From contig DATGFS010000026.1 in NCBI GenBank assembly GCA_035308905.1, forward strand, positions 1 through 64,000: a DNA stretch of 64,000 bases. The letters run 5' to 3'. Shown here piece after piece: positions 1-64,000 of the stretch; within the stretch, counting starts at the first letter, position 1, and every line of letters starts with the position of its first letter. A model generated the notes under the pieces. That model made no database searches. It worked only from the letters and a program-made list of their open reading frames with translations, and was not told the DNA's origin. This stretch comes from a bacterium. GTDB taxonomy: Bacteria > Sysuimicrobiota > Sysuimicrobiia > Sysuimicrobiales > Segetimicrobiaceae. The position numbers and the translations under genes were made by a program.

Positions 1-1
1 C

Positions 2-190
2 GGGTCCGGCTTCAAGACCGCGCCGGCGCTCGGCGCCGCGCTCTCGGAGTGGATGACCGACGGCGCTCCGCGGACTGTGCCGCTGCGGCCGTTCCGCGCC
101 ACGCGCTTCAAAGAAGGCGACCTGCTGATCGGCGAAAACGAATACGGCGACCGTCCGAACGAGCCCGGCCGGGGGATCATGCTCGGCTAA
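2..190 (+). CDS. FAD-dependent amino acid/sarcosine oxidase-like protein, C-terminal end
   Basis: Only the last 62 codons lie in the window; the frame is open from base 2 to the TAA at 188-190. It begins GSGFKTAPALG, the C-terminal FAD-contact signature of the DAO family (sarcosine, glycine and D-amino acid oxidases), followed by a PLRPFRATRF segment that matches the usual PFRxxRF ending. The tail after it is longer than usual. The next gene starts 3 bp downstream, so both probably share one transcript. Family assignment rests on this short segment only; the substrate cannot be inferred. Confidence 0.6.
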   Translation, partial: GSGFKTAPALGAALSEWMTDGAPRTVPLRPFRATRFKEGDLLIGENEYGDRPNEPGRGIMLG

Positions 191-192
191 CG

Positions 193-1002
193 ATGACGTC
201 CGGGACGCGAATGACCGGCAAGGTCGCAGTCGTCACCGGCGCGGCGCGCGGCATCGGGCGGGCGATCGCGGCGCGCTTCGGCGCGGAGGGGGCGCACGTT
301 GTCGTCAACGACGTCAGCGCCGCCGGCGCCGATGAGGTTGCGCGAGACTTGGCGGCCCGCGGCGGCTCGGCCGTGGCGGTCGCGGCCGACGTCTCCGTGC
401 CCGCGCAGGTCGACCGCTTGATGGAGACGGTCCTCGGGCGCTTCGGCGCCCTCGACGTGCTCGTCAACAACGCGAGCCTGACGGACACGATGCGTCACTT
501 CCTGGACGCGGACGACGCATGGTGGGAGCGGGTCATCGCCGTCAATCTGACGGGCGCGTTTCTCTGCGGCTCCCGCGCCGCGAAGATCATGGCGCGCCGC
601 CGTTCGGGCGTGATCATCAACATGTCGAGCGGCGGGGCCTCCAGGGCCCACCGCGGCAACGCCGCGTACGATGCGGCGAAGGGCGGCATCGAAGCGCTGA
701 CGCGCGCGATGGCGCTCGATCTCGCCCCCTACGGCGTGCGGGTCAACGCGCTCGTCCCGGGATCGATCGACAGTTCGAACATGAGCGAAGACATCAAGCG
801 TGCGCGGGGCGAGAACATTCCGATGGGCCGCGTGGGCGAGGTGGACGAGCTCGCCGGTCCCGCGGTCTTTCTGGCGTCCGACGACGCGCGCTACATTACC
901 GGCCACCTGCTGGTCGTCGACGGGGGATTATTGATCCAGCAGCGATCGGCGACGGTGGATATCTTCCCGCTCAGCCGGTTCCCGGAGATCGCGCCGGAGT
1001 AG
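193..1002 (+). CDS. SDR family NAD(P)-dependent oxidoreductase
   Basis: A 269-residue classical short-chain dehydrogenase/reductase that would oxidise or reduce a hydroxyl/keto group with NAD(P). Visible motifs: the TGAARGIG cofactor loop near residue 16, an NNAS version of the NNAG motif, a catalytic Ser in NMSSGG and the YDAAK catalytic Tyr/Lys pair. The C-terminal part shows the PG and DDARYITG features of the FabG-like group. ATG 193 lies 3 bp after the upstream stop; an in-frame ATG at 211 is an alternative. Coupling to an FAD oxidase end suggests a catabolic role, but the substrate is unknown. Confidence 0.85.
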   Translation: MTSGTRMTGKVAVVTGAARGIGRAIAARFGAEGAHVVVNDVSAAGADEVARDLAARGGSAVAVAADVSVPAQVDRLMETVLGRFGALDVLVNNASLTDTMRHFLDADDAWWERVIAVNLTGAFLCGSRAAKIMARRRSGVIINMSSGGASRAHRGNAAYDAAKGGIEALTRAMALDLAPYGVRVNALVPGSIDSSNMSEDIKRARGENIPMGRVGEVDELAGPAVFLASDDARYITGHLLVVDGGLLIQQRSATVDIFPLSRFPEIAPE

Positions 1003-1012
1003 GCGGGTCGAG

Positions 1013-2314
1013 TTACGGGGCCGTCGCGCGCAGCCGCGTCCAGATCCGGTCGACCTGCGCGTAGACCTCGTCGACGTCGAGATCCAGCGGACGCCGGTCC
1101 CGGATGAGGCACCGGCCGTCCACCCAGACGTGGCGCACGTCGAGCCCCTTGGCCGAGTAGACCAGTGTCGCCGCGACGTCGTGCCACGGCCGGAGGTGTG
1201 GGCTGCGCATGTCGAGCGCGATGACGTCCGCGCGCTTGCCCGCTTCCAGGCTGCCCGCGTGCGCCTCGATGCCGAGCGCGCGGGCCGCGTCGATCGTCGC
1301 CATCCGCAAGAGCGCCGTGGACGGCAGCACCGACGGGTCGCCCGAGGCCACTTTGTTGAGCACGCCCGCGCACTTCATCTCGTCGAAGAGGTCCATCCCG
1401 TTGTTGGTCACCGCCCAGTCCGTGCCGAGCGCGACGTTGGCGCCGGCGCGGACGAGCGCCGGGATCGGGGCGAGGTGTCCCTCGATCCGCGCGGCGCTGA
1501 CCGAGCAGTGGCTCACCCACGTTCCGCTCTCCGCCAACAGGCGAATCTCGTCCTCGTCGATATAGATGCAGTGTGCCGCGACCACGTCCGGGCCGAGCAA
1601 CCCCGTCGCCGCGAGGCAGTGCACGCCGCCTCGGTGTCCGCGGGTCCGGAGCGCCGCGAGCTCGGCCTGCGCCTGCGAGCAGTGGATGAAGACGTGGGCG
1701 CCGGTCTCCGTCGCCGTGCGCCGGATCCGGCGCTGGAGGTCGTCGGAGCAGGTGTCGGGCGCGTGCGGGCCGATCCCGCAGTGGATCCGCGCGTCCGCGG
1801 CCGTGCCCCACCGGTCGATCAGCGCCATCGCCCGGTCCCACTCGAGCGGCGCCGTGATGTCGCGCAGGGTGTGGCAGACGACGGCGCGCATCCCGAGGCG
1901 GTCGAACGCCTCCGCGATTGTGGCCATGTAGGAGAAGCGGTCGGCGGTGCAGGTGATACCGTTCATGAGCATGTCGAACCCGCCGAGCATCGTGCCCCAG
2001 TAGTAGTCGTCGGGCACGGCGCCGTCCATGTACGGCGGCGCGTAGGCCGAGGCGAACCACTGCTCTTTGGTGCGGTCCTCGCCGAGCCCGCGAAAGAGCG
2101 CGAAGCCGGCGTGCGTGTGCGTGTTGATCAGGCCCGGCATCACGAGATGATCCCGGCAGTCGACGACCGCATCCCCGGGCCACGGCGGTCCGGCGGCATC
2201 GTCAGGCCCGACGTGCACGATGCGCGCATCGTCGATGACGACCGTCCCGGGCGAGAGGATTTCGTCCCGCGGGTTCATCGTCACGACGGTGCCGCCCCTC
2301 AGAATCTGCCGCAC
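1013..2314 (-). CDS. Amidohydrolase, MtaD/SAH deaminase-like (TrzA/AtzB group)
   Basis: A 433-residue metal-dependent hydrolase of the cytosine deaminase/MTA-SAH deaminase type. Metal ligands are visible as NTHTH near residue 65, a His in FIHCSQAQ, a His in AAHCIY and the Asp in GTDWAV; the usual C-terminal AGSLEAGKRADV segment closing the small beta domain is present. Known members deaminate S-adenosylhomocysteine, methylthioadenosine, guanine or triazines, so a heterocyclic amine is the likely substrate class. It is convergent with the preceding SDR gene and divergent from the ABC operon, with a short shared upstream region at about 2315-2373. Confidence 0.8.
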   Translation of the reverse strand: MRQILRGGTVVTMNPRDEILSPGTVVIDDARIVHVGPDDAAGPPWPGDAVVDCRDHLVMPGLINTHTHAGFALFRGLGEDRTKEQWFASAYAPPYMDGAVPDDYYWGTMLGGFDMLMNGITCTADRFSYMATIAEAFDRLGMRAVVCHTLRDITAPLEWDRAMALIDRWGTAADARIHCGIGPHAPDTCSDDLQRRIRRTATETGAHVFIHCSQAQAELAALRTRGHRGGVHCLAATGLLGPDVVAAHCIYIDEDEIRLLAESGTWVSHCSVSAARIEGHLAPIPALVRAGANVALGTDWAVTNNGMDLFDEMKCAGVLNKVASGDPSVLPSTALLRMATIDAARALGIEAHAGSLEAGKRADVIALDMRSPHLRPWHDVAATLVYSAKGLDVRHVWVDGRCLIRDRRPLDLDVDEVYAQVDRIWTRLRATAP

Positions 2315-2373
2315 GTCCGGCTACCTCCCGCGTGGAAAGGACTCTGTTCGAAAACCGCAGAACGGCCTGTCCA

Positions 2374-3159
2374 ATGTCCGTCCTGGTAGATGCGCCGGCG
2401 ATCGAGCTCGGCGACGTCGGCATGTCGTTCGCGCTTGCCGACGGCGTCCTCGAAGTACTTCGCGGCATCACGCTTACGGTCCGGCAAGGCGAGTTCGTCT
2501 CGCTCCTCGGTCCCTCCGGCTGCGGCAAATCGACCCTGCTGCGCGTCATCGCCGATATCCTCCCGCCGACGCGCGGACAGGCGGCCGTGCTCGGCGCCTC
2601 GCCCGCGGCCGCCCGCCGGACCCGGGCGCTCGGCATGGTCTTCCAGCAGCCGGTGCTGCTGCCGTGGCTCAGCGCGGAGGAGAATGTCTCCCTGCCGCTG
2701 CGCATCGGCAACTGGGGGGCGCGGCACACCCCGTCGTCCTCCCCGGACGCCTTGCTGAAGCTCGTCGGCCTCGACGGCTTCAACCGGGCGCGGCCGGCGC
2801 AACTCTCCGGCGGCATGCAGCAGCGCGTCGCCATCGCCCGCGCGCTCGTGAGCGACCCCAAGGTGCTGCTGATGGACGAGCCCTTCGGCGCGCTCGACGC
2901 GATCACGCGGGACCGGCTCAACGAGGAGCTGCTGCGGATCTGGACCGAGGTTCGCCGCACGGTCGTGTTCGTCACCCACAGCATTTCGGAGGCGGTCTAC
3001 CTCTCGATGCGCGTCGTGGTGATGTCGCCGCGGCCGGCGCGCATCCGGCGCATCGTGGAGATCGATCTACCGTACCCGCGCCACCCGAAGATGAAGGACA
3101 CGCCCGAGTTCACCCGGTATTCCGCGGAGCTCCGCGGGGCGCTGGAGGACGCGTCGTGA
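2374..3159 (+). CDS. ABC transporter ATP-binding protein, NitT/TauT (SsuB-like) family
   Basis: ATPase subunit of an importer of the nitrate/sulfonate/taurine/pyrimidine-precursor class. All nucleotide-binding elements are present: Walker A GPSGCGKST, Q-loop VFQQP, signature LSGGMQQR, Walker B VLLMDEPFGALD and switch His in FVTHS. ATG 2374 gives 261 residues, the usual SsuB length; a GTG at 2332 would add 14 residues not typical of the family. Its stop overlaps the permease start (GTGA at 3156-3159), so the two are translationally coupled. The linked binding proteins lie at the operon end. Confidence 0.9.
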   Translation: MSVLVDAPAIELGDVGMSFALADGVLEVLRGITLTVRQGEFVSLLGPSGCGKSTLLRVIADILPPTRGQAAVLGASPAAARRTRALGMVFQQPVLLPWLSAEENVSLPLRIGNWGARHTPSSSPDALLKLVGLDGFNRARPAQLSGGMQQRVAIARALVSDPKVLLMDEPFGALDAITRDRLNEELLRIWTEVRRTVVFVTHSISEAVYLSMRVVVMSPRPARIRRIVEIDLPYPRHPKMKDTPEFTRYSAELRGALEDAS

Positions 3160-4019
3160 AGGCGGCCGGGCCCGCGGTCGTGCCGGCGGACTCGCCGTCG
3201 GCCACCATGAAATCAAAGCCGCCGATGGGCGTGCCGGCCGGCGCCGCGCGCGACCGAGAGAACGGCGCGCGGCGTATTGTGCTGTCGCTGACCGGCATCC
3301 TCGCGGTGCTGGCGCTGTGGCAGGCGGTGATGGTGGTCTTCAAGGTGCCGCACTATATCGCCGCGACTCCGCTCGAGGTCGTGGACGCCCTGCGGGCGCA
3401 GCCCGTGATCCTGGCGACCAACGCCTGGCCCACGATCGTGGAGACGGTGGGCGGGTTCGTCACCGGCAACATCATCGCGGTGCTGATCGCGATCGGCTTC
3501 GTTCACAACCGCACCTTCCGGCACACGGTCTACCCGCTCGCCGTCACCGTCCGCACGCTTCCGATCGTGGCGATCAGCCCGATCCTCGTGCTGCTGCTCG
3601 GCAACGGCTACGCGCCCAAGATCGCGATCGCCGCGCTGATCACGTTCTTCCCGACCCTCGTGAACATGGTGGACGGGCTCAACGCGGTCGACGCACAGGC
3701 GCATGAGCTGATGCACGTGCTGTCCGCGACCAAGTGGGAAGTCTTCCGCTACCTGCGCTGGCCGACGTCGCTGCCGTACCTCTTCTCCGCGTTGCGCATC
3801 GCCAGCACCGCGAGCCTGCTCGGCGCCATCGTCGCGGAGTGGATCGGCTCGAACAAGGGGCTCGGGTATCTCATCCTCGCCTCCACGTACGACTACCGCA
3901 CCCCGCTGCTGTACGCAACGATGGCGGTCGCCTCGGCGATCGCGCTGGCGCTGTTCGGCCTCATCTCAGTGCTGGAGAACTACTTCGTGCCGTGGCGGCG
4001 GACAGGAGGCGCTCCATGA
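3156..4019 (+). CDS. ABC transporter permease, SsuC/TauC-like
   Basis: A 287-residue inner-membrane permease partnering the preceding ATPase. After a hydrophilic N-terminus of about 40 residues there are roughly six hydrophobic helices; the EAA-type cytoplasmic loop that contacts the ATPase is near ELMHVLSATKWEVFRYLRWP. GTG at 3156 overlaps the ATPase stop. The N-terminal extension contains an ATMKSK segment encoded by a 19-bp sequence that recurs in the tcuB-like gene at 60481. The end overlaps the next gene by ATGA (4016-4019). Confidence 0.9.
   Translation: MKAAGPAVVPADSPSATMKSKPPMGVPAGAARDRENGARRIVLSLTGILAVLALWQAVMVVFKVPHYIAATPLEVVDALRAQPVILATNAWPTIVETVGGFVTGNIIAVLIAIGFVHNRTFRHTVYPLAVTVRTLPIVAISPILVLLLGNGYAPKIAIAALITFFPTLVNMVDGLNAVDAQAHELMHVLSATKWEVFRYLRWPTSLPYLFSALRIASTASLLGAIVAEWIGSNKGLGYLILASTYDYRTPLLYATMAVASAIALALFGLISVLENYFVPWRRTGGAP
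3199..3217 (+). repeat. Dispersed 19-bp repeat, copy 1
   Basis: The 19-mer CGGCCACCATGAAATCAAA lies here inside the N-terminal extension of the ABC permease and is identical at 60481-60499. A shorter form, GCCACCATGAAAT, is at 63811-63823. All three are in membrane-protein genes and are read in the same frame (ATMK). Function unknown. Confidence 0.6.
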
Positions 4020-5362
4020 AGACCGTGCACGAGCCCGCACGCGACGTGCCCGTCGTCGCCGATGCCGACGTCGTGGTGGTCGGGGGCGGGCCCGCCGGCA
4101 TCGCCGCTGCGGTGGCGGCCGCGCGGAACGGCGCCCGGACGATGATCCTCGAGCGCTACGGGTACCTCGGCGGCCTCGCGTCCGGCGGGATGGTCCTGCT
4201 ACTCGACGACATGTGCGACCGCGGCGGACGGACCGTCGGCGGCATCGGCCACGAGATCGTCGAGCGCATGGCCGCGGCCGGCGGCTGCGTCGTGCCGCCG
4301 CTCGAGGAGTGCTTCCGCCAGGACGAGGAGTTGTGGTGGAAGTGGGCGCGGTGGGGCTTCGAGGACTTCTACGCGCGCGTCCAGCCGCATCCGACGACGT
4401 ACGGCGCCTCGTTCGACCCCGAGGTGTGGAAGCAGATCTCGAACGAGATGGCGCTCGGCGCCGGCGTGACGCTGCGGATGCATTCGTGGTTCTCCCGGCC
4501 GGTGGTGGAAGACGGCCGAATGCACGCGGTCGTGGTCGAGACGAAGGAGGGACGGCAGGCCGTCGAGGGCCGCCTCTTCATCGACGCGACGGGCGACGGC
4601 GACGTGTACGCGGGCGCCGGCGCGCCGCACATCAAGGGCTCCTACATGATGACGCTGGTTCACCGCCTCGCCGACGTCGACACCGCCCGCGCGACGCGGT
4701 TCGAGCGCGAACATCCGGAAGAGGCGAAGCGGCTCAACCATCAGGTGAAGCAGATTTTCGGCGCGTCCTGGGACCTCTGGTGGCTGCACACGCCGCGCGA
4801 CGGCGTCATCTGGTGCAACACGCCGCACATCCACGGCCTCGACGGGCTGCGGGTGGAAGACCTGACCCGCCTCGAGGTCGAGGCGCGCCAGCGCTTCGTC
4901 CGGGCGGCCGCATGGCTGCGCGAGCACTTCCCCGGGTTCGAGCGCTCCTACGTCCTGGACGCCGCGCCGCAGGCGGGCGTGCGGCAGACGCGCCTGCTCC
5001 TCGGCGAGTACGTGCTGACCAAGGAAGACATCGTGGAGCGGCGGACGTTCCCCGACGTGATCGGGCGCGGCCGCGACTACTACATGCCCTACCGCAGCCT
5101 GCTGCCGGTCGGCGTCGACGGCCTGCTCGTGGCCGGCCGCCACTACTCGGCGACGCCGGAGGCGCAGAAGATCAGCCGGGAAATTCCGCCGTGCATGGTG
5201 ATGGGCGAGGCGGCGGGGACCGCGGCGGCCATCGCCGTCGGGAAGAGCCTCGAGCCCCGGCGTGTCGACGTCGGCGAGCTGCAAGAACGCCTCGCCGCGC
5301 AGGGCGCGATCCTGGGCGCACCGATCGCCAACACGGCCCGGTATGGAGCGGCGGGATCATGA
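4016..5362 (+). CDS. FAD-dependent oxidoreductase (FAD_oxidored family)
   Basis: A 448-residue flavoprotein. The N-terminal VVVVGGGPAGIAAA dinucleotide-binding motif (about residues 18-31) is followed by an E-R pair for the adenosine ribose and GYLGGLASGGM; a second signature, FIDATGDGD, occurs mid-protein, and MGEAAGTAAA near the C-terminus contacts FAD. This pattern is typical of the family whose members resemble fumarate-reductase-like or halogenase-like oxidoreductases of unknown substrate. ATG 4016 is coupled to the permease stop and preceded by AGGAGG. It belongs to an uptake-and-degradation operon with the CoA-dependent enzymes that follow. Confidence 0.8.
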   Translation: MKTVHEPARDVPVVADADVVVVGGGPAGIAAAVAAARNGARTMILERYGYLGGLASGGMVLLLDDMCDRGGRTVGGIGHEIVERMAAAGGCVVPPLEECFRQDEELWWKWARWGFEDFYARVQPHPTTYGASFDPEVWKQISNEMALGAGVTLRMHSWFSRPVVEDGRMHAVVVETKEGRQAVEGRLFIDATGDGDVYAGAGAPHIKGSYMMTLVHRLADVDTARATRFEREHPEEAKRLNHQVKQIFGASWDLWWLHTPRDGVIWCNTPHIHGLDGLRVEDLTRLEVEARQRFVRAAAWLREHFPGFERSYVLDAAPQAGVRQTRLLLGEYVLTKEDIVERRTFPDVIGRGRDYYMPYRSLLPVGVDGLLVAGRHYSATPEAQKISREIPPCMVMGEAAGTAAAIAVGKSLEPRRVDVGELQERLAAQGAILGAPIANTARYGAAGS

Positions 5363-6159
5363 ACGAGGCGGCGCGGCGCGAGGCCGGGATCCGCTACGCT
5401 AAGGACGGACCGCTCGCGAGGGTGACCATCGACCGCCCGAACGTGCTGAACGCGCTCAGCCGGGCCGCGCACGCGGCGCTGTCCTCCGTGTGGGACGAGA
5501 TCCGCGACGACCGCGAGGTCCGCGTGGCCATTCTGAGCGGCGCCGGTACCAGGGCGTTCTGCGCCGGCACCGACCTCAAAGATCCCGACGCGAAGAACGG
5601 CGTCCCGTATTTGTGGGACGGGCCGGCCCTCGGGGCGGGCGGCCTGTCGTTCCGGCGGGATCTCCTGAAGCCGGTGATCGCGGCCGTGAACGGCCTCGCG
5701 CTCGGCACGGGCTTCGAGCTCGCGCTCGCCTGCGACCTCATCGTCGCGGCCGAGCACGCGGAGTTCGGCTTCCCGGAGCCCCGCGTCGGCTATATGGCGC
5801 TCGACGGCGGGATCGCGATGCTCACCCGGCAGGTTCCGTACAAGATGGCGATGGGCATGCTGCTGACCGGCCGCCGCGTGAGCGCGCGCGACGGGCACGC
5901 CGCCGGATTCGTCAACGAGGTCGCGCCCTCGGACGGTGTCGCGGCGGCGGCGGAACGGTGGGCCGCGGACATCATCGCCTGCGCGCCGCTGTCGGTCGAG
6001 GGCACCAAGCAGATCGCCATGGAGGGCCGCGACCTGCCGTCGTGGGCGGCCCCGCGGTGGTTCCCGCGCCGGGTGATGGAGGCCGTCGCTTCGGAGGACT
6101 CCGAAGAAGGTACCCGCGCGTTCCGCGAGAAACGGCCGCCGCGCTGGAAGGGCCGCTGA
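5359..6159 (+). CDS. Enoyl-CoA hydratase/isomerase family protein
   Basis: A 266-residue crotonase-fold protein. The CoA-binding and oxyanion-hole motifs are visible as AFCAGTDLK (near residue 70) and AVNGLALGTGFELALACDLIVA (the second oxyanion-hole glycine lies in this run), followed by FGFPEPRVGYM, where Glu at the position of the second hydratase glutamate is plausible. The reaction would be hydration or isomerisation of an acyl-CoA delivered by the adjacent CoA-transferase. The ATG overlaps the upstream stop (ATGA, 5359-5362) and its own stop overlaps the CoA-transferase start (TGATG). Confidence 0.85.
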   Translation: MNEAARREAGIRYAKDGPLARVTIDRPNVLNALSRAAHAALSSVWDEIRDDREVRVAILSGAGTRAFCAGTDLKDPDAKNGVPYLWDGPALGAGGLSFRRDLLKPVIAAVNGLALGTGFELALACDLIVAAEHAEFGFPEPRVGYMALDGGIAMLTRQVPYKMAMGMLLTGRRVSARDGHAAGFVNEVAPSDGVAAAAERWAADIIACAPLSVEGTKQIAMEGRDLPSWAAPRWFPRRVMEAVASEDSEEGTRAFREKRPPRWKGR

Positions 6160-7346
6160 TGCCGCCGGGCGCGCCGCTGCCGCTCGAGGGTATCCGCGTC
6201 CTCGACTTCACGCAAATCACGCTCGGACCGATCGCGACGCAGATGCTCGGCGACTTCGGGGCCGACGTCGTCAAGATCGAGCGGCCGGGCGCCGGCGATT
6301 TCCTCCGCGCGACGCTGCCGCAGCCGGACGGGACGAGCTTTTTGTTCATCGCGGGGAACCGCAACAAGCGGGCGATGACGCTCGATCTGCGAAAGCCCGG
6401 CGGGCGCGGCATCATGGAGCGCCTCGTCCGCGGCGCCGACGTGCTGGTGCACAACTTCCGGCCCGGTGCGATGGAGAAACTCGGCTACGGGTACGATCAA
6501 GTCCGGGAGATGAACCCGCGGATCGTCTACGCGATGGGCAGCGGCTTCGGCCCGTCGGGTCCCTACCAATTGAAGGGCGGCCAGGACTGGATCGCGCAGG
6601 CGATGGCCGGCTCCCTGATGCGCCGCGCGGAGGTCGGGACGCCGCCGGAGCCGTTCACCGTGGCGGTGTGCGACTTCGCGGCCGGGATGCTCCTGGTCCA
6701 GGGCATTCTGCTGGCCCTCATGGCGCGCGCCAAAACCGGCCGCGGGCAGCTCGTGACTTCGTCGCTCTTCGACAGCATGTTCTACATGCAGCAGCAGGAA
6801 GCGGCGTGCATGCTCAACGCCGGCCAGGAGATCAACTGGAGCCGGATGCCGCTCAACGGCCACTTCCAGACGCGCGACGGCAAATGGATCCTGTTCCTCG
6901 GGGCGTTCAAGCAGGAGCCGCTGCGCGATATCTGCCGGGCTCTGCGGCTCGAGCCCCTGCACGAAGATGCGCGCTTCGCGACCGAGCCGCAGCAGTTCGC
7001 CAACCGCGCGGCGCTGCAGGCGATCTTCCGGCGTCGGATCGCCGAACTGACACAGGAGGAAGCGCTCGCGGCTCTGGAGCATGAGGACATCCTCTGCGCG
7101 CCGATCCGCACGCTGGCCGAGGCGCTCGCGGATCCGCAGCTCGCGCACAACGAGATGGTCATCGAGATCCCCGACGGGCGGCGGGGGCGCGTCCGGACGG
7201 TGGGCAATCCGGTGAAGATGAGCGAGACGGCGGCCGCGGTGCGGCGGGGCGCGCCGGAGGCAGGCGAGCACACGGACGAGATACTCCGCGAGCTCGGATA
7301 CGGCGACGACGAGATCGGGCGGCTGCACGCGGACGCCGCGGTGTGA
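6159..7346 (+). CDS. CoA transferase, CaiB/BaiF (family III)
   Basis: A 395-residue family III CoA-transferase. It opens with the family's IRVLDFTQ segment and GDFGADVVKIERPG, followed by NRNKRAMTLDLRKPGG, and has the conserved catalytic Asp in AVCDFAAGML near residue 171, the residue that forms the acyl-anhydride intermediate in formyl-CoA transferase. It would activate the imported carboxylate by transferring CoA from another acyl-CoA, feeding the enoyl-CoA hydratase. Start ATG 6159 overlaps the upstream stop. A 25-bp gap with a G-rich Shine-Dalgarno precedes the binding-protein gene. Confidence 0.9.
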   Translation: MPPGAPLPLEGIRVLDFTQITLGPIATQMLGDFGADVVKIERPGAGDFLRATLPQPDGTSFLFIAGNRNKRAMTLDLRKPGGRGIMERLVRGADVLVHNFRPGAMEKLGYGYDQVREMNPRIVYAMGSGFGPSGPYQLKGGQDWIAQAMAGSLMRRAEVGTPPEPFTVAVCDFAAGMLLVQGILLALMARAKTGRGQLVTSSLFDSMFYMQQQEAACMLNAGQEINWSRMPLNGHFQTRDGKWILFLGAFKQEPLRDICRALRLEPLHEDARFATEPQQFANRAALQAIFRRRIAELTQEEALAALEHEDILCAPIRTLAEALADPQLAHNEMVIEIPDGRRGRVRTVGNPVKMSETAAAVRRGAPEAGEHTDEILRELGYGDDEIGRLHADAAV

Positions 7347-7371
7347 ACTCCTCTGGGGGGGTGAGCGGCAC

Positions 7372-8430
7372 ATGGCACGCGATCGGGTGACGTTTCTCAG
7401 TTCGATGATGGGACGCCGCGAATTGCTGCGGCGAGGCGGCGCCGCGGCGCTGGCCCTTGGGGCCGGCGCCGCATTGTCCGGACCGGTCTCGCGGGCCGAG
7501 GCGCAGGGCACCACAGCGATGTCGATGCAGTTCGCCTGGTTCCTCAACTCGCAGGCGGCCGGCGAGCTCGTCGCCATCGCCAAGGGCTACTATCGCGAGG
7601 CCGGCATCGACCTGAAGATGCAGCCCGGCGGCCCGGCCCTCGATCCGATCCAGGTGGTGGCGGGCGGCGGCACCACGTTCGGCGACGTCGCGTCCATCGG
7701 CGTGCTGCTCAATGCCCGCAGCCACGGGCTGCCGATCAAAGCCTTCGGGACCGTGCTGCAGAAGCACCCGTTCGCTTTCTTCTACCTCAAGTCGTCCGGG
7801 ATCCGCACCCCCCGGGACTTCGAGGGCAAGACGATCGGCATCCAGCCGACCGCGCGGCCGCTGCTCGACGCGGTGCTCCAGAAGCACCACGTGGCCAAAG
7901 ATCGCGTGAAGGTGGTCTTCGTAGGCGGCGATATCGCGCCGCTCGCCACGCACCAGGTGGATGTGATCACCGGGTGGGTGATCGACCGCCTGCCGCTGTT
8001 CGCCACCCTGGGACTCGCGAGCCAGGTCGGGTACTTCCGGCTGTGGGATCTCGGCATCCGGCAGTACGCGTATACCTACTTCACCACGGACACCGCGTAC
8101 AATCAGCGCCGCGACGTGCTCGCGCGCTTCCTGTCGGCGAGCGCCAAGGGCTGGCTCGATGCGCGCGACCATCCGGAGGAGGCGATCGACATCGTGCTCC
8201 GCGCCGCGCCGGCCCTCAACCGGACGCTCGAGATCACGACGCTCCGCAACATGGGCGACTACTTCACGTCGATCGCCACCAAGCAGTACGGCTGGGGCTA
8301 CATGGATCCCAAGGTCTGGGCTGAGCTCAGCGACACTTATATCTCGCTCGAGCAGATGCCCCGGCCGGTGAAGCCGGACGAGATCATGACCAACGAGCTG
8401 GTCGTGATGGCAAAGACGCCGAAAGTCTGA
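7372..8430 (+). CDS. ABC transporter substrate-binding protein, NMT1/THI5-like (1)
   Basis: A 352-residue periplasmic binding protein for the NitT/TauT-type importer above. The N-terminus MGRRELLRRGG followed by a hydrophobic stretch and ending SRAEAQG looks like a twin-arginine (Tat) signal. The mature part has the NMT1 pattern: KGYYREAGIDLKMQPGG, then EGKTIGIQPT and VDVITGWVIDR. It is about the usual family length. It is followed 25 bp downstream by a close paralogue. Ligand unknown; the operon suggests a carboxylate that can be CoA-activated. Confidence 0.88.
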   Translation: MARDRVTFLSSMMGRRELLRRGGAAALALGAGAALSGPVSRAEAQGTTAMSMQFAWFLNSQAAGELVAIAKGYYREAGIDLKMQPGGPALDPIQVVAGGGTTFGDVASIGVLLNARSHGLPIKAFGTVLQKHPFAFFYLKSSGIRTPRDFEGKTIGIQPTARPLLDAVLQKHHVAKDRVKVVFVGGDIAPLATHQVDVITGWVIDRLPLFATLGLASQVGYFRLWDLGIRQYAYTYFTTDTAYNQRRDVLARFLSASAKGWLDARDHPEEAIDIVLRAAPALNRTLEITTLRNMGDYFTSIATKQYGWGYMDPKVWAELSDTYISLEQMPRPVKPDEIMTNELVVMAKTPKV

Positions 8431-8455
8431 CGCGCAGCGCGAACGGAGGCCACCG

Positions 8456-9508
8456 ATGAAGCGGGACACGATGACGCTCTTCACAAGACCGGTGAGCCGG
8501 CGTGGTCTTCTCGCCGGCGGCGCGGTAATCGGCCTGGGCGCGGCGGGCGGGCGGCTGCTGGGCCTGGCCTCGCCCTCGCAGGCACAGGGTATGACGGGTT
8601 TGTCGGAGCAGCTCGGCTGGCTCGCCAACGCCCAGATGGCCGGCGACTTCACCGCGATCGGGAAGGGCTATTTCAAGGACGCGGGCATCGACCTGAAGAT
8701 CCAGCCGGGTGGCCCCAACATCGATCCGATCCAGATCGTCGCCGGCGGCGGCGTGCCCTTCGGCAACGTGTCGTCGGTCGCCGTCCTGGTGAACGCGCGC
8801 TCCCGAGGTCTTCCGGTGAAGGCGTTCGCCACCGCGCTGCAGCGGCACCCGTTCGCGTTCATATTCCTCTCCAAGTCCGGCATCCACACGCCCAAGGACT
8901 TCGAAGGCAAGACGATCGGCATCCAGGCGACCGCCCGGCCGCTGCTCGACGCGGTCCTGGCCAAATACCAGATCCCGCCGGACAAGGTGAAGGTGCAGTT
9001 CGTGGGCGGCGACACGCGGCCGCTCGTGACGGGCCAGGTCGATGTCATCACGGGCTGGATCATCGACGCGCCGCAGGTCGAAGCGGTGCGGCAGGCCGGC
9101 AGCTTCGGCTACTTCAAGCTCTGGGACCTCGGCATCCACCTGTACGCCTATACGTACTTCACGACCGACCGCGTGCTGCGCGACCGCAAGGATCTCCTGG
9201 CGCGCTTCCTCGCGGCGAGCGCGAAAGGCTGGACGTACGCCGCCGACCATCCCGACGAGGCCGTGGACTGGGTGATCAAGGCCGCGCCGGCGCTGAGCCG
9301 CCCGTTGGAGCTCCAGACGTGGAAGAACGAGATCCCGTACATGTCGTCGCCGGCGACGAAGCAGCACGGATTCGGCTACATGGACCCGAACGTGTGGAAG
9401 GCGATCAGCGACACCTACTACGGGCTGAAGCAGATTCCGCAACCGGTGCCGCCCGGCGACGTGATGACGAACGAGATCGTGGAAATGGCGAAGACGCCGA
9501 AGATCTGA
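8456..9508 (+). CDS. ABC transporter substrate-binding protein, NMT1/THI5-like (2)
   Basis: A 350-residue paralogue of the preceding binding protein, conserved along its whole length (for example KGYFKDAGIDLKIQPGGPN, EGKTIGIQATARPLLDAVL and the shared VMTNE...MAKTPK ending). The signal begins with a better twin-arginine motif, SRRGLLAGG. Tandem duplicates suggest two related ligands sharing one ATPase/permease pair, or a recent duplication now diverging. RBS GGAGG lies before the ATG. The operon seems to end here, with an inverted repeat downstream. Confidence 0.88.
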   Translation: MKRDTMTLFTRPVSRRGLLAGGAVIGLGAAGGRLLGLASPSQAQGMTGLSEQLGWLANAQMAGDFTAIGKGYFKDAGIDLKIQPGGPNIDPIQIVAGGGVPFGNVSSVAVLVNARSRGLPVKAFATALQRHPFAFIFLSKSGIHTPKDFEGKTIGIQATARPLLDAVLAKYQIPPDKVKVQFVGGDTRPLVTGQVDVITGWIIDAPQVEAVRQAGSFGYFKLWDLGIHLYAYTYFTTDRVLRDRKDLLARFLAASAKGWTYAADHPDEAVDWVIKAAPALSRPLELQTWKNEIPYMSSPATKQHGFGYMDPNVWKAISDTYYGLKQIPQPVPPGDVMTNEIVEMAKTPKI

Positions 9509-9518
9509 CGCTGTCGGA

Positions 9519-9578
9519 GGCAGCCGTCGCAGCCGCAGCCCAGATTACGGCGCTGCGGCCGTGTCGTCGGCGGCTGCC
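9519..9578 (+). terminator. Inverted repeat between convergent genes
   Basis: GGCAGCCG at 9519-9526 is repeated in inverse orientation at 9571-9578, with further G/C-rich pairing possible in the 44-nt interior. It lies just after the second binding-protein stop and before the end of the convergent gene at 9603. There is no T-tract, so a role in termination or mRNA end protection is only an inference. Confidence 0.3.
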
Positions 9579-9602
9579 TGCTGCGCCCGTGCCTGCCGGC
9601 GC

Positions 9603-9941
9603 TTACTTCTCCGGGTTGACCAGGTAGGGGATCGCGACCTGCGGCGTCATGACTTCGCCGCGCGTGTCCCCTGGATCGAAAAACGTACGCCAGCCGGCCT
9701 TCTCGAGGGCTGTCTCGATGCGCTGCGCGAATTCTTTGTCCGGGATCCGCCAGACGCGCAGAAATCGATCGGTCTTGTCGTGATGACCGTTGTGGTTGAT
9801 GCAGTACCCGACCAGTTCCGCGCCTTCGTCGATCAGTGTTTGAACGGTTGGGCTGAGGTCGTACAAAAACTTGCCCCGGTCCTCCGGAGTCATCGCAAGC
9901 CATTCGTTGCGGTGCTTCCATTCCTCAATGTAGTAATACAT
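9603..9941 (-). CDS. Conserved hypothetical protein, 112 aa
   Basis: A compact soluble protein starting MYYYIEEWKHRNEW. It is rich in aromatic and acidic residues and has no signal peptide or membrane segment. The middle part (LVGYCINHNGHHDKTDRF) contains a His cluster that could bind metal. The C-terminus includes GWRTFFDPGDTRG. I do not recognise a characterised family; the strand pattern suggests a small alpha/beta barrel protein, but that is weak. It stands alone between the ABC operon and the tRNA gene, transcribed away from the tRNA. Confidence 0.65.
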   Translation of the reverse strand: MYYYIEEWKHRNEWLAMTPEDRGKFLYDLSPTVQTLIDEGAELVGYCINHNGHHDKTDRFLRVWRIPDKEFAQRIETALEKAGWRTFFDPGDTRGEVMTPQVAIPYLVNPEK

Positions 9942-10011
9942 ACCGGAGATATACCGGCGTCGCGGCGCGGACCTAGCGGGTATTTGGGACGGATGCTACA
10001 CTGGCCCAGGC

Positions 10012-10087
10012 GGGCCCTTAGCTCAGCGGGTAGAGCGCCGGGCTTTTAACCCGGGCGTCGGGGGTTCGAGTCCCTCAGGGCCCACCA
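10012..10087 (+). tRNA. tRNA-Lys (anticodon TTT)
   Basis: A 76-nt cloverleaf with encoded CCA. The acceptor stem GGGCCCT pairs with AGGGCCC, the D arm is GCTC/GAGC, the anticodon stem CCGGG/CCCGG holds the loop CTTTTAA (anticodon TTT), and the T arm has loop TTCGAGT. A possible promoter lies just upstream (TTGGGA then TACACT). Its 3' 45 bp are duplicated at 29514-29558, marking it as the integration site of the downstream element; the tRNA itself stays intact. Confidence 0.97.
10043..10087 (+). repeat. attL, 45-bp direct repeat (inside tRNA-Lys)
   Basis: From the anticodon loop (CTTTTAA) through CCA, this sequence is identical to 29514-29558. It is the left attachment site; the crossover must lie within this 45 bp. 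Confidence 0.93.
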
Positions 10088-10431
10088 TACCAAGGGCTAG
10101 CGAGCGGTTCGTAAAAACGTACCCCTCAATTACCCCTCACTATAACCCCGCCACGCTCGCGCACGCGACCACGGTGGCGTGGACTCAATCAATATGTCCG
10201 GGCCGTCAGGAACCTCCCTTCTACCAAGCTTCGATCCTCTGCGAGCACCTACGCGAGTCCAGTGGGCTAGCAGGGGCTTTGGCCGACAGGTACAATTGTC
10301 TTTGGTTACGGCAGCCCTATCGACAGGGTCGAACGCTGCGCCTCGCTGCGGAAGGGCATAATCGCGTTGCTACGTGCGGTCCTCGGTTCGATTCCGGAGC
10401 CTGCGCCAAGTCGCGGGAACGGAGAAGCAGA

Positions 10432-11112
10432 ATGGCGGTCACTCTAAAGGTCTCCCGGGCGGATCTCACACATCAGGCTGACTTTGTGGAGCCTGGTTTC
10501 GCCCTCTTTGGAGGAGATCCCGTAGGATTAACGCGGCGCCTCTTTGCGAAGTTGTCCCCATACGGCGTCCGTTTGACAGACATTCGCTGGGATCAAGGTG
10601 GCGGGTCTTTAGGAGATTTCAGCCTCCTTTGTTATCTGTTCAACTTCGCGGCCACATTGCGAATCAAGTTGGAGAAGGTCGAGATTCAGTGTTTGGACCT
10701 TAATCGTGTGAATGTCCAACAGCTCACTGCCGCCTCGATGGACGCTCTTACTCTCTTTGAGGCGCCCGAATTGAACACAAGGTTCAAGACCCATTCCCTG
10801 TCGCTGGGCATCCACGCTCTATTGGAGAACACCAACACTCGTGACTTCATTAACAAGTTTGCCTTCAGAGGCCCTGAAAATCTCGGTCCTAACGTGGGGC
10901 ACGGGATCGTTTTCTACTATGGTGCGCAGGATAAGCGACTATCGGCTGCGGTCACAATAGACTTGTCCGCCATCGTGAAGGACGGTCTATATTTTCGAGT
11001 CCTGTCTGTATGGGATGGGCAGAAGGTCTCGACGCGGGAGTTAACAACTGTCGCAGCCGATTTCTTGCGTAGTGTGTACGCGAGTTTCGGCCTGAGTCCG
11101 CAAGAGAGGTGA
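10432..11112 (+). CDS. Hypothetical protein, 226 aa (cassette gene 1)
   Basis: Not confidently recognised. ATG 10432 follows GGAGAAG and gives a protein beginning MAVTLKVSRADLTHQ; the frame stays open upstream, but that part does not look coding. The sequence is mixed alpha/beta with no membrane segment. The C-terminal half (VTIDLSAIVKDGLYFRVLSVWDG then a helix ending SVYASFGL) resembles the layout of the sporadically distributed TIGR04255-like proteins, a weak impression only. It opens a three-gene (+) cassette: the next gene starts 10 bp after its stop. First cargo gene of the element after attL. Confidence 0.6.
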   Translation: MAVTLKVSRADLTHQADFVEPGFALFGGDPVGLTRRLFAKLSPYGVRLTDIRWDQGGGSLGDFSLLCYLFNFAATLRIKLEKVEIQCLDLNRVNVQQLTAASMDALTLFEAPELNTRFKTHSLSLGIHALLENTNTRDFINKFAFRGPENLGPNVGHGIVFYYGAQDKRLSAAVTIDLSAIVKDGLYFRVLSVWDGQKVSTRELTTVAADFLRSVYASFGLSPQER

Positions 11113-11122
11113 GTCAACCCAG

Positions 11123-11752
11123 ATGGCCTTCGAAACTCTAGGCATCCTTGGTCAGGAACACTCGCCCGAATACGGTTACGTCCAAACCAAACCGCGAACA
11201 GAGACGGCCACAGAAGTTTCGAGTGCGTATCCGCTCAGTACCCCGCTCAGGTCAGCGGTCGCCTATACTACTGTGCTGAAGATGCCGCAGCTCGGGGGTC
11301 TAGGTGTTGAGTTAGCCTACCAATTCGGGTGGGCTGAGGTTCTCGCTTCCGCTGAAGGAATGGTGCGGGCGCTGGCGGCGCAATCTATTTTGGACGAACT
11401 GCTCGACCAAACCTATCGGCGCATGGACGGGTTTCTTGATTTGAGATCGGATTGGTACTTCCATGGCGCCCACGAAATTTCTCCAGCCACAGTTACGACA
11501 GCCAAGCAACTGCTGGGTTCGTTGCGTGATTTGTCTTACGAGATGGGCAAGCGAGTAGTGCCGTACGGGGTTGCTCCATTGGTCACTGGCGGCATCCAAC
11601 TAGAATGGCGAGGAGATCGCGGCAGCCTAGAAGTTGAGATCGGGGCACAGGGCAATCCTACCTACTTGCTGGACACAGGGCAGGGACACGAGAATGAGGG
11701 GGATCTTACTCCCGCCGACAAACTTCCGGATCTATTGCGTCGGATCCTTTAG
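11123..11752 (+). CDS. Hypothetical protein, 209 aa (cassette gene 2)
   Basis: Unrecognised soluble protein. The N-terminal 45 residues are polar and probably flexible; the middle is helical, with LDELLDQTYRRMDGFLD; near residue 155 a beta segment GGIQLEWRGDRGSLEVEIG is followed by a loop and an acidic tail. This GGIQLEW...LEVEI strand pair is the most distinctive feature. Start ATG 11123 is 10 bp after the preceding stop, and the next gene begins 27 bp downstream, so the three are likely co-transcribed. No catalytic motif is evident. Confidence 0.6.
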   Translation: MAFETLGILGQEHSPEYGYVQTKPRTETATEVSSAYPLSTPLRSAVAYTTVLKMPQLGGLGVELAYQFGWAEVLASAEGMVRALAAQSILDELLDQTYRRMDGFLDLRSDWYFHGAHEISPATVTTAKQLLGSLRDLSYEMGKRVVPYGVAPLVTGGIQLEWRGDRGSLEVEIGAQGNPTYLLDTGQGHENEGDLTPADKLPDLLRRIL

Positions 11753-11779
11753 TGCCCGCCAATCACGTTCGAAGCGGCG

Positions 11780-12196
11780 GTGGATCAAACCCCACAAGGA
11801 GAAACCGAGGGTGTCTCGGACGACGATAGGCTCTATCGTCTAATTCTTCCCGACTGGATAAATGCTGACGGCAGCATTAAGTCTGCTGCCTACCATGAGC
11901 GCAAGCGCGAAGATGGATTTCACCACATTTCGGTATTTTGGGAAAGACACGCGAGCCCTGAAGCTGTCCTGGCTTACGTGCATGGGTTAGGAGCTATGTG
12001 GGCCAATCATGGGCTCGGCGTAGTCGCAGCCAGTGTGCCCCGTTCTCTTGAGTTGACGATTCAACATACCCCAGAAGAGGGTCACGCCGCACACTGTGAC
12101 ATCGTGGGAAACGTGACCAAGTCTCGTGCAAGAGAGTTGGCCAAGAAGACGACAATCTTGATCCCACCTCCGTCGGGCGACAAAGCAAGCGCCTGA
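11780..12196 (+). CDS. Conserved hypothetical protein, 138 aa (cassette gene 3)
   Basis: Third gene of the cassette. After about 16 polar residues comes RLYRLILPDWI, then GSIKSAAYHERKREDGFHHISVFW, and near the C-terminus AAHCDIVGNVTKSRARELAK. I recall similar small proteins (LYR-x-I-P-x-W start, H-x-x-I/V-x-G and K-x-R-A-R end) as uncharacterised accessory genes of many bacteria, which would make it a real conserved family of unknown function; I cannot verify this here. The conserved His, Asp and Lys/Arg positions could form an active site. Confidence 0.6.
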   Translation: MDQTPQGETEGVSDDDRLYRLILPDWINADGSIKSAAYHERKREDGFHHISVFWERHASPEAVLAYVHGLGAMWANHGLGVVAASVPRSLELTIQHTPEEGHAAHCDIVGNVTKSRARELAKKTTILIPPPSGDKASA

Positions 12197-12205
12197 TCGA
12201 CGCTT

Positions 12206-12451
12206 CTACTGCGCAGGCGGGTTTCGCGTATCCCCTCGGGGCCGCTGCGCCCATGCCCGGAGCCGATCCTCGGCTATACCCGTCGCAGCAAGGACCTTCC
12301 GAATTTCTTCCTCAGTGAAGTGCTCTTTGCCGAGCACTACAACCTCACCGTAACGCTCAGGCGAGATTCCGATTCGTTGCGCGGACTGCTCGACGCTCAG
12401 GCGTGAGCGGAGTTGCCAATACTGCACGGGGTTTTGGGTTCGAGGCGGCAT
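12206..12451 (-). CDS. Small helix-turn-helix-like protein, 81 aa
   Basis: The segment RLSVEQSAQRIGISPERYGEVVVLGKEHFTEEEIRKVLAATGI reads as a short helical DNA-binding domain similar to Xre/Cro-type regulators (helix, turn at RIGIS, recognition helix), followed by a basic disordered tail. It lies 16 bp downstream of another small (-) gene and converges on the hypothetical cassette. It could regulate the cassette or be part of a toxin-antitoxin-like pair with its neighbour; the evidence is only size and arrangement. Confidence 0.5.
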   Translation of the reverse strand: MPPRTQNPVQYWQLRSRLSVEQSAQRIGISPERYGEVVVLGKEHFTEEEIRKVLAATGIAEDRLRAWAQRPRGDTRNPPAQ

Positions 12452-12467
12452 CCTGCATCAACGGTGC

Positions 12468-12704
12468 TCATGGAAGCGAGGAAGCCCACGCCGCTTGTCT
12501 TAGTCGTGCCTCCAGTTCGGCGATGCATGCTTCCTGTTCGGCCCGTCTTTCAAGCAGCCACGCCACATCGCGCTCCGCATCCGGGTAATGCGACAAGTAG
12601 CCCCAGCAGCGTAGTTTCTGCTCGATGTCGTGGAGGCGCTCGGCGTCGGTCACGTCATTGCGGTTCCTGATGTTCGGTAGAAGCCTCCTGCCGAACACTA
12701 ACAT
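12468..12704 (-). CDS. Small charged helical protein, 78 aa
   Basis: An Arg/Glu-rich protein predicted almost wholly helical (DVTDAERLHDIEQKLRCW, then ERRAEQEACIAELEARLRQAAW with a heptad-like pattern suggesting a coiled coil). No family recognised. It precedes the small HTH-like gene by 16 bp on the same strand, so the two are likely an operon. The ATG at 12704 is the only methionine in the frame; upstream there is no clear Shine-Dalgarno. Confidence 0.45.
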   Translation of the reverse strand: MLVFGRRLLPNIRNRNDVTDAERLHDIEQKLRCWGYLSHYPDAERDVAWLLERRAEQEACIAELEARLRQAAWASSLP

Positions 12705-12800
12705 TCAAACCGTCAGCGTTTCGTTAGGCTGGGCGTCTCCTGTTTCTTAGGTGACTGTCCGGCAAGTGACCGTTGAGCCTGAGTAGGCACCTAAGCAAAC

Positions 12801-13748
12801 CTACTCGTGGGCATCGGCATGTTCGTAATCTCGATTTTCCACGGGTACGAAGTAACCGCTGGGATATTGGTAGATGCGGCAGAAAGCGGTCGTGCGAGAG
12901 AAACCGCTTTCGTCAGCAAACGTGAACCATCCCATGACGTAGAGGGGCGCACGGCCCATCACGAACTCGATAGGGTCTTCTCCTGGTTCCCCCACTTTCC
13001 AATTGCTTTCAACATCGACCGGCTTCGCATCGCCGTGGACGAGCGGCCCGAGAGCGATCCCTTGGCCGCTGAGACCTTCATAGGGCGGCAACGCAGGTAA
13101 CCATCCGCCTGGCGGGTTTCGGTAAACCCAACACCCGCCGTCCGTGATGGTGGCGGTCGTCCCGCCGATATTGGAAACGAAGAACCGGACGCGTATCGGC
13201 TGACCGCGAACGAAGAAGTCTTCTTGCTTATGGGTGGACGGATGCCCCTCGGGGGCTTTCAGATACATTTTTCGAACGACCAACCTGGGAGGGTGGGCGA
13301 GTACGAGCGTTTTGTTCGCGAGTACCACGCCGTCCCCGGCGGCGCGCGCGGCGACTTCAGTAGCCCTGAGTGTTCGAACCAACGCGATGACCTGAACAAT
13401 GAGTACCAAGACTTCGAGCGCCGCTACACCGAGAAGCCATCGGTAGATGCCAACTTGCTTGGCGAGGATTTCATTCTGTTTCTCGGCGATCTGAAGGGTT
13501 CTCTTCCGAAATTCTTCTTCGGCGGCGTTTGTCTGTTGGCTTGTGCGTGCGGGTTTGCTTTGTTGATTAACGAGTGCTGGCGAGGCAGTTGCCTGATGTT
13601 GGTTGGGGGGAGTGCCTCTAGTTTGGCCGATGGTGGCGGTTCGCGCGTTTAGCGTAACGGTTCCGAAGAGGACGCAGATCCAACCCGTCAGGATAAGCGC
13701 AGACCATCTGCGGTATAATCGCGTCGAGATCAACCTGCGCCTCCCCAC
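12801..13748 (-). CDS. Two-TM membrane protein with C-terminal soluble domain, 315 aa
   Basis: First hydrophobic segment near residues 15-32, a Gln/Ala-rich linker, then a helix (EEEFRKRTLQIAEKQNEIL) running into a second TM, WLLGVAALEVLVLIVQVIAL. After a connecting helix rich in Ala comes a beta-rich domain with FVSNIGGTTATITDGG. This architecture is common among uncharacterised bacterial proteins. Its C-terminal region (YVMGWFTFADESGFSRTTAFCRIY) parallels that of the gene at 16048-16812 (YFVGIVRYEDATGRHHTDYCRYF), so both probably belong to one superfamily. It is divergent from the gene at 13922. Function unknown. Confidence 0.65.
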   Translation of the reverse strand: MGRRRLISTRLYRRWSALILTGWICVLFGTVTLNARTATIGQTRGTPPNQHQATASPALVNQQSKPARTSQQTNAAEEEFRKRTLQIAEKQNEILAKQVGIYRWLLGVAALEVLVLIVQVIALVRTLRATEVAARAAGDGVVLANKTLVLAHPPRLVVRKMYLKAPEGHPSTHKQEDFFVRGQPIRVRFFVSNIGGTTATITDGGCWVYRNPPGGWLPALPPYEGLSGQGIALGPLVHGDAKPVDVESNWKVGEPGEDPIEFVMGRAPLYVMGWFTFADESGFSRTTAFCRIYQYPSGYFVPVENRDYEHADAHE

Positions 13749-13921
13749 CTCGGGCGCATGCTACAACCAAGGCTGTCCCGATGGTTACACAGACTGTTCC
13801 CCGCGCCCTCTCCCCGTCTCGGCCTGGATCAGCGGGGCGCCGACCCGCAACCCGCGTCAGCCTGCGCCCATGTTCGGCAAGGCAGAAAGAGGCACCGTCG
13901 CCTGTGTGACCGGACCTATCA

Positions 13922-14785
13922 GTGCCCGGAAGCTCGTGCAATCCATGCCTAATCCTTGCGGCTGACGCCCGAAAAGGACAGAAGCAGGCAAGTCGCGTTG
14001 CTAGGCTCGAATTACAGGCTATCGTGCGTAGCACAAAATCCAGGGACATTAAATATGCATTTGTGGTTTCTGCAAACGATCTCCGCAGGCTCGACGGTTT
14101 GCTTTCCGCAATTAACGCGGACCGGGAATACGAAGTCGAACTCTCAGATGGTTCCACATTGTACTGTCCAACGGTCGCAGAAGTAGGTGGCGTAGCAAAC
14201 GTCAAGGACAGGGCCATTCGCAGTATCGTAGCCAGGACGCGCGGGACCTCTGAGCCGCAAGCACAGGTCAGACTTAGAAGTAGCCCTTGGTCTTTTGGGA
14301 ATCCCTCCCTAGTCGTTGATCCCATCGCCTATTCTGTCACAGGAGAAGATAAGGAGGTCCTCTACCACTCTAATAGGCTAGATGAATTTGCAGCCAGCAT
14401 ACGGCAATGGTATACTCGCGCGGCATATGCAGACTACGTTCTGGGATTTTTTCTAACCACAATTGCGGCCGCTATGGCTCTTGTACTCTTCGCCGGTTCG
14501 TCGCACCTGCCAAACGCGAACGAACGGACAGAAAGTGACGGTCGTATTCTAACCGTTCTCATCGTATCGTTCCTAGTCCTCATGCTGGTCCTATCACTCA
14601 ATGCGTTACGCAACGCGGTTTTTCCGGTTGCGACGTTTGCCATTGGCCAGGGCGTCGCGCGGCACAATCTTTTGCGTTCCATCCGATATGTAGTCGCAAC
14701 CGTCGTCCTTTTGGGGCTCATAGTAGGGATATTGTCAGGGGTACTTGCTGCGCGCCTCGTTGGGTCGGGCGGACAGGCCAGATAA
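13922..14785 (+). CDS. Membrane protein with N-terminal soluble domain, 287 aa or shorter
   Basis: Residues about 35-170 form a soluble domain with KYAFVVSANDLRRLDGLLSAI and YEVELSDGSTLYCPTVAEV; the C-terminal part has three hydrophobic helices (around ADYVLGFFLTTIAAAMALVLF, ILTVLIVSFLVLMLVL and VVATVVLLGLIVGILSGVLA). The start is uncertain: GTG 13922 is the longest, GTG 14024 is an alternative that removes a poorly structured leader; neither has a strong ribosome-binding site. Unrecognised family. A sensor-domain-plus-TM layout is typical of membrane-acting defence or signalling proteins, but that is inference from position in an accessory region. Confidence 0.6.
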   Translation: MPGSSCNPCLILAADARKGQKQASRVARLELQAIVRSTKSRDIKYAFVVSANDLRRLDGLLSAINADREYEVELSDGSTLYCPTVAEVGGVANVKDRAIRSIVARTRGTSEPQAQVRLRSSPWSFGNPSLVVDPIAYSVTGEDKEVLYHSNRLDEFAASIRQWYTRAAYADYVLGFFLTTIAAAMALVLFAGSSHLPNANERTESDGRILTVLIVSFLVLMLVLSLNALRNAVFPVATFAIGQGVARHNLLRSIRYVVATVVLLGLIVGILSGVLAARLVGSGGQAR

Positions 14786-14906
14786 TTGGGAGGCTCTCCC
14801 GTTTGCAGATGCCCTGGTGCTCGCCAGCCAACAACGTCGAAGGTAAGTCGCGACACGCGGGGTTGATCCGGCGCTCGGCCCTCAGCGAACCGGGGCCATT
14901 CTAGGA

Positions 14907-16025
14907 ATGTTATCCGCATCAAATCCAACTGGCGTTCTCGTCCTCGACAAGAAAGACCGTTACCTTTACCATTACACGTCTATCGAAACGGCCCTCAGCC
15001 ACATCCTGCCGCAAGGCGCACTACGCCTGGGTCCATTTACTAAGACCAACGATCCCCGCGAGAGCAAAGACTGGAAATTCGTCTTTGTATCATATAAAAA
15101 TGCATTCGCCGAGGTCTCGGAGGAAGAACGTGCAAGGCTAGCGCGAGAGGCCGCGCAGTTGGCAAAGAACACCTGCAAGGTATTGTGCTTGACCGAGGAT
15201 GACGAACGGGCCGTTGGCGGTGGCATCGACAGTATCTATTGGCGAGGATTCTGTCGCCCTCGAATGTGGGCGCAATACGCGGACAAACACCGAGGAATCT
15301 GCTTGATTTTCGACCGAGCGCAACTCCGTGAGTCTATAATGACATCCCTCGAAGCCTCTTCTGTGCTATTCGAGAGGAGCGTTGAGTACCACAACAGGTC
15401 CTCGGCTCCTCCCCCAAGCAAAGGTCCCTTCTTTCTCAACTTGGATTCGATGCGATCCGACGGGCCTGAAAGGACGATCCGTAAACACATCAGCGAGTAC
15501 TGGCGTGAACTTTTCTTCGAAAAAGCGCTCGATTGGCAGGATGAAAAGGAATTTCGGTGGGTAGTTTGGGATCTAACTCATTCTGAGCATTTTGTCAACT
15601 TCGGAAGCGCTCTAAGAGGGATCGTCGTTGGCCCTGAATTTGATGATCGCCTCTTGCCAGGTCTCGGGGATTACGTCGCAAGATATGATCTTTATCTATG
15701 CCGGTTGGACTGGAATAACGGCGTCCCTCAAGGTCCCTTCCCCAGAAGAGCTTCCACTCCAAGTCCCCCCTCGATGTGGATGACCATCGCCGATGAATGG
15801 CCTCAATACCATCCGCTGAGGAAGTGGAATCCACACTGGCACCTCAACCGGGCCGCTGATTTGGGATTGACTGTAGAGCGCTATCTGGAACTTGCGGCTG
15901 GGGGCCACCCTACACCCGAAGAAATGAAGGCGATCACCGAACGCACGAATATCACCGAACACCAATGGATTGAATGGGAAAAATCCAAACCGCGACCTGG
16001 AGCGGAACCGTCTAAGCCTAAGTGA
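14907..16025 (+). CDS. DUF2971-like protein, 372 aa
   Basis: The N-terminal LYHYTSIETALSHIL followed by LGPFTKTNDPRES, then WAQYADKHRGICLIFD, and later EKALDWQDEKEFRWV match the pattern I know from DUF2971 proteins (an N-terminal HYT motif, W-x-Y-x-x-x-H-x-G-x-x-x-x-F, and K-x-x-x-W-x-x-E-x-E-x-R). The family is uncharacterised; the motif spacing recalls ADP-ribosyltransferase-like folds and members often sit in accessory or defence islands. The C-terminal 100 residues are an extra helical region with a polar tail. ATG 14907 is the first codon of the conserved part; its Shine-Dalgarno is weak. Confidence 0.7.
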   Translation: MLSASNPTGVLVLDKKDRYLYHYTSIETALSHILPQGALRLGPFTKTNDPRESKDWKFVFVSYKNAFAEVSEEERARLAREAAQLAKNTCKVLCLTEDDERAVGGGIDSIYWRGFCRPRMWAQYADKHRGICLIFDRAQLRESIMTSLEASSVLFERSVEYHNRSSAPPPSKGPFFLNLDSMRSDGPERTIRKHISEYWRELFFEKALDWQDEKEFRWVVWDLTHSEHFVNFGSALRGIVVGPEFDDRLLPGLGDYVARYDLYLCRLDWNNGVPQGPFPRRASTPSPPSMWMTIADEWPQYHPLRKWNPHWHLNRAADLGLTVERYLELAAGGHPTPEEMKAITERTNITEHQWIEWEKSKPRPGAEPSKPK

Positions 16026-16047
16026 CTCCGGCTCCAGAAATAAGCCG

Positions 16048-16812
16048 CTAATCGACCGGCGCGTGTTCCTGGTTGTGAGCGCCGGAAACAAAAAGGTCGT
16101 CTCCACTGATTCTTGCCGTGAAGTACCGGCAGTAATCGGTGTGGTGTCTGCCCGTCGCGTCCTCATATCGGACGATCCCAACAAAGTAAATCGCCCTCGT
16201 GTGTTCGAGGATTCTCTCACCTTCTGCGTGAGTTAATATTGGCCCCGCATTGTCGTGTTCAAATGACTCTCCCGGTCGCACGATGCGGTTAGGCGCCACA
16301 TTGCCCATTGCGGCGACTGCCGGAAGAAATTGGTCCCGCCAAAGTCGGTCAGCGAATCGCGTTTCCTCGAAGGGGTCAGACGGGGGGGCGTCGGCGGGAA
16401 GGGCATTGCCGACGGTGTTGACTCGTGCTTCCATATCTCCGCTGTTACGAAGTATAGCCTGGCAGACGATTGGGAATCCGACACTCAGTTGGCCGGGCAA
16501 GAACACTCTCTGCACAGTGATCCTGGCCCCGGTGAGCGGCGGCGAGGGAGTCGGCCTCTGCTGTAGTTCATGCTCTAGTTCCTGATACATTTGATATGGG
16601 ACCGTGATGAATCCGTATAGTAGCGCGGCAACGAACAGCAGAATGGAAACTGCCCAGAGCCAACTGTTGTAATCTCTGCCAGCATGAAGTGCGGCCAGCG
16701 CTCCGAAGATAATTCCGGCGACAAACGCAGCAGCTCGCGTCCAACCGAAAGCGCTCCGAACAGCGCGACGAGCCCATTCCCCGTAGAACTCGTGGGGCGT
16801 CATGCCCAGCAC
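16048..16812 (-). CDS. Two-TM membrane protein with C-terminal beta domain, 254 aa
   Basis: Two hydrophobic helices (TRAAAFVAGIIFGALAALHA and LWAVSILLFVAALLYGFITV) form an N-terminal hairpin, followed by an acidic/Gln-rich linker and a beta-rich domain with QAILRNSGDMEARVNTVG and a C-terminal YEDATGRHHTDYCRYF. The order differs from 12801-13748, but the domain order TM, linker, beta domain and the closing D-x-x/E-x-G...C-R motif are shared. Unrecognised. It is convergent with the DUF2971-like gene, with 22 bp between stops, and lies downstream of the Mrr-like gene on the same strand (54-bp gap). Confidence 0.65.
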   Translation of the reverse strand: MLGMTPHEFYGEWARRAVRSAFGWTRAAAFVAGIIFGALAALHAGRDYNSWLWAVSILLFVAALLYGFITVPYQMYQELEHELQQRPTPSPPLTGARITVQRVFLPGQLSVGFPIVCQAILRNSGDMEARVNTVGNALPADAPPSDPFEETRFADRLWRDQFLPAVAAMGNVAPNRIVRPGESFEHDNAGPILTHAEGERILEHTRAIYFVGIVRYEDATGRHHTDYCRYFTARISGDDLFVSGAHNQEHAPVD

Positions 16813-16865
16813 ATTTACTACTCTCCCCGGCCTTGGTCCTGTGAAAGTACATCGGTACGAAGGGG

Positions 16866-17489
16866 CTACCCGACGGCGCTGGTGGGCTTCTGCTTGGCTC
16901 CGGCCTGGCTATCGCGCTGTAACTGGATCTTGTGGACAAGATCCGTCAATTCGCGTCCGCCAATAAGTGTGACGTGATGTTTCCTCGCGAGGTCGATAGC
17001 CGGGCCGGAGAAATCCGAGGTCGTCACAAAGAGCCCGTGGTCCGCTTTATGGTGGACGGTCATCATGCCGATGAACTGCTGTATGTCTGGCGATCCGACA
17101 CGATGCCCTGGCACGTACCGCTTACATTGCACGACGACCGACTTTCCGCTTTGATCGCGGCAAGTTAGATCGGCCGCAAGGTCCCCTGAGCCACCTACGC
17201 ACCTGACGCTTCGGTAGCCGGTCTCGGCGAGAATGTCCCCGACGCGCCGCTCAAACTCTCGCGGCGTACACGCGAGCAGGTCGCCGAGCGTCCGAATGTG
17301 TTGCAGTCGGCGCTGCCGATCACCTTGAGGAAGCCGGATCCAAAAATACCATGCTCCCGCAGCACCCAGCGCGATCATGAGCACGCTGCCCGTTGTCCAT
17401 CTGTGCGCGAGGGAATTGAGCCCGACGAGCCCACCAGCCATTACAAGGGAGACGAGACCCAACCTGAAGCGGATCTCATCCAGAGCCAT
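16866..17489 (-). CDS. Membrane-anchored Mrr-like restriction endonuclease
   Basis: Two N-terminal hydrophobic helices (about residues 9-27 and 33-52) anchor a cytoplasmic Mrr_cat-type PD-(D/E)XK domain. The domain begins with TPREFERRVGDILAETGYR and has catalytic residues in GDLAADLTC and VVVQCKRY (Asp plus Q-x-K), then VGSPDIQQFIGMM and GLFVTTSDFS. Mrr-type enzymes cleave modified or foreign DNA; a membrane-anchored form may act at the site of DNA entry, an inference. The start ATG overlaps the stop of a small upstream gene (TAATG at 17487-17491), implying coupling. Confidence 0.82.
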   Translation of the reverse strand: MALDEIRFRLGLVSLVMAGGLVGLNSLAHRWTTGSVLMIALGAAGAWYFWIRLPQGDRQRRLQHIRTLGDLLACTPREFERRVGDILAETGYRSVRCVGGSGDLAADLTCRDQSGKSVVVQCKRYVPGHRVGSPDIQQFIGMMTVHHKADHGLFVTTSDFSGPAIDLARKHHVTLIGGRELTDLVHKIQLQRDSQAGAKQKPTSAVG

Positions 17490-17629
17490 TATCTTAGACT
17501 GGCCGCCCAGGCCAAGATCGCGCTGATGAAGACCATCCCAAGCGTCAGCGCAATATACTCAACTGGAAACTTGACGGCGCGTGCTTCGGCGATGGACTCG
17601 CGGCAATCCTCAGCGCCCGGCGTTCGCAC
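17489..17629 (-). CDS. Candidate 46-aa single-TM protein coupled to the nuclease
   Basis: GTG 17629 is preceded by GAGGGG at suitable spacing and opens a frame ending TAA at 17489-17491, overlapping the nuclease ATG. The C-terminal half, VEYIALTLGMVFISAILAWA, is a clear transmembrane helix. It overlaps the end of the upstream 74-codon gene. The frame stays open further upstream, but there it is antagonistic to the better-supported gene. A real small gene is likely but not certain. Confidence 0.42.
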   Translation of the reverse strand: MRTPGAEDCRESIAEARAVKFPVEYIALTLGMVFISAILAWAASLR

Positions 17630-17834
17630 GAAGGATCGCCCCCTCGACCAGTTCGATGACGAGTTCATGGGGCAGGCGTCCCGTCCTGCGGGCCCGTTCT
17701 TCGCAATGCTCAACGACATGAGCCGGGAACCCAAAGGCATCGAGCGACTTCAGTGAAAGGTTGAATTGGGCGCGGTTCCACGCGCCCGCGAGAGACTTGT
17801 CCCGACGTTCGATACGGTCTCCTATGCTCGACAC
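17610..17834 (-). CDS. Small helical protein, 74 aa, upstream of the nuclease
   Basis: GTG 17834 follows GGGGAGGG at good spacing. The sequence is helical and charged, with HVVEHCEERARRTGRLPHEL and VIELVEGAILRANAG, a pattern compatible with a small DNA-binding or antitoxin-like protein (possibly ribbon-helix-helix), though no family is recognised. Its end overlaps the candidate 46-aa membrane protein, which in turn overlaps the Mrr-like nuclease: three compactly overlapping (-) genes, suggesting one functional module. Confidence 0.5.
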   Translation of the reverse strand: MSSIGDRIERRDKSLAGAWNRAQFNLSLKSLDAFGFPAHVVEHCEERARRTGRLPHELVIELVEGAILRANAGR

Positions 17835-18166
17835 CGCCGGACCCTCCCCTCGATAAGTCGGCAGAGTGGATCAATGCCCATCCACCTCGGGTTTTAGACA
17901 ACTCCACAGAAGCCCGTTGTTGCCTCGATGGAGTTAATGCGTAGCCAATGACCCAACGTCTAGTGTTGCTCGCTTACTTGGCAGGGTTGCGGCGAATCGG
18001 GTTTGAAATGAAGGGTTGCAGTCCGAACACTATGACAATAGGCGGAGAGCCGTCAATGTTGGCGACTTTTGCTCTGGTCCTCCGGCTGTGCCTTACCGCC
18101 GTACTTCACGCAGCGATTGCCGTGCTCCGATCAACAGCTCCCTCACTTGGCGCGGACGGCGGAGTC
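17835..18166. other. Intergenic, no supported gene
   Basis: A stretch of about 330 bp between the nuclease module and the terminator of the next (-) operon. A 73-codon open frame on (+) at 17948-18169 lacks a convincing ribosome-binding site and protein-like composition. It probably holds the promoter of the 17834-16866 module on the (-) strand, but no clear -35/-10 pair stands out. Confidence 0.4.
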
Positions 18167-18193
18167 TAAAAATCTCGGCTCTAAAATTAGAGC
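18167..18193 (-). terminator. Rho-independent terminator (-) strand
   Basis: On the (-) strand GCTCTAA and TTAGAGC form a hairpin (18178-18193) followed by CGAGATTTTT. It lies just after the stop of the 58-codon gene at 18206, so it ends that two-gene operon. Confidence 0.65.
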
Positions 18194-18205
18194 GGCCCGT
18201 AACTC

Positions 18206-18382
18206 CTAGGCCAATTTCGATTTCCTCGCCTTCCGCCTCTTCGCTTCACGAGCCTCGACCGCCAGCCTCGCCAACCGCGACCGCTCCTGTGCCGACAGAC
18301 TGCTCATTCGTGCCTTCCCGCCAAGGCGTCCCAACGTGACAGCGGCCGGATTCTTTTTTCTTTTACGCGACGGCCGGGTCAT
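18206..18382 (-). CDS. Small basic KNPAAV-type protein, 58 aa
   Basis: A short gene whose ATG (18382) overlaps the stop of the secreted-protein gene upstream (ATGA, 18379-18382). The product starts MTRPSRKRKKNPAAVTLGRL, continues GGKARMSSLSAQERSRLARL and ends with a basic AVEAREAKRR tail. It shares KRKKNPAAV-S/T-LG-x-LGGK-x-RM and LAVEAREAK with the protein encoded at 19028-19315, so these are paralogues. I recall similar short basic proteins in many genomes, function unknown; a nucleic-acid-binding role is plausible from charge. Confidence 0.7.
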   Translation of the reverse strand: MTRPSRKRKKNPAAVTLGRLGGKARMSSLSAQERSRLARLAVEAREAKRRKARKSKLA

Positions 18383-18915
18383 CGTACAGCGACCACGATC
18401 ACGGTCTCGCTCCGGTCCAAGTCATAAATGAGGAACTCCACACCCTTGAACACAAGTAAGTGCGCGGCGTGCTTCCCTTGGTCATCGACGTAGGTGTTGT
18501 CCACGCTCGTCGGTTTTCCCATCGCAGCGAGAACCTGCCGTTCTGTTGATCCGTAGTGCAGGCCACTCGGCGTTAGATATTGCGGAGCGTAATGGGCGGC
18601 GACCCACACAATGGTTCCGGACGAATCTGCAACGGCGAAGAGACCGTGCGCGCTTGTCACGCTATTTCCGCCCAACTCCGTAATGTCGAACCAGTAATAC
18701 CGAGTTTCCCCACGAACCTTCTTGTCCGGCAGCACAGTTTTTGGCTGACCCATTGCTGCCACGGCGTCGGTGATAGACATGCCGATCTTCAGCGGACCAA
18801 TTCGGTCTCCGGGAATGATTTGATGGTCGTCTGATACGGACTGTGCGGCAGCAGCGCCAACAACGACAGCGCAGGCAAGCAGTAGAGCGACTGTGATGAA
18901 CGCAAACGCCTTCAT
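18379..18915 (-). CDS. Secreted protein with duplicated BamE/SmpA-like unit, 178 aa
   Basis: ATG 18915 follows GAGGAGGG at ideal spacing and gives a Sec signal peptide (MKAFAFITVALLLACAVVVG, then AAAAQS cleavage region). The mature part contains two similar units: GPLKIGMSITDAVAAMGQPK and LHYGSTERQVLAAMGKPTS, each of the G-x-x-x-G-M/S-x-x-x-V-x-x-x-M/L-G-x-P type seen in BamE/SmpA-like proteins. It is probably extracytoplasmic and protein- or envelope-binding. It heads an operon with the small basic protein that overlaps its stop. Confidence 0.7.
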   Translation of the reverse strand: MKAFAFITVALLLACAVVVGAAAAQSVSDDHQIIPGDRIGPLKIGMSITDAVAAMGQPKTVLPDKKVRGETRYYWFDITELGGNSVTSAHGLFAVADSSGTIVWVAAHYAPQYLTPSGLHYGSTERQVLAAMGKPTSVDNTYVDDQGKHAAHLLVFKGVEFLIYDLDRSETVIVVAVR

Positions 18916-19027
18916 GGGCTTTCCCTCCTCGTGTTCCTGGAAACCAATCAAAGCAGTTGGATCGAGGCAAGCGGTTGGATGACACCAGCCAGTAGACAGC
19001 CGCTTGTCACTGTGTGCGATACTATGG

Positions 19028-19315
19028 TTAGCAGTTTTGCACCGCAGCGACGAGCCGTAGACCTCTCAGGGGTCTGCGGCTTTTTCTTTTGGGAGCCAAT
19101 GAGCCGAGAGGGGGACAGATGGAGACTCCAATCACGACACGGCCCAGCCAGTAGACAAGATCCTGTAACACTTTCGCCCGCCCCTTCGCTTCACGAGCCT
19201 CGACCGCCAACTTCCCCAACTCCGACTTCTGCTTATCTGTCATCCCTCGCATCCTGGACTTGCCTCCCAAACTCCCAAGCGAGACAGCAGCCGGGTTCTT
19301 TTTCCGTTTACGCAT
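19028..19315 (-). CDS. Small basic KNPAAV-type protein, up to 95 aa
   Basis: The first 46 residues (MRKRKKNPAAVSLGSLGGK, then SRMRGMTDKQKSELGKLAVEAREAKGR) are paralogous to the protein at 18206-18382. The remainder, VLQDLVYWLGRVVIGVSICPP and a basic tail, has no counterpart there and runs across a (+)-strand terminator-like hairpin, so the C-terminal half may be a readthrough extension after loss of the original stop. The ATG is preceded by AGAGGAG. Function unknown. Confidence 0.6.
   Translation of the reverse strand: MRKRKKNPAAVSLGSLGGKSRMRGMTDKQKSELGKLAVEAREAKGRAKVLQDLVYWLGRVVIGVSICPPLGSLAPKRKSRRPLRGLRLVAAVQNC
19055..19090 (+). terminator. Rho-independent terminator (+) strand
   Basis: CCGTAGACC and GGTCTGCGG form a 9-bp stem (one G-T pair) with loop TCTCAGG, followed by CTTTTTCTTTT. 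No protein gene on the (+) strand ends here, so it may terminate a short untranslated RNA starting in the 18.93-19.05 kb gap between two (-) genes. Confidence 0.65.
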
Positions 19316-19553
19316 TACTGCGTCTCCTCTCGTTCATCGGCCATGCCGCCCTGGTTGGGCAAGCCGGTTGTCGGGGACGCCTTCGAATTGACAACCGGGG
19401 TGGTCCATGAGATACTTGGCCTTGAGAAACTGTCATTTTTTCCGTACCTCGCAGTTCTGTACTCGCAATACCCCGTACTAGAACCACTCATAGCAACCAG
19501 CCTCCAAGGCAAAGACCATTGGTCTTACGCTTGGATTCCTTCGGGGTATCGCC

Positions 19554-19901
19554 ATGCCTTCAGGGCACAGCACAGCGCGCCGTCAACGTCAACGGCTCCG
19601 GAAACGGATTGAAGAACTGCGAGAACAGGCAGCGGGTGGAGATGTGCGTGCCCAAATAAAACTTCGGTGTCTTGAGAAACATCAGGAGGCGGCCCGGCTG
19701 ATGCGCGTCGCCAAGTCAAATCAAATCGCCCGTGCCTCTCGCGCTGCGTCGAGGGCGGTGCTTGGGGAACTGAACCGGCTCCCGATTGTTTCAGAGTTCT
19801 CCGGAGAAGAGTCGGTGTTGCTCGATCTTCCGACACTGTCATTTGTACGGGCTCAGTGTTGCCGCGTGCCAAACAACTGGCCGACAAAGCAACCGGGCTA
19901 A
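19554..19901 (+). CDS. Small basic helical protein, 115 aa
   Basis: The N-terminal 70 residues are strongly basic and helical (ARRQRQRLRKRIEELREQA, RAQIKLRCLEKHQEAARLM), compatible with nucleic-acid binding; the C-terminal part is hydrophobic-mixed. No family recognised. It is the first of a (+) series in the element's right half (19554, 19918, 20554, 20823), with a 16-bp gap to the next gene, which has its own strong Shine-Dalgarno. This begins the apparent maintenance region of the element. Confidence 0.55.
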   Translation: MPSGHSTARRQRQRLRKRIEELREQAAGGDVRAQIKLRCLEKHQEAARLMRVAKSNQIARASRAASRAVLGELNRLPIVSEFSGEESVLLDLPTLSFVRAQCCRVPNNWPTKQPG

Positions 19902-19917
19902 GAGGGAGGAAATCGGA

Positions 19918-20478
19918 ATGGAAAAGATGCTGTATACCACAGCGGATGCGGCCCGTCGAATTGGCCTCGCACAGGAGTATCTCGTGCGCTTGTGCCAGTC
20001 GGAGAAAGTGCCTTCAGTGAGTGTTCCCGGTGCAGGCGGAACCCGACGCGCGGACGGACATCCGAACCATTGGTATCTGCTGACGCCGGAAGTCGTTGCT
20101 GCAGCCGTGGCGTTCAAGGCGACCGGCGGTCGGTTCTTTGGAGGCCAGTTCATTGAGTTTCTGAGGGGCGAGGGCATGTCCACACAGAGCCTTCACCGCA
20201 CGCTGCTTACCCCAACCAACGTGAGAGACCTGCTCCACGTCCCCTACATCGTCATCGTCGATGCGGCCTTGCGTGGCGAGTTGCCGGGGACCGTGACCCT
20301 CAGCAACGGACAGACCCTATTTTCCGAGGAAGCCATCGCGGCGCTCAAAATCATTCAGGCAAGTGGTCAACTATCGCCACACGCCTTCAGACGGTCGCAA
20401 GCGGTTCGAAGGATCCGTCACAGCAGCGCACCAGTCGAGCAGGTCGAAGCACTGGTCGCTGCGGCCAGCACCAAGTAA
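19918..20478 (+). CDS. DNA-binding protein with two MerR/excisionase-like helix-turn-helix units
   Basis: ATG 19918 follows GGGAGGA. Residues 5-60 (LYTTADAARRIGLAQEYLVR, then a basic loop and HWYLLTPEVV) match an excisionase/MerR-type winged helix. Residues about 95-140 (LTPTNVRDLLHVPYIVIVDA, LSNGQTLFSEEAI) look like a second unit of the same type. The 186-residue protein would be a dual-HTH DNA binder: candidate excisionase, partition or copy-control protein. It lies upstream of the small protein at 20554 and the HTH protein at 20823, close to the iteron array. Confidence 0.65.
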   Translation: MEKMLYTTADAARRIGLAQEYLVRLCQSEKVPSVSVPGAGGTRRADGHPNHWYLLTPEVVAAAVAFKATGGRFFGGQFIEFLRGEGMSTQSLHRTLLTPTNVRDLLHVPYIVIVDAALRGELPGTVTLSNGQTLFSEEAIAALKIIQASGQLSPHAFRRSQAVRRIRHSSAPVEQVEALVAAASTK

Positions 20479-20553
20479 CCCTGCACCAGCGAACCCGCAC
20501 CCCAGCATCCAACTTGGCCCCGGCAAGCGTATCCGGGAGAAAGGAATATCCCT

Positions 20554-20784
20554 ATGTGGACTGTTGTCTTGCTGGACTCTTCGTCCGGCAAGGAACTTCT
20601 GCGATATAGCGACCGAGACCGTATTAGAGCCGCGCTTGGAGTGCTTCGGTTCATGGACAAAGACCTTGACCGTCGCCTTGACGCGATTGGAAAGTCCACG
20701 CGCGTGAACTCCGCCTCCCATCCTGACAGGCCAGTGAACGGCCTGGAAAGCGAGCACACCAATGGAGCGCCAAGCGCACGATAA
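20554..20784 (+). CDS. Small beta-beta-alpha protein, 76 aa
   Basis: Start ATG follows GGGAGAAAGGA. The first 40 residues (MWTVVLLDSSSGKELLRYSD then IRAALGVLRFMDKDL) read as two strands and a helix; similar N-termini occur in the proteins at 24360 and 25021, suggesting a small family restricted to this element. The C-terminal half is polar and probably disordered. No known family recognised; no catalytic motif. Confidence 0.6.
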   Translation: MWTVVLLDSSSGKELLRYSDRDRIRAALGVLRFMDKDLDRRLDAIGKSTRVNSASHPDRPVNGLESEHTNGAPSAR

Positions 20785-20822
20785 AAGCGAGTATCGAACA
20801 CCTCGGAATAGCGAGAAGCACC

Positions 20823-21122
20823 ATGAGTAACAGGTGCATGAGGGCAGTGTGGGAGCACTCAATGGCTAAGGGGCCTGAACTGCTGATGCTTATTGCCCTT
20901 GCTGATCGTGCCGACGACAAAGACTGGACCGTGTGGATGGGCAAAAATGGGCTTGCCAAAAAGACCCGCATGTCTCGGGCATCTATAACCCGTTACCTAA
21001 GGGCCGCAACCGAACGGGGCGAACTGAAGAGGGTTGAGCAGCATTGGGGCAGGTATCACACCACCCTCCGTACGGTTATGCCAAAATATGCACCCTCGCA
21101 ACCCAATGCGACAAGACAGTAA
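20823..21122 (+). CDS. Helix-turn-helix protein, replication-initiator-like N-terminus, 99 aa
   Basis: Residues 18-75 (GPELLMLIALADRADDKDW, WMGKNGLAKKTRMSRASITRYLRAATERGEL) form a winged helix of the type found at the N-termini of phage and plasmid replication proteins (the GLAKKTRMSRASITRYL segment is the HTH). At 99 residues it is only the DNA-binding domain. Immediately downstream lies an array of four palindromic repeats, a classic arrangement for an initiator or autoregulator and its binding sites. ATG 20823 lacks a strong Shine-Dalgarno; ATG 20862 is an alternative. Confidence 0.65.
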   Translation: MSNRCMRAVWEHSMAKGPELLMLIALADRADDKDWTVWMGKNGLAKKTRMSRASITRYLRAATERGELKRVEQHWGRYHTTLRTVMPKYAPSQPNATRQ

Positions 21123-21136
21123 GCCAAGGACGCTAG

Positions 21137-21236
21137 TTACTAGGCTCACAAGGTGAGCCCATCTACTAGGCTCAATTTGAGCCCCCATGGGCTCATAACC
21201 GTGAGCCCGTTACTAGGCTCATAAGGTGAGCCTCTA
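21137..21236. repeat. Array of four palindromic iteron-like repeats
   Basis: Four inverted repeats GGCTCA-N(3-6)-TGAGCC occur at 21144-21160, 21170-21184, 21191-21208 and 21217-21233; three are preceded by TACTA. Spacing between centres is about 23-26 bp, roughly two helix turns, so sites face the same side of DNA. Likely binding sites for a dimeric protein, plausibly the HTH protein ending 15 bp upstream; a replication origin or operator is inferred. Confidence 0.75.
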
Positions 21237-22096
21237 TAACCAAGAAGATACCAAGGAAGTACTCTGCCGCGCAAAAACGCGCGGGGCGCTTCGCGCCGTG
21301 ACCACCAACCGAGTGACGAGGTCACGGGCTAAGGACGCCGTCAAGGTTGCCGTCACGGAGGGGCCCGCATGGAGCGCGACGCGATGGTTTACACGTTAAC
21401 CAATGGTTTCGCCCCCTGTACTGAGTTACCTGATCCTGGCGCCTGCACCCCGATTCCATAAGGGAGAAAGAGCAGGTGGCCCATGAATGTCGCACACGCG
21501 AACGCACATAACCACTCTGTCCTCGAAAGCACGCGTCGGGATCTGGCTATCAGGAGATTGGCACATAGGCGCAGCGACCTGTGTGCGTTGCGATAAAGCT
21601 GGTCACGGCGGTCCGAGGCGCGACATTTGGGATTTGTTTGACCAACGAGGAGGGCGTTATCGAAGTCTGCGCGATACACGACTCGTGTGCCGAGGAAATG
21701 AGCAATCTCTTCCTGGTGGGGATGGGTCACTAGGACCTGTGTGTGATACTGCCATAGTAACCCAGTGGCAACAAAGGCCGTCTGTGATACTCCGTGGTTT
21801 CCCGATCAGTCTTTACGTCCTGGTTCGCACCTCGCGCCCCGGTCTGCGGCCCGTATGCCGTATGCGTTAGGGATTCTCGTAGTGGGAGTAGAGGTAGAGA
21901 TGTCAGGGGAATGTTTTCAGGGACTGCTATAGTTACCCATGAAATAGACAGGCTTGGTCCAAACGCTCATCATTAGCCCCTTTGCCCTGCCCTTCCCTCT
22001 GCCCAACGCGGTCACGTCACTGGTAGAAAAATCCGTGTGATTCGATCCCGGTAGCGGAATCGAGTCGTTGGACCCAGAGCACCGTCTCAACATGCT
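21237..22096. other. Long intergenic region, possible origin or untranslated RNA
   Basis: About 860 bp without a convincing gene. It begins with two adjacent hairpins near 21267-21300 (CCGCGC/GCGCGG around AAAAA, then GGCGC-TTCG-CGCC). Open frames such as 113 codons on (-) at 21389-21730 lack ribosome-binding sites and protein-like composition. The words TGTGATAC and CTGTGATAC recur (about 21740 and 21783). Position between an iteron array and the recombinase suggests replication or regulatory DNA. Confidence 0.4.
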
Positions 22097-22846
22097 TTAC
22101 CGGCCTGCACGCTTGTCTTTGCCCTGGTCGGTCTCCATGTGGGGGCCATAGAGCCGAGTATTCTTGGTGATGTACTGAATCTGTCGCACCGCCCAACGCC
22201 TCCCCGTCTGCGTTCTGATCCGGTCGGCGTTCAGGGCGGCGGCGATTCCTCGAAGGCTTGTGCCCCGAGCCCGCATGGTGTAGATTCGCCGCACGATCTC
22301 CAGTTGACGAAGGTTTGGCTTGAGGCGCTTGCCGTCCCGAGAGAATCCAAACGGCGTCGGGCCATAGACTCGGCCTTCTTCACGCAACTTGGCGAGTGCG
22401 TCGGTGGTTCGGGCCGAGACCTGGCGCTGTTCGAACTCCGCGAACGTTCCAAGCATCGACACCATGGCTGCGCCCATCGGGGAATCGGTATCGAAGGACT
22501 CGGTGAGACTGACCAGCGCCACCTTTCGTTTTTGGAACTCACGAATGAGCGTCAGCAGGTCATACAGGCTCCGACTGAGCCGGTCGATCTTGAAGACCAA
22601 CACCGCGTTGATCTTGCGGGCTCGAACATCCTCCCGCAGTTGGTCGAGGGCATCGCGGCGAGTCGTCTTCGCGGAGACTCCCGCGTCCGTGTAGACCTTG
22701 ACGATGCGCCATTCACGTATCTTGGCGTACTCGCGCAACCGGCTCTCCTGTAGCGCCAGGCTGACGCCGGTGTTCTTCTGCTCCTCGGTCGAGACGCGGC
22801 AGTAAATACCGACGCGTGTCTTGCCGTCTTGCTCAATCGGACCCAT
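22097..22846 (-). CDS. Serine recombinase (resolvase/invertase family), 249 aa
   Basis: N-terminal resolvase domain with the nucleophilic Ser in YCRVSTEEQ near residue 18, then AKTTRRDALDQL, VLVFKIDRLSRSL (the DRLSR arginines) and MGAAMVSMLGTFAEFEQRQVS. A short recombinase-type domain follows (GPTPFGFSRDGKRLKPN..., EIVRRIYTMRARGTSLRGIAAALN). At 249 residues it is longer than simple resolvases and much shorter than large serine integrases, so a role in resolution or inversion is likelier than the integration itself. The ATG is preceded by GGAGGAG. Confidence 0.9.
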   Translation of the reverse strand: MGPIEQDGKTRVGIYCRVSTEEQKNTGVSLALQESRLREYAKIREWRIVKVYTDAGVSAKTTRRDALDQLREDVRARKINAVLVFKIDRLSRSLYDLLTLIREFQKRKVALVSLTESFDTDSPMGAAMVSMLGTFAEFEQRQVSARTTDALAKLREEGRVYGPTPFGFSRDGKRLKPNLRQLEIVRRIYTMRARGTSLRGIAAALNADRIRTQTGRRWAVRQIQYITKNTRLYGPHMETDQGKDKRAGR

Positions 22847-22931
22847 TGTTGCTCCTCCTTCTCTTTGGTGCGGCCTCTGTTCAGGGACAGGGAGCCTGCG
22901 CGATACAGGCTCCTAGTCTCCGGCCAGGCGG

Positions 22932-23177
22932 CTAGTTGACGCCTCCGTCTCCGATCAAGGGCACTCGGCACATAATCGACTTGGCGAACGCAAGCGCGTC
23001 GGCGAACGTCTCAAAGTCTTTGGCGTAGTGCTCAGCCAGTGTGAACACTTCAACCACATAGCGCACGGGGCTGCGCCCCTCTCGCATGAACACTGAGGGG
23101 TTCTCGTAGATCACGGCCTTCGCGCTATCCGTCTTCCAGACATCGCGCACGGTCCACGAACTCCAAAAGCGTTCCAT
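22932..23177 (-). CDS. Small hypothetical protein, 81 aa
   Basis: ATG 23177 follows GGAGGCCACA. The protein begins MERFWSSWTVRDVWKTDSAK and contains VFMREGRSPVRYVVEVFTLAEH, then FETFADALAFAKSIM; it reads as an alpha/beta fold with two or three strands and a C-terminal helix. No family recognised. It lies between the clamp gene (140 bp upstream on the same strand) and the serine recombinase (85 bp downstream), probably in one transcript with them. Confidence 0.6.
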   Translation of the reverse strand: MERFWSSWTVRDVWKTDSAKAVIYENPSVFMREGRSPVRYVVEVFTLAEHYAKDFETFADALAFAKSIMCRVPLIGDGGVN

Positions 23178-23316
23178 TGTGGCCTCCCTCCGCGAAGGGA
23201 AAGAAAGGCCCGGCGTAGCGTCTGGCGAAGCCTCTGACTTGGCCGCATCGGCGAGCCTCCTCTCCCGAGTCGTTCTCCCAAGGGCGCTTGTGACTGGTTG
23301 CGTTGCTGGTGCGGCC

Positions 23317-23991
23317 TTACTTGTCGCGCATTGGCATGACCAGGGCTTCTACCTGCGCGGATTCCTTGGAATGGGAGACTACCACCTTGGTAGCCTTCTC
23401 CGAGCCGTGGAACTCGAAGCGTACCATCGGCTTATGCCCGTCATCGGCGAGCGCCGCCAAGGCTTTGAGTGTGTCCGCGAGAATGTTGGCATCGAAGGCG
23501 ATTGCGAAGGTAGGCTCATCCTTCGGCATTACCTGGTCGATATTCGGGTAGTTCCCGTCCACCGGCTTAACGGGCGTGATAGATGCGGATTGCAGGTCGG
23601 TAGACGCGAAGGTAACTTGCGCTTGTTCCATTGTGAGGGCGAGACAGCCGAGGATGGGCCGATACTTAGGCTTAGGGACGGCCTTAAACGCCTTCTTCCA
23701 GGCGTCCAGGGGGATAATCGCTTCTTGAGCGCCGTTAGCGTTGGCGTCGAATCCAGCGATGGTCGGGAAGTCTTCGGGCTTGAAAGGGGTCGGCACGGTC
23801 GCCCGAATCATCCTCGCCCCGTCCGTAGCTTCGATAATCACCCCTGCGTCAGTCGCCTTTACGTGGACACCGCATAGGGCCGAACGGTTCTCATCCTTAC
23901 TGGCAACATCTGCAACCCGTTCAAACGCTTTGGGAATCAGAATCATCTTTGCCGTGCGGGGGACTTGCGGAGAATCCTGTTCCTGTGCCAT
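23317..23991 (-). CDS. DnaN-like sliding clamp homologue, two-domain, 224 aa
   Basis: ATG 23991 follows AAGGAGG and gives MAQEQDSPQVPRTAKM. Features of the beta clamp are visible: GVHVKATDAGVIIEATDGARM (domain-II-like ATDG-x-R), AIIPLDAWKKAFKAV, PVDGNYPNIDQVMPK (the GxYPDYxxVIP element) and a C-terminal VEALVMPMR, which matches the DnaN ending. At 224 residues it corresponds to domains II and III only; chromosomal DnaN has three domains in about 370. Two-domain clamps such as PCNA and T4 gp45 are trimers, so this may form a trimeric ring for the element, or act as a decoy. Ring formation is inference. Confidence 0.75.
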   Translation of the reverse strand: MAQEQDSPQVPRTAKMILIPKAFERVADVASKDENRSALCGVHVKATDAGVIIEATDGARMIRATVPTPFKPEDFPTIAGFDANANGAQEAIIPLDAWKKAFKAVPKPKYRPILGCLALTMEQAQVTFASTDLQSASITPVKPVDGNYPNIDQVMPKDEPTFAIAFDANILADTLKALAALADDGHKPMVRFEFHGSEKATKVVVSHSKESAQVEALVMPMRDK

Positions 23992-24359
23992 CTGGTCTCG
24001 CCTCCTTTTCGTGATCTCCCAAGGGCAAGGCGAGCGTATCAAAAGGTAGCGTATGTGTCAATAGGTTCCTTATGATACAACACTAAACACGTAGAACCCG
24101 TGATATGAACGGCCTACAGAAGGATGAAGGCTGTTGGGCTCAGCCTATTTCCCTGTGAGGAAGCCTAGGGCAGCACGCGGCCTGGTACGGCGCAGCAAAG
24201 GGATCAAGACCGCATCGGGGGGGGCAGGCCCCCGGGGTGTCCCCCTGCAGACCAGGGACTGGGACCCCTTGGCGATCCGCCGCCCCCTATTGGCAAGTGC
24301 GTGAACAGAGCAACCTGGTTTTCGTGTGATACATCCGTTTTCTGGGAGGAGACAAAACC
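23992..24359. other. Divergent intergenic region
   Basis: About 370 bp between the (-) clamp gene and the (+) small-protein operon, presumably holding both promoters. It contains a run of eight G at about 24217-24224 and G/C-rich segments around 24217-24256 that can pair (GGGG...CCCCCGGGG...CCCCC). TGTGATAC appears at about 24325, 35 bp before the next start, and also twice in the 21.7 kb intergenic region, possibly a shared promoter or operator word. Confidence 0.4.
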
Positions 24360-24530
24360 ATGGTCATGATTCAGGTTGAAGAGGGGAAGGCAGAGGTGTT
24401 CGACGTGGATTTTGATCAGGCTCTATCGGCTCTGCGTTTTCTCAGAGACCGGATTCCACCAAAACCACGGACTCCATCGAGCAGAAAGACCAAGCCGGTG
24501 CGGAAGTCCGTGAGACGGTCAGGGCGATGA
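24360..24530 (+). CDS. Small beta-beta-alpha protein, 56 aa
   Basis: ATG 24360 follows GGGAGGAG; a second in-frame ATG lies two codons later. The product starts MVMIQVEEGKAEVFDVDFDQ, then ALSALRFLRDRIPP and a very basic tail (R/K-rich, ends VRRSGR). The N-terminal unit resembles those of the proteins at 20554 and 25021. Unrecognised; the basic tail suggests nucleic-acid contact. The next gene starts 4 bp after its stop. Confidence 0.65.
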   Translation: MVMIQVEEGKAEVFDVDFDQALSALRFLRDRIPPKPRTPSSRKTKPVRKSVRRSGR

Positions 24531-24534
24531 AATC

Positions 24535-24828
24535 GTGAGTGAAGCAGCCGAGAGAGAAACGACGATCACCTGGAGTGATGCTGACGGGGGGATCGCAATG
24601 GTCTGGACCGCGCAACGCTCGATGGCGAGTCGCCTCAAGAAGATCCGTGGGGCTGAGGTGGTTGAGGTCCACACGACCGAACGCGGTGACTGGACCGGCG
24701 AGACTTGGAGGGTGCCGGTCGCGGCTGTGCTTCCGAGGAACACGAGGAAAGGTCGTCCCATGACGGAGCCTCAGCGACAGGCACTCCGGCGGGCTCATGG
24801 GGCCAGGACACTTGCGGCCGTCGTCTAG
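24535..24828 (+). CDS. Hypothetical protein, 97 aa
   Basis: GTG 24535 lies 4 bp after the preceding stop. The protein contains TTITWSDADGGIAMVWTAQRSM, ASRLKKI and VVEVHTTERGDWTGETWRVP, then a basic C-terminal helix PMTEPQRQALRRAHG. The strand pattern plus W-x-V/A-x-A resembles small phage-encoded proteins of unknown function. No motif identifies a reaction. Coupled to the 56-aa gene upstream. Confidence 0.55.
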   Translation: MSEAAERETTITWSDADGGIAMVWTAQRSMASRLKKIRGAEVVEVHTTERGDWTGETWRVPVAAVLPRNTRKGRPMTEPQRQALRRAHGARTLAAVV

Positions 24829-25020
24829 AAGGGCCTCCACAGTCCCGTCCTGACCCCAAAATCATTGCTCGTGAGCAAGAAATTGGCGGCTCGGGCGTGG
24901 ACCCCGGTGTCTAGATACCCCCTGACGAGAGAAGGCCCTTATAGGACAGTTTTGTGGTTGCCACATGGGTAACCGAAAAACCCTGACGCATCCGCTGGTC
25001 AGTGAAAAGGTGGTGGAACC

Positions 25021-25365
25021 ATGCCATTCATCGCAATCTTCGATGACCAGTCAGGACGCCAGGTGGCTCGCTTCGACCTGAACGAGCCTGATGCCAAAGC
25101 GGTGCTCGGCTACGTCCGAGGCATCGCTGTGTCGCGGCAGAAGCCGAAGACCGCGCAGCAACCGCCGGGATCGCCGATGCCGGAGACGGCCGTCCGATAC
25201 CCGCAGCCTCACCAGCCGGTGTTCGGGCAGCACCCATCCACCGGAGCGGTGCCGGGCAATCTGCACCCTGCCGTTGCGTTGAATGGTCCCGGGACGGCAG
25301 GCGTCTCCAAGAACGCTCCCGACAGGTTCGCGAATCCCAAGTTCCGTCGCCAGCCGGTGAGGTGA
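25021..25365 (+). CDS. Small protein with beta-beta-alpha N-terminus and Pro-rich tail, 114 aa
   Basis: ATG 25021 follows AAGGTGG. Residues 1-38 (MPFIAIFDDQSGRQVARFDL, DAKAVLGYVRGIAVSR) resemble the N-termini at 20554 and 24360; the remaining 75 residues are Pro/Gly/Gln-rich and likely disordered. The gene lies in a run of (+) small genes separated by about 130-190 bp, each with its own Shine-Dalgarno. Function unknown; the repeated occurrence of the N-terminal unit suggests a shared binding partner. Confidence 0.55.
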   Translation: MPFIAIFDDQSGRQVARFDLNEPDAKAVLGYVRGIAVSRQKPKTAQQPPGSPMPETAVRYPQPHQPVFGQHPSTGAVPGNLHPAVALNGPGTAGVSKNAPDRFANPKFRRQPVR

Positions 25366-25493
25366 CGGGGCGTGACGTTTCACGAACGATTGAACGTGGG
25401 GCTAGGCGCTTGGCAGGAGTTGATGGGTCCGGTGACCTGCGAGAATCGGGCCCGGACCTGCCCCCCGATTTTCAAAATACTCTAACAGGGTAG

Positions 25494-26264
25494 GTGAGGT
25501 TCGTGCCCATCCTTTCGCAACCAACCCCAGGGGGAAGCCCCGCTTCGCTCGTTGCTGGTCGATCCAACATCAATCCCTTGCTGCAAAATCAGTCAGGGAA
25601 CCCGGACGTGACCTTTGGACGGCTTGGCCTTCCCTACGCCATGCCTCGTGCAGGGTCTCCTGAAGCGGCTCGGATGCCGCGAGGTGCCGGTGTAGGAATC
25701 AACTCCTCACCGACTGGAGCGGTCGAAGGTGGAGACAGCACCGTGTCTAGGATGCTGGCAAATGCGATGACGCCTCAACCAACAGGTTCCGTTCAGGCGG
25801 CCACAGGCACTCCGCCTCCTGCGGTCATGGCGCAACAGGTGGCTCCGGTGGGTCCAACCGTCCGGCCTGCTCCTCCTGTCACTCCATCGCCGCTGTCGGG
25901 GCCTGCCCCTCAGCCCGCGTCACGGCCTACGGCGGCACCTGCTCCTACAGGACAACCTGCCGGGGGTGGCACGTCGAGCGCAGTAAGGTCCGCTGCTCCG
26001 TCTGCCGCTCCTGCTATGGCCGCTCCCACCGGGGCTCCGTCTCCATGGTGGAACTCGACACCGGCTGCCGGTCAAAACCTGTCTCCAAATTGGTGGGAGA
26101 CCCAGGGCGTACCTCCGAGCGTGATGATGGATCGTTCCGAACAGGACCGACTGGGGCCTTACGGGTTTACGCAGTACAAGAGTCCCGAGGGCAAGCAAGA
26201 TACGGGAGGAACGGGTAAAGATAGCGGCACCACCGAAACGACGGGCCAAGAAGGCAACTATTAA
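25494..26264 (+). CDS. Pro/Ala/Ser-rich low-complexity protein, 256 aa
   Basis: The frame opens with GTG 25494 (MRFVPILSQPTPGG). It is dominated by Pro, Ala, Ser, Thr and Gly, especially residues 100-180, with no signal peptide or membrane helix. The C-terminal part contains two WW-type aromatic motifs, SPWWNSTPAAGQNLSPNWWE, and a polar Gly/Thr tail. Such composition is seen in phage scaffold-like and cell-surface linkers, but nothing here proves either. Codon use is consistent with translation, yet the start has only a weak Shine-Dalgarno. Confidence 0.5.
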   Translation: MRFVPILSQPTPGGSPASLVAGRSNINPLLQNQSGNPDVTFGRLGLPYAMPRAGSPEAARMPRGAGVGINSSPTGAVEGGDSTVSRMLANAMTPQPTGSVQAATGTPPPAVMAQQVAPVGPTVRPAPPVTPSPLSGPAPQPASRPTAAPAPTGQPAGGGTSSAVRSAAPSAAPAMAAPTGAPSPWWNSTPAAGQNLSPNWWETQGVPPSVMMDRSEQDRLGPYGFTQYKSPEGKQDTGGTGKDSGTTETTGQEGNY

Positions 26265-26389
26265 CGCGTGAGCCACAAAAGGAACCATCGGGGAGTGGAG
26301 ACAATCGTCTCTGCTGCCCGAGCGCGTCACGGCGAGACGGAGAGAGAACGGCACCTCCACACACTCAGGTCACATAAGGAGAAGTAGTC

Positions 26390-26617
26390 ATGGCCTCCCC
26401 TGACGATCTGCGCAAGAGAAAAGGTAGAGGTGAGAAAACAACGATTGAACGGATGCTGGAAAAAGGAAGAGGCTCTTCGGAGCACCCTGGCGTAGAGGCT
26501 CCCTATCCAAAGGTTCCGGGGTCTCCGGATCAGCCCGGTGGAGAGCCGGACAGGGGAAAGGGTCCGGGCCGTTCGGATCAGCCCCAAGGATTTTCGTCCA
26601 CGGCGTCGAATAAGTAA
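26390..26617 (+). CDS. Small disordered basic protein, 75 aa
   Basis: ATG 26390 follows AAGGAGAAG. The first 30 residues (MASPDDLRKRKGRGEKTTIE, RMLEKGRG) are basic and helical; the rest is Pro/Gly/Asp-rich with repeated PGSPDQPGG/GRSDQPQG units. Unrecognised. It is the last small gene before the integrase, which begins about 210 bp downstream. Confidence 0.5.
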   Translation: MASPDDLRKRKGRGEKTTIERMLEKGRGSSEHPGVEAPYPKVPGSPDQPGGEPDRGKGPGRSDQPQGFSSTASNK

Positions 26618-26827
26618 GGGCACCCCCGGTTTTTAACCTGCACCTGCCCAGGCGAAATGTTGGCAGGAGCCCACGCAAGCACCTCTGCGATCCTACCGAC
26701 CAGGAGTTGTCCCGTGCCTCCCGTTGAGGCACACGGGACGGGTCCCCCCGTGTCCTCTCCATCCAAGGAACGCTCCACCGTCAATCGAAACCTCTCTCCC
26801 GCAGCGCTTCGAGCGCGGGGGTGGGCG

Positions 26828-27934
26828 ATGCCAGGGCATATCCGAAAGTTCCGGAAGTATCACGTTCTTCGGATTCACATCGGGCACAGGAAGTACCGAG
26901 ACTACTACTACCGAACCCGTCAAGAGGCCGAGGCCGCGCAGGCAGAACTAGCGACCCATGTGCGGGCGCACTCCTCGGGTCTCGGCATCGCCGGGAGTCC
27001 CAAAGAGCGATTGGCACCGTACCTGCATGACTGGCTCGACCTGCGCCGAGGGCGACTCTCCCCGAAGACCGCAGAGCGATACGACTCAATGATTACACGG
27101 ATTGGGAAAGACCCGCTCGGCAGCCTGCTCCTACACCGCGTCTCCAGTCGCTCCCTCGAAGCGTTCTATGTACGGCTTGGGGAGCGGGGACTGTCGGCGA
27201 CGACAGCCCATCACTACCACCGCTTTTTACACAAGACGCTCAGAGATGCTGAGCGGCAGGAATTGATCCGCCAGAACCCGGCGCACCTGGCTGAGGGGCC
27301 ACGGCGCACACAAGCACGACCGGAGGTCTGGACAGAAGCGCAGGTCCATTTGTTCCTGAGCGAAGCCCGCGAGCGAAGCCAGCACTATCCGCTGTACTTG
27401 TTCTTAGCCGCCACAGGGTGCCGCCTGGGAGAGGCCCTGGCGCTTCACTGGACAGACGTGGACCTGAGGGAAGCGGACGTGACGATCCGCTCTTCGCTCG
27501 TGAGGCCGCGCGGCGGCGGATACGTAGTGAAGACTCCAAAGACCCGCAGTTCGGAACGATGCGTCGGGATCCCTCAGGAACTTATCGAGTGCTTGAAGGC
27601 GATGCCCAGACGGGGAGAGTTTGTCTTCTCGCGGCGGGACGGTGGGCCGCTCCACGCGAACAATCTGCGACGGCGCGACCTCCAGAAACTGTGGGAGAAA
27701 AGGTTGGATGGCACTCCGTCATCGTTGACAGCGATGTCATGGAGGCGGGCCCTGCACAACCTCAGACACTTTCATGCCTCGTATCTCCTCCAGCAAGGTG
27801 CCAACGTGCGGGCCGTCTCGGAGAGACTGGGGCACCGAACAGCATCATTCACACTGAACACCTACGCTCACGTCATCCGCCGGAAGGACGCGACCACGGG
27901 GATGATTGCGGAGTTTCTGGCGCGATCAGTGTGA
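26828..27934 (+). CDS. Tyrosine recombinase/integrase of the element
   Basis: A 368-residue phage-type integrase. ATG 26828 starts MPGHIRKFRKYHVLRIHIG, the usual opening of the arm-binding (AP2-like) domain; the frame is open further upstream, but that stretch has no integrase character. A SAM-like core-binding domain (LAPYLHDWLDLRRGRLSPKT) is followed by the catalytic domain with Arg in GCRLGEALALHW, Lys in VKTPKTRSSER, HNLRHFHAS (HxxR), LGHRTAS and the nucleophile in NTYAHV. All catalytic positions are intact. It lies 1.6 kb inside attR and is the obvious enzyme for integration into tRNA-Lys. Confidence 0.95.
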   Translation: MPGHIRKFRKYHVLRIHIGHRKYRDYYYRTRQEAEAAQAELATHVRAHSSGLGIAGSPKERLAPYLHDWLDLRRGRLSPKTAERYDSMITRIGKDPLGSLLLHRVSSRSLEAFYVRLGERGLSATTAHHYHRFLHKTLRDAERQELIRQNPAHLAEGPRRTQARPEVWTEAQVHLFLSEARERSQHYPLYLFLAATGCRLGEALALHWTDVDLREADVTIRSSLVRPRGGGYVVKTPKTRSSERCVGIPQELIECLKAMPRRGEFVFSRRDGGPLHANNLRRRDLQKLWEKRLDGTPSSLTAMSWRRALHNLRHFHASYLLQQGANVRAVSERLGHRTASFTLNTYAHVIRRKDATTGMIAEFLARSV

Positions 27935-28072
27935 AGGATGCGCCCCATCCAGCCAGGCCATGTATTTCAAGGCCAGGCGAAGGGTTGCTAAGATCTAACA
28001 GCGTGGATTGTGGTCGTTGCTGGATCTCAGTTAAGCAATCAGTAGGGTCGTTCGTGGGGTGAGGGGACCGCC

Positions 28073-29320
28073 ATGAACACCGTAATCGTCTTAGTCAGCC
28101 TTTTCGCCCTGCTGGTCTTCGTCGCGTGGATCATAGACAATGCGAAGACCGCCAAAGTCTATCGCACCCTAAGGCCGAAGCTCGACAATCTTGAAAACCA
28201 GGAACAAGCCTTCAAGAATCAACAGGCTGATTGGGCGCGAAAGCTTGAAAACCACGAACAAGCCTTCAAGAATCAACAGGCTGATTGGGCGCGAACTCTT
28301 GAGGCAGAGAAGTTCGAATGGGCTCGGAAGATCGAGGCGGACAAGAAAGCTATTGAGATGATCGCGCACGAAAAATCCGTGGGTTTCCCCTGGCTGGCAG
28401 AGGCGTATGCGGACTACTTCCACCTGCTGGACATGAAAGAATCGAATTACCTACGGCACAAATCGCATCCAGCCGTGAAATCAGCGCAGCAAGTTCGTGA
28501 AATCGCACAGCAGCGGCGAATCGCCGAAAAGACATGGCGTGTTCTGAAGTATCAACTCAAATATTACGAGGAACTCTTCCCATTCTTGGTCGAGTTCAAA
28601 GAAGAGGCCATCGACGACCTCATTCGTCAACTGACGACAGGCACTCCACAGCCAGAAGCGGACGACGAAGATCCGGTAAGGCACTGGTTGACGCAGGCCG
28701 AGTACAGCAGTCTTGCGTCAGCAACAAGAAACCAGCTGGCGCTCGACCGGTATTGGCGAAGGAAGAAGTCCTCCTGGGAACTGGGCCGGGACTACGAGCG
28801 GTACATTGGCTATCTGTATGAAGTTGACGGGTGCCGCGTGTTCTACCAAGGCATCATCGAGGGGTTCGCAGATCTTGGTCGAGACTTGGTGGTTGAACAC
28901 CCTAGCGGCCAAATCGAAATTATCCAGTGCAAATACTGGTCCCAGGACAAGCTCATCCACGAGAAGCATATCTTTCAACTCTACGGCACCCTGGTTGCGT
29001 ATCGGATCGACCATCCTCAGTCCCAGGTTTCCGCCACCTTCGTGACCTCCACGGCTCTGTCGGACAGGGCCAACCAATTTACGAAGGCTCTAAACATACG
29101 TTCCTTGCAACACCAGCCCTTAAAGCAATATCCTTGCATAAAGTGCAACGTGTCGCAGAGGGACGGCGAGAAGATCTACCATCTTCCTTTTGACCAGCAG
29201 TACGACAGGACACTGATCGGGCACCACAAGCTGGAGTGCTATTTGACGACCGTGGCAGAGGCTGAACGACTTGGATTTCGCAGGGCCTTTCGCTGGCACG
29301 GAGATTCTGCGGCGTTGTAG
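28073..29320 (+). CDS. Membrane-anchored restriction-endonuclease-like protein with coiled coil
   Basis: A 415-residue protein: one N-terminal TM (VLVSLFALLVFVAWII), a charged coiled coil with an exact tandem duplication (residues about 40-75), a helical middle region, then a PD-(D/E)XK-like core (FADLGRDLVVEHPSG and EIIQCKYWS: Asp plus Q-x-K). The C-terminus has CIKC, GEKIYHLPFDQQYDRT and AEAERLGFRRAF, matching the short IYHxP...YDxT...EAExxGFR domain seen at the ends of some secreted nucleases. Membrane anchoring recalls the Mrr-like protein at 16866. It is the last gene before attR, a common place for defence cargo. Confidence 0.75.
   Translation: MNTVIVLVSLFALLVFVAWIIDNAKTAKVYRTLRPKLDNLENQEQAFKNQQADWARKLENHEQAFKNQQADWARTLEAEKFEWARKIEADKKAIEMIAHEKSVGFPWLAEAYADYFHLLDMKESNYLRHKSHPAVKSAQQVREIAQQRRIAEKTWRVLKYQLKYYEELFPFLVEFKEEAIDDLIRQLTTGTPQPEADDEDPVRHWLTQAEYSSLASATRNQLALDRYWRRKKSSWELGRDYERYIGYLYEVDGCRVFYQGIIEGFADLGRDLVVEHPSGQIEIIQCKYWSQDKLIHEKHIFQLYGTLVAYRIDHPQSQVSATFVTSTALSDRANQFTKALNIRSLQHQPLKQYPCIKCNVSQRDGEKIYHLPFDQQYDRTLIGHHKLECYLTTVAEAERLGFRRAFRWHGDSAAL
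28190..28297 (+). repeat. Tandem 54-bp duplication in the nuclease coiled coil
   Basis: Two adjacent 54-bp units (28190-28243 and 28244-28297) encode LENQEQAFKNQQADWARK and LENHEQAFKNQQADWART, nearly identical at DNA level; a degenerate third unit (LEAEKFEWARK) follows. The in-frame duplication lengthens the coiled coil between membrane anchor and nuclease. Confidence 0.9.
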
Positions 29321-29513
29321 TAGCCGATATTCGACCATCCGCCCGGCAGTACCGTGAAGTGCTTATGAACGCTGACCGGCTTAGGGATTCTTTGAGCGGT
29401 GCAGGTCTTGAACCTGCGGCCTCATCCGTGTACCCTTCGGATACCCATCACCTGTCGTATCGGAACACGCTAGAGCCCTTGGTAATCAAGGCCCAGAGAA
29501 AATAACACCCGAA
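29321..29513. other. Spacer before attR with a tRNA T-arm-like hairpin
   Basis: No gene. On the (-) strand 29417-29401 reads GCAGG-TTCAAGA-CCTGC, a T-arm-like hairpin, followed by ACCGCTCA as a possible acceptor end; a matching 5' half is not found, so it is at most a tRNA relic. Confidence 0.3.
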
Positions 29514-29558
29514 CTTTTAACCCGGGCGTCGGGGGTTCGAGTCCCTCAGGGCCCACCA
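29514..29558 (+). repeat. attR, 45-bp direct repeat of the tRNA-Lys 3' end
   Basis: Identical to 10043-10087, from the anticodon loop to CCA. It defines the right end of the integrated element. Confidence 0.93.
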
Positions 29559-29682
29559 GAACTTTTTCGGTACGCTACACTCCGTTCTTGCACGTCCTCT
29601 GCTATCCGCCGCGGCGAGGGACAGGCGTCGAGGTACAAGAATAGTCTCTGAACTTGCCACGGCGGCACAAAAGGGGGAACAG

Positions 29683-30195
29683 ATGAGAAATCGCGTGTGG
29701 CTCGTCGGCGCACTGCTCATGTCCGCGCTGTTCGCCGGCGCCGCCCTGCGGGTTGATGCGCAGTCGGCGGACGAGAAGACCGTGAGAGCGCTGTACGACC
29801 GATACATTGAAGCGTTCCGGGCGAAGGACATCAACAAGATCATGTCCCTGTACCTTCCGGATGAGAGCCTGGTCGTGTTCGACGCGGTGCCGCCTCGTCA
29901 ATACGTCGGCGCGAAGGCCTTCCGAAAAGACTATGAGGGATTTTTCGCCATATTCCCCGGCCCGAATGCGGGCAAATTCGATGATCTTCGTGTCACCGCC
30001 GCGGGCACGCTCGCGTACGCGCACACTATCGGCACCTTCGATTTGACCGACAAGGCCGGCAAACATGTCACGTGGACGTTCCGCCTCACCGACGTCTTCC
30101 GCAAACTCAACGGGAAGTGGACTATCGTCCATGAGCATGCTTCGTGGCCGGTTGATCCGGCGACCGGCAAGGCGGATTTCCTCTCAAAGCCGTAA
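29683..30195 (+). CDS. Secreted SnoaL-like/DUF4440-type protein, 170 aa
   Basis: A signal peptide (RNRVWLVGALLMSALFAGAA, cleavage near VDAQS) precedes an NTF2-like domain: VRALYDRYIEAFRAKDINKI, MSLYLPDESLVVFD, then strands ending FRLTDVFRKLNGKWTIVHEH. This is the cone-shaped SnoaL/ketosteroid-isomerase-like fold; the exported members are of unknown function. The start ATG is preceded by AGGGGGA. The gene is flanked by attR on the left and a degenerate tRNA-Lys end on the right, so it may be cargo of an older integration. Confidence 0.8.
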   Translation: MRNRVWLVGALLMSALFAGAALRVDAQSADEKTVRALYDRYIEAFRAKDINKIMSLYLPDESLVVFDAVPPRQYVGAKAFRKDYEGFFAIFPGPNAGKFDDLRVTAAGTLAYAHTIGTFDLTDKAGKHVTWTFRLTDVFRKLNGKWTIVHEHASWPVDPATGKADFLSKP

Positions 30196-30206
30196 CATGG
30201 CGTCAG

Positions 30207-30239
30207 CCCGGGCGTCGGGGGTGCGAGTCCCTTAGGGCT
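30207..30239 (+). repeat. Degenerate third copy of the tRNA-Lys 3' end
   Basis: About 33 bp starting CCCGGGCGTCGGGGGTGCGA match the tRNA-Lys end and attR with three mismatches. Likely a relic attachment site from an earlier tandem integration. Confidence 0.65.
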
Positions 30240-30291
30240 GCCGGCCAATACCCGCGTACCACACCCGCCCCCCGCGTCCCTGGATGATCGC

Positions 30292-31131
30292 CTACTCGGA
30301 AGGGACGTCCGGTCGGACGAAGGTGAAGCCGAACCGTCCCTTGACGCAGAGGTGGCCGCGCGTCACGCTGTGGTCCGAAGGCGACGTGACCTTGACGATC
30401 CGATTGTCCTGCACGTGCAGCTCCAAGGCGCAGCCGACGCCGCAGTATGGGCAGATCGTCTCGGTGATATGCTGCCGTGGTTCGTCCCACTTCCCCGCCT
30501 GCCGCATGCGGTGTTCGATCAGCGGCATCAGCGCTCCCGTCGGACACACGGCCACGCAGTTGCCGCAGAACACGCAGCGGGAGTCGAGCAGCGGTGCGTC
30601 TGCCCCGGTGTCGATCCGCGCGGCGAACCCCCGGCCGGCGACCGAGAGGGCGAACGTAAATTGCGCGTCGTCGCCGCAGGCTTCGACGCATTTGTAGCAG
30701 AGGATGCACTTCTCGTACTCGCGCACGTAGAGGTCGTTGTCGTCGCGTAACGGGTCCTCCACCCGGCGCACGCCGGCTCCAAAGCGCATCGGGTCCCCGC
30801 CGTACTCCGCGAGGTAGGCCCGCAGGTCAGGCGCCGTGGACGTATCCACCGATGAGGCCAGCAGCTCCAGGACCACCTTCCGCGCCCGCCGCACCCGCTC
30901 GCTGCCGGTGCGGATCTGCATGCCGGCCTCGACGCGGCGGGAGCAGGAAGGAACGAGGGCACGGCTGCCCGCGAGTTCCACGACGCAGACCCGGCAGACG
31001 TTGATCGGCGTCAGGTTTGGATGGTAGCAGAGGGTCGGCGTGTCGACGCCGGCGCGCCGCAGCGCCTGCAGGATGGTCGTCCCTTCCTCCGCCTCCACCG
31101 GCCGCCCGTCGACTTCGACCGTCAGGCTCAC
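30292..31131 (-). CDS. Formate dehydrogenase iron-sulfur subunit (detached N-terminal half of FdhA)
   Basis: GTG 31131 follows GGGAGGAG and overlaps the upstream stop (GTGA). The 279 residues contain, in order, a [2Fe-2S] domain (CYHPNLTPINVCRVC...PSC), two [4Fe-4S] ferredoxin motifs (CILCYKCVEAC, CVFCGNCVAVCP) and the molybdopterin-oxidoreductase [4Fe-4S] motif ICPYCGVGC...GHLCVKGRFGF. In FdsA/FdhA-type enzymes these are fused upstream of the molybdopterin domain; here the protein stops right after GRFGF. The catalytic part is encoded three genes upstream. It should carry electrons between the Mo/W site and the NADH module. Confidence 0.88.
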   Translation of the reverse strand: MSLTVEVDGRPVEAEEGTTILQALRRAGVDTPTLCYHPNLTPINVCRVCVVELAGSRALVPSCSRRVEAGMQIRTGSERVRRARKVVLELLASSVDTSTAPDLRAYLAEYGGDPMRFGAGVRRVEDPLRDDNDLYVREYEKCILCYKCVEACGDDAQFTFALSVAGRGFAARIDTGADAPLLDSRCVFCGNCVAVCPTGALMPLIEHRMRQAGKWDEPRQHITETICPYCGVGCALELHVQDNRIVKVTSPSDHSVTRGHLCVKGRFGFTFVRPDVPSE

Positions 31132-32351
31132 GGCACTCCTCCCGCGATCTCGAGCGCGCTCAGCACCGCGCCGGACGCCGTCTGCCCCAGCCCGCAGATG
31201 GACGCGTCCGTCATGGCCGCGCCGACCTCCCGCAGCAGCGCGGCGTCCCCCGGCCGCGGCTGCCCGGCGGCCAGGCGCGCGACGATCTCCCACTGCCGCT
31301 GCGTGCCGACGCGGCAGGGGACGCACTGCCCGCACGATTCTTCCTGGAAGAAGCGTGCCACGCGCAGGACGACGTCCCAGACCGCGGCCGTCTCGTCCAG
31401 CACGATCACCGCGCCCGAGCCGACCGTTCCCCCGGCGGTTCGCAGGTCTTCGAACGTCAGAGGCAGGTCCAGCCGCTCCGGCCCGAGGAACGTGCCGGCC
31501 GCACCGCCACACAGGACGGCCTTGAGGTGTCGTCCCTGCCAGACGCCGCCGGCGAGCGCGAGCAGTTCGCGCAGCGTGGTGCCGAACGGAACCTCATACA
31601 CTCCGGGGCGCGCGACGTGGCCGCTCAGGCAGAAGAGCTTCGTGCCGGCCGACTGTTCCGTACCGCAGCGCCGGAACTCCGCCGCGCCGTCCCGCACCAC
31701 GAGGGGCACGGCGCAGAGCGTTTCCACGTTGTTGACCAGCGTTGGGTCGCCGAAGAGGCCGGCCTCGGTCGGGAACGGGGGCTTGTTGCGCGGCTCGCCC
31801 CGTCGCCCCTCGACCGAATTGAAGAGCGCCGTCTCTTCCCCGCAGATGTAGGCGCCGGCACCCCGGAAGACCCGGATGCGAAAGGCCCGGCCCGAGCGGG
31901 CCACGTCGGCGCCGAGGAGTCCGGCGTCCTCGGCCTGCGCGATCGCGTGCCGCAGACGTTCCGCGGCCAGATGATACTCGCCGCGGATGTACACCAACCC
32001 TTCCTCCGCCCCTACGGTCAGGCCGGCAATGGTCATCGCCTCGACGACCGCGAACGGGTCTTCCTCCATCAGCACGCGGTCCTTGAACGTGCCGGGTTCA
32101 CTCTCGTCAGCGTTGCAGACGACCCGCCGCCGCCCCCGCGCCCCGGCCACGGCGCGCCACTTACGGCCGGCGGGGAAGGCGGCGCCGCCCCGTCCGAGCA
32201 GGCCCGACGCGTCCAGTTCCGACAGCACCCATTCGGCGCCGCGCTCGACGGCCTTCGTCAGGGCGCCGTAACCGTTCGCCCCACGGTACCCGGCCAGGCT
32301 CTGGGGGTCCACTCGGCCGGCGCGCGCAAGCAGCCGCCGGACCTCAGGCAC
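31128..32351 (-). CDS. NAD-dependent formate dehydrogenase, NuoF-like beta subunit
   Basis: A 407-residue FMN and NADH-binding subunit (FdsB/HoxF/NuoF type). Visible: GRGGAAFPAGRKW (FMN/NADH loop), CNADESEPGTFKDR, GAGAYICGEETAL, and the [4Fe-4S] motif SCGQCVPCRVG with the fourth Cys in ICGLGQ. GTG 32351 overlaps the NuoE-like gene by 8 bp and its stop overlaps the iron-sulfur subunit start. The set FdhA, NuoE, NuoF identifies a soluble NAD+-coupled enzyme. Confidence 0.92.
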   Translation of the reverse strand: MPEVRRLLARAGRVDPQSLAGYRGANGYGALTKAVERGAEWVLSELDASGLLGRGGAAFPAGRKWRAVAGARGRRRVVCNADESEPGTFKDRVLMEEDPFAVVEAMTIAGLTVGAEEGLVYIRGEYHLAAERLRHAIAQAEDAGLLGADVARSGRAFRIRVFRGAGAYICGEETALFNSVEGRRGEPRNKPPFPTEAGLFGDPTLVNNVETLCAVPLVVRDGAAEFRRCGTEQSAGTKLFCLSGHVARPGVYEVPFGTTLRELLALAGGVWQGRHLKAVLCGGAAGTFLGPERLDLPLTFEDLRTAGGTVGSGAVIVLDETAAVWDVVLRVARFFQEESCGQCVPCRVGTQRQWEIVARLAAGQPRPGDAALLREVGAAMTDASICGLGQTASGAVLSALEIAGGVP

Positions 32352-32874
32352 CGGCGGATCCTTTCGCCGCCGCGGCGATTTCCTCAACCGTAGCGTGCCG
32401 GTGCAGGCGCCCGGCGACGGCGGCGACCGGCGCGTGGTCGCACTGGCCGAGGCAGGGGACGGTCTCCCACTCGACGGCGCAGGCTCGGCCGGCGGCCTGC
32501 GCCCCGTGGGCCTCACCGGTGAAGCGCCGGGCCGGCCCGTACCGCGCTTCGAGCGCTTGGAGCAGCGAATCGGCGCCGCGCAAACGGCAGGGGACGTCGT
32601 CGCAGACGTGAACGGCCGCTCCGCGCGGCGGCTCGAGCCGGAACAGCGCATAGAAGGTGGCCACACCCCAGACGTCGGGGAAGGACAGGCGCATCTTGTC
32701 GGCGAGCAGCTCGAGCGCGCCCTTGGGAAGCCATCCGAGGGAGGCTTGAATCTCATGGAGCAGCGGCAGGAGATCCGACCGACGAGGGTCGGCGCCGAGC
32801 CGGGCGAGCGCGCGGTCGACCGTCGCCCGCTCATCGTCCGCGACGGCGTGCGGGGGATTGCGCTCAGTCGGCAT
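32344..32874 (-). CDS. NAD-dependent formate dehydrogenase, NuoE-like gamma subunit
   Basis: A 176-residue thioredoxin-like [2Fe-2S] protein. The helical N-terminus (LLPLLHEIQASLGWLPKGAL, VATFYALFRL) and the Cys pattern CDDVPC...CLGQC match NuoE/FdsG. ATG 32874 overlaps the end of the catalytic subunit gene by 11 bp. It passes electrons between the NuoF-like flavin site and the iron-sulfur chain. Confidence 0.9.
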   Translation of the reverse strand: MPTERNPPHAVADDERATVDRALARLGADPRRSDLLPLLHEIQASLGWLPKGALELLADKMRLSFPDVWGVATFYALFRLEPPRGAAVHVCDDVPCRLRGADSLLQALEARYGPARRFTGEAHGAQAAGRACAVEWETVPCLGQCDHAPVAAVAGRLHRHATVEEIAAAAKGSAGA

Positions 32875-34828
32875 GGGCGTGCGCCTCCTCGCCGACCTGT
32901 TCCTCGCTCCACGCGCCGCGCGACGCGACGCGCTCGACCGCGATGGCCGTCGCCTTGAACTCCGCGGTCCCCGACTTCGGATCCCAGGCGTCGATCGTCA
33001 GCACGTTGGTCGGCACGATCTCCGGATGGTGCAGCGTCATGAAGCAGAGCCCCGGCGCCAGCGTGTCGTCCGGCTTCGCCGGCACGAGCACCGAGGCGCG
33101 CCGGGATCGCACTCGCACCAGGTCCCCCTCGTTGATCCCGAGCCGCTGCGCGTCCTCGGGCCACATGCGCAGAAACTCCATTTGCGGCCGGGCCGCCGCG
33201 TAGCCGCGCGATTGCGTGCCGGTGTTGTAGAACTCCAGTTTCCGCCCGGTCGTCAGCAGGAAGGGGTACGTGGCATCCGGCTGCTCCACCGGAGGCTCCC
33301 AGTCGACGGGCATGAAGGGCGCGGGTTTGCCCGGCACCGGCCGCTGCCACAGGCGCTCGTGCAGGAAGAGGGTGCCGGGATGGCCCTCCTCGGGGCACGG
33401 CCACTGCAGGCCCCCGCACTCGGCGAGCCGCCGATATGACATGCCGCGGTGCCTCGCCGAGACCCGGCGCACCTCGTTCCAGACGTCTTCCGCGCCGGCG
33501 TAGCCCCAGTCATGGCCCATCCGGCCGGCGAGAGCCTGGAGGATCATGATGTCGTCGCGCGCCTCGCCCGGCGGGTCGAGGGCCTTGCGCATCAACTGCA
33601 CGCGCCGCTCCGAGTTGGTCACCGTCCCCCCGCACTCGCACCACGACAGCGCGGACGGGAGGACGACGTCGGCGACGTCGGCCGTCTGCTGCAGCACAAC
33701 GTCTTGCAGCACGATGAACTCCAGGCCGCCGAACAGCGCGCGGCACCGTACCTGGTTCGCTTCAGACATGAGCGGATTCTCGCCGATGATGTAGGCGGCG
33801 CGGATCTCGCCCGTCTCCATGCCTTCGAACATCAGGCTCTGGTGCAGCCCCCGCTTCGACGGAAGCGCTGCCCCCCACGCCGCCTCGAAGGGGGCGCGCT
33901 GCGCCGGGTTCTCGACGTCCGCTCCCCCGGGCAGGCGGTTGGGGATCGCGCCCATGTCGCCGCCGCCCTGCACGTTGTTCTGGCCGCGAAGCGGGTCCAG
34001 GCCGGATCCGTAGCGGCCGACATGGCCGGTGAGGTTCGCGAGGTTGCACAGCGCGTACACGCCGTCGGTCGCGTTGTGGTGCTCGGTGATGCCGAGCGTC
34101 CAGCAGATGATCGCGCGGGGCGCCGCGGCGTACATCCGGGCGACCTCGCGGATCGTGGCGGCGGAGACGCCACTGACGCGTTCGGCGAACTCGGGAGTGT
34201 ACGAGGCGACTTTCTCACAGTATGCGGCGGCGTCCTCGGTCGCGTGCTCGATGAACTCCCGGTGCTGCAGCCCCTCGTCGAGGATCACATGCCCGATGGC
34301 GTTGGCCAGGGCGATGTCGGCGCCGACGCGGATCTGGAGGTGCAGATGTGCGAGCTCCGCCGTCGGCGTCCGCCTCGGGTCGACCACGATCAACCTCGCC
34401 CCGTTGCGGATCCCCCGGAGCATGTGATGAAACATGATCGGGTGCGTCTCGCGCGGGTTGGATCCCCACAGGAACAAGAGATCCGTCCGCTCCAGCTCTT
34501 CATAGGACGTTGTGCCGCCGCCCGCGCCGTACACCGTCTCCAGACCGGAGACGCTCGGCGCGTGTCAGGTCCGGTTGCAGCTGTCGATGTTGTTGGTGCC
34601 GATCACCGTCCGCATGAACTTCTGGGCGACGAAGTTCACTTCGTTGGAGGCCTTCGAACAGCTGAAACAGCAGAAGGCGTTCGGGCCGTGGGCCCGCCGG
34701 ATCTCTTCGAAACGCCGCGCCACCAGATCCAACGCCTCGTCCCAGGTCGCGCGCTCGAGGCCGCGGGCACCTCGGACAAGAGGGTGCGTCAAACGCGCCA
34801 GCGGGCGTTGATAGCCTCGTGCCGGCAC
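32864..34828 (-). CDS. fdhA: Formate dehydrogenase catalytic subunit, selenocysteine-containing
   Basis: Reads as one 654-residue protein if the TGA at 34565-34567 is decoded as selenocysteine (residue 88). GTG 34828 follows GGAGGTG. The sequence around the TGA, DSCNRT-U-HAPSVSGLE, is the active-site motif of formate dehydrogenases, where Sec or Cys ligates Mo/W. Downstream are LFLWGSNPRETHP, VVDPRRT, GRYGSGLDPLRGQNN, ADVVLP and the C-terminal dinucleotide-binding segment with YNTGTQSRG. It lacks the usual N-terminal [4Fe-4S] domain, which is in the gene at 30292. Oxidises formate to CO2 with NAD+, or the reverse. Needs SelA, SelB, SelC and SelD from elsewhere. Confidence 0.92.
34535..34567 (-). 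promoter_or_regulatory. Sec codon and bacterial SECIS hairpin
   Basis: TGA (34567-34565) is followed by 11 nt and then the hairpin CGTCTCC-GGTCT-GGAGACG (34553-34535), 7 bp with a GGTCT loop. Spacing and the GGUCU apical loop match the E. coli fdhF SECIS recognised by SelB. Confidence 0.88.
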
Positions 34829-35030
34829 GCGTCACCTCCGGTTGCGCGAGCATCCGGTTCCTTCGTCCGAACCGTCTCCGCTGAGATTCCGTCTTGTTGC
34901 CTGCAGTCCTCTCGCGGTCGAACCCGAGAGCCCGTTGGAGGACCCGGGCGCACAGAGAACGGATTTCTCCCGGTCTACGCGAAACTACCGCGAGCCTAGC
35001 CCGCAAGGCGGGCAGCCCGGGGGGGGGGAA
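34829..35030. other. Divergent intergenic region with a 10-G run before the next start
   Basis: Holds promoters of the formate dehydrogenase operon (-) and the enolase-superfamily gene (+). GCCCGC-AA-GGCGGGC near 35000-35014 forms a hairpin. Ten consecutive G at 35019-35028 end two bases before ATG 35031 and overlap the position of its Shine-Dalgarno, so slippage could alter translation. Confidence 0.5.
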
Positions 35031-36224
35031 ATGCTTGTGAAGATCACGCGCATCGACTGCCACGTCTTGCTCGACCCCGGGATGGACGTTCGCGCCACCA
35101 GCTCCGCCCAAGACGACTTGGTTGTCGAAATACACACCGATGAAGGTCTTGTCGGGATAGGGGAAAGCGATCTCAACCCCTGGATCGCTCGCGCGTGCAT
35201 CGAGGCGCCCGGCACGCATGCGATGGGCCTGGGCTTGCGCGAGATGCTGATCGGCCAGGATCCGCTTCAAGTGGAGGCTCACTGGGAGCGGTTGTACGTG
35301 GGCTCGGCGATGAACGGACGCCGCGGCGCCGTCATCCACGCCCTCGGGGCGCTCGACATTGCACTCCACGACCTTCGCGGCAAGGCGCTCGGTCGGCCTT
35401 GCCACGCGCTGCTCGGCGCATCCCGTCCGGATCCCGTCGTCCCCTATGCCTCTCTGCAACCGGACGTCTCCGATTTCGACGCGTACCTTGTGTCCGTGGT
35501 CGAATGGGCGCGCGAGGCGAAACGTGTGGGGTTTCGGGCCGCGAAGCTTGAGATCACGCCGGCGGGTCCCTACGCTCACAAGGGCCTGCGCGCGCCGTAC
35601 GAGCGGATGCGCGAGCCGATTGCCGCGGTCCGGGATGCTGTCGGATCTGAGTTTACGATCATGGTTGACGTCCAATATGCTTTCCCGGACGCCGAGACCT
35701 GTTTGAAGACGATCCGGGGTTGGGACGAATATGGCGTCTATTTTCTCGAGACGCCTCTGCCCTCCGACGATCTCGCGGGGTACGCCCGCGTAAGCCGCGA
35801 ACAGCCGATCCCGATTGCCGCCGGGGAGTGGTTGGCTACCCGCTTCGAGTTCCTCGAGCTCATGGAGCGGGGCCGCGTGCGGGTCGTGCAGCCCGATGTG
35901 GGCCGCGTGGGGGGCCTGACCGAGGCGCGCCGGGTGTGCGGGTTGGCGGCGCAGCGGGGTTTGACGATCGTGCCTCACGCGTGGAAGACCGGGATCTCAA
36001 TCGCCGCCGCTGCTCATCTGGCGACCGTGACCCCCAACTGCGCGTTCATCGAATTTCTCCCGGCCGAACTGTGCGAGTCGGCCTTGCGGCGTGACCTCGT
36101 CCGCCGCGGGCCTCGGATGGTGGACGGCGTCATCAGCCTGCCCGATGCGCCGGGTTTGGGCATCGAGTTGGACCGGGATGCGCTTGTGCGGTTCGAAGAG
36201 ACGGCCGCACGAGCGGCCCGCTGA
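35031..36224 (+). CDS. Mandelate racemase/muconate lactonizing enzyme family protein
   Basis: A 397-residue enolase-superfamily enzyme that abstracts an alpha proton from a carboxylate. The N-terminal capping domain (ITRIDCHVLLDPG, EIHTDEGLVGIGESD) is followed by the barrel with metal ligands in MVDVQYAFPD (Asp), FLETPLPSDD (Glu) and IAAGEW (Glu), then VQPDVGRVGGLTE and a catalytic His in VPHAWKTG. The His-Asp dyad points to the mandelate-racemase subgroup, whose members are mostly sugar-acid dehydratases. ATG 35031 is chosen because it directly opens the capping domain; the frame is open further upstream. Confidence 0.88.
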   Translation: MLVKITRIDCHVLLDPGMDVRATSSAQDDLVVEIHTDEGLVGIGESDLNPWIARACIEAPGTHAMGLGLREMLIGQDPLQVEAHWERLYVGSAMNGRRGAVIHALGALDIALHDLRGKALGRPCHALLGASRPDPVVPYASLQPDVSDFDAYLVSVVEWAREAKRVGFRAAKLEITPAGPYAHKGLRAPYERMREPIAAVRDAVGSEFTIMVDVQYAFPDAETCLKTIRGWDEYGVYFLETPLPSDDLAGYARVSREQPIPIAAGEWLATRFEFLELMERGRVRVVQPDVGRVGGLTEARRVCGLAAQRGLTIVPHAWKTGISIAAAAHLATVTPNCAFIEFLPAELCESALRRDLVRRGPRMVDGVISLPDAPGLGIELDRDALVRFEETAARAAR

Positions 36225-36397
36225 CACCGTGGCGTCGTCCGTGTCCCGTCATCCGGCCGGAGCTTGTCAGGACTGCGTGTTTGCCTCCGGCCCAGGGCTC
36301 ACGAAGGGCCTGGTCGAAGCGCTCGATTTGCATGCCCGGACGTTCTGAATGTGCGTTGACTCGCGCCGGCACAGCGTCGTCTAAGGGGGGCGGTTCC

Positions 36398-37645
36398 GTG
36401 CTGCACCTCGATACCGGAAACACCGGGTTCATGATTCTCTGTGCCAGCCTCGTCATGCTGATGACACCCGGCCTGGCGTTCTTCTACGGCGGCCTCGTGG
36501 GGCGCAAGAACGTCCTGGCCATCATGATTCAGAGTTTCGTGTCGATGGGCTGGACCACCGTCTTGTGGTGGCTCTGCGGATTCTCGATGTGCTTCAGCGG
36601 CGACCTGAAGTCCGGCACGGATATCGCCGGCGTCATCGGCAACTTCCACTGGGCTTTTCTCCGGGGCATCACGCTGTCCACACCCTCTCCCAACGACACC
36701 ATTCCGATGATCGTCTTTTGCGCCTACCAGATGATGTTCGCGATCATCACCCCGGCGCTGATCACCGGCGCCTTCACGAACCGGGTCACCTTCAAAGCGT
36801 ACATGCTGTTCCTGACCGCCTGGCTGCTGCTGGTCTATTTCCCGTTCGTCCACATGGTGTGGGGCGGCGGGCTCCTCTCGATGTGGGGCGTCAAGGATTT
36901 CGCCGGCGGGATCGTCGTGCACAACATCGCCGGGATGGCCGCGCTCGCCTCGGTGCTGTACGTGGGCCGGCGCCGCGTGCCGGAGACGGGGCCGCACAGC
37001 ATCCCGCTCGTGGCCCTCGGCACCGGACTGCTCTGGTTCGGATGGTACGGGTTCAACGCGGGAAGCGAGTTCCGGGTGGATTCCGTGACGGCGGTTGCGT
37101 TCCTCAACACCGATCTCGCCGCCTCGTTCGCCGCGGTGGCGTGGCTCGTGATCGACTGGTCAATCAGCCGGCGGCCGCATTTTCTCGGACTGCTGACCGG
37201 CGCGGTCGCCGGCCTCGCCACCATCACTCCGGCCGCGGGATTCGTCTCGCCCGCGACCGCGGCCCTGATCGGGATCGTCTCCGGGGTCGTGTGTTACTAC
37301 GCGGTGGCGTTAAAGAACCAGCTGAAGTGGGACGATGCTTTGGATGTGTGGGGCGTCCACGGCGTCGGGGGATACCTTGGCATCTTCCTGTTGGGGGTGT
37401 TTGCCTCGACGGCTTGGAACCCGGCGGCCTCGGGCGGCGTCGACGGGCTGCTGCGCGGCGGTACGCGCTTCTTCCTAGTCCAGTGGGGCGCCGTCACCCT
37501 CGCATCGGTATGGGCGTTTGTGTTCACTCTCGGCATGCTCTGGTTGATCGAGCGAATCACCGCGGTGAAGGTGTCCGAAGCGACCGAGGAAGCGGGCCTC
37601 GACGTGGGGATCCACGGCGAGAAGGCCTACGCCCTCGGAGTCTGA
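36398..37645 (+). CDS. amt: Ammonium transporter (Amt/MEP family)
   Basis: A 415-residue channel with about 11 hydrophobic helices. Conserved elements: LMTPGLAFFYGGLVGRKN at the N-terminus, the pore Phe/Trp region, FVHMVWGGG with the first pore His, and DVWGVHGVGGYLG with the second. GTG 36398 follows AAGGGGGG and starts the mature first helix. It conducts NH3/NH4+ across the inner membrane. Amt is usually paired with a PII gene (glnK); none is present here. The RidA gene starts 2 bp after its stop, linking ammonium uptake with imine/enamine detoxification. Confidence 0.95.
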   Translation: MLHLDTGNTGFMILCASLVMLMTPGLAFFYGGLVGRKNVLAIMIQSFVSMGWTTVLWWLCGFSMCFSGDLKSGTDIAGVIGNFHWAFLRGITLSTPSPNDTIPMIVFCAYQMMFAIITPALITGAFTNRVTFKAYMLFLTAWLLLVYFPFVHMVWGGGLLSMWGVKDFAGGIVVHNIAGMAALASVLYVGRRRVPETGPHSIPLVALGTGLLWFGWYGFNAGSEFRVDSVTAVAFLNTDLAASFAAVAWLVIDWSISRRPHFLGLLTGAVAGLATITPAAGFVSPATAALIGIVSGVVCYYAVALKNQLKWDDALDVWGVHGVGGYLGIFLLGVFASTAWNPAASGGVDGLLRGGTRFFLVQWGAVTLASVWAFVFTLGMLWLIERITAVKVSEATEEAGLDVGIHGEKAYALGV

Positions 37646-37647
37646 GA

Positions 37648-38058
37648 ATGCCCACACGCGTGGAGATCCTCAGCGCACCCGGCGTCGGACGCGGCTACTC
37701 CAGCACCACCGCCCACGGAACGAAGGCCGGCGGGTTCGTCTTCGTCACGGGCCAGGTGGCGGTGACGCAGGGACAGGACGGCCTGCGGAATCGCGCGGCC
37801 ATCGGCGAGATGGGCACGATCGAAGCGCAGACCGTGCAGGTCCTCGAGAACATCAAGGCCATCCTGGAAACCGCCGGGACCTCGTTCGAGTACGTCGTGA
37901 AAAGAAACGTCTACCTGACCCACCCCGGGGACTTTGACGCGGTCCACAAGGTCCTGGAGCGGTACTTCAAGCCGGTGGCGACGACCACGGTGGTGACCGG
38001 TCTCATCCCTGTCAGCAGCCGGGTCGAAATCGACGTGATCGCCGTCGTGCCCGACTGA
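37648..38058 (+). CDS. RidA family protein (enamine/imine deaminase)
   Basis: A 136-residue YjgF/YER057c/UK114 member: GGFVFVTGQVAVTQ near residue 28, a central helix QTVQVLENIKAILETAG and the C-terminal sheet with VEIDVIAVVP. The usual active-site Arg is probably the one in SSRVEID. Trimeric family members hydrolyse reactive 2-aminoacrylate and related enamines to keto acids and ammonia. It directly follows amt, so likely translated with it. Confidence 0.88.
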   Translation: MPTRVEILSAPGVGRGYSSTTAHGTKAGGFVFVTGQVAVTQGQDGLRNRAAIGEMGTIEAQTVQVLENIKAILETAGTSFEYVVKRNVYLTHPGDFDAVHKVLERYFKPVATTTVVTGLIPVSSRVEIDVIAVVPD

Positions 38059-38110
38059 AGTCGTAGCCGCACTTGGGCGGGGCCCGACGCCCACGCGATA
38101 ACGCGTACGG

Positions 38111-38551
38111 TCAGCGGATGTTGCTGATCGTGTTCTTCACCGTATCGTGTTTCGTCTTCATGATATTGCTCACCGCCGTAAACTGCCGGTTTTCGTTCTG
38201 CATCTGTTGCTGAAGCTGCAGGTACTGCAGGTTGAAGCTCATCTGCGTCTCCTGCATTTGCTGGATCGCCTGCACGAGCTGTGCCGTGGTGGCGCCCGGG
38301 GCGGCGGCGACCTTGCCGGTCTTCGTGATCGCCGCGCCGAGCTGGTTGTACAGCGCGGACATCTTCTTGTTCAATTGCACGGTGTTGGCATGAATCGTCT
38401 CGAGCTGCGACAGCGAGGCCGATGCCTCGTCGATGGCCCGAAGGGCCGCCGTCTGTTCGGCTGAAGGCGCAGCCGCGCCGCCCGCGCGTTCGTAGAACGC
38501 CCCGACGGCAACAAGCGCGAGAAGTGTGACGACCGCAATGCCTCGGTTCAT
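38111..38551 (-). CDS. Secreted helical hypothetical protein, 146 aa
   Basis: ATG 38551 follows GGGAGGG. A signal peptide (NRGIAVVTLLALVAVGAFYE) precedes an all-helical mature part rich in Gln, Asn and Met (EASASLSQLETIHANTVQL, LQYLQLQQQMQNENRQF). The long amphipathic helices recall VirB5-like or surface coiled-coil proteins, but no family is recognised and no secretion genes are nearby. It lies 14 bp upstream of the end of the flavoprotein gene on the same strand. Confidence 0.65.
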   Translation of the reverse strand: MNRGIAVVTLLALVAVGAFYERAGGAAAPSAEQTAALRAIDEASASLSQLETIHANTVQLNKKMSALYNQLGAAITKTGKVAAAPGATTAQLVQAIQQMQETQMSFNLQYLQLQQQMQNENRQFTAVSNIMKTKHDTVKNTISNIR

Positions 38552-38565
38552 GAGTTCCCTCCCAG

Positions 38566-39852
38566 CTAGGGGACCTTGACGCGGGTCCGCGCCGCCCCGG
38601 CGGCGGGCCGCGGCACGAGCCCTTCGGGGTCGATCTCAGGCGCCCGCCCGAGAATCAGGTCGGCCACGACCCGCCCCGAGCCGCAGGCCATCGTCCAGCC
38701 CATGTGGCCGTGCCCCGTGTTGAAGAACAGATTCTCGTGCCGGCCGGGTCCAAGAAACGGGGGACCGGCGGGCGTCATCGGCCGCAGGCACGAGCGGTAT
38801 TCTCCGCGGCTGAGGTCGACGGCGTCGGGAAAGAGGTCGCCGGCCAGCTGCCGGATGTTCGCGAAGTTCCGCGGGCTCCAGGCCCGGTCGTAGCCGGCGA
38901 ACTCGGCCGTCGAGGTCAGCCGCAGGCGGTCGCCCATGCGGGACCACGCGACGAGCCACTGCTCGTCGACGCAGGGCACGGTGGGCGCCGGCGCCCCGGC
39001 GCGCAGCGGAAACGTCGACGAGTATCCCTTGGCGGGATACACCGGCAGGCCCACGCCGATCGTCCGTGCGACGATCGGACTCCAGGCGCCGAGTGCGAGC
39101 ACGTAGGCGTCCGCGGTCAGCACGCCCTGGTCGGTCACCGCCGCGGTGACGTGATTGCCGTGCGCGCGAAGCGCCCGTATGCGCGTGCTCATATGAAACG
39201 TCACGCCGAGCCGCTCACGGCAAACGCGGGCCAGTTCTTCCGTAAACAGCTGCGAGTCTCCGCTCGAGTCGCCGAGATCGAGCACCCCGCCGGCGATCTT
39301 GTGCGTGACCCGCGCGAAGACCGGGTCGAGCCTTGCGACGCCGGCCGGGTCGAGGACCTCTTGCCGCTGCCCGTGCTCCGCCAAGAGGCGCATCTTTTCG
39401 ACGCCGAGCTCGAGCTCGTGCGGGTCGCGATATAGGTACAGCGCGCCGCGGGCGATGGCATGGTACCTGATGTTCTCGCGGCGCACGAGGTCGGCCATGA
39501 CCGCCAGGCTGTACTGGCTCAAGCGCAGCTTGACGAGGGTGTTGCGGCGCGCGCGCTCAGCGGTGCATTCACGAAGAAACAAGAGGCCCCACGCGTAGAG
39601 GCGCGGATCCAGCGTGAGGCGCACCCGGATCGCGGTCTGCTGGCCGAGGAGCGATCGCAGCAGCATCAGCGGCGCCCGCGGGGACGCCCACGCGAAGGCG
39701 TGCCCGGCCGCGAGGATGCCGGCGTTGCTGCCGCTGGCCTCGCGGCCGACGCCGTCCTGCTCCTCCACGACCGTGACCTCGCACCCGTCCCGCGCGAGAT
39801 AGTACGCGGTCGTGATGCCGATGACGCCGCCGCCGAGGACCAGGATCTTCAT
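38566..39852 (-). CDS. D-amino acid dehydrogenase/glycine oxidase-like FAD protein
   Basis: A 428-residue DAO-family flavoenzyme: MKILVLGGGVIGITTAYYLA dinucleotide-binding motif, EASGSNAGILAAG, and a C-terminal FFNTGHGHMGWTMACGSG segment typical of DadA. ATG 39852 overlaps the stop of the M24 peptidase gene (ATGA), which fixes the start over an ATG four codons upstream. The reaction would be oxidative deamination of an amine or D-amino acid to an imine, feeding keto acid and ammonia. Together with the peptidase, DUF1989 and ammonium transporter, the area looks devoted to amine nitrogen. Confidence 0.85.
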   Translation of the reverse strand: MKILVLGGGVIGITTAYYLARDGCEVTVVEEQDGVGREASGSNAGILAAGHAFAWASPRAPLMLLRSLLGQQTAIRVRLTLDPRLYAWGLLFLRECTAERARRNTLVKLRLSQYSLAVMADLVRRENIRYHAIARGALYLYRDPHELELGVEKMRLLAEHGQRQEVLDPAGVARLDPVFARVTHKIAGGVLDLGDSSGDSQLFTEELARVCRERLGVTFHMSTRIRALRAHGNHVTAAVTDQGVLTADAYVLALGAWSPIVARTIGVGLPVYPAKGYSSTFPLRAGAPAPTVPCVDEQWLVAWSRMGDRLRLTSTAEFAGYDRAWSPRNFANIRQLAGDLFPDAVDLSRGEYRSCLRPMTPAGPPFLGPGRHENLFFNTGHGHMGWTMACGSGRVVADLILGRAPEIDPEGLVPRPAAGAARTRVKVP

Positions 39853-41021
39853 CGTATGCTCCACAGTTCGCGGGGCGCGCGCGGGGTCAGCAGTTCGCAG
39901 CCGTCGGCCGTGATGGCGACGTCCTCCTCGTGGACGATCATCTTCCCGGGCGCGTACTCCATGCCGGGTTCGATCGTCAGCACCATTCCGGCCTGTAGAA
40001 TGGTGCGGTCGCCGGGCATATTCGACGGCGGCTCGGTGAGTTGGAGCCCGAGGCCGTGCCCCAGCCGTCCGACGTTGTTCTCAAGCGTGCCGCCTCCCGA
40101 GAGCACGTCCGCCATGCTCCGCCAGACGTCTTCGGTCGTGGCGCCCGGACGCGCCGCCTTGATCCCCGCCTCCGTGGCATCCCACACGATCTCGTGTGCG
40201 CGCCTGGCCGCGTCCGGCGCGGCCCCGACCGCGTAGTTCCGGTCGAAGTCACAGAAGTAGCCGTCGCAGGTCGAGCCGGTATCGATGAAGAGCAGGTCTC
40301 CGCCCTCCAGGCGGCGGTCGCGAGGGCTTCCGATGATCTCCGGCACCCCGCCGGGCCCGGAGGCGCCTGCGAGGTAGGGGATCGCGTCGGCGCCCCGCTC
40401 GGTCAGGTCCGCGCGCAGGCGCCGGCAGGCGTCCCGCTCGGAATCACCGATGTGGACGCCGGCGGGCAGCGCTTCGTAGGCCTGACCGGCGATCCCGCAG
40501 ATCCGGCGGATGCGATCGATCTCCGCCTCGGTCTTGACCATCCGGATCTCCCAAATGCACGGAGCGCCGTCCGCCAGTTCCGGCGATACGCGAGACCGCA
40601 GCTCGATGAACTGCGCCACGGGCATCCGCAGCGCCATCTCCCGGCCGAGCTCGGCCCCGATGCGGCCGAACCGCCGCGGGGTCCCGGACAGCGCCGCCGC
40701 GAGCAGCGTGGTTCCGTCGTCTTCCGGACGAGGAGCAGGCCACGTCCGGATGTCTTTCACCCACGTCCGCGCCATCACGGGCCCGCCGACTTCCGGGATC
40801 ACCGCGATTGGATCCCCGGCCGCCGGGACTACCACAAACCACGGCCGCGTCGGGCTCTCCCAGAACATCGTGTCGAAGCCGGTGAAATAGCGGATGTTCG
40901 CCGGTGTCGTGCAGAGGAGCGCGTCGAACTTGTGCCTGCGCATGATCGTCTGCGCGCGGGCGAGCCGCCGCTCGAACTCGACCGTCTCGAAACCGTGCGC
41001 GAATCCGTCGCGTTGGTGCAC
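39849..41021 (-). CDS. M24 family metallopeptidase (Xaa-Pro dipeptidase-like)
   Basis: A 390-residue protein with an N-terminal creatinase-like domain (TTPANIRYFTGFD) and a pita-bread catalytic domain. Metal ligands: Asp residues in FIDTGSTCDGYFCDFDRNY, His in RLGHGLGLQL, Glu in TIEPGMEY and Glu in HEEDVAI. GTG 41021 follows GAGGAC and fits the family N-terminus; the open frame further upstream lies in the neighbouring gene. Relatives cleave Xaa-Pro dipeptides or hydrolyse creatine-like or DMSP substrates. Coupled to the DadA-like gene. Confidence 0.88.
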   Translation of the reverse strand: MHQRDGFAHGFETVEFERRLARAQTIMRRHKFDALLCTTPANIRYFTGFDTMFWESPTRPWFVVVPAAGDPIAVIPEVGGPVMARTWVKDIRTWPAPRPEDDGTTLLAAALSGTPRRFGRIGAELGREMALRMPVAQFIELRSRVSPELADGAPCIWEIRMVKTEAEIDRIRRICGIAGQAYEALPAGVHIGDSERDACRRLRADLTERGADAIPYLAGASGPGGVPEIIGSPRDRRLEGGDLLFIDTGSTCDGYFCDFDRNYAVGAAPDAARRAHEIVWDATEAGIKAARPGATTEDVWRSMADVLSGGGTLENNVGRLGHGLGLQLTEPPSNMPGDRTILQAGMVLTIEPGMEYAPGKMIVHEEDVAITADGCELLTPRAPRELWSIR

Positions 41022-41044
41022 GCTGTCCTCCGCCGAGCAGGCCT

Positions 41045-41653
41045 CTATGCCGTAAAGACGTCCAGCTGGACCGGCGTAATGTGGTACCCGTTGCACGCGT
41101 TCTGGTCTTGCGGGCAGGCGGTCATCGCGACCAGGCAGTCCATGTCCGCCTGAAACTCGATGTAGTCGCCCGCCTTGGAGAGCGGAGCCCGGACTTCTAT
41201 TTGGCCGGTTTCTGCGACCTCGGTGTTCATGAAGACGTTGAAGGGGTCGGGAATCAGATGCTCCGGAATGCCGTGCGCCTCGAGCACTCCGCGGAGGATC
41301 GCGAGACAGCTGGGATGATCCGTGATGCCGAAGCGGATCGGATAGTCGTACGGGCTGCACGCCGACGACTGAAGGTCGTGACGGCCGACCGTGTCCGCCA
41401 CAATCGTGAGCAGCGGCCGGCACTTGGTGCTGTAGAGCCGGTGTCCCGTCGAGAGCAGCCACGTGTTGTTCAGCTTGCGGGTGTTTCCCTGGGAGAGGCG
41501 CTCGGTGGGGTCGTCAGTCGAGAAAACGACGAGATCGCTGACCTGCCGGCCTTCGAGATCGGTGATGCGAAACCGCTGCGCGCGCTTGATAAGAAAGGCG
41601 AAGCCGCCCCGCGGCGGAACGACCTGCCGTACCTCAAAGCGTTCCCCGGTCAC
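41045..41653 (-). CDS. DUF1989 (urea carboxylase-associated) family protein
   Basis: A 202-residue protein with the family's features: FAFLIKRAQRFRITDLEGRQ, SDLVVFSTDD, NTWLLSTGHRLYST and a Cys-rich end CPQDQNACNG. DUF1989 proteins occur with urea carboxylase, allophanate hydrolase and guanidine pathways and with amino acid/ABC operons; a metal site built from conserved Cys/His is likely. GTG 41653 follows a G-rich Shine-Dalgarno 17 bp after the nagB-like stop. Neighbouring genes suggest amine or aminosugar nitrogen metabolism. Confidence 0.78.
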   Translation of the reverse strand: MTGERFEVRQVVPPRGGFAFLIKRAQRFRITDLEGRQVSDLVVFSTDDPTERLSQGNTRKLNNTWLLSTGHRLYSTKCRPLLTIVADTVGRHDLQSSACSPYDYPIRFGITDHPSCLAILRGVLEAHGIPEHLIPDPFNVFMNTEVAETGQIEVRAPLSKAGDYIEFQADMDCLVAMTACPQDQNACNGYHITPVQLDVFTA

Positions 41654-41670
41654 ACGCGCCCCCCGAACGG

Positions 41671-42438
41671 TCAGACCTCGGATGCCGATTCGACGTCGGC
41701 GTACAGCACCGCCTCTGGGTGGCGGCGCAGCACCGACGCGGGGCACCGCGTCGAGACCGGCCCGCGCAGCATCACCCTGAGCGCCTCGCGTTTGGTGGGG
41801 CCCGGCACCACGCAGACGATCCTGCCGGCCCGCACGATCGCCGGTACGGTCAGCGTGATCGCTTCCTTCGGCACCGCCGCGAGCGCCTCGAAGCAGCCGT
41901 CGTGCACCTGCTGCAGCCGCGACCGCTCGTCGAGCGCGACGACCCGGAGCAGCGCGGGGTCGTCGAAGTCCGTGTCGCCGGGTTCGTTGAACGCGATGTG
42001 CCCGTTCTCGCCGACTCCAATGCAGGCGAGGTCGACGGGCGCCTCCCGGAGCAGGCCCGTGTAGCGGGCGATCTCCCCGGCGACGTCGGCCGCGTTTCCG
42101 TCGAGAAGCCACACTCGGCCGGGCCGAACACGGTCGAAGAGATGCTCGCGCAGAAACTGCCCGAACGCCTGCGGCGCGCCGGCCGGGAGCCGGAGGTACT
42201 CGTCGACGTGAAACGCCGTGACGCGGCTCCAGTCGATCTCGCGCGTCTCGGCGAGCGTGTGCAGAAACTCGATCTGGGACGGCGCCGAGGCAAACAGCGC
42301 GCGCGCCTCGCCGCGGACGTCGATCGCCGTTCGCAGCGTGGCGGCGGCGCCGGCCGCGGCAGCCTGCCCCATCTCATCCCGGGTGCGGTAGATCTGCACG
42401 GCGAGCCGCTCCACCCGCAGGCTGCGGGCGGGTGTCAT
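41671..42438 (-). CDS. nagB: Glucosamine-6-phosphate deaminase (NagB-like)
   Basis: A 255-residue sugar isomerase converting glucosamine-6-phosphate to fructose-6-phosphate and ammonia. Motifs: TAFHVDEYLRLP (catalytic Asp and Glu region), GVGENGHIAFNEPG with the ring-opening His, and CVVPGPTKREAL near the C-terminus. ATG 42438 overlaps the stop of the ceramidase-like gene (ATGA). With NagA encoded divergently next door, the two core steps of N-acetylglucosamine degradation are present. Confidence 0.9.
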   Translation of the reverse strand: MTPARSLRVERLAVQIYRTRDEMGQAAAAGAAATLRTAIDVRGEARALFASAPSQIEFLHTLAETREIDWSRVTAFHVDEYLRLPAGAPQAFGQFLREHLFDRVRPGRVWLLDGNAADVAGEIARYTGLLREAPVDLACIGVGENGHIAFNEPGDTDFDDPALLRVVALDERSRLQQVHDGCFEALAAVPKEAITLTVPAIVRAGRIVCVVPGPTKREALRVMLRGPVSTRCPASVLRRHPEAVLYADVESASEV

Positions 42439-43730
42439 GGAGATGTGGCGTTGCGGAGTTCGTCGAGGATTCCGCCGGCCGCCTCGAGGATCGCGGCCTC
42501 GGCGTCCGGCGCGACGCGGCTCCACGGGGACAGGCGCGTTTCGTAGCCACCCTCCTCAAACGCGGATGCCGGAGGAACGTAGCCGAGGCAGCCATTCGCG
42601 TACCCCATGACTACCGTATGCGGAAAGGGGGACCGGTCGCGCAGGCGCTGTCCCGACTCGGCGAAGAACTCGCCCGGCAGCGCGATGAGCGCCAGGTCGC
42701 CGATCGCCATCGCCTGCACTTCGGTCTCTTCAGTGGGCCCCGCGTCGCGCTCCGCCCACCGCAGGGCCGACTCCGCGTAAAAGAGCTCCAGCCGCGCCTC
42801 GGCCGTCGCGTCGGCGGCCGCGCCCGCGGTCACGAGCGACTCGACGTGTCGGCGCTGCGCGAGGACCGTCGAACGCGCCTCCGGCTCGGGGAGCGATCGC
42901 ACCGGCACCGTGACCGCACGCCGTCGCGTGGCGAGCGGTCCGCGGACCGGGCGGGCGTCGCGCGACGCCCGGATCGCTTCCACGGCCAGCCGGAGGCCGA
43001 GCGCCTCCGCGCGCTCGAACGTCCGGCCCGGCGTCGGCAGACCGAGCGCCGTCTGACCGGCCGAGTGTCCCACGTTGATGTCGCCGCACGCGCCGTTCGC
43101 AAACGCGCCCCAGCCGTCGGTAACCCGTTCCACCGCGTCGACCGTAAACCCGACGTAGTCGCGCGTCACGAGGACGTTGTCGGGGCCGAGCACGGTCGGG
43201 TGGCAGGCGTAGTGCACGAGCGAAGCCGGGGCGGTATCGACGCGGTCGAATCGCACCACGGTGACGGTCGGATCGACCGGCCCGTCGGGCCGCCTCCGGT
43301 TTCGTCCGACCGAGGCTTCCCGGCCGCACCCCACGGCCGCGTCCGCCGGCTCGAGGTTCCGGCAGGCCTCCGCCGCCACGGCCGCCGCGCCATGCTCCAG
43401 CGTCCCGAGCCAGCGCGGATCGGGCGGCGCGCAGCAGAGGGCGATCGTCGCCGGGGCGCCGTGGGTGTGGGTCGCGGCCACCATGACCGCCGCCCGCGGA
43501 ATGCCGCAGGCCTCCTCCACGCGCCGCCGCACCCGCGCGACGAACGGCCCGTCGAGCTCGCACAGGTCGCAGAGGATCAACGCCGCCCGTTCCCCGCCGT
43601 CTTCCAGGACGAGCGCCCGAGCGTATAGATCGTCGTGGACCCCGCGCGCGCCGCTCTCGCGCGCCGCGAACCCCGCGAGGCCGGCGCCCGGCGGAGGGGT
43701 GATCACGGTTTTTGCGGCTCCCACCCACAT
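42435..43730 (-). CDS. Neutral/alkaline ceramidase N-terminal-domain protein
   Basis: A 431-residue protein matching the ceramidase N-terminal domain: VGAAKTVITPP opening, a Zn-ligand motif in AATHTHGAP, HYACHPTVLG, GDINVG and the late GYANGCLGYVPP. No signal peptide is visible, whereas true ceramidases are exported; cytoplasmic members of this family are frequent in sugar-catabolic operons and may deacylate N-acyl sugars. It is coupled to nagB, and its start is only 35 bp from the divergent nagA start, so the two promoters overlap. Confidence 0.83.
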   Translation of the reverse strand: MWVGAAKTVITPPPGAGLAGFAARESGARGVHDDLYARALVLEDGGERAALILCDLCELDGPFVARVRRRVEEACGIPRAAVMVAATHTHGAPATIALCCAPPDPRWLGTLEHGAAAVAAEACRNLEPADAAVGCGREASVGRNRRRPDGPVDPTVTVVRFDRVDTAPASLVHYACHPTVLGPDNVLVTRDYVGFTVDAVERVTDGWGAFANGACGDINVGHSAGQTALGLPTPGRTFERAEALGLRLAVEAIRASRDARPVRGPLATRRRAVTVPVRSLPEPEARSTVLAQRRHVESLVTAGAAADATAEARLELFYAESALRWAERDAGPTEETEVQAMAIGDLALIALPGEFFAESGQRLRDRSPFPHTVVMGYANGCLGYVPPASAFEEGGYETRLSPWSRVAPDAEAAILEAAGGILDELRNATSP

Positions 43731-43765
43731 GCGTCGCCATTATACACTGCACACGGAGGCGGGCC

Positions 43766-44929
43766 GTGGACCTCGCGATCACCGGCAACGACGCATTCGG
43801 ACGGCCCATGACCGTGGCCGTCTCCGGCGGGCGCATCGAAAGCGTGCGACCCGCCGATCGCGCGTCCGCGCCGGCCGATCTGTGGGTGTTTCCCGGGTTC
43901 ATCGACCTCCAGGTCAACGGCTTCGGCGGGCACGATCTCAACGCCGCCGACCCGACGCCGGAGGCGGTGGCCGGGGTGGCGCGGTCGCTCTGGCGCCACG
44001 GCGTGACGCGCTTTTGCCCCACGATCTGCACGGCGAGTCACGAGCAGATGACGGCGGCGCTGCGCGCGGTGGCGCAGGCCTGCGACGAGATGGACTGGGT
44101 CGGCCGGGCGGTGGTCGGCGTGCACGTCGAGGGACCTTACATCTCGCCCGAGGACGGTCCGCGCGGCGCCCATCCCGCGGCCCACGTCCGCGCGCCCGAC
44201 TGGCGGGAGGTCGAGACGTTCCAAAGGGCGGCCGGCGGCCGGATCCGGGTGTTCACGCTTGCGCCCGAGCGGCCCGGCGCGATGGAGTTGATCGAGCGTC
44301 TGTCGCGGGCCGGCATCGTCCCCGCGATCGGTCACACCGCCGCCACGCCGGACGACATCCGAGCCGCGGTCGCGGCCGGCGTCAGGCTGTCCACGCATCT
44401 TGGGAACGGCGCGCACGCGACGCTGCCGCGGCATCCGAACTACATTTGGGCGCAGCTGGCGGAAGACGTCCTGTCCGCGAGCCTCATCGTCGACGGTCAC
44501 CATTTGCCGCCCGAGGTCGTCAAGGTGATGATCCGGGCGAAGGGCCCCGCGCGGTGCGTCCTGATCAGCGATGCGATCTGGCTCGCGGATCAGCCGCCCG
44601 GTCGATACGAATTTCTCGGCAGTCCGGTGGAGCTGACCCCCGGCGGCAAGGTCCGCCTCGGCAACAGCGGGTATCTCGCGGGATCCGCGTTGAACCTGGC
44701 CGGCGCGGTGGCCAACGCCGTGCGCTTCGCCGATGTCGGGGTCGCGGAGGCCGTGGCCATGGCGTCGCGGCAGCCCGCGATGCTGCTCGGCCGTCAGGAT
44801 CTCGGGTCGCTCGTTCCCGGCAATGCCGCCGACCTCGTGCTGGCCCGGTGGTCGCCCGGCGACGGCCCGCCGCGGATCGTCCAGACCGTGGTGGACGGCG
44901 CGGTCGTCTACGCTAACGGAAGCCGGTGA
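43766..44929 (+). CDS. nagA: N-acetylglucosamine-6-phosphate deacetylase (NagA)
   Basis: A 387-residue amidohydrolase that removes acetate from GlcNAc-6-phosphate. Motifs: PGFIDLQVNGFGG, HVEGPYI with the metal-binding Glu, IGHTAA and HLGNGAH with metal His residues, and LISDAI with the catalytic Asp. GTG 43766 follows ACGGAGG. A TATACACT box in the 35-bp gap may serve it. It converges with and overlaps by 17 bp the end of the permease gene. No GlcNAc kinase is present in the window, although NagA needs a phosphorylated substrate. Confidence 0.92.
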   Translation: MDLAITGNDAFGRPMTVAVSGGRIESVRPADRASAPADLWVFPGFIDLQVNGFGGHDLNAADPTPEAVAGVARSLWRHGVTRFCPTICTASHEQMTAALRAVAQACDEMDWVGRAVVGVHVEGPYISPEDGPRGAHPAAHVRAPDWREVETFQRAAGGRIRVFTLAPERPGAMELIERLSRAGIVPAIGHTAATPDDIRAAVAAGVRLSTHLGNGAHATLPRHPNYIWAQLAEDVLSASLIVDGHHLPPEVVKVMIRAKGPARCVLISDAIWLADQPPGRYEFLGSPVELTPGGKVRLGNSGYLAGSALNLAGAVANAVRFADVGVAEAVAMASRQPAMLLGRQDLGSLVPGNAADLVLARWSPGDGPPRIVQTVVDGAVVYANGSR

Positions 44930-45734
44930 AGGCGATGCCCTCGGTGATGTGCCGCCGGAAGAAGAGAAACACGGCGATGATCGGCACGGCGCTGACCGTC
45001 GCGCCGGCGGTGATGGCGCCGTAGTCGATCGTGAAGCGCTGCTGGAAGAACGCCAGCCCGACTTCCATTGTGTACATGTCCTGCGAGCTCGCGATGATGA
45101 GCGGCCAGATGAAGCCCGTCCACGCCTGGATGGCGGCGAAGATGGCCACGGCCGCCATCGCCGAACTGGCGGCGGGGACGGCGATGCGCAGGAAGATCCG
45201 CCACTCGGACGCGCCGTCGATACGCGCCGCGTCCAGCAGCTCGTCGGGGAGCGCCGTGCGGAAGTACTGCCGCATGATGAAGACACCGAAGCTCATCACG
45301 AGATACGGCGCGACGAGGCCCGGGTAGCTGTTGATCCAGTGCCAGTCCCGCATCGTCAGGTACAGCGGGACCATGTAGGTCTCGAGCGGCAGGATCGCCG
45401 TCGCGAGGAACAGCATGAAGATCGCGGTGTCGCCGGGGAAGCGGAACTTCCCGAACACGTACCCCGCGACCGTCGACGTGGCCACGATCACCGCCGTGGA
45501 GAGCGCGGCGACGATGAGGCTGTTCAGGAAGAACCGGCCGAAGGGGGCCGTCTGGAACGCCCGCACGTAGTTGAGCACGGTCGGGGCGCGCGGCAGGAGG
45601 TGCGGCGGAAACGCCAGGATCTCCGGCGCCGGTTTGAGCGACGTGGCCAGCATCCAGAGAAACGGGAAGATCATGACCGCCGCCCAGACGATCAGGAGCG
45701 CGTGGGTCAGGCCCGCCTGCACGCGCGCGCTCAT
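44913..45734 (-). CDS. Carbohydrate ABC transporter permease (MalG-like)
   Basis: A 273-residue CUT1-type permease with about six TM helices, starting after MSARVQAGL. The EAA loop is LDAARIDGASEWRIFLRIA. ATG 45734 overlaps the stop of the partner permease (ATGA). Forms the membrane channel with the next gene; the ATPase is not in the operon and is likely a shared MsmX/MalK-type protein elsewhere. Confidence 0.92.
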   Translation of the reverse strand: MSARVQAGLTHALLIVWAAVMIFPFLWMLATSLKPAPEILAFPPHLLPRAPTVLNYVRAFQTAPFGRFFLNSLIVAALSTAVIVATSTVAGYVFGKFRFPGDTAIFMLFLATAILPLETYMVPLYLTMRDWHWINSYPGLVAPYLVMSFGVFIMRQYFRTALPDELLDAARIDGASEWRIFLRIAVPAASSAMAAVAIFAAIQAWTGFIWPLIIASSQDMYTMEVGLAFFQQRFTIDYGAITAGATVSAVPIIAVFLFFRRHITEGIAFTGFR

Positions 45735-46690
45735 TCGGCGCCGCCGCGCAGGACCCGAAACTGCGCCAGCGTGAGCAGCAGCACGATGGCGAAGAAGACC
45801 GTGGCCTCCGCCGAGGCGTACCCCATCCGGTAGAACCGGAAGGCGTTCTCGAAGATGTCGTAGATGAGCACGCGCACCACGCTGCCGGGCGAGCCCTGGA
45901 TGTCCGCGGCCATCACGTACACCTGCGTGAAGACGTTGTACGCGCCGATCGTCGAGATCACCGTCACCAGCAGCACCGTCGGCATCAGCAGCGGCAGCGT
46001 GAGGTAGCGGAAGAACCGCCACCCCGTCGCGCCGTCGATCAGGCCCGCCTCGGTGTATTCGGCCGGGATCGCGCGCAGGCCGATGATGAACAGGACCATG
46101 TTGTAGCCGAGCGTCTTCCAGACCGACATGATGATCACGGCCCAGAGCGTGGTCCGGGGCTCGAGCAGCCACCCCACGGGCTGGATCCCCACGAACGAGA
46201 GGGCGTAGTTGAGGATGCCGTACCGCGCGTCGTAGATCCACTTCCAGACCACGGCCTCGGGTACGGTCGGCGTGATGAACGGCAGGAAGTAGATGAACTG
46301 ATAGGCGCCCTCGAAGCGCAGGCGCCGGGCCAGCGGCAGCGCCACGACGAGCGCCAGCGCCACGCCGGCGACGACCGTCACGACCGCGAACACGGTCGTA
46401 TTGGACAGCGCCAGGCGGAAGTTCGAGTCGGCGAGCAGCGCGCTGAAGTTCTCCAGGCCGACGAAGGGTTTGACGCGGGAGATCAGGTCCCAGCTGAACA
46501 CGGACAGGCGCAGCGTCTGGACGATCGGGATCACGCGGAAGAGGACGAAGAAGGCCGCGGGGACCAGCAGCATCGCGTAGCAGAAGGCGTACCGGCCGAG
46601 GACGACGCGGCTGAGGCGTGGGCGCGAGGCGGCGCGTGCGCCGGCCGGGGAATGCGGCGGGAGCGCCGCGGCGGTGCGCGGCGCTCCCAC
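45731..46690 (-). CDS. Carbohydrate ABC transporter permease (MalF/UgpA-like)
   Basis: A 319-residue CUT1-type permease: polar N-terminus of about 30 residues, then six TM helices with the EAA loop TEAGLIDGATGWRFFRYLTLP. It pairs with the MalG-like subunit and the binding protein encoded 22 bp upstream on the same strand. The operon context (SIS protein, NagA/NagB neighbours) suggests an amino sugar or its oligomer as ligand. Confidence 0.92.
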   Translation of the reverse strand: MGAPRTAAALPPHSPAGARAASRPRLSRVVLGRYAFCYAMLLVPAAFFVLFRVIPIVQTLRLSVFSWDLISRVKPFVGLENFSALLADSNFRLALSNTTVFAVVTVVAGVALALVVALPLARRLRFEGAYQFIYFLPFITPTVPEAVVWKWIYDARYGILNYALSFVGIQPVGWLLEPRTTLWAVIIMSVWKTLGYNMVLFIIGLRAIPAEYTEAGLIDGATGWRFFRYLTLPLLMPTVLLVTVISTIGAYNVFTQVYVMAADIQGSPGSVVRVLIYDIFENAFRFYRMGYASAEATVFFAIVLLLTLAQFRVLRGGAE

Positions 46691-46712
46691 GTCTGTCGAG
46701 CGGTCCGGTCCG

Positions 46713-48026
46713 TTACTCGCCGTAGAGCCCGTCCCGCTTGAGAATGGTGTTCGTCTCGTCCGCCCAGGTGCGCAGGATCCGTGCGATGGCGCCCGGATTG
46801 CCGGTCAGGCTCTTATCCCGGTACGCGGCCACCAGCCGGTCCGCCAGCTTGGTCTCGATCTCGTCGAAATCTTTGATCGACGGCATCGACCAGTACACGA
46901 AGTCCTTGTTCTGGAACAGGAACGCGCGATACTGTGGGATCTTCACCAGCACCGGATCGTAGTTGACGTCTTGGCGCAGCGGGATCCAGCCGACCTGCTC
47001 GAGCATCTGGCGCTCGTACTGTGCCTGGGTCAGGAACTTGATGAAATCCCAGGCGGCCGCCGCGTTCTTCGACGACTGCGGGACATAGAGGTTCACGGGG
47101 TTGAAGATCGTGCCCCACCGCTTGTCGCGCGGCAGCGGCGCCGCCATGTACTTGAGGGCGGGCGCGTTCTTCGCCGCGTCCCCGACGACCCAGGACTCGC
47201 GCGCGAACATCGCCGTCTGCCCGAGCTCGAACGCCTCGGCGTCGTGCTTGATGTCGAAGCTGTCGACTTTGTTCACGTACAGGGCGTCGAGGTACATCTT
47301 GAGCGTGGCGGCCCCGGCGTCGTTCGCGTATCCGGCCTTGTACTTGCCCTGCGCGTTGCGGGTGAGGATCTCCCCGCCGCGCGGCCACATCAGGATGGTG
47401 AACTTCTCGGCAACGCCGCTGCCGGCGCCGAAGAGGCGGAGGCTGATCCCGCTCCGGGTAACGCGGCCCTGCGCGTCGGTCTTGACCAGTTTCTTCGCGT
47501 CCGCCGCGAGCTCGTCCATCGTCCGCGGCGGCCCGGAGATCCCCGCCTCCTTGAACATGTCAGTGTTGTAGAAGAGGGCGCCGATCCCCGCGAACCACGG
47601 CACGCCGTAGACGTCCGATCCGACCGTGGCGTGCTGCTGCGACGCAGTGCCGAAGCCGCGGCCGCGGACGTACTGGGCCATGTCCGGCGGCGCTTTGGCG
47701 ATCAGCCCCGCGTCGATGTAGCGGAACACCGTGGCGTCGTCCACTTCCAGGATGTCGCCCGCGGTGCCGGACGGGATGGACGCCGCCAGCTTGCGCTCGT
47801 AGTCCCGCAGCTGCGTCACCAGCACCGTCGTGTGGACGTTGGGGTGAGCCCGGTCATACGCGTCGGCGGCCGCCTGGTAGACGGGCTGAAGCTCCGGATA
47901 TCCGCTCCAGATCGCGAGGTTGATCGACGGCGCCGCGCCGCCGGGCGCGGCCGCGCCTCCAAGCGCCGCCACGGCCACCGCCAGGGCCAGTCCCAGCCAG
48001 CGTGCCTGCTGCCAGGTTCTTTGCAT
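46713..48026 (-). CDS. Extracellular solute-binding protein, family 1 (sugar)
   Basis: A 437-residue periplasmic sugar-binding protein with a Sec signal peptide (ARWLGLALAVAVAALGG, cleavage near GGAAPS). Typical features: SGYPELQPVYQAAADAYDRA, an ADAKKLVKTDAQGR region, and FAREWV-like ligand loops. ATG 48026 is preferred because the ATG at 48032 sits directly on the AGGAGG Shine-Dalgarno. It delivers the ligand to the two permeases downstream. Confidence 0.9.
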   Translation of the reverse strand: MQRTWQQARWLGLALAVAVAALGGAAAPGGAAPSINLAIWSGYPELQPVYQAAADAYDRAHPNVHTTVLVTQLRDYERKLAASIPSGTAGDILEVDDATVFRYIDAGLIAKAPPDMAQYVRGRGFGTASQQHATVGSDVYGVPWFAGIGALFYNTDMFKEAGISGPPRTMDELAADAKKLVKTDAQGRVTRSGISLRLFGAGSGVAEKFTILMWPRGGEILTRNAQGKYKAGYANDAGAATLKMYLDALYVNKVDSFDIKHDAEAFELGQTAMFARESWVVGDAAKNAPALKYMAAPLPRDKRWGTIFNPVNLYVPQSSKNAAAAWDFIKFLTQAQYERQMLEQVGWIPLRQDVNYDPVLVKIPQYRAFLFQNKDFVYWSMPSIKDFDEIETKLADRLVAAYRDKSLTGNPGAIARILRTWADETNTILKRDGLYGE

Positions 48027-48038
48027 CCTCATCCTCCT

Positions 48039-48794
48039 TTAGAGCAGCCTGCGAATGCGCGTGCCGTACTCTTCGAAGTAGCGCCGGTTGAACTCGTCCC
48101 CCCCAGGCGAGTTCGCGCTCCGCCAGATCGGCGGCGTCTGCCCCCGGCCGAGCAGCAGGGCCATCGCTTCAAGCAGCATTGCGTTGAGCGCGAAGGCGTT
48201 GTTCAGCGTCGAGATCGGCCCGACCGGCTCGTCCAAGCCCGGGAGGCGCAGCACGCCGTCGCCGACGGGCACCTTGGTATCGACGTAGACGTCCACGACC
48301 TCGAACAGGTTGCGGCCGCTGGGATGCCGGGCCGGGTGGTCGCGGGGAAGGCTGCGCGAATGCTCGACCGACGTCACGCCGATCGTCGTGAGTCCGCGCG
48401 CGCGGCCTTCGCCGGCCGCGTCGATCGTCGCGGCGTTGACGCCGTAGGCGTTGACGATCATCAAGACCTCGCCGCGCCGCAGCTGATAGCCGTCGAGGAT
48501 CGCCTTCGTGTAGCCGGGCGTGCGCTCGATGCGCGTGGACCGGGCGGCGCCGGAGCCGAGCCAGAATCCGTCGTCGAGGATCGCATCGATCGGCACGAAC
48601 CCGCCGGCCCGGTAGAAGCACTCTTCCGCCGCGAGCATGGAGTGCCCGCCGGGACCGATGACGTGGACCAGGCCGCCGCCGCCGATGCAGTCCGCGATGA
48701 GGCGCGCCGCGGCGGCGATGCGGTCGGCCTCCTCGCGGGCGATGCGGTCGTGATACTCTCGCACGCGCTCGAGGAACCGCTGGGTCACCGACAC
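48039..48794 (-). CDS. SIS domain protein (UPF0309-like phosphosugar-binding)
   Basis: A 251-residue sugar isomerase-domain protein: LVHVIGPGGHSMLAAEECFYRAGG (phosphosugar-binding loop), VLMIVNAYGVN and TTIGVTSVEHSR, matching the UPF0309 group. GTG 48794 follows GGGGAGG. It probably binds or isomerises a phosphorylated sugar; family members are often next to sugar ABC importers, as here, where it heads the transporter operon. Together with NagA and NagB it supports amino-sugar catabolism. Confidence 0.82.
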   Translation of the reverse strand: MSVTQRFLERVREYHDRIAREEADRIAAAARLIADCIGGGGLVHVIGPGGHSMLAAEECFYRAGGFVPIDAILDDGFWLGSGAARSTRIERTPGYTKAILDGYQLRRGEVLMIVNAYGVNAATIDAAGEGRARGLTTIGVTSVEHSRSLPRDHPARHPSGRNLFEVVDVYVDTKVPVGDGVLRLPGLDEPVGPISTLNNAFALNAMLLEAMALLLGRGQTPPIWRSANSPGGDEFNRRYFEEYGTRIRRLL

Positions 48795-48913
48795 GAGCCG
48801 ACACCTCCCCTGCGCGTCGGGAACGGCGCTCCATGTTCCGGCTTCGGCGATCCCGAACCCCTTCCCCTGCAGACCACACAGGGTTTTGACGGCCCCTGAA
48901 CCAAGAGGAGCGC

Positions 48914-49660
48914 ATGACTCCCCCCGCGGCCTCATCCAAGTCCGCGCGGCCGGCCGACGCGCTGCCGACCGTGCTCATCCCCGGCCTGCTCTGCACGCCG
49001 CGCCTCTACGCGGAACAGCTCTCGGCGCTCTGGCGGTTCGGCCCGGTCACCGTCGCCGACCACACGCGCGACGACAGCGTCGCGGGGATCGCGCGGCGCC
49101 TGCTTGCGGCGGCGCCGCCGCGCTTCGCCCTGGTCGGACTGTCGATGGGCGGCTACACGGCGTTTGAAGTCATGCGCGCCGCGCCCGACCGGGTAGCCCG
49201 GTTGGCCTTGCTCGACACGTCCGCGCGTGCGGATCTGCCCGAACAGGGCGAGCGCCGCCGCGCCATGATCGCGCTCGCCTGCGAGGGCCGCTTCGCGGAG
49301 GTGATCGAGCCGCTGTTCCTGTCATGGGTGCACCCCTCCCGCCGCACCGACGTGACGCTGCGGGCGATCGTGCAGGGCATGGCGGAGGACACGGGCCCCG
49401 ACGCGTTTGTGCGGCAGATCACGGCGATCATGACGCGTCCGGACTCGCGCCCCGGTCTCGCGGCCATCCGCTGCCCGACGCTGGTCCTCGTCGGCGACAA
49501 AGACGAGGCGACGTCGCCGGACCGCGCGGCCGAGATCGCGGACGGCATCCCGGGCGCGCGGCTCGTCACCGTTCCCGACGCCGGCCACCTGACGGCGCTC
49601 GAGCAGCCGGGGCACGTGGCGCGGGCGCTGGTCGACTGGATGGAGATGGGCGCGCGATGA
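48914..49660 (+). CDS. Alpha/beta hydrolase
   Basis: A 248-residue alpha/beta-fold hydrolase. The oxyanion segment LIPGLLCTP is followed by the nucleophile in GLSMGGY, an acid in GDKDEATSP and the His in DAGHL, so the triad is complete. ATG 48914 follows GAGGAG. It is coupled (ATGA) to a RidA gene, an arrangement seen in pathways like that for pyrimidine (Rut) or carbamate degradation, where the hydrolase and RidA act in sequence; the substrate is not determined. Confidence 0.88.
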   Translation: MTPPAASSKSARPADALPTVLIPGLLCTPRLYAEQLSALWRFGPVTVADHTRDDSVAGIARRLLAAAPPRFALVGLSMGGYTAFEVMRAAPDRVARLALLDTSARADLPEQGERRRAMIALACEGRFAEVIEPLFLSWVHPSRRTDVTLRAIVQGMAEDTGPDAFVRQITAIMTRPDSRPGLAAIRCPTLVLVGDKDEATSPDRAAEIADGIPGARLVTVPDAGHLTALEQPGHVARALVDWMEMGAR

Positions 49661-50052
49661 CCGGGATCGAGCGGATCCGTCTCGAAGGCGTGCTGCCGGC
49701 GCCGGTGAGCCATTACTGCGACGCGGTCCGGGCGGGGGACATCCTCTACGTCTCGGGCATCGTGGCGATGGACCGCGACGGCCGGGTCGTCGGCGCGGGC
49801 GACGCCGCCCGGCAGACGGAGCAGATCTTCGAGCACATCGCAAAGGTTCTGGCCCACGTGGGCGCCGATGCCTCGCGGATCACGAGCGTGCTCATCCATC
49901 TCACGAACATGGACGACCGGGTGCGCATCAACCCCGTCCGGATCCGATACTTCGGCGAGCACCGGCCGGCCAGCACGCTCGTGCAGGTCGCCGCCCTCAT
50001 CCATCCGGATCTGCTGGTCGAGGTCACCTGCACGGCCTATCTTGGGCATTAG
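49657..50052 (+). CDS. RidA family protein
   Basis: A 131-residue YjgF-type protein: GDILYVSGIVAMDRDG, helix QTEQIFEHIAKVLAHVGA, and VEVTCTAYLG at the C-terminus. The start overlaps the hydrolase stop (ATGA, 49657-49660). The conserved Arg typical of active deaminases near the C-terminus is not evident (LLVEVTC instead of a R-x-E motif), so it may have diverged from enamine deaminase activity, like RutC-type members. Second RidA of the window. Confidence 0.85.
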   Translation: MTGIERIRLEGVLPAPVSHYCDAVRAGDILYVSGIVAMDRDGRVVGAGDAARQTEQIFEHIAKVLAHVGADASRITSVLIHLTNMDDRVRINPVRIRYFGEHRPASTLVQVAALIHPDLLVEVTCTAYLGH

Positions 50053-50167
50053 GCGTGCGGAACCGATCCGGGCCGCTGTTCCGTACTAGATAAGGTTCGC
50101 CACAAACGCCCCGGCCGCCCGGCCGCGGCGCTCATCACGGGGGAAGGCACATCACGCCTTAGCGTCT

Positions 50168-51400
50168 ATGCGTCGTCGGTGTCGTTTTCGCGTCTCCGCG
50201 TTTGGTTGGCTGTCGGCTGCGGTGGTGCTGCTGTTCACGGCGGAGGCGGGGGTGGCGGGCTCGCCTCCGTTCTGGCCCGCCGTCCAGGTCTCCCACGGTT
50301 CCTCGACCCGAATCGCCCCCGGCATCTCGTACGCTCATTACACGCTTCGCACGTCCGACGGCCCGCTCAACATCCACCAGCTGCGGGTCGACCTCGACAA
50401 TCCGTCGGTGCGCCTGAGCACCGCGCTCGCCAACAACCAGCTCATCAGCGGCGACGAGACGGTCTCGTCGATGATGACGCACTGGAACGGCGCCATCGCG
50501 GCCGTCAACGGCGATTTCTTCGACATCGGCGATTCGGGGATGCCGCTCAACATCATGGTCAAGGACGGGCGGCTGCTGCGGAGCCCCTCCGGGTGGACGG
50601 CGCTCGCGATCGGCCGAGACGGCAGCGCCCGGATCGCGCATTTCCGGTGGGCGGCGTCGATCGCCGTTCCGGAGATCGACCAGACGTACTGGATCGCCGG
50701 GTTCAACACCGGCATCGCTCCCCGCGGGATCACCGTGCTCTCGAACGTGCGCGGGTACGGCGCGCCCGTCCCGGATCCGGGGACCCGCCAAACGGTGGTA
50801 GAGTTGTCTCCCGCGGGTGCGTCGGAGGACTCCGCGGCGCGGTACACGGTCAGGCAGGTCTGGCCCCAGCAGGCCTTTTACGCGCCGTTTCCCAAGCGCG
50901 AGATTCTTCTGGTCGGCCGCGGCGAGACTTCGGACTGGCTGCTCCGCAGCATCAAAGCCGGCATGGCGATCGACGTCGGACTGCAAACGGCCCCCGACTG
51001 GCGGGCGTTCGCGACGGTCCTGGGCGGAGGACCGCTCCTCGTGCAGAACGGGCGGCTCGTCGACGATCCGTACAATCCGGTGCCTCGGGAGCGCGACAAG
51101 CCCAACCCCGTCTCCGCGGTGGGCGTCTCCGGGGACGGGAAGACGATGCTGCTCGTCGCCGTCGACGGCCGGCAGCCCCATCTGAGCGTGGGCCTCACGC
51201 AGCCCCAGCTCGCGGCGTACATGCGGTGGCTCGGCGCCTCTCAGGCGATGGAGTTCGACAGCGGCGGGTCGGTCACGATGGCCCTGCGCCTCCCGGGCCG
51301 TCCCGCGCCCGTCGTCGTCAACTCGCCGTCCGATGGCCACGAGCGCGCGGTGGCCAACGCCCTGATCATCTTCAGCAGGCCGTCCGCGAAGTCGCGCTAG
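50168..51400 (+). CDS. Phosphodiester glycosidase (NAGPA-like domain) protein, exported
   Basis: A 410-residue protein with a signal peptide (VSAFGWLSAAVVLLFTAEAG) and a NAGPA-type domain: AAVNGDFFDIGDSG, VLGGGPLLVQNG, VAVDGRQ and MEFDSGGSVTMAL. The mammalian relative removes GlcNAc from GlcNAc-1-phosphodiesters; bacterial members act on cell-wall or teichoic polymers. Extracellular release of amino sugars would fit the nearby NagA/NagB and importer genes, an inference. ATG 50168 has no strong Shine-Dalgarno. Confidence 0.82.
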   Translation: MRRRCRFRVSAFGWLSAAVVLLFTAEAGVAGSPPFWPAVQVSHGSSTRIAPGISYAHYTLRTSDGPLNIHQLRVDLDNPSVRLSTALANNQLISGDETVSSMMTHWNGAIAAVNGDFFDIGDSGMPLNIMVKDGRLLRSPSGWTALAIGRDGSARIAHFRWAASIAVPEIDQTYWIAGFNTGIAPRGITVLSNVRGYGAPVPDPGTRQTVVELSPAGASEDSAARYTVRQVWPQQAFYAPFPKREILLVGRGETSDWLLRSIKAGMAIDVGLQTAPDWRAFATVLGGGPLLVQNGRLVDDPYNPVPRERDKPNPVSAVGVSGDGKTMLLVAVDGRQPHLSVGLTQPQLAAYMRWLGASQAMEFDSGGSVTMALRLPGRPAPVVVNSPSDGHERAVANALIIFSRPSAKSR

Positions 51401-51414
51401 GCCGCGCCACCCGG

Positions 51415-51855
51415 CTACTTCCGTTTCGCGGCGCGTTGCGCGGCGGCGCGCTTCGCCGCTGTGGGTGCGCGGCGCGTCGCCGGCGCCCTGGATGCGCTGC
51501 GCTTGGCGGCCTTCGGTGGGATCGACTGAGCATACGCCAGCGACCGCTCGATCCAGGACGCGAGGGACCTGGGGCGCGCGACCAACGCGGGAGGCGCGAC
51601 GACATATTCGCGCATCGGCCGGCCCGGCATCGGTTCGAACGCCGCCGATCCGTCGATCCGTAGGAAGGACACGCGGTCGTCTTCCGGCAGCCGCAGCACC
51701 AGCGAATCCTGGAACAGCGACATGAACAGGTTGCCCCCGACGAACGCGGCCGGATAGCCGAACATCTTCCGGCGCTCGACCCGAGGATCGTCCGGGACGA
51801 TCGCATCGAACGTCCGGACCAGCGCCTCGGGAGACTTGCGCCACTTCATCGCCAT
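51415..51855 (-). CDS. TfoX/Sxy N-terminal domain protein, 146 aa
   Basis: ATG 51855 follows GGAGGTG. Residues 1-100 match the TfoX N-terminal domain: SPEALVRTFDAIVPDDPRVERRKMFGYPAAFVGGNLFMSLF, here with the typical R-x-M-F-G-x-x-A motif, then VLRLPEDDR. The C-terminal 40 residues are a Lys/Ala/Arg-rich, histone-like tail. In gamma-proteobacteria Sxy works with CRP in competence, but stand-alone N-terminal-domain proteins are of unknown function; DNA contact through the basic tail is plausible. Confidence 0.82.
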   Translation of the reverse strand: MAMKWRKSPEALVRTFDAIVPDDPRVERRKMFGYPAAFVGGNLFMSLFQDSLVLRLPEDDRVSFLRIDGSAAFEPMPGRPMREYVVAPPALVARPRSLASWIERSLAYAQSIPPKAAKRSASRAPATRRAPTAAKRAAAQRAAKRK

Positions 51856-51946
51856 CGGGCACCTCCGGCGGTCTGCCTGCGCCGCTCCATCCACCGCGGC
51901 TCCATCTACTATAATGAAGCAATCCAAGGTCCAAAGGGGGTCCTAA

Positions 51947-52390
51947 ATGCCCGCGGTTCGACGCGCTGATGCGGTTTGGCAAGGAGACCTGCTCTCCGGA
52001 TCCGGTGTGGTGTCGGCCGGGTCGAGCGGAGTCTTCAAGGAGCTGCCGGTGAGCTGGGTCTCACGCACCGAGGCGCCGGGCGGCCGGACGAGCCCCGAAG
52101 AGCTGGTCGCCGCGGCCCACGCGAGCTGTTTTGCGATGGCCCTGTCGTTTGGTTTGGCGAACGCGAAGACCCCGCCGACCCGTCTCGAGGTGAGCGCCCA
52201 GGTGACGTTCGACCGCGTCGGCGACGGCTTCAAGGTCGTCTCGAGCGCCCTGACCGTGCGGGGTCGCGTGTCGGGGATCGACCAGGACGCATTCCGGAAG
52301 GCGGCCGAGGCGGCGAAGGACGGCTGCCCCATTTCCCAGGCGCTCAAGGGCAACGTCCAGCTGAGCGTGCAGGCGACGCTGGAGAAGTAG
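51947..52390 (+). CDS. OsmC/Ohr family peroxiredoxin
   Basis: A 147-residue OsmC-type protein. The two active-site cysteines are in SPEELVAAAHASCFAMALS and AKDGCPISQAL, with the usual spacing, and the helix between is intact. It reduces organic hydroperoxides in the cytoplasm using a dithiol donor. ATG 51947 follows AAGGGGG. The next gene begins about 10 bp downstream and probably shares its transcript. Confidence 0.92.
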   Translation: MPAVRRADAVWQGDLLSGSGVVSAGSSGVFKELPVSWVSRTEAPGGRTSPEELVAAAHASCFAMALSFGLANAKTPPTRLEVSAQVTFDRVGDGFKVVSSALTVRGRVSGIDQDAFRKAAEAAKDGCPISQALKGNVQLSVQATLEK

Positions 52391-52399
52391 GGTCTCCGG

Positions 52400-53212
52400 C
52401 TGGATCCCATCAGGCACGTCGGGATCGTCGGGTTCGGTGCGATCGGCCGGGGCGTCGCGGCCGGCCTCGACCGGGGGGTGCGGGGCGCGGCCCTCGCGGC
52501 CATCTCCAGCCGTGATCTCGAGAAGGCCCGGGACGCGGCACAGGCGCTGCTCCGCCGCGTGCCGCCGGTCGTCCCGCTCGATGAAAATGTCCGCCGCTCC
52601 GAGGTCGTCGTCGAGGCCGCTCCGGCCGCGGCGTTCGATGAGATCGCGACGGCGGCGCTCGGCGCCGGCAAGGTCCTCCTGGTCGCGAGCGTCGGCGCGC
52701 TGGTCGCGGATCCGGAGCGCTATGCCGCTCTTGCGCGCCGCCACGGCGGGACGCTCCACGTCGTCTCCGGCGCGATCGGCGGGCTCGACGCCATCTCCGC
52801 GGCGGCGATGGGCGCGGTCGAGTCGGTGACGATGACGACCCGCAAGCCGCCGCGCGGGCTCGTGGGCGCGCCGTACCTCGAGGCCAACGACATCGACCTC
52901 AGCGGCCTGATCGAGCCGAGGGTCGTGTTCGAGGGGAGCGCACGCGACGCGTGTCGCGGTTTCCCGGCCAACGTCAACGTGTCCGCGGCGGTCAGCCTCG
53001 CGGGCATCGGCCCCGACCGGACGCGGGTCCGCATCATCGCCGACCCGTCGCTCGACCGCAACATGCACGACGTGGAAGTCGCGGGGGACTTCGGGCGCTT
53101 CACGGTTCACATCGAGAACCGGCCGAGCGCAAACCCGCGGACAGGGGTCCTGACCGCGATGTCGATCCTAGCGACGATCAAGCGGCTGGCGTCGCCGCTC
53201 CGCGCGGGGTAG
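52400..53212 (+). CDS. nadX: L-aspartate dehydrogenase (NadX-like), CTG start
   Basis: About 270 residues. The Rossmann motif HVGIVGFGAIGRG is at the very N-terminus, followed by SGAIGGLDAISAAAMG, TTRKPPRGL, the catalytic His in DRNMHDVEV and SANPRTGVLTAMS, all features of L-aspartate dehydrogenase (DUF108), which makes iminoaspartate for NAD synthesis. No ATG, GTG or TTG exists in frame between the preceding TAG (52388) and the Rossmann motif; CTG 52400, 7 bp after AGGG, is the only usual alternative. GTG 52478 would delete the NAD site. Confidence 0.85.
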   Translation: MDPIRHVGIVGFGAIGRGVAAGLDRGVRGAALAAISSRDLEKARDAAQALLRRVPPVVPLDENVRRSEVVVEAAPAAAFDEIATAALGAGKVLLVASVGALVADPERYAALARRHGGTLHVVSGAIGGLDAISAAAMGAVESVTMTTRKPPRGLVGAPYLEANDIDLSGLIEPRVVFEGSARDACRGFPANVNVSAAVSLAGIGPDRTRVRIIADPSLDRNMHDVEVAGDFGRFTVHIENRPSANPRTGVLTAMSILATIKRLASPLRAG

Positions 53213-53215
53213 CCT

Positions 53216-54205
53216 TTAGCAGCCGACGGTCAAGACCGCGGTGCCCTTGACGCGCCCGCGGCGCAGCGCGTCCAGCGCCTCGTTGGCCTGCTCGAGCGGA
53301 AACGCGTGCACTTCCGTGCGCACCGGTACCCGCGGCGCGAGGTGTAAGAATTCCTCGGCGTCCTGCCGGGTCAGGTTCGCGACCGAACGCACGGCCCGTT
53401 CTTCCCACAGGATGTCGTACGGGAATGCGGGGATGTCGCTCATGTGGATCCCGGCGCAGACGACCGTACCGCCCTTCGCCAGCGCGCGCAGCGCCGCCGG
53501 CACGAGCGCGCCGACGGGCGCGAAGATGATGGCCGCGTCGAGGGGTTCGGGCGGTGCCTGGAGCGACCCGCCGGCCCACTCCGCGCCGAGGTCGCGGGCG
53601 AACTGCTGCGTCGCCACATCGCCCGGGCTCGTGAAGGCGAACACCCGCCGATCCTGCCACCGCGCCACCTGAATGATCATGTGCGCGGCCGACCCGAAGC
53701 CATAGAGGCCGAGTCGCCGGGCGTCGCCGGCCATCTGCAGCGCGCGGTACCCGATCAGGCCGCCGCACAGGAGCGGAGCCGCCTGGAGATTGGGATAGCC
53801 CGCCGGAATCGGAAAGCAGAACCGCTCGTCGGCCACCGTGTACTCGGCGTATCCACCGTCGATCTGGTAGCCGGTGAAGCGCGCGTTGTCGCAGAGGTTC
53901 TCGCGGCCGGTCCGGCAGTACTCGCACCGGCCGTCGGTCCAGCCCAGCCACGGCACGCCCACCCGGTCTCCGGGCTTGAAGCGCTCGACCCCGGGGCCGA
54001 GACGCTCCACCGTGCCGACGATTTGGTGCCCGAGTACCAGGGGGAGTTTCGGCTCGGTCAGTTCGCCGTCCGCCACATGCAGGTCGGTCCGGCAGACGGC
54101 GCAGGCGTGAACGCGGAGCAGCACGTGCGAGGCGGCCGGCTCCGGCACGGGAAGGTCCGCGTGCCGGAGCGGTGTCTTCGGGCTGTCGAGCACCATGGCG
54201 CGCAT
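53216..54205 (-). CDS. Zinc-dependent alcohol dehydrogenase family protein
   Basis: A 329-residue MDR enzyme. Catalytic zinc ligands appear as CAVCRTDLH (Cys about 38) and GHQIVGTVERLG (His), with NAD-binding LYGFGSAAHMIIQVA. The structural zinc lobe reads TDGRCEYCRTGRENLC: only three of the four usual cysteines, the first being replaced by Asp/Gly. It is at the short end of the family. Convergent with nadX, separated by 3 bp. Substrate: primary or secondary alcohols, not further defined. Confidence 0.88.
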   Translation of the reverse strand: MRAMVLDSPKTPLRHADLPVPEPAASHVLLRVHACAVCRTDLHVADGELTEPKLPLVLGHQIVGTVERLGPGVERFKPGDRVGVPWLGWTDGRCEYCRTGRENLCDNARFTGYQIDGGYAEYTVADERFCFPIPAGYPNLQAAPLLCGGLIGYRALQMAGDARRLGLYGFGSAAHMIIQVARWQDRRVFAFTSPGDVATQQFARDLGAEWAGGSLQAPPEPLDAAIIFAPVGALVPAALRALAKGGTVVCAGIHMSDIPAFPYDILWEERAVRSVANLTRQDAEEFLHLAPRVPVRTEVHAFPLEQANEALDALRRGRVKGTAVLTVGC

Positions 54206-54224
54206 GTGACGCGCCGGGAATTCG

Positions 54225-54431
54225 TTAGCGGTTTCCTGCGCGCCTGGCCTTCATAGCGTTCAGCGAGACGATCCGCCCGCGGCCGGCCGCCTGCAGCCGT
54301 CCGGACGCGGTCCGCTCGGCGCGGCCGCCGCCGTAGTGCTGCCTCGCGCACTCGGTCGAGCAGAATTCGTCGTGATGCTGGATCGCGACAGGCGGAAGCG
54401 GCATTCCGCAGGCTTTGCAGCGATTCGACAT
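54225..54431 (-). CDS. Small zinc-finger protein, 68 aa
   Basis: Begins MSNRCKACGMPLPPVAIQHH and continues DEFCSTECARQHYGG: CxxC plus CxxxC around a His pair, a treble-clef-like zinc-binding module as in small MYM/TRASH-type or DUF2116-like proteins. The C-terminal half is basic. No catalytic residues. It lies between the alcohol dehydrogenase and the cold-shock gene on the same strand. Confidence 0.65.
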   Translation of the reverse strand: MSNRCKACGMPLPPVAIQHHDEFCSTECARQHYGGGRAERTASGRLQAAGRGRIVSLNAMKARRAGNR

Positions 54432-54531
54432 GACTCCACGCTCCATGCGCTGGTTCAAATGTGGGGAGAGCAGCCGGTTGTCCGGCTGCTCTCCTGTAAT
54501 TGCGCCGGCGTCTCGGAAACGCCCTCGGCTC

Positions 54532-54741
54532 TTAGCCGTTGACGACCCGGACGTTGCTCGCCTGGGGACCCTTTTGCCCCTGCGTGGCCTCGTACTCGAC
54601 CTTTTGGCCCTCGTTGAGGGTTCTGTAGCCGTCGCCCTGGATCGCGCTGAAGTGCACGAACAGATCCTTCGTGCCGTCCTCGGGGGTAATAAATCCATAC
54701 CCCTTCTCGCCGTTGAACCACTTCACCGTACCTGTTGCCAT
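54532..54741 (-). CDS. csp: Cold-shock protein (CspA family)
   Basis: A 69-residue OB-fold RNA chaperone: [20 protein letters not shown] with RNP1 (KGYGFI), then DLFVHFSAI (RNP2) and the usual [17 protein letters not shown]. About 100 nt of untranslated leader precede it, as in regulated csp genes. It melts RNA secondary structure in the cytoplasm. Confidence 0.97.
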
Positions 54742-54844
54742 CCTACACCTACCTTCGAGATCGTGCTACCAACCGACTTATACAGTCCAGCTGATGCCAG
54801 CTTAGTATGACAGATTCTGCGCCGGTGCGCAAGAACGTCGGGCG

Positions 54845-55630
54845 CTATCCCCGCCGCCGCGTGGTGTACGCGCGGCTGCGCGTGAGGATCGTCTGCGCGT
54901 CCTGCCGGTTGAACTTGAGCTCGGCCCGGGGCGGCTTCGGTTTGACCACGCCGCTCTTGATTCCCCAGCCGCGGCTGACCATCGTGTTGATCGCCCCGAG
55001 GACCGCTTCCGTCCCGTGGAGCGCGAGTCCGCCGGATCGCGGCGCCCCGTTGTCGGACGTCGCCGCCCGGCCGCCGTCCAGATAGCCCCGAAGGAACGGC
55101 GCGATGAACTCGTTCGGGAGATCGTCGAGCACGGTCGGATCGTCGCCGTCGAGATCGGACGGCACGCCCCACCGCAGCAGCGCCTTGCACAGGCTTTGAT
55201 CGCGGACGTACAGCTGCCAGCCGAGCACGCTGCTCTCGCAGTACTCGTTTCGCACCTGGGGCGTCGCGAGATCCTCGACAAACGTGTTCATGTGGTTTTG
55301 CGACCGCTCGCCCAGCGTGATGATCAGCGCGAACGACGCGCCCTGTCCGCAGATCCGCCCCGAGGCCGTCAGGAACCCGACCCAGTAGACCTGCACGTCG
55401 GCGGGCGGGAGCCCCGCGGCGACCGGCCGGTTGTTGAGCAGCGCGGCCGGGTCGGACAGCCGCACGTCGGCGATGGGCGCGAGAATCTGTTCGACCAGCT
55501 TCAAGGGATAATCGTGCACCTGGGCGATCTGCTGCGCGGTCTTGCCCTTCCGCGCGGCAGCGCGAACGCGCGAGGTGCGCTCCCGGGCCTCGAGTACCGC
55601 GGCGTTGATTGGACGCCTCCGGGTATCCAC
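54845..55630 (-). CDS. LAGLIDADG-like protein lacking catalytic acids, 261 aa
   Basis: The N-terminal 50 residues contain a helix-turn-helix-like region (RKGKTAQQIAQVHDYPLKLV). Two LAGLIDADG-like helices follow: YWVGFLTASGRI near residue 84 and FIAPFLRGYLDGGRA near residue 175, separated as in single-chain homing endonucleases. In a true LAGLIDADG motif the eighth residue is the metal-binding Asp/Glu; here it is Ser in the first and Gly in the second. Nuclease activity is therefore unlikely; DNA-binding regulation, as in WhiA, is the better guess. It is not inside an intron or intein. Confidence 0.68.
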   Translation of the reverse strand: MDTRRRPINAAVLEARERTSRVRAAARKGKTAQQIAQVHDYPLKLVEQILAPIADVRLSDPAALLNNRPVAAGLPPADVQVYWVGFLTASGRICGQGASFALIITLGERSQNHMNTFVEDLATPQVRNEYCESSVLGWQLYVRDQSLCKALLRWGVPSDLDGDDPTVLDDLPNEFIAPFLRGYLDGGRAATSDNGAPRSGGLALHGTEAVLGAINTMVSRGWGIKSGVVKPKPPRAELKFNRQDAQTILTRSRAYTTRRRG

Positions 55631-55636
55631 GGCGCC

Positions 55637-55885
55637 CTACGTTCCCGGGTGGGTCAGCGGGTCGTGGTCGTGCTCGGTAAGAGGCCGGGCTGGTTCGGCG
55701 CTTGGTGCAGGGGAGGTTGCGGGTGCAGGGTAGGCAGGCGCGGAGTCCGCCGGCATGACGCCGGGTTCGGCCTGCGACTCCGGATTCACCCCGCGGGCCT
55801 GGCGTTTTGCCAGTTTCGCATCGCGTTTCGCTTTTTGTTTCAGTTCACGTGCACGCTTCGCGGCATTGTAGTTTGGTTTCTTCAA
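55637..55885 (-). CDS. Small Lys-rich conserved hypothetical protein, 82 aa
   Basis: The N-terminal MKKPNYNAAKRARELKQKAK is a pattern I know from short widespread proteins (KKPNYxxxKRxRELxKKxK), usually of unknown function; the remainder is Pro/Ala-rich and disordered. The ATG has GTTTGAAGAA upstream and no good Shine-Dalgarno. It is followed 6 bp downstream by the LAGLIDADG-like gene on the same strand. Confidence 0.6.
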   Translation of the reverse strand: MKKPNYNAAKRARELKQKAKRDAKLAKRQARGVNPESQAEPGVMPADSAPAYPAPATSPAPSAEPARPLTEHDHDPLTHPGT

Positions 55886-56063
55886 ACAACACGCTCCGAA
55901 TGTTCGAGTACCCCCTATTTTAACACGCGGCCGGGCCGGACGGGTGCCGAGTCAAGCGGATGGCCTGCTCCGGTCTCCACACGCCCTCCATACTGCCTCC
56001 ACGACTGCTCCACGTCGCGGGCGCATCCTCAGATCGTAGATGAACCTCAGGGAGGGTCGAACG

Positions 56064-56516
56064 ATGCGAATTGTCGTAGGTGTGCTGCTGGTCCTGGCGA
56101 TCGCGGCGGGCATTTCCGGAATCTCCGCCTATTCGTACAATCTCGGTTTGGCGCAGGGCGTGGCGCAGGGCTCCGCGCAGAGCTCCGCGCCGAGCGGACA
56201 GGCACCCGCCCCCGCGCCGGGGGCGCCGTACCCGATGCACCCGTACGGGTATGGACCGTACGGACCGTACGGGTACGGTTTCCACGGACCGTTCGGGTTT
56301 GGGTTCTTCGGGTTCCTCTGGCCGCTCTTGTGGATCGTGCTGATCATCTTCATCGTGCGCGCTCTGTTCCGCGGTCCGCGCGGCTATTGGGGCCGCGGAC
56401 CATGGGGCTACGGACCTGGTGGCCACGGGCCGTGCGGGAGCGGAGGGGGGCCTCAGTGGCTCGAAGAATGGCACCGGCGCCAGCACGAGGCGAAGGGCCA
56501 GGCCGGCACGGTGTGA
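56064..56516 (+). CDS. Gly/Tyr/Pro-rich two-TM membrane protein, 150 aa
   Basis: ATG 56064 follows GGGAGGG. The first TM is RIVVGVLLVLAIAAGISGIS, then a Pro/Ala/Gln linker and repeated PYGYGPYGPYGYG units, and a second TM FFGFLWPLLWIVLIIFIVRA; a Gly/Trp-rich segment and the helical WLEEWHRRQHEAKG end the protein. Related small membrane proteins are often encoded beside OmpR-type two-component systems, as here (RR start 56 bp downstream), and may be the stress-responsive or sensory partner. Function unproven. Confidence 0.65.
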   Translation: MRIVVGVLLVLAIAAGISGISAYSYNLGLAQGVAQGSAQSSAPSGQAPAPAPGAPYPMHPYGYGPYGPYGYGFHGPFGFGFFGFLWPLLWIVLIIFIVRALFRGPRGYWGRGPWGYGPGGHGPCGSGGGPQWLEEWHRRQHEAKGQAGTV

Positions 56517-56520
56517 GTAG

Positions 56521-56561
56521 GCGCGGGCGGGCGCCGAAGCGGCGCCCGCCCGCGCTCTTCC
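56521..56561 (+). terminator. Perfect 15-bp hairpin between membrane gene and response regulator
   Basis: A 15-nt G/C-only arm (56521-56535) and its exact complement (56541-56555) surround loop GAAGC, then TCTTCCC. It sits 16 bp before the response-regulator ATG and could be a partial terminator setting lower expression of the two-component system. The T-tract is weak. Confidence 0.6.
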
Positions 56562-56571
56562 CTGACACGCG

Positions 56572-57252
56572 ATGCGAAAGATCCTCGTCGTCGACGATGA
56601 GCCGAAGATCGTCAAGATCGCGCGGGACTACCTCGAGCGCGCGGGATTCCGCGTGGTCACGGCGGGCGACGGTCCCTCCGTGCTGCCGGCGGTGCGCAGC
56701 GAAAAGCCCGACCTCGTCGTGCTCGATCTTGCGCTGCCCGGCCAGGACGGCCTCGACGTGACACGGGCGCTGCGCCGGGAATCCGACGTTCCGGTCATCA
56801 TGCTCACCGCGCGCGCGGACGAGGCCGACCGCCTGGTGGGCCTCGAGCTCGGCGCCGACGACTACATTGTGAAGCCGTTCAGCCCCAAAGAGCTCGTGGC
56901 GCGCGTCCGCGCGGTGCTGCGCCGGTGGGACGGCGCGCGCGGCGGCCCCGCGGCGACCCGCGCGGGCGACCTTATGCTCGACGTGGCGAAAATGGAGGCG
57001 GCGCTCGGCGGCCGCGCGCTGGCGCTCACGCCGACCGAGTTCCAGCTGCTGGCGTATCTCGCGCGGCAGCCCGGCCGGGTCTTCACGCGCGGCCAGATGC
57101 TCGAGGCCGTGCGCGGCATCGCGGTGGAATCGTACGAGCGCGCCATCGACTCGCATATCAAGAACATCCGCCGCAAGGTCGAGCCCGATCCGCACCACCC
57201 GCGCTACATTCTGACGGTGGCCGGCATCGGCTACAAGTTCGCGGACCTGTGA
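56572..57252 (+). CDS. OmpR-family response regulator
   Basis: A 226-residue regulator: receiver domain with the acidic pocket DDEP near residue 9, phosphoacceptor Asp in LVVLDLALPG, Thr in LTARADEAD and Lys in VKPFSPKEL, then a winged-helix DNA-binding domain (ALTPTEFQLLAYLARQPGRV, SHIKNIRRKVEPDP, VAGIGYKF). Its stop overlaps the kinase start (TGATG). Targets unknown; the adjacent membrane gene is a candidate. Confidence 0.95.
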   Translation: MRKILVVDDEPKIVKIARDYLERAGFRVVTAGDGPSVLPAVRSEKPDLVVLDLALPGQDGLDVTRALRRESDVPVIMLTARADEADRLVGLELGADDYIVKPFSPKELVARVRAVLRRWDGARGGPAATRAGDLMLDVAKMEAALGGRALALTPTEFQLLAYLARQPGRVFTRGQMLEAVRGIAVESYERAIDSHIKNIRRKVEPDPHHPRYILTVAGIGYKFADL

Positions 57253-58436
57253 TGCCTCGGCGCAGCTGCGGCCCCCCGCTGCCCTGGATGCGCGCCCGGC
57301 ATGGCGGCGGTCCTCCGCCGTGGTGGCCGGAAGGGGAGCCGTGGCCGCCGCGCGGCCGCCCGGCGACCGAGGCGTGGCGCCGGATGCGGGGGCGATTCCT
57401 GCGGCGCGCCGTGCTGTTTTTCGCCGCGGTCGTCGTGTTCACGTCGCTTCTGTCGTCACTCGTCCAGTGGGGAATGCGCGGCGTGATGCACCTGGCGGGC
57501 GCGCCCCCCGGCGCCGTCGCACCGCCGGCGTGGGGCGCGCTGCATCCGCTGCTGGTCGTGCTGGTCGTGGTGCTGCTCGTGGCCGTCTTCGGAGGCTCCG
57601 GCGGGTTCCGCCGCATGGCGGGGCCGGTCGAGGATGTGCTGGCGGCGCTCGGGCGGGTGGCGGACGGCGACTTGTCGGCCCGCGTCCCGGAGCGCGGCTC
57701 GCCGGAGGGGCGCACGCTCGCGCGTTCTTTCAATATAATGGCCGAGCGCCTGCAGTACGAGAACGAACAGCGCCGGAATCTGCTCACGGACATCTCGCAC
57801 GAGCTGCGCACGCCGCTCTCGGTGCTGCAGGGAACGCTCGAGGGGATGCTCGACGGCATCTACCCGCGCGACAACGAGCATCTCGCGTTGAGTCTCGATG
57901 AGACGAAGGCCCTCGCAAGGCTGATCGAAGACCTTCGCACGCTCGCCACCGCCGACAGCGCCGGCCTCAGCCTGACGAAGGCGCCCGTCGATCTCGCGGA
58001 GCTGGCCCGTGAGTCGATCGCCGCGTTTAACGATCAGGCCGTCTCGGCCGGCGTGGCGCTGACCTTCGACGCGGAGCCCGGCCCGCCGCCGATCGTGGAG
58101 GCGGACGGGGAGCGGGTCCGCCAGGTGCTCGGCAACCTGATCGGCAACGCGCTGCGGTATACGCCGCGGGGCGGTACGGTGCGGCTCCGCTGCGATCCGG
58201 CCGGCGCGGGCGGCGTCGGGCTCGCCGTCGAGGACACCGGGACCGGTATCTCCGCGGACGCTCTGCCGCACGTCTTCGACCGCTTCTACAAGTCGAAGGA
58301 GTCGCGGGGGACCGGCCTCGGACTCGCCATCGCCAAGAGCCTCGTCGAAGCGCACGGCGGCGAGATCGCGGCGGAGAGTGAGCCGGGCCGGGGCACCACG
58401 ATCCGGATCGTGCTGCCGCGGTACGACGCGGTCTGA
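57252..58436 (+). CDS. Sensor histidine kinase
   Basis: A 394-residue HAMP-containing kinase: Pro/Arg/Gly-rich N-terminus, TM1 RAVLFFAAVVVFTSLLSSLV, a short periplasmic loop, TM2 LLVVLVVVLLVAVFGG, HAMP, H-box ISHELRTPLSVLQG, N-box NLIGNALRYTP, G1 DTGTGI, F-box FDRFYKSK and G2 GTGLGLAIAKSL. The very short extracytoplasmic loop suggests it senses membrane state or works through a partner such as the protein at 56064. It phosphorylates the preceding regulator. Confidence 0.95.
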   Translation: MPRRSCGPPLPWMRARHGGGPPPWWPEGEPWPPRGRPATEAWRRMRGRFLRRAVLFFAAVVVFTSLLSSLVQWGMRGVMHLAGAPPGAVAPPAWGALHPLLVVLVVVLLVAVFGGSGGFRRMAGPVEDVLAALGRVADGDLSARVPERGSPEGRTLARSFNIMAERLQYENEQRRNLLTDISHELRTPLSVLQGTLEGMLDGIYPRDNEHLALSLDETKALARLIEDLRTLATADSAGLSLTKAPVDLAELARESIAAFNDQAVSAGVALTFDAEPGPPPIVEADGERVRQVLGNLIGNALRYTPRGGTVRLRCDPAGAGGVGLAVEDTGTGISADALPHVFDRFYKSKESRGTGLGLAIAKSLVEAHGGEIAAESEPGRGTTIRIVLPRYDAV

Positions 58437-58504
58437 GCCGGTGGCCGCGCGCCCGCGCGGCGCGCCGAGGTCCCCGCTCGCGCGGCCGAGAAGAGACTCC
58501 TCCC

Positions 58505-59962
58505 ATGAGCCCGCGCCCCGACGGTCAGCCGCCGTTTGACGCCGACGTCGTCATCGCCGGCGGGGGCAACGCCGCGCTCTGCGCGGCGATCGAGGCGGCT
58601 TCGCACGGCGCGCGGGTTCTGCTGCTGGAGCGCGCGCCGGAGCATATGCGGGGCGGCAACAGCCGCCACACCCGCAACATCCGCTATCTCCACGACGACC
58701 GCACCGCGTACGTCACCGGCCCATACCGGCGCGAGGAGTTTCTCGACGACCTGCTGCGCGTCGGCGGGGGCAACGCCAACACACCGCTCGCGGAGAGGAC
58801 GATCGACGAGTCGCGGCGCGTCCCCGAGTGGATGGCGCGGCAGGGGGTGCGCTGGCAGCAGCCGCTGCGGGGAACGCTGCACCTGTCGCGGACGAACCTG
58901 TTCTTTCTCGGCGGCGGGAAGGCGCTCGTCAACACGTATTACGACCGGGCGCTGCGGCTCGGCGTGCGGGTCTGCTACGACGCCGCGGTCACCGGCTTCG
59001 AGGACCGCGGCGCGGCCGGATGCGCGGTCCAGGCGCGGATCGCCGGCGCCGCCCGCGCGATTCCGTGCCGAGCCCTCGTCGTCGCCGCGGGGGGCTTCGA
59101 GGCCAACATCGACTGGCTCGCGCGCTACTGGGGCGACGCGGCCCGGCGGTTTCTCGTGCGCGGTACGCCCTACAACGACGGCACGATGCTCGCGGCGATG
59201 CTGGAGCGGGGCGCGCAGCCGGTCGGCGACCCGAAGGGGTTCCACGCCCTCGCCATCGACGCGCGGTCGCCGCAGTTCGACGGCGGCATCGTTACGCGGG
59301 TCGACTCGCTGCCCTTCGGCATCGTCGTGAACACAGACGGCCTGCGGTTCTACGACGAGGGCGAGGAGATCTGGCCGAAGCGCTACGCGATCTGGGGCGG
59401 GCTCGTCGCCGCGCAGCCCGGCCAGACCGCCTACTCGGTCTTCGACGCGAAGTCGTGGGGGCGCTTCATCCCGCCCGCGTATCCGCCGTACCGGGCCGAG
59501 ACCATTGCGGCCCTCGCCTCACGGCTCGAGCTGAACCGCGAGCAGTTCGTCGCCACCGTGGAGGCGTTCAACCGCGCCGCGCCCGCGGTCCGCCGGATCG
59601 ACATGAGCACGCTCGACGGCTCCGCGACCTCCGGCGTCACCCCGCCGAAAACCAACTGGGCGTGCCGGCTCGACACGCCGCCGTTCTACGCTTTTCCGGT
59701 GCGGCCGGGAATCACGTTTACCTACCTCGGCGTGGCGGTCGACGCGCAGACCCGGGTCCTGGCCGCGTCCGGCGCGCCGATGCCGCACGTCTACGCGGCC
59801 GGGGAGTGCATGTCGGGTAACATCCTGCTGCGCGGGTACCTCGGCGGCTTCGGCCTCACCATCGGCACCGTGTCGGGGCGGATCGCCGGCCGGGAGGCCG
59901 CATCGCACGCGCTCGGCCGGGATGCCGGGGCGCGCGGCGGGGTGGTGCATGTACGAGCCTGA
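58505..59962 (+). CDS. tcuA: FAD-dependent tricarballylate dehydrogenase-like protein (TcuA)
   Basis: A 485-residue fumarate-reductase-type flavoprotein. The N-terminus ADVVIAGGGNAALCAAIEAA is the FAD motif with the GGN-A-A variant typical of TcuA; later elements are LVVAAGGFEAN, GIVVNTDGLRFYDEGE and YAAGECMSGN...RGYLGG. TcuA oxidises tricarballylate to cis-aconitate. ATG 58505 lacks a clear SD. It overlaps the tcuB-like gene by 14 bp, the standard tcuAB order. Confidence 0.85.
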   Translation: MSPRPDGQPPFDADVVIAGGGNAALCAAIEAASHGARVLLLERAPEHMRGGNSRHTRNIRYLHDDRTAYVTGPYRREEFLDDLLRVGGGNANTPLAERTIDESRRVPEWMARQGVRWQQPLRGTLHLSRTNLFFLGGGKALVNTYYDRALRLGVRVCYDAAVTGFEDRGAAGCAVQARIAGAARAIPCRALVVAAGGFEANIDWLARYWGDAARRFLVRGTPYNDGTMLAAMLERGAQPVGDPKGFHALAIDARSPQFDGGIVTRVDSLPFGIVVNTDGLRFYDEGEEIWPKRYAIWGGLVAAQPGQTAYSVFDAKSWGRFIPPAYPPYRAETIAALASRLELNREQFVATVEAFNRAAPAVRRIDMSTLDGSATSGVTPPKTNWACRLDTPPFYAFPVRPGITFTYLGVAVDAQTRVLAASGAPMPHVYAAGECMSGNILLRGYLGGFGLTIGTVSGRIAGREAASHALGRDAGARGGVVHVRA

Positions 59963-61079
59963 GTTTCTGCGCGAGGCGCAGCGCCAGCTCGGCGTCTGCA
60001 ACGCCTGCCGCTACTGCGAGGGGTTCTGCGCCGTGTTTCCCGCGCTCGAGCTCCGCGCCGAGGTCGCGTCGGGCGATCTGACCTATCTCGCCAACCTCTG
60101 CCACGACTGCCGCGATTGCTACACCGCGTGCATGTTCACGCCGCCCCACGAGTTCGCGGTGAATATCCCCAAGGTGCTGGCCGAGGCCCGCGTGCGGACC
60201 TACGAGCACTACAGCCGGCCGCGCGCCGCCGGCCTCTTCCGGCGCAGCGTCGCGGGCACGGCGGCGATCTCGGCCGGGGGGATCGTCGCGGTGGCGCTCT
60301 TGGTCGCCGCGTTCGTCGGGCCGGGCGTGCTCACGGCGGCGCACCGCGGGCCGGGCGCGTTCTACGCCGTGGCACCCTGGCTGGCCATCATCGTACCGGC
60401 GATTGCGATCGCGCTCTACGGCGCCGTGGTCGCGCTCCTGGGCGCGTTCGAATTCACGCGCGACATTCGCGGCGGCCGGCCGGCCACCATGAAATCAAAA
60501 GCGGCCTCGGCGGTGTGGCGGGCCACTCTCGATGCGATCACGCTGCGGTTTCTCAAAGGCGGCGGCGCCGGGTGCTACTATCCGCGCGAGCGGGGTTCGT
60601 CGCGGCGCCGGATCCTGCACCACTGTGTCGCCGGCGGCTTCCTCGCCGCGCTCGTCTCGACGACGCTGGCCGCGATCGAGCAGGACGTCCTCGGCCGCAT
60701 GCCGCCGTTTCCGCTGCTGAGCCTGCCGGTCGTCTTCGGCGTCGTGGGCGGCGTCTTGCTGATCGCCGGCACGACCGGACTGGTTCTATTGAAGACGCGC
60801 AGCGAGGCCGAGCCGGCGTCCTCGACGATGACCGCGATGGACTACGCCTTTCTCGTGCTGCTCGACCTCGTCGCGATCACGGGGATGCTGCTCCTCATCC
60901 TGCGCGACACGCTCCTCATGCCGTCCGTGCTCGTCGTCCACCTCGGCCTGCTGGTCGGGCTGTTCGTGACGGCGCCGTACGGCAAGTTTGTCCACTTCGT
61001 GTACCGGTATCTCGCGCTCGCCAGGCGCGCCGGCGAGGAGCTTCTGGAGGCGGAACAGGCGGCCGGGGCGGGCGGTTGA
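59949..61079 (+). CDS. tcuB: Tricarballylate utilization protein B-like (TcuB)
   Basis: A 376-residue membrane iron-sulfur protein. N-terminal [4Fe-4S]-type Cys motifs CNACRYCEGFCAVFP and CHDCRDCYTAC are followed by several TM helices of a cytochrome-b-like/CitB type, with His residues in ILHHCVAGG and FVHFVYRY. In the known system TcuB transfers electrons from the TcuA flavin to the quinone pool. A hydrophilic loop includes GGRPATMKSKAA, encoded by the dispersed 19-bp repeat. Confidence 0.85.
   Translation: MYEPEFLREAQRQLGVCNACRYCEGFCAVFPALELRAEVASGDLTYLANLCHDCRDCYTACMFTPPHEFAVNIPKVLAEARVRTYEHYSRPRAAGLFRRSVAGTAAISAGGIVAVALLVAAFVGPGVLTAAHRGPGAFYAVAPWLAIIVPAIAIALYGAVVALLGAFEFTRDIRGGRPATMKSKAASAVWRATLDAITLRFLKGGGAGCYYPRERGSSRRRILHHCVAGGFLAALVSTTLAAIEQDVLGRMPPFPLLSLPVVFGVVGGVLLIAGTTGLVLLKTRSEAEPASSTMTAMDYAFLVLLDLVAITGMLLLILRDTLLMPSVLVVHLGLLVGLFVTAPYGKFVHFVYRYLALARRAGEELLEAEQAAGAGG
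60481..60499 (+). repeat. Dispersed 19-bp repeat, copy 2
   Basis: CGGCCACCATGAAATCAAA, identical to 3199-3217, here inside the tcuB-like gene in the loop before a TM helix. Confidence 0.6.
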
Positions 61080-61102
61080 CGGATTCATCAGGGGGGATGC
61101 GC

Positions 61103-62677
61103 ATGCGCTGGTTCGCGACGGCGGCGATCGCGGTGGTCTGTTTGGGGTCGATCTCGGGACCGGCGGTCGGCCAGCAGCCGAGCCGCGGCGGCACCGCCGT
61201 TTTCGCGGTGGACACCGATCCGCCGACGCTCAACACCGCGCTGACGACCGGGGCCACCGACGACGAGGTCGGCACGCCGATCGAAGGCCAGCTGCTGCTG
61301 CTCAACGCCGACGGCAGCGTCCACCCGGCCCTGGCGGAGTCCTGGCTCGTGACCGCGGACGGCAAGACGATCACGTTCCGGATCCGCCGCGGTGTCGTGT
61401 TCCAGGACGGGACGCCGCTGACGTCCGCCGACGTGAAGTACACGTTCGAGAACGTGCTCGGCAAGTACCATCCACAGGCGTCGAAAGCGTTCGCGTACGT
61501 CTCGTCGGTCGACGCGCTGGACCCCTATACGGTGGTGGTGCGCTTCAAGGAGCCGTACGGGCCGTTTCTGCACCTGGTGGCGGCGGCGCCGGTGCTCTCC
61601 CGCCGCCTCTACGAAGGGACGGACGTCCTCACGAACCCGTACAATCTGAAGCCGGCCGGGGCGGGGCCGTTCAAGCTGCAGGAATGGGTGCGCGGCGATC
61701 ACATCACGCTCGTGCGCAACGACAGCTACTACGAGCGCGGGCTTCCGTACCTGGACCGGATTGTTTTCAAGATGATCCCGAACCCGCACGCGCGAACGGT
61801 CGCGATCCAGACTGGCGACATCGATTACATCCACGACTACTACTTCAACCGGGCGGACTACAATCTCGTGGCCCACCGCCGGGACATCGTCGCGAAGCTC
61901 GATCCCGGCTTTCCGGAGGACGACCTGATCATCTTCAACGTCCGCAAGGCGCCCTTTTCGGATCGCCGCGTCCGGCAGGCGATCGCGCGCGCGGTCGACC
62001 GGCAGGCGCTGATCGACCGGGTGTACCGCGGCCTGGGCGGAGTGAGCCGCAGCGCGATCGACACGCGCATCGGCTGGGCCTACGATCCGCAGGTCGACTT
62101 CCAGAAGATGTACGCGTACAACCCGAAAGCGGCGGAGGCGCTCCTGGACGAAGCCGGGTATCCGCGCAAGGGCGGCGGGGTCAGATTTCAGATGCGGGTG
62201 ACGTTCGATCCCGGCCACTCGGGGTTTCTCGACATGGGCCAGGTGATCCGCGAACAACTGCGGCAGATCGGCATCGACGTGCAGCTGGAGGCGATCGAGC
62301 GCAACGTGATGATCGAGCGGGTGTTCAGGAATTGGGATTTCGACGCCACGCTCCAGAACTACGCGACCGGCGGCGATCCCGCGGTCGGCGTGCAGCGTCT
62401 CTACATCTGCTCGGACGTGCGCCGGGCGCCGTTCGTGAACGCGTCGGGCTACTGCAACAAGGACGTCGACGCGCTGTTTACGCAGGGCGCCGGGCAGGCG
62501 GTGGAGTCGCAGCGCGTCGCGCCGTACCGGAAGGTCCAGGAGCTGCTCGCGCCCGAGATCCCCAGCCTTCCGCTGGTCCAGCTCGCCGAGGTGGACGTCG
62601 CGCGCAGTACCGTGCACGGCTTGTGGGGCGACGGTTCGGCTTCGTACTACTACGGCCGGGTCTGGTTGAGCAAGTGA
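61103..62677 (+). CDS. Peptide/dipeptide-type ABC substrate-binding protein (family 5)
   Basis: A 524-residue periplasmic protein with a signal peptide (RWFATAAIAVVCLGSISGP, cleavage near VGQQPS). Family-5 features: DTDPPTLNTALTTG, LAESWLVTADGKTITFRIR, DVKYTFEN, PVGAGPFK-like AGAGPFKLQEW and RQAIARAVDRQALID. ATG 61103 is preferred because the earlier ATG (61097) abuts the GGGGGG Shine-Dalgarno. Placed after TcuAB, it may bind a tricarboxylate or peptide. Confidence 0.92.
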   Translation: MRWFATAAIAVVCLGSISGPAVGQQPSRGGTAVFAVDTDPPTLNTALTTGATDDEVGTPIEGQLLLLNADGSVHPALAESWLVTADGKTITFRIRRGVVFQDGTPLTSADVKYTFENVLGKYHPQASKAFAYVSSVDALDPYTVVVRFKEPYGPFLHLVAAAPVLSRRLYEGTDVLTNPYNLKPAGAGPFKLQEWVRGDHITLVRNDSYYERGLPYLDRIVFKMIPNPHARTVAIQTGDIDYIHDYYFNRADYNLVAHRRDIVAKLDPGFPEDDLIIFNVRKAPFSDRRVRQAIARAVDRQALIDRVYRGLGGVSRSAIDTRIGWAYDPQVDFQKMYAYNPKAAEALLDEAGYPRKGGGVRFQMRVTFDPGHSGFLDMGQVIREQLRQIGIDVQLEAIERNVMIERVFRNWDFDATLQNYATGGDPAVGVQRLYICSDVRRAPFVNASGYCNKDVDALFTQGAGQAVESQRVAPYRKVQELLAPEIPSLPLVQLAEVDVARSTVHGLWGDGSASYYYGRVWLSK

Positions 62678-62680
62678 GTC

Positions 62681-62719
62681 GCGGCGGCGGGGCCCGGAGG
62701 CTACGCCTCCGGGCCCGCC
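62681..62719 (+). terminator. Large hairpin between binding protein and permease genes
   Basis: An arm of about 17 bp with one bulge (GCGG...GGAGGC, loop TAC, GCCTCC...CCGC) fills the gap after the binding-protein stop. No T-tract. Such stems often stabilise binding-protein mRNA and lower permease expression. Confidence 0.55.
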
Positions 62720-62732
62720 GCGGGCGCCTGCG

Positions 62733-63698
62733 CTGAGCCGCTACATCCTGCACCGGGCCGTCCAAACGGTCCCGCTCCTCCTCGGGGTCATCGTCGTCAA
62801 TTTTCTGCTCATCCATCTCGCGCCCGGCGATCCCGTCCAGGCGCTGGTCGGCGACTTTCCGGCGCCGGCGGCCTACGTGCAGGCCGTGCGCCACCAGTTC
62901 GGCCTCGATCGTCCGCTCGGCGTGCAGCTCCTGAAGTATCTCCAGCACGCGGGCACCGGCGATTTCGGCTATTCGTTTGCGCAGCGCCGGCCGGTCCTCC
63001 GCGTGATTCTCGAGCGCGCCCCGGCCACCGCGCTGTTGGTGCTGACCGCGTGGGCGGCGGCGGCGGTCCTCGGTCCGCTGATCGGGATCGCGGCCGCGCT
63101 GCGCCGCAATTCCGCGCTCGACCATCTCGTCATGACCTCGGCCCTCGCCGGGTACTCGATCCCGGTGTTCTGGCTCGGCCAGCTGCTCGTGCTGGCGTTC
63201 GCGCTGTGGCTCGGCTGGCTGCCGGCGGAGGGCATGCAGGCCGTGCGGCGGCAGCTCACGGGCGGCGCGCACCTCGCCGACGTCGGCCGGCACCTGATCC
63301 TGCCCGCGGTCGCGCTCTGCCCCAGGTATCTCGCCGTCAACGCGCGGCTGATGCGCACGAGCCTGATCGACGTGCTGCACCGCGACTACGTGACCACGGC
63401 CCGGGCGAAGGGGTTGTCCGCCTCGCGGGTCGTGGCGCGGCACGCGGTCCGTAACGCCGTGCTGCCCGTGGTCACGATCATGGGATTCGATCTCGGGTTC
63501 CTGCTGACGGGCTCCGCGCTCGTCGAGACCGTGTTCGCGTGGCCGGGCGTCGGCCTCTTGCTCTTTACGTCGCTCTCCACGCGCGACTATCCGGTGCTGC
63601 TCGGCATCTTCTCGCTCGCGGCCGCCGTCGCGGTCGCCGCGAACTTGCTGACCGACATCGTGTACGGCTATCTCGATCCCCGGATCCGCTATACGTGA
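62733..63698 (+). CDS. Peptide-type ABC transporter permease (DppB-like), CTG start
   Basis: About 321 residues. The N-terminus LSRYILHRAVQTVPLLLGV is the conserved first helix of DppB/OppB permeases, and its first codon is CTG 62733; no ATG, GTG or TTG lies in frame between the upstream gene and this helix, and starting at GTG 62877 would remove the first TM. The family's periplasmic domain and GDFGYSFAQRRPV follow; the EAA loop is YVTTARAKGLSASRVVARHA. Six TM helices in total. It pairs with the permease that starts 13 bp downstream. Confidence 0.88.
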   Translation: MSRYILHRAVQTVPLLLGVIVVNFLLIHLAPGDPVQALVGDFPAPAAYVQAVRHQFGLDRPLGVQLLKYLQHAGTGDFGYSFAQRRPVLRVILERAPATALLVLTAWAAAAVLGPLIGIAAALRRNSALDHLVMTSALAGYSIPVFWLGQLLVLAFALWLGWLPAEGMQAVRRQLTGGAHLADVGRHLILPAVALCPRYLAVNARLMRTSLIDVLHRDYVTTARAKGLSASRVVARHAVRNAVLPVVTIMGFDLGFLLTGSALVETVFAWPGVGLLLFTSLSTRDYPVLLGIFSLAAAVAVAANLLTDIVYGYLDPRIRYT

Positions 63699-63711
63699 CG
63701 GGGACCGCGCG

Positions 63712-64000
63712 ATGACCTCCATTCCAGACGGCGGCGCCGGCGACGGCGGGATGTCCTCCGCGCTGGCGGGCGCCGGGCCGGCGCGCGGCGCGCCGGGCGA
63801 CCAGCGGCCCGCCACCATGAAATTGACGCCGGCCCGGCCGGGGACCTCGGCGTCCGGCACCGTCCGGCGCTGGAGGCGGTTCGCGCGGCACCGGGGCGCG
63901 GTCGCAGGCGCCGCGGCGCTCGCGCTTCTGGCGGCCGCGGCCGTGCTCGCGCCGTGGATCGCCCCGCACGACCCGCAGGCGCTCGCGGGGCCGCCGTTCG
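63712..64000 (+). CDS. Peptide-type ABC transporter permease (DppC-like), 5' end only
   Basis: ATG 63712 opens a frame running off the window. A Gly/Ala/Pro-rich hydrophilic N-terminus of about 55 residues (longer than usual for DppC) is followed by RRWRRFARHRGAVAGAAAL and a hydrophobic helix leading to LAPWIAPHDPQAL, the typical DppC N-terminal signature. The extension contains RPATMKLTP, encoded by a variant of the repeat found at 3199 and 60481. Confidence 0.85.
   Translation, partial: MTSIPDGGAGDGGMSSALAGAGPARGAPGDQRPATMKLTPARPGTSASGTVRRWRRFARHRGAVAGAAALALLAAAAVLAPWIAPHDPQALAGPPF
63811..63823 (+). repeat. Dispersed repeat, short variant (copy 3)
   Basis: GCCACCATGAAAT, sharing the first 13 bp after CG of the 19-bp repeat, in frame as ATMK in the N-terminal extension of the DppC-like permease. 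Confidence 0.5.

Follow-up and report, generated by a model that had tools for sequence, protein, structure and literature searches.

An integrative element in tRNA-Lys of an uncultured Sysuimicrobiota bacterium with a phage-type replicon and candidate anti-phage cargo

The window, i.e. the whole stretch of DNA analysed, comprises 64,000 nt of contig DATGFS010000026.1 (GCA_035308905.1) from an uncultured member of the Segetimicrobiaceae (Sysuimicrobiota), and contains an element of approximately 19.5 kb inserted in a tRNA-Lys gene (Table 1). Its limits are set by a perfect 45-bp direct repeat of the tRNA 3' end, for which a chance match is ruled out; the 19.4 kb between the two copies contain about 30 ORFs, at a GC content of 57.7% against 70% in the rest of the window. 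The target gene, size, gene number and compositional shift given in the initial annotation of this locus are all upheld. An Rfam scan matched only the tRNA. The site also has a history: an older, degenerate copy of the repeat is present, and the segment at 29559-30194 (GC 59.6%) probably survives from an earlier insertion, while a 3' piece of tRNA-Val(CAC) represents a putative relic att site of another element. The left flank is conserved as far as the tRNA in two relatives (G001 and G002). A clean empty site was not found among the relatives compared, because of contig ends and because the right flank is rearranged in them, being joined to other DNA.

Table 1. Features of the tRNA-Lys element and its boundaries (positions in the window).
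Feature	Position	Strand	Evidence
tRNA-Lys(TTT), integration target	10012-10087	+	ARAGORN
attL core, tRNA-Lys 3' end	10043-10087	+	45-bp repeat
Three-gene cargo operon	10432-11112, 11123-11752, 11780-12196	+	PADLOC
Small HTH_31-like protein	12206-12451	-	Weak, Pfam 0.016
Membrane-anchored protein, no significant family	12801-13748	-	ORF and coding score
Membrane protein, no significant family	13922-14785	+	ORF, Pfam scan
DUF2971 protein, PDC-S31-type candidate defence gene	14907-16025	+	Pfam 1.8e-8; PADLOC 6e-11; PHROG 1762 4e-22
Membrane protein, very weak SLATT/2TM-effector similarity	16048-16812	-	
TM-anchored Mrr-type endonuclease, type IV restriction-like	16866-17489	-	Mrr_cat 8e-28; mREase_IV 4e-18
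74-aa small protein, also in other islands of the clade	17610-17834	-	
Small Lys/Gly-rich protein	18206-18382	-	Diverged duplicate at 19028-19315 (136-nt 73% repeat)
Secreted BamE-like protein	18379-18951	-	Pfam BamE 7e-5; homologues in other islands
HTH_17 (AlpA/MerR-like) regulator	19918-20478	+	Pfam HTH_17 3e-5; PHROG 2474 0.007
76-aa small protein	20554-20784	+	ORF with RBS
Rep, 99 aa, winged-helix DNA-binding domain of lambda-O-type phage initiator, no C-terminal part	20823-21122	+	
Probable origin, four palindromic iterons GGCTCA-N3/5/6-TGAGCC	21143-21232	.	Starts 21143, 21169, 21190, 21216
Serine recombinase, resolvase and partial Recombinase domain	22097-22846	-	Pfam Resolvase 8e-43; Recombinase 4e-10
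81-aa small protein	22932-23177	-	ORF with RBS
Short sliding-clamp homologue, 224 aa	23317-23991	-	PHROG 3007 5e-25; PHROG 947 6e-20; TIGR00663 1e-12
56-aa small protein	24360-24530	+	ORF with RBS
C2, conserved integrase-associated small protein	24535-24828	+	71% in G002; 42% in G006
Three small or low-complexity ORFs, no family	25021-25365, 25494-26264, 26390-26617	+	ORF list and PHROG scans
Tyrosine integrase, intact	26657-27934	+	Pfam Phage_integrase 3e-18; PHROG 1 9e-60
Membrane coiled-coil protein with Mrr-type nuclease domain	28073-29320	+	Mrr_cat 8e-7; sunset domain 4e-5
tRNA-Val(CAC) 3' piece, 35-39 bp	29393-29432	-	97-100% to contigs C45 and C22
attR core, identical to tRNA-Lys 3' end	29514-29558	+	45-bp repeat
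Degenerate third att copy, older	30195-30244	+	94% over 30207-30238

Both recombinases named in the initial annotation are present, and the intact tyrosine integrase shows RHRY-type residues in its reading frame. The more distant copy of the small C2 protein adjoins the integrase of a tRNA-Lys island in G006. No close relative of C2, the integrase, the HTH protein or the 25494-26264 product was found in viral contigs, nor one of C2 in the genome-contig search. The protein previously read as having two HTH domains retains its HTH_17 domain, the second, MerR-like match being weak.

The recognisable cargo, positioned next to the tRNA, consists largely of candidate anti-phage defence genes. The nuclease cargo previously proposed corresponds to two Mrr-type proteins. 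Genes 2 and 3 of the operon, a candidate anti-phage system, show weak similarity to PDC-M32A and PDC-M32B (PADLOC 1.2e-5 and 1e-4); gene 1 has no match. Other genes have counterparts elsewhere: contig C45 of this genome encodes, close to tRNA-Val, a homologue (32%) of the 13922-14785 membrane protein, and copies of the 74-aa protein are found by the C11 integrase region (56-67%) and by a tRNA-Lys in G007 (42%).

The iteron array and the adjacent initiator-like HTH protein, noted at the outset, can now be traced to phages. Rep matches the replication-initiation families PHROGs 270, 6643, 391 and 8540 (4e-8 to 7e-7), always confined to the N-terminus of longer phage initiator profiles, and the reading frames past its end at 21122 are interrupted by stops. 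The iterons directly follow the gene, and no other GGCTCA palindromes occur in the 64 kb (approximately 0.01 expected). When the iteron pattern by itself was used as the query, a tailed-phage contig, L231, was recovered, with genes for a terminase (5e-67) and a portal protein (4e-25). The initiator encoded close to these genes shares 38% identity with Rep and has the same palindromes inside its gene, just past the winged helix; in four further contigs (L158, L165, L204 and L227) the palindromes were read by eye within winged-helix-type ORFs. The element resembles lambda-O-type phage replicons in having a winged-helix initiator with a palindromic iteron block directly after the DNA-binding domain, but differs in that the gene ends before the iterons and codes for no helicase-recruiting part; a gene for a helicase or its loader is also missing, with no family of either kind matched by the element's ORFs in Pfam or PHROGs. 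As far as sequence can tell, Rep and its iterons are a phage-derived replicon of the lambda-O type, with only the DNA-binding half of the initiator retained. No helper phage came to light: no other copy of the array, and no resident prophage with these iterons, was found in this genome, and in the 42 further genomes of the phylum there were two single iteron matches and no array.

The sliding-clamp homologue, also borne out by profile matches, lacks DnaN domain I and is placed by hhalign on DnaN columns 143-287, so that at 224 aa it is not the three-domain DnaN of a dimeric ring; the motifs TDG.R, P....V.P and a C-terminal MPMR are nonetheless kept. It scores 89.5 bits against PHROG 3007, whereas the chromosomal DnaN proteins of 242 genomes do not exceed 63, and it covers 182 of the 190 positions of this family; phage-encoded clamps (PHROGs 3007 and 947) are its nearest known counterparts. 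The host DnaN is encoded separately, on contig C14, and the protein reads as a phage-type, PHROG-3007-type relative of DnaN distinct from that of the host. The label of PHROG 3007, "RusA-like resolvase", is at odds with the DnaN similarity of that family. No close relatives of the clamp were found in viral contigs, phages or genome contigs; an apparent one in G047 was rejected as the ordinary DnaN of that genome, and a single-sequence AlphaFold model was discarded (pLDDT 39). An initiator ending just before its own iterons, accompanied by a short clamp, is unusual.

The reported lack of virion and conjugation genes holds up in profile searches. The ORFs that were scanned against Pfam and PHROGs gave no significant match to capsid, portal, terminase or tail proteins, nor to a relaxase, mobilisation protein or T4SS, and no fragments of structural or lysis genes were detected. 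No cos or pac site, terminase small subunit or capsid-remodelling gene was recognised, and no primase is among the Pfam matches. Neither the structural, packaging and lysis genes that define a prophage nor the relaxase or T4SS that marks an ICE or IME are thus represented among the matches.

Related elements at tRNA-Lys in other genomes, for which a search had been suggested, do exist. Related integrases (36-53%) are found in three islands, all with att repeats of a tRNA 3' end: a 32-kb tRNA-Lys island in a sister genus of the same family (G006:C44, 17.5-49.6 kb), which carries ZacABC; a 14.0-kb tRNA-Met island in the same genome (G000:C11), with a 46-bp att repeat and an AbiU2-like protein; and a tRNA-Lys island in G009 (contig C104), also of this family, in which the integrase is broken, the genes are of metabolic type and the replication genes are all missing. 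Two of the three share defence cargo with the element, and the G006 island also shares C2; by contrast, no Rep, iterons or clamp were found in them, and their cargo differs. The full set of integrase, Rep, iterons and clamp was recovered from no second genome or contig, and comparison hence gives no hint that the element has been transferred in its entirety.

A phage-style origin and candidate anti-phage genes, with no genes for particles or conjugation, suggest a probable phage-dependent hitch-hiker. It has about an even chance of being a satellite-like, non-autonomous integrative element, or the immediate derivative of one, within a group of tRNA islands specific to this clade. The excision, replication in trans, packaging and defence that we infer would then proceed as follows. 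The tyrosine integrase would recombine at the tRNA-Lys 3' end, releasing a 19,471-bp circle on which Rep would bind the four TGAGCC palindromes beside its own gene, marking the origin. Rep is without the part that recruits the helicase in phage initiators, and firing would for this reason depend on help in trans; the likeliest source is an infecting phage that has the same iterons, supplying its initiator or its loader. As for the other proteins, the short clamp may assist the replisome or compete for it, multimers may be resolved by the serine recombinase, and transfer would occur in the particles of the helper, the host benefiting from the candidate anti-phage cargo beside the tRNA. It is conceivable, though rather unlikely, that the half-initiator and copied phage iterons act as a replication parasite of, or decoy against, an O-type phage with TGAGCC iterons, recruiting or sequestering its replisome, while the short clamp targets that machinery too; theft and defence would then be one mechanism.

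The phage character of replicon and clamp would also be expected of a defective prophage, i.e. an O-type tailed phage that integrated at tRNA-Lys and was then stripped of its late genes and of the last part of its initiator gene, while retaining the integrase and filling up with defence cargo; it would have ceased to move as a single element. In phage initiators the frame runs on through the iterons, whereas Rep stops short of them, and the tandem att relics and the tRNA-Val piece point to repeated insertion and decay at this site. However, no structural or lysis gene fragment was detected, the ORFs of the integrase, the recombinase and the clamp are undamaged and the 45-bp repeat is perfect, implying that the insertion is recent or maintained; decay of a prophage is judged possible but on the unlikely side.

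Integrase, replicon and resolvase would equally suit an integrative mobilisable element, which would replicate as a plasmid-like circle after excision and be transferred by a conjugative element acting on an unrecognised oriT, and elements with only an oriT have no marker protein. This is improbable, as the matches include no relaxase or mobilisation protein and the replicon is of phage rather than plasmid type. A plain genomic island, i.e. an integrase-bearing segment that accreted chromosomal and phage genes and whose replication genes have no present role, finds a parallel in the G009 island, with its related but broken integrase, metabolic-type genes and lack of replication genes. It is hardly to be expected here, where Rep still adjoins the iterons that are probably its cognate sites, a pairing that drift would not preserve for long, and where most of the recognisable cargo is candidate defence genes.

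Good descriptions of satellites exist for only a few bacterial groups, and the satellite-like reading, if true, would place such an element in a sparsely sampled phylum, in the setting of a group of tRNA islands carrying anti-phage genes. Both this element and several phage contigs combine a phage initiator domain with a TGAGCC iteron, a concrete starting point for predicting which phages might act as helper or target.

Phage satellites are described by att repeats, an integrase, an HTH_17 regulator, replication functions, the absence of structural genes, a length of 7-20 kb and anti-phage cargo (PMC13376191, PMC10803314, PMC9122126). The element has att repeats and its own integrase at a fixed site, no complete virion set and, as putative replication functions, a partial Rep with iterons. 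The initial view that it fits no standard category is therefore correct only in part: its gene set matches this description and its replicon is traceable to tailed phages, whereas, judged by hallmark genes, it is a member of no named satellite family (P4, PICI, cfPICI, PLE or PICMI). Like P4-like satellites and PICIs, which have defence hotspots, it has a fixed chromosomal integration site and a probable origin of its own (PMC9122126), but it is without recognised P4 alpha/psu/delta or Stl/ppi/terS-type genes; the alpha primase, psu, Stl/ppi/terS and capsid genes that are hallmarks of P4-like satellites, PICIs, cfPICIs and PLEs are absent from the Pfam and PHROG matches. The PICMIs of Vibrionaceae are similar in combining an integrase, AlpA/HTH_17 and replication functions with an anti-phage accessory spot and no capsid-remodelling genes (PMC10803314), and the PICMI model detects AlpA with a set of profiles that includes HTH_17 (PF12728) (PMC10803314). 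However, PICMIs are recognised by an integrase, AlpA and a DUF3987-type primase at fis, the type PICMI being 6.1 kb, while this element is 19.5 kb, lies in tRNA-Lys and has an O-type Rep and clamp with no primase detected. It is probably, then, of a kind known in general and new in detail.

The element is bounded by an error-free copy of the last 45 bp of its target tRNA gene, and the DNA between the repeats has a GC content of 57.7%, compared with 70% outside; the initial annotation had based the island on this perfect duplication and base-composition shift. Beyond the right-hand repeat, a degenerate third copy bounds an extra 636 bp whose GC content is 59.6%, a sign of an older insertion in tandem. 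One secreted-protein ORF lies in this stretch. A 3' piece of tRNA-Val(CAC) resembles a relic att, so that a further element, one with a different target, has probably left its trace here too; elsewhere in the same genome the piece is matched on contig C45, where the real gene lies, and by a similar piece on contig C22. The right chromosomal flank, from 30302 onwards, is kept in four relatives, but does not adjoin tRNA-Lys there, so that a rearrangement has taken place at this locus in this lineage. The basis is one 4.0-Mb assembly of 81 contigs, in which the window belongs to contig C26, and the comparison covered 43 genomes of the host's phylum.

Positions of the element's features and boundaries in the window
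Feature	Position	Strand	Remark
tRNA-Lys(TTT)	10012-10087		integration target
Left 45-bp repeat	10043-10087		
74-aa protein	17610-17834		
Small-protein pair	18206-18382; 19028-19315		diverged; KKNPAAV..GGK..RM; 136 nt at 73%
TGTGATAC-like motif	19014; 21742; 21783; 24323		between element genes; seen by eye
Rep	20823-21122		hits several families of phage initiators, over their first 70-100 positions at the N-terminus
Four palindromic iterons, GGCTCA-N3..6-TGAGCC	21143; 21169; 21190; 21216		first begins twenty bases downstream of Rep
Clamp homologue	23317-23991		224 residues
3' piece of tRNA-Val(CAC), 35-39 bp	29393-29432	-	just inside attR, beside Mrr-like gene
Right 45-bp repeat (attR)	29514-29558		
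Low-GC stretch	29559-30194		
Degenerate third att copy	30195-30244		

ORFs of the element were listed, scored for coding and scanned against Pfam, PHROGs, PADLOC and NCBIfam. Family matches bear out the intact tyrosine integrase, serine recombinase and nuclease cargo of the initial annotation, the last as two Mrr-type nucleases; also recognised are an HTH_17 regulator, a phage-type initiator domain, a short clamp, a DUF2971 protein and a BamE-like secreted protein. The same scans agree with its claim that virion and conjugation genes are absent: no ORF significantly matched a structural, terminase, lysis, relaxase or T4SS family in these collections, although such scans might miss a terminase small subunit that is poorly conserved, and the best head-protein match (0.06) was judged to be chance. 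The cargo, from the tRNA to about 19.4 kb, includes several candidate anti-phage genes, namely a type IV Mrr (PADLOC 4e-18), PDC-S31 (6e-11) and, more weakly, in consecutive genes, PDC-M32A and PDC-M32B (1e-5 and 1e-4); their putative defence roles are read from profile matches, weak in some cases, and the PDC families are themselves candidates. In the clade, copies of the 74-aa protein also occur close to further integrases and tRNA-Lys sites; its small gene is possibly linked to islands. The recurrent TGTGATAC-like motif may be a promoter or operator.

Two components resemble replication functions, as first proposed. The sliding-clamp homologue aligns with DnaN from mid-molecule through the C-terminal MPMR, retains the motifs invariant in five DnaN sequences (TDG.R, P....V.P and MPMR), and aligns nearly end to end with PHROG 3007. 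It is by far the best match to this family in 242 genomes (89.5 bits), the next, at 63 bits, coming from frames the size of DnaN (roughly 370 residues or longer); the full-length host DnaN is encoded separately, on contig C14. The label RusA-like resolvase on PHROGs 3007 and 12598 is probably wrong: both match DnaN-like clamps.

The other component is Rep, a winged-helix domain whose matching phage initiator families span 196-383 positions, with the only four GGCTCA-N3..6-TGAGCC palindromes in the 64 kb. Viral contigs were scanned with the palindrome alone as pattern (at least 120 stretches) and then checked for Rep relatives. Among the matches listed, one contig (L231, IMGVR_UViG_3300047508_000088), which also encodes a terminase and portal, has a Rep relative with 38% identity over 90 residues, and this 203-residue initiator gene holds the same palindromes directly after the winged helix. 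Taken with the further contigs named below, this co-occurrence of initiator and site in distant phages supports the iterons as the putative binding site of Rep. As a control, 17 further viral Rep relatives retrieved by sequence similarity (L049-L065) were examined, and none has the palindrome; members of the family thus differ in iteron sequence, and the L231 match is not automatic. This iteron type is common to diverse viral contigs; besides L231, arrays lie inside ORFs resembling, by eye rather than by profile search, winged-helix proteins on L158, L165, L204 and L227. The window's Rep gene ends before the iterons, and the frames beyond are broken. In lambda O, the part missing here recruits the helicase via its loader; judged by this family, Rep would be without that function.

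Integrases of the element's family are frequent in this bacterial family. A 19.3-kb tRNA-Lys island (G009:C104) has a 35-bp att repeat by a broken integrase and metabolic-type cargo. In a 32-kb one (G006:C44, 17.5-49.6 kb) the repeat is 49 bp long (98%) and the integrase 36% identical; it also has the small integrase-associated gene C2 and a ZacABC defence operon (425, 604 and 1175 bits), with a PD-(D/E)XK-like protein and a UvrD-like helicase alongside. The window's own genome carries a 14.0-kb tRNA-Met island (C11, 23.9-38.0 kb) whose repeat is 46 bp long (93%) and whose integrase is 48% identical; it further encodes a serine recombinase, an IS481 transposase and an AbiU2-like HEPN protein. 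Paired tRNA-Lys ends also occur in G007, G029 and G035. In this clade, then, islands with integrases of this group land at tRNA ends repeatedly, and several of them appear to carry anti-phage cargo. The search for related elements at tRNA-Lys elsewhere, proposed in the initial annotation, finds relatives of the integrase, but Rep, iterons and clamp are in none of the other islands examined.

A satellite-like life is given an even chance. The element could integrate or excise and mark an origin, and would apparently be unable to fire that origin alone, make particles or conjugate, a gene set that fits a helper-dependent element, although no helper was found. Rather unlikely, but next in weight, is a defective prophage turned cargo island; the main difference is whether the unit still moves. 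The truncated initiator and lack of a sister copy favour decay; a 45-bp repeat free of mismatches and an integrase left intact speak for movement that is recent or still going on. That the element is an IME seems improbable, and that it is a plain island equally so.

The initial annotation's statement that the element fits no standard category stands only for named families. Helper dependence and the partial initiator apart, it agrees with the way phage satellites are described in general (PMC13376191, PMC10803314, PMC11389934). It differs from PICMI in its defining features, having no recognised primase and not lying at fis, and shows no hallmark gene of P4, PICI, cfPICI or PLE. This combination suggests a variant within phage satellites as generally described, outside the named families.

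Follow-up and report, generated by a model that had tools for sequence, protein, structure and literature searches.

In a 64,000-nt stretch of a Sysuimicrobiota genome (contig DATGFS010000026.1, positions 1 to 64,000; the window), we found a four-gene operon that very probably encodes a soluble, NAD(P)-linked formate dehydrogenase (FDH) of the FdsABG type, with its alpha subunit split by gene fission, its gene order permuted and its active-site cluster supplied in trans. The catalytic gene, here called fdhA′, carries an in-frame UGA codon for selenocysteine (Sec). Its start falls at the point where an N-terminal [4Fe-4S] domain would normally be complete, and that domain is encoded three genes away.

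The fdhA′ gene (32864-34828, minus strand) runs from a GTG at 34828, preceded by GGAGGT at 34839-34834, to a TGA stop at 32864. It encodes 654 aa with the Molybdopterin and Molydop_binding domains (Pfam PF00384 and PF01568) and without the N-terminal Fe4S4 domain. A single TGA (34567-34565, minus strand, codon 88) interrupts the frame between 34828 and 32864, in the context DSCNRT-TGA-HAPSVSG. When the protein was aligned with E. coli FdhF (FDH-H; 39% identity), its best match in the PDB, codon 88 fell on Sec140, and the active site, U88-H89 plus R281-G-Q, corresponded to U140, H141 and R333 of FdhF. This alignment begins at FdhF residue 60, while that to FdsA of Rhodobacter capsulatus runs from residue 300 onward. 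The dN/dS ratio is about 0.12-0.19 upstream as well as downstream of the TGA; thus, both sides are protein-coding. A first-pass annotation of this DNA was right to place an in-frame TGA at the Sec/Cys position of an FDH with the frame kept, and its coordinates for the TGA and the following hairpin are correct. Its description of 32864-34828 as a selenocysteine FDH stands as regards Sec, but does not cover the whole enzyme, whose N-terminal Fe4S4 domain is encoded at 30292-31131; the split of the catalytic subunit had been overlooked. We also considered a global reassignment of TGA and rejected it, as fdhA′ itself terminates with TGA as a true stop.

Eleven nucleotides after the UGA lies the SECIS hairpin (34535-34553, minus strand), made of CGTCTCC (34553-34547), the loop GGTCT (34546-34542; GGUCU in the RNA) and GGAGACG (34541-34535). 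The genome record of E. coli fdhF, which we read directly, has its TGA at codon 140, the 11-nt spacer, the GGTCT loop and the same codon register as fdhA′, confirming the likeness in spacing and loop proposed previously. The hairpin in the window differs from the fdhF SECIS in having no bulge. Folding of the region as a single sequence gave -17.7 kcal/mol, with z = -1.2 relative to shuffles, which is weak evidence for the SECIS. Comparison across loci gave strong evidence, including covariation. Among 94 Sec loci, the seven stem pairs were formed at 92%, versus 76 ± 1.4% (maximum 81%) in 300 synonymous-codon resamples that kept the protein, and the GGTCT loop was present in 92 of them. Four stem pairs showed double-sided changes (C-G/G-C, G-C/A-T/T-A, C-G/T-A and C-G/A-T), and just 0.3% of the synonymous versions of fdhA′ combined 7 pairs with the GGTCT loop. 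The outermost pair is not conserved, and therefore the shared helix is 6 bp. The perfect 7-bp hairpin reported in the first-pass annotation is thus present in fdhA′, but as a conserved element it is one pair shorter, since the first pair varies. In total, the TGA and an fdhF-like hairpin recur in about 100 genomes, with compensatory changes.

The genome (4.0 Mb, an 81-contig draft, 97% complete) encodes the complete Sec machinery that had been predicted from the window. Both selB and selC, whose absence had been named as contrary evidence, are present. SelA was matched with an E-value of 3e-140 and SelB with 6.6e-93, above its cut-off; the two genes adjoin on contig C33. The tRNA-Sec gene (selC, anticodon TCA) was detected by both Rfam and ARAGORN about 1.7 kb further, in the same cluster. 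SelD was matched with 2e-116, and selD (contig C3:79138-80058, minus strand) contains its own in-frame TGA, close to the 5′ end and where Sec would be expected (MVACAG-TGA-ASKLSPTD). This brings the selenoprotein genes of the genome to at least two. An FDH with Sec and an fdhF-like SECIS is textbook biology, and fdhA′, judged from its sequence, is a normal SelB-dependent selenoprotein gene that on its own represents known biology. Its UGA would be decoded as Sec in the cell.

The arrangement of the enzyme is different. Compared with the catalytic chain of an ordinary FDH, fdhA′ is missing ~55 residues at the start, which form the Molybdop_Fe4S4 domain. It is followed by a gene for a NuoE/FdsG-like, thioredoxin-type [2Fe-2S] subunit (32344-32874, minus strand; PF01257), which overlaps it by 11 nt, and then by one for a NuoF/FdsB-like diaphorase subunit with FMN and a [4Fe-4S] cluster (31128-32351, minus strand; PF01512, PF10589 and PF10531), overlapping nuoE by 8 nt. 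The last gene (30292-31131, minus strand; PF13510, PF12838 and PF04879) overlaps nuoF by 4 nt and encodes a NuoG/HoxU-like head subunit, with a [2Fe-2S] and two [4Fe-4S] clusters followed, at the C-terminus (residues 222-272), by the Molybdop_Fe4S4 domain absent from fdhA′. Pfam detects PF04879 on the head protein with an E-value of 1.6e-20, and not on the catalytic protein. From these overlaps of 11, 8 and 4 nt, we infer that the four genes, in the order catalytic part, NuoE, NuoF and head plus Fe4S4, are likely translated in series. The head aligns to FdsA residues 28-303 and fdhA′ to 300-949, so that jointly they cover it without a gap and the break falls at about 300-303. Residue K264 of the head corresponds to K44 of E. 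coli FdhF.

Conservation across loci agrees with this assignment. The four Fe4S4 cysteines (cluster A1) and the Lys44 equivalent are invariant, with the domain at the C-terminus, in all 64 complete heads. Cys 91, 96, 141 and 145 of the NuoE-like subunit are invariant in 77 loci, and Cys 344, 347, 350 and 390 of the NuoF-like subunit in 70 (numbering of the stretch 31128-32363). An Fe4S4 domain directly upstream of the catalytic gene was sought and was absent in every split locus. AlphaFold2 models were of low confidence, with pLDDT values of 50 for the catalytic body and 57.5 for the head. Five further Molybdop_Fe4S4 genes are found elsewhere in the genome, on contigs C24, C32, C48 (two) and C60, and presumably belong to other molybdoenzymes or NuoG.

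Among the closest known systems is FdsABGD of R. capsulatus (PDB 6TG9), with which the operon shares NuoE-, NuoF- and NuoG-head-like parts and a bis-MGD catalytic domain; clusters A1, A2, A3, A5, B6 and G7 are expected from the conserved cysteines. As in FdsABG-type enzymes, the NuoE-like and NuoF-like subunits are encoded in the same operon as the catalytic part. In contrast to FdsA, a single chain in which the NuoG-like head is fused to the catalytic domain and Cys386 is the ligand, the window enzyme has two chains encoded by separate genes in permuted order, and a Sec ligand. The catalytic chain also lacks the N-terminal Fe4S4 domain that characterizes Mo/W bis-MGD FDHs. Unlike FdsA, the window-type heads have no A4 cluster motif (absent in 66 of 66). 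This loss is not unique to split heads, as the chain in 7VW6 is also without those residues in the alignment, and in the R. capsulatus enzyme A4 lies off-path, at the dimer interface (PMC7171172). No counterpart of FdsD was noticed in the operon, for which no dedicated search was made. E. coli FdhF (PDB 1FDO/1AA6) shares the Sec-His pair, the Arg-Gly-Gln motif, the spacer and the loop, but has the Fe4S4 domain (residues 1-59) within its catalytic chain; the 39% identity refers to the remainder.

Our model suggests that the first gene provides the bis-MGD catalytic body, with UGA 88 read by SelB and tRNA-Sec at the fdhF-type SECIS. The last gene would provide a NuoG-like cluster wire, whose C-terminal [4Fe-4S] domain (A1) and lysine normally sit next to the molybdenum within the same chain. 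The catalytic body and the head are predicted to associate, docking to rebuild the FdsA fold and active site, as operon structure and conservation indicate. In the FdsABG homologue, formate is oxidised at the bis-MGD molybdenum and electrons exit via A1 and follow the clusters of FdsA to reach FdsB and FMN (PMC7171172). By analogy, electrons would flow here from formate to Mo, A1, A2/A3, the [2Fe-2S] cluster, the NuoF cluster, FMN and finally NAD(P)+. Formate as the substrate and the use of Mo or W are likewise proposed from sequence, and NAD(P) is assumed to be the acceptor from the homology of NuoE and NuoF.

We weighed three other explanations. One is that fdhA′ is a pseudogene or the product of a sequencing error, the TGA having arisen from a Cys codon by nonsense mutation. 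The assembly is indeed an 81-contig draft, and the single-sequence folding energy is not significant. However, TGA occupies the site in all 80 of the best loci (from a scan with one genome per species), in 52 close matches from a survey of 400 Chloroflexota genomes, where the two close matches without TGA begin after codon 88, and in 39 of 43 full-length close matches from Actinomycetota. Together with the coding constraint flanking the TGA, the covariation of the SECIS and the complete Sec machinery, this conservation refutes a pseudogene, the probability of which we consider close to nil; an assembly error was rejected because the TGA is conserved across independent genomes. A different specificity, for example nitrate reduction, is slightly less improbable, as there are also matches to the NasC and NapA models. 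Against it, the Fdh-alpha model is by far the best (647.6 bits, with a cut-off of 666.25 and its first 51 positions unmatched), the best PDB match is FDH-H, and U/H...RGQ is class I of the FDH active sites (PMC8808070), making another substrate very unlikely.

The remaining alternative accepts the split and supposes that the body works without the Fe4S4 domain of the head, through another electron route, while the head and NuoEF form a separate diaphorase. Some MopB enzymes are reportedly without the N-terminal cluster (PMC10100899), and at several loci other DNA lies between both parts. Nevertheless, the heads always end in an intact Fe4S4 domain with a lysine that is important for the activity and cluster retention of FDH-H: among replacements of Lys44 in the E. 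coli enzyme, only Arg retained activity (7%), and two variants lost more than 90% of the cluster (PMC12176258). Moreover, the Fe4S4 domain has no other evident use, and in the window the genes overlap. We consider this alternative improbable, if less so than the other two, and favor the two-chain FdsABG-type enzyme.

The split order is present in all nine Sysuimicrobiota genomes, from two families, that carry a closely related gene. In two other families of Sysuimicrobiales the form is fused, and the site is occupied by TGA in five cases and by Cys in one. In one other family of this order, the fused Sec-FDH (L049-L053) resembles the window enzyme in its TGA, GGTCT hairpin and NuoE/NuoF partners, but a single chain of ~970 aa combines its head, Fe4S4 and catalytic domains, with the UGA at about codon 380-397. 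Split loci were also found in Chloroflexota, Actinomycetota, Acidobacteriota, Rokubacteria, Eremiobacterota, Dormibacterota, Planctomycetota, Gemmatimonadota and Bacillota; the arrangement occurs in at least eight phyla. Among the 80 best loci, every non-Bacillaceae locus with sufficient flank has the order body, NuoE, NuoF and head/Fe4S4. In some, mostly from Chloroflexota, ~1-4.5 kb of other DNA separates the catalytic gene from nuoE; thus, strict co-translation is not universal. On plasmids, we found no close relative, the best match being 41%.

In a maximum-likelihood tree, the split genes formed one clade (99% SH-aLRT), requiring one change only, and this clade persisted after adding further Actinomycetota. 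Its sister is the fused Sec-FDH of Bacillaceae. In the Neobacillus and Mesobacillus representatives (L065, L082, L093, L102, L106 and L125), the catalytic body is 54-56% identical, with the TGA and a conserved hairpin; the Fe4S4 domain is fused before it, and the flanks gave no NuoEFG hits. About 10 TGA-containing FDH matches from Actinomycetota are single pieces limited to residues ~11-480, and one of them, L187 (genome G476), has its Fe4S4 domain fused and branches with the sister clade from Bacillaceae. Two records titled Klebsiella pneumoniae (L122) and Clostridiales (L054) contain split Sec-FDH genes branching with other phyla, and both MAGs are probably mislabelled.

We had supposed that all split members use Sec, and abandoned this because the four full-length Actinomycetota members without TGA carry Cys (TGC/TGT). 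They form one nested clade, still split, which has reverted from Sec to Cys. None of the four has the GGTCT loop, showing instead GGACT or GGGCT with 4-6 of the 7 pairs left; the association of loop loss with Cys gave a Fisher p of 4e-6, not corrected for relatedness. SelA is absent from three of the four Cys genomes and present in all five Sec genomes tested alongside. The basal Cys member, L184 (genome G819), has the codon TGT, the loop GGGCT and a retained SelA, and looks like an intermediate of the reversion. This nested clade, in which the loop was lost and SelA too in three of four, offers a natural test of the SECIS constraint.

Other features surround the operon. A sliding-clamp-like ORF (23317-24042, minus strand; DNA_pol3_beta), a tyrosine integrase (26657-27934) and an Mrr-type restriction endonuclease (28073-29320) lie next to it, and suggest that 23317-29320 belongs to an integrated mobile element. 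On the other side, a run of ~10 G at 35019-35028, just before the ATG of a mandelate-racemase-like gene (35031-36224), could be phase-variable or assembly-sensitive.

A keyword search of open-licence PMC papers, among them 2026 reviews of FDH and of the selenoproteome, a phylogeny of MopB and the paper on Bacillus ForCE, found no description of a split FDH catalytic subunit; an earlier one outside these papers is possible. Annotation may miss such enzymes, as the UGA truncates the gene and, without Fe4S4, the read-through protein scores just under the Fdh-alpha cut-off. A natural two-part FDH may be of use for engineering CO2 reduction and for studying the Fe-S wire separately from the Mo/Se body. 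We also put forward, as a doubtful proposal, a widespread FDH clade with a two-chain active site, the Mo/Sec body in one chain and the proximal [4Fe-4S] cluster and lysine in the other. There, the split would have shifted the UGA, which in a fused, cluster-loaded chain lies at about codon 390, to codon 88 of a short chain. We hypothesize that failed read-through would then cost no more than an 87-residue peptide, and would never produce a dead-end head able to occupy NuoEF. The split itself implies that the cluster domain beside the molybdenum can come from another chain, in an arrangement stable over at least eight phyla.
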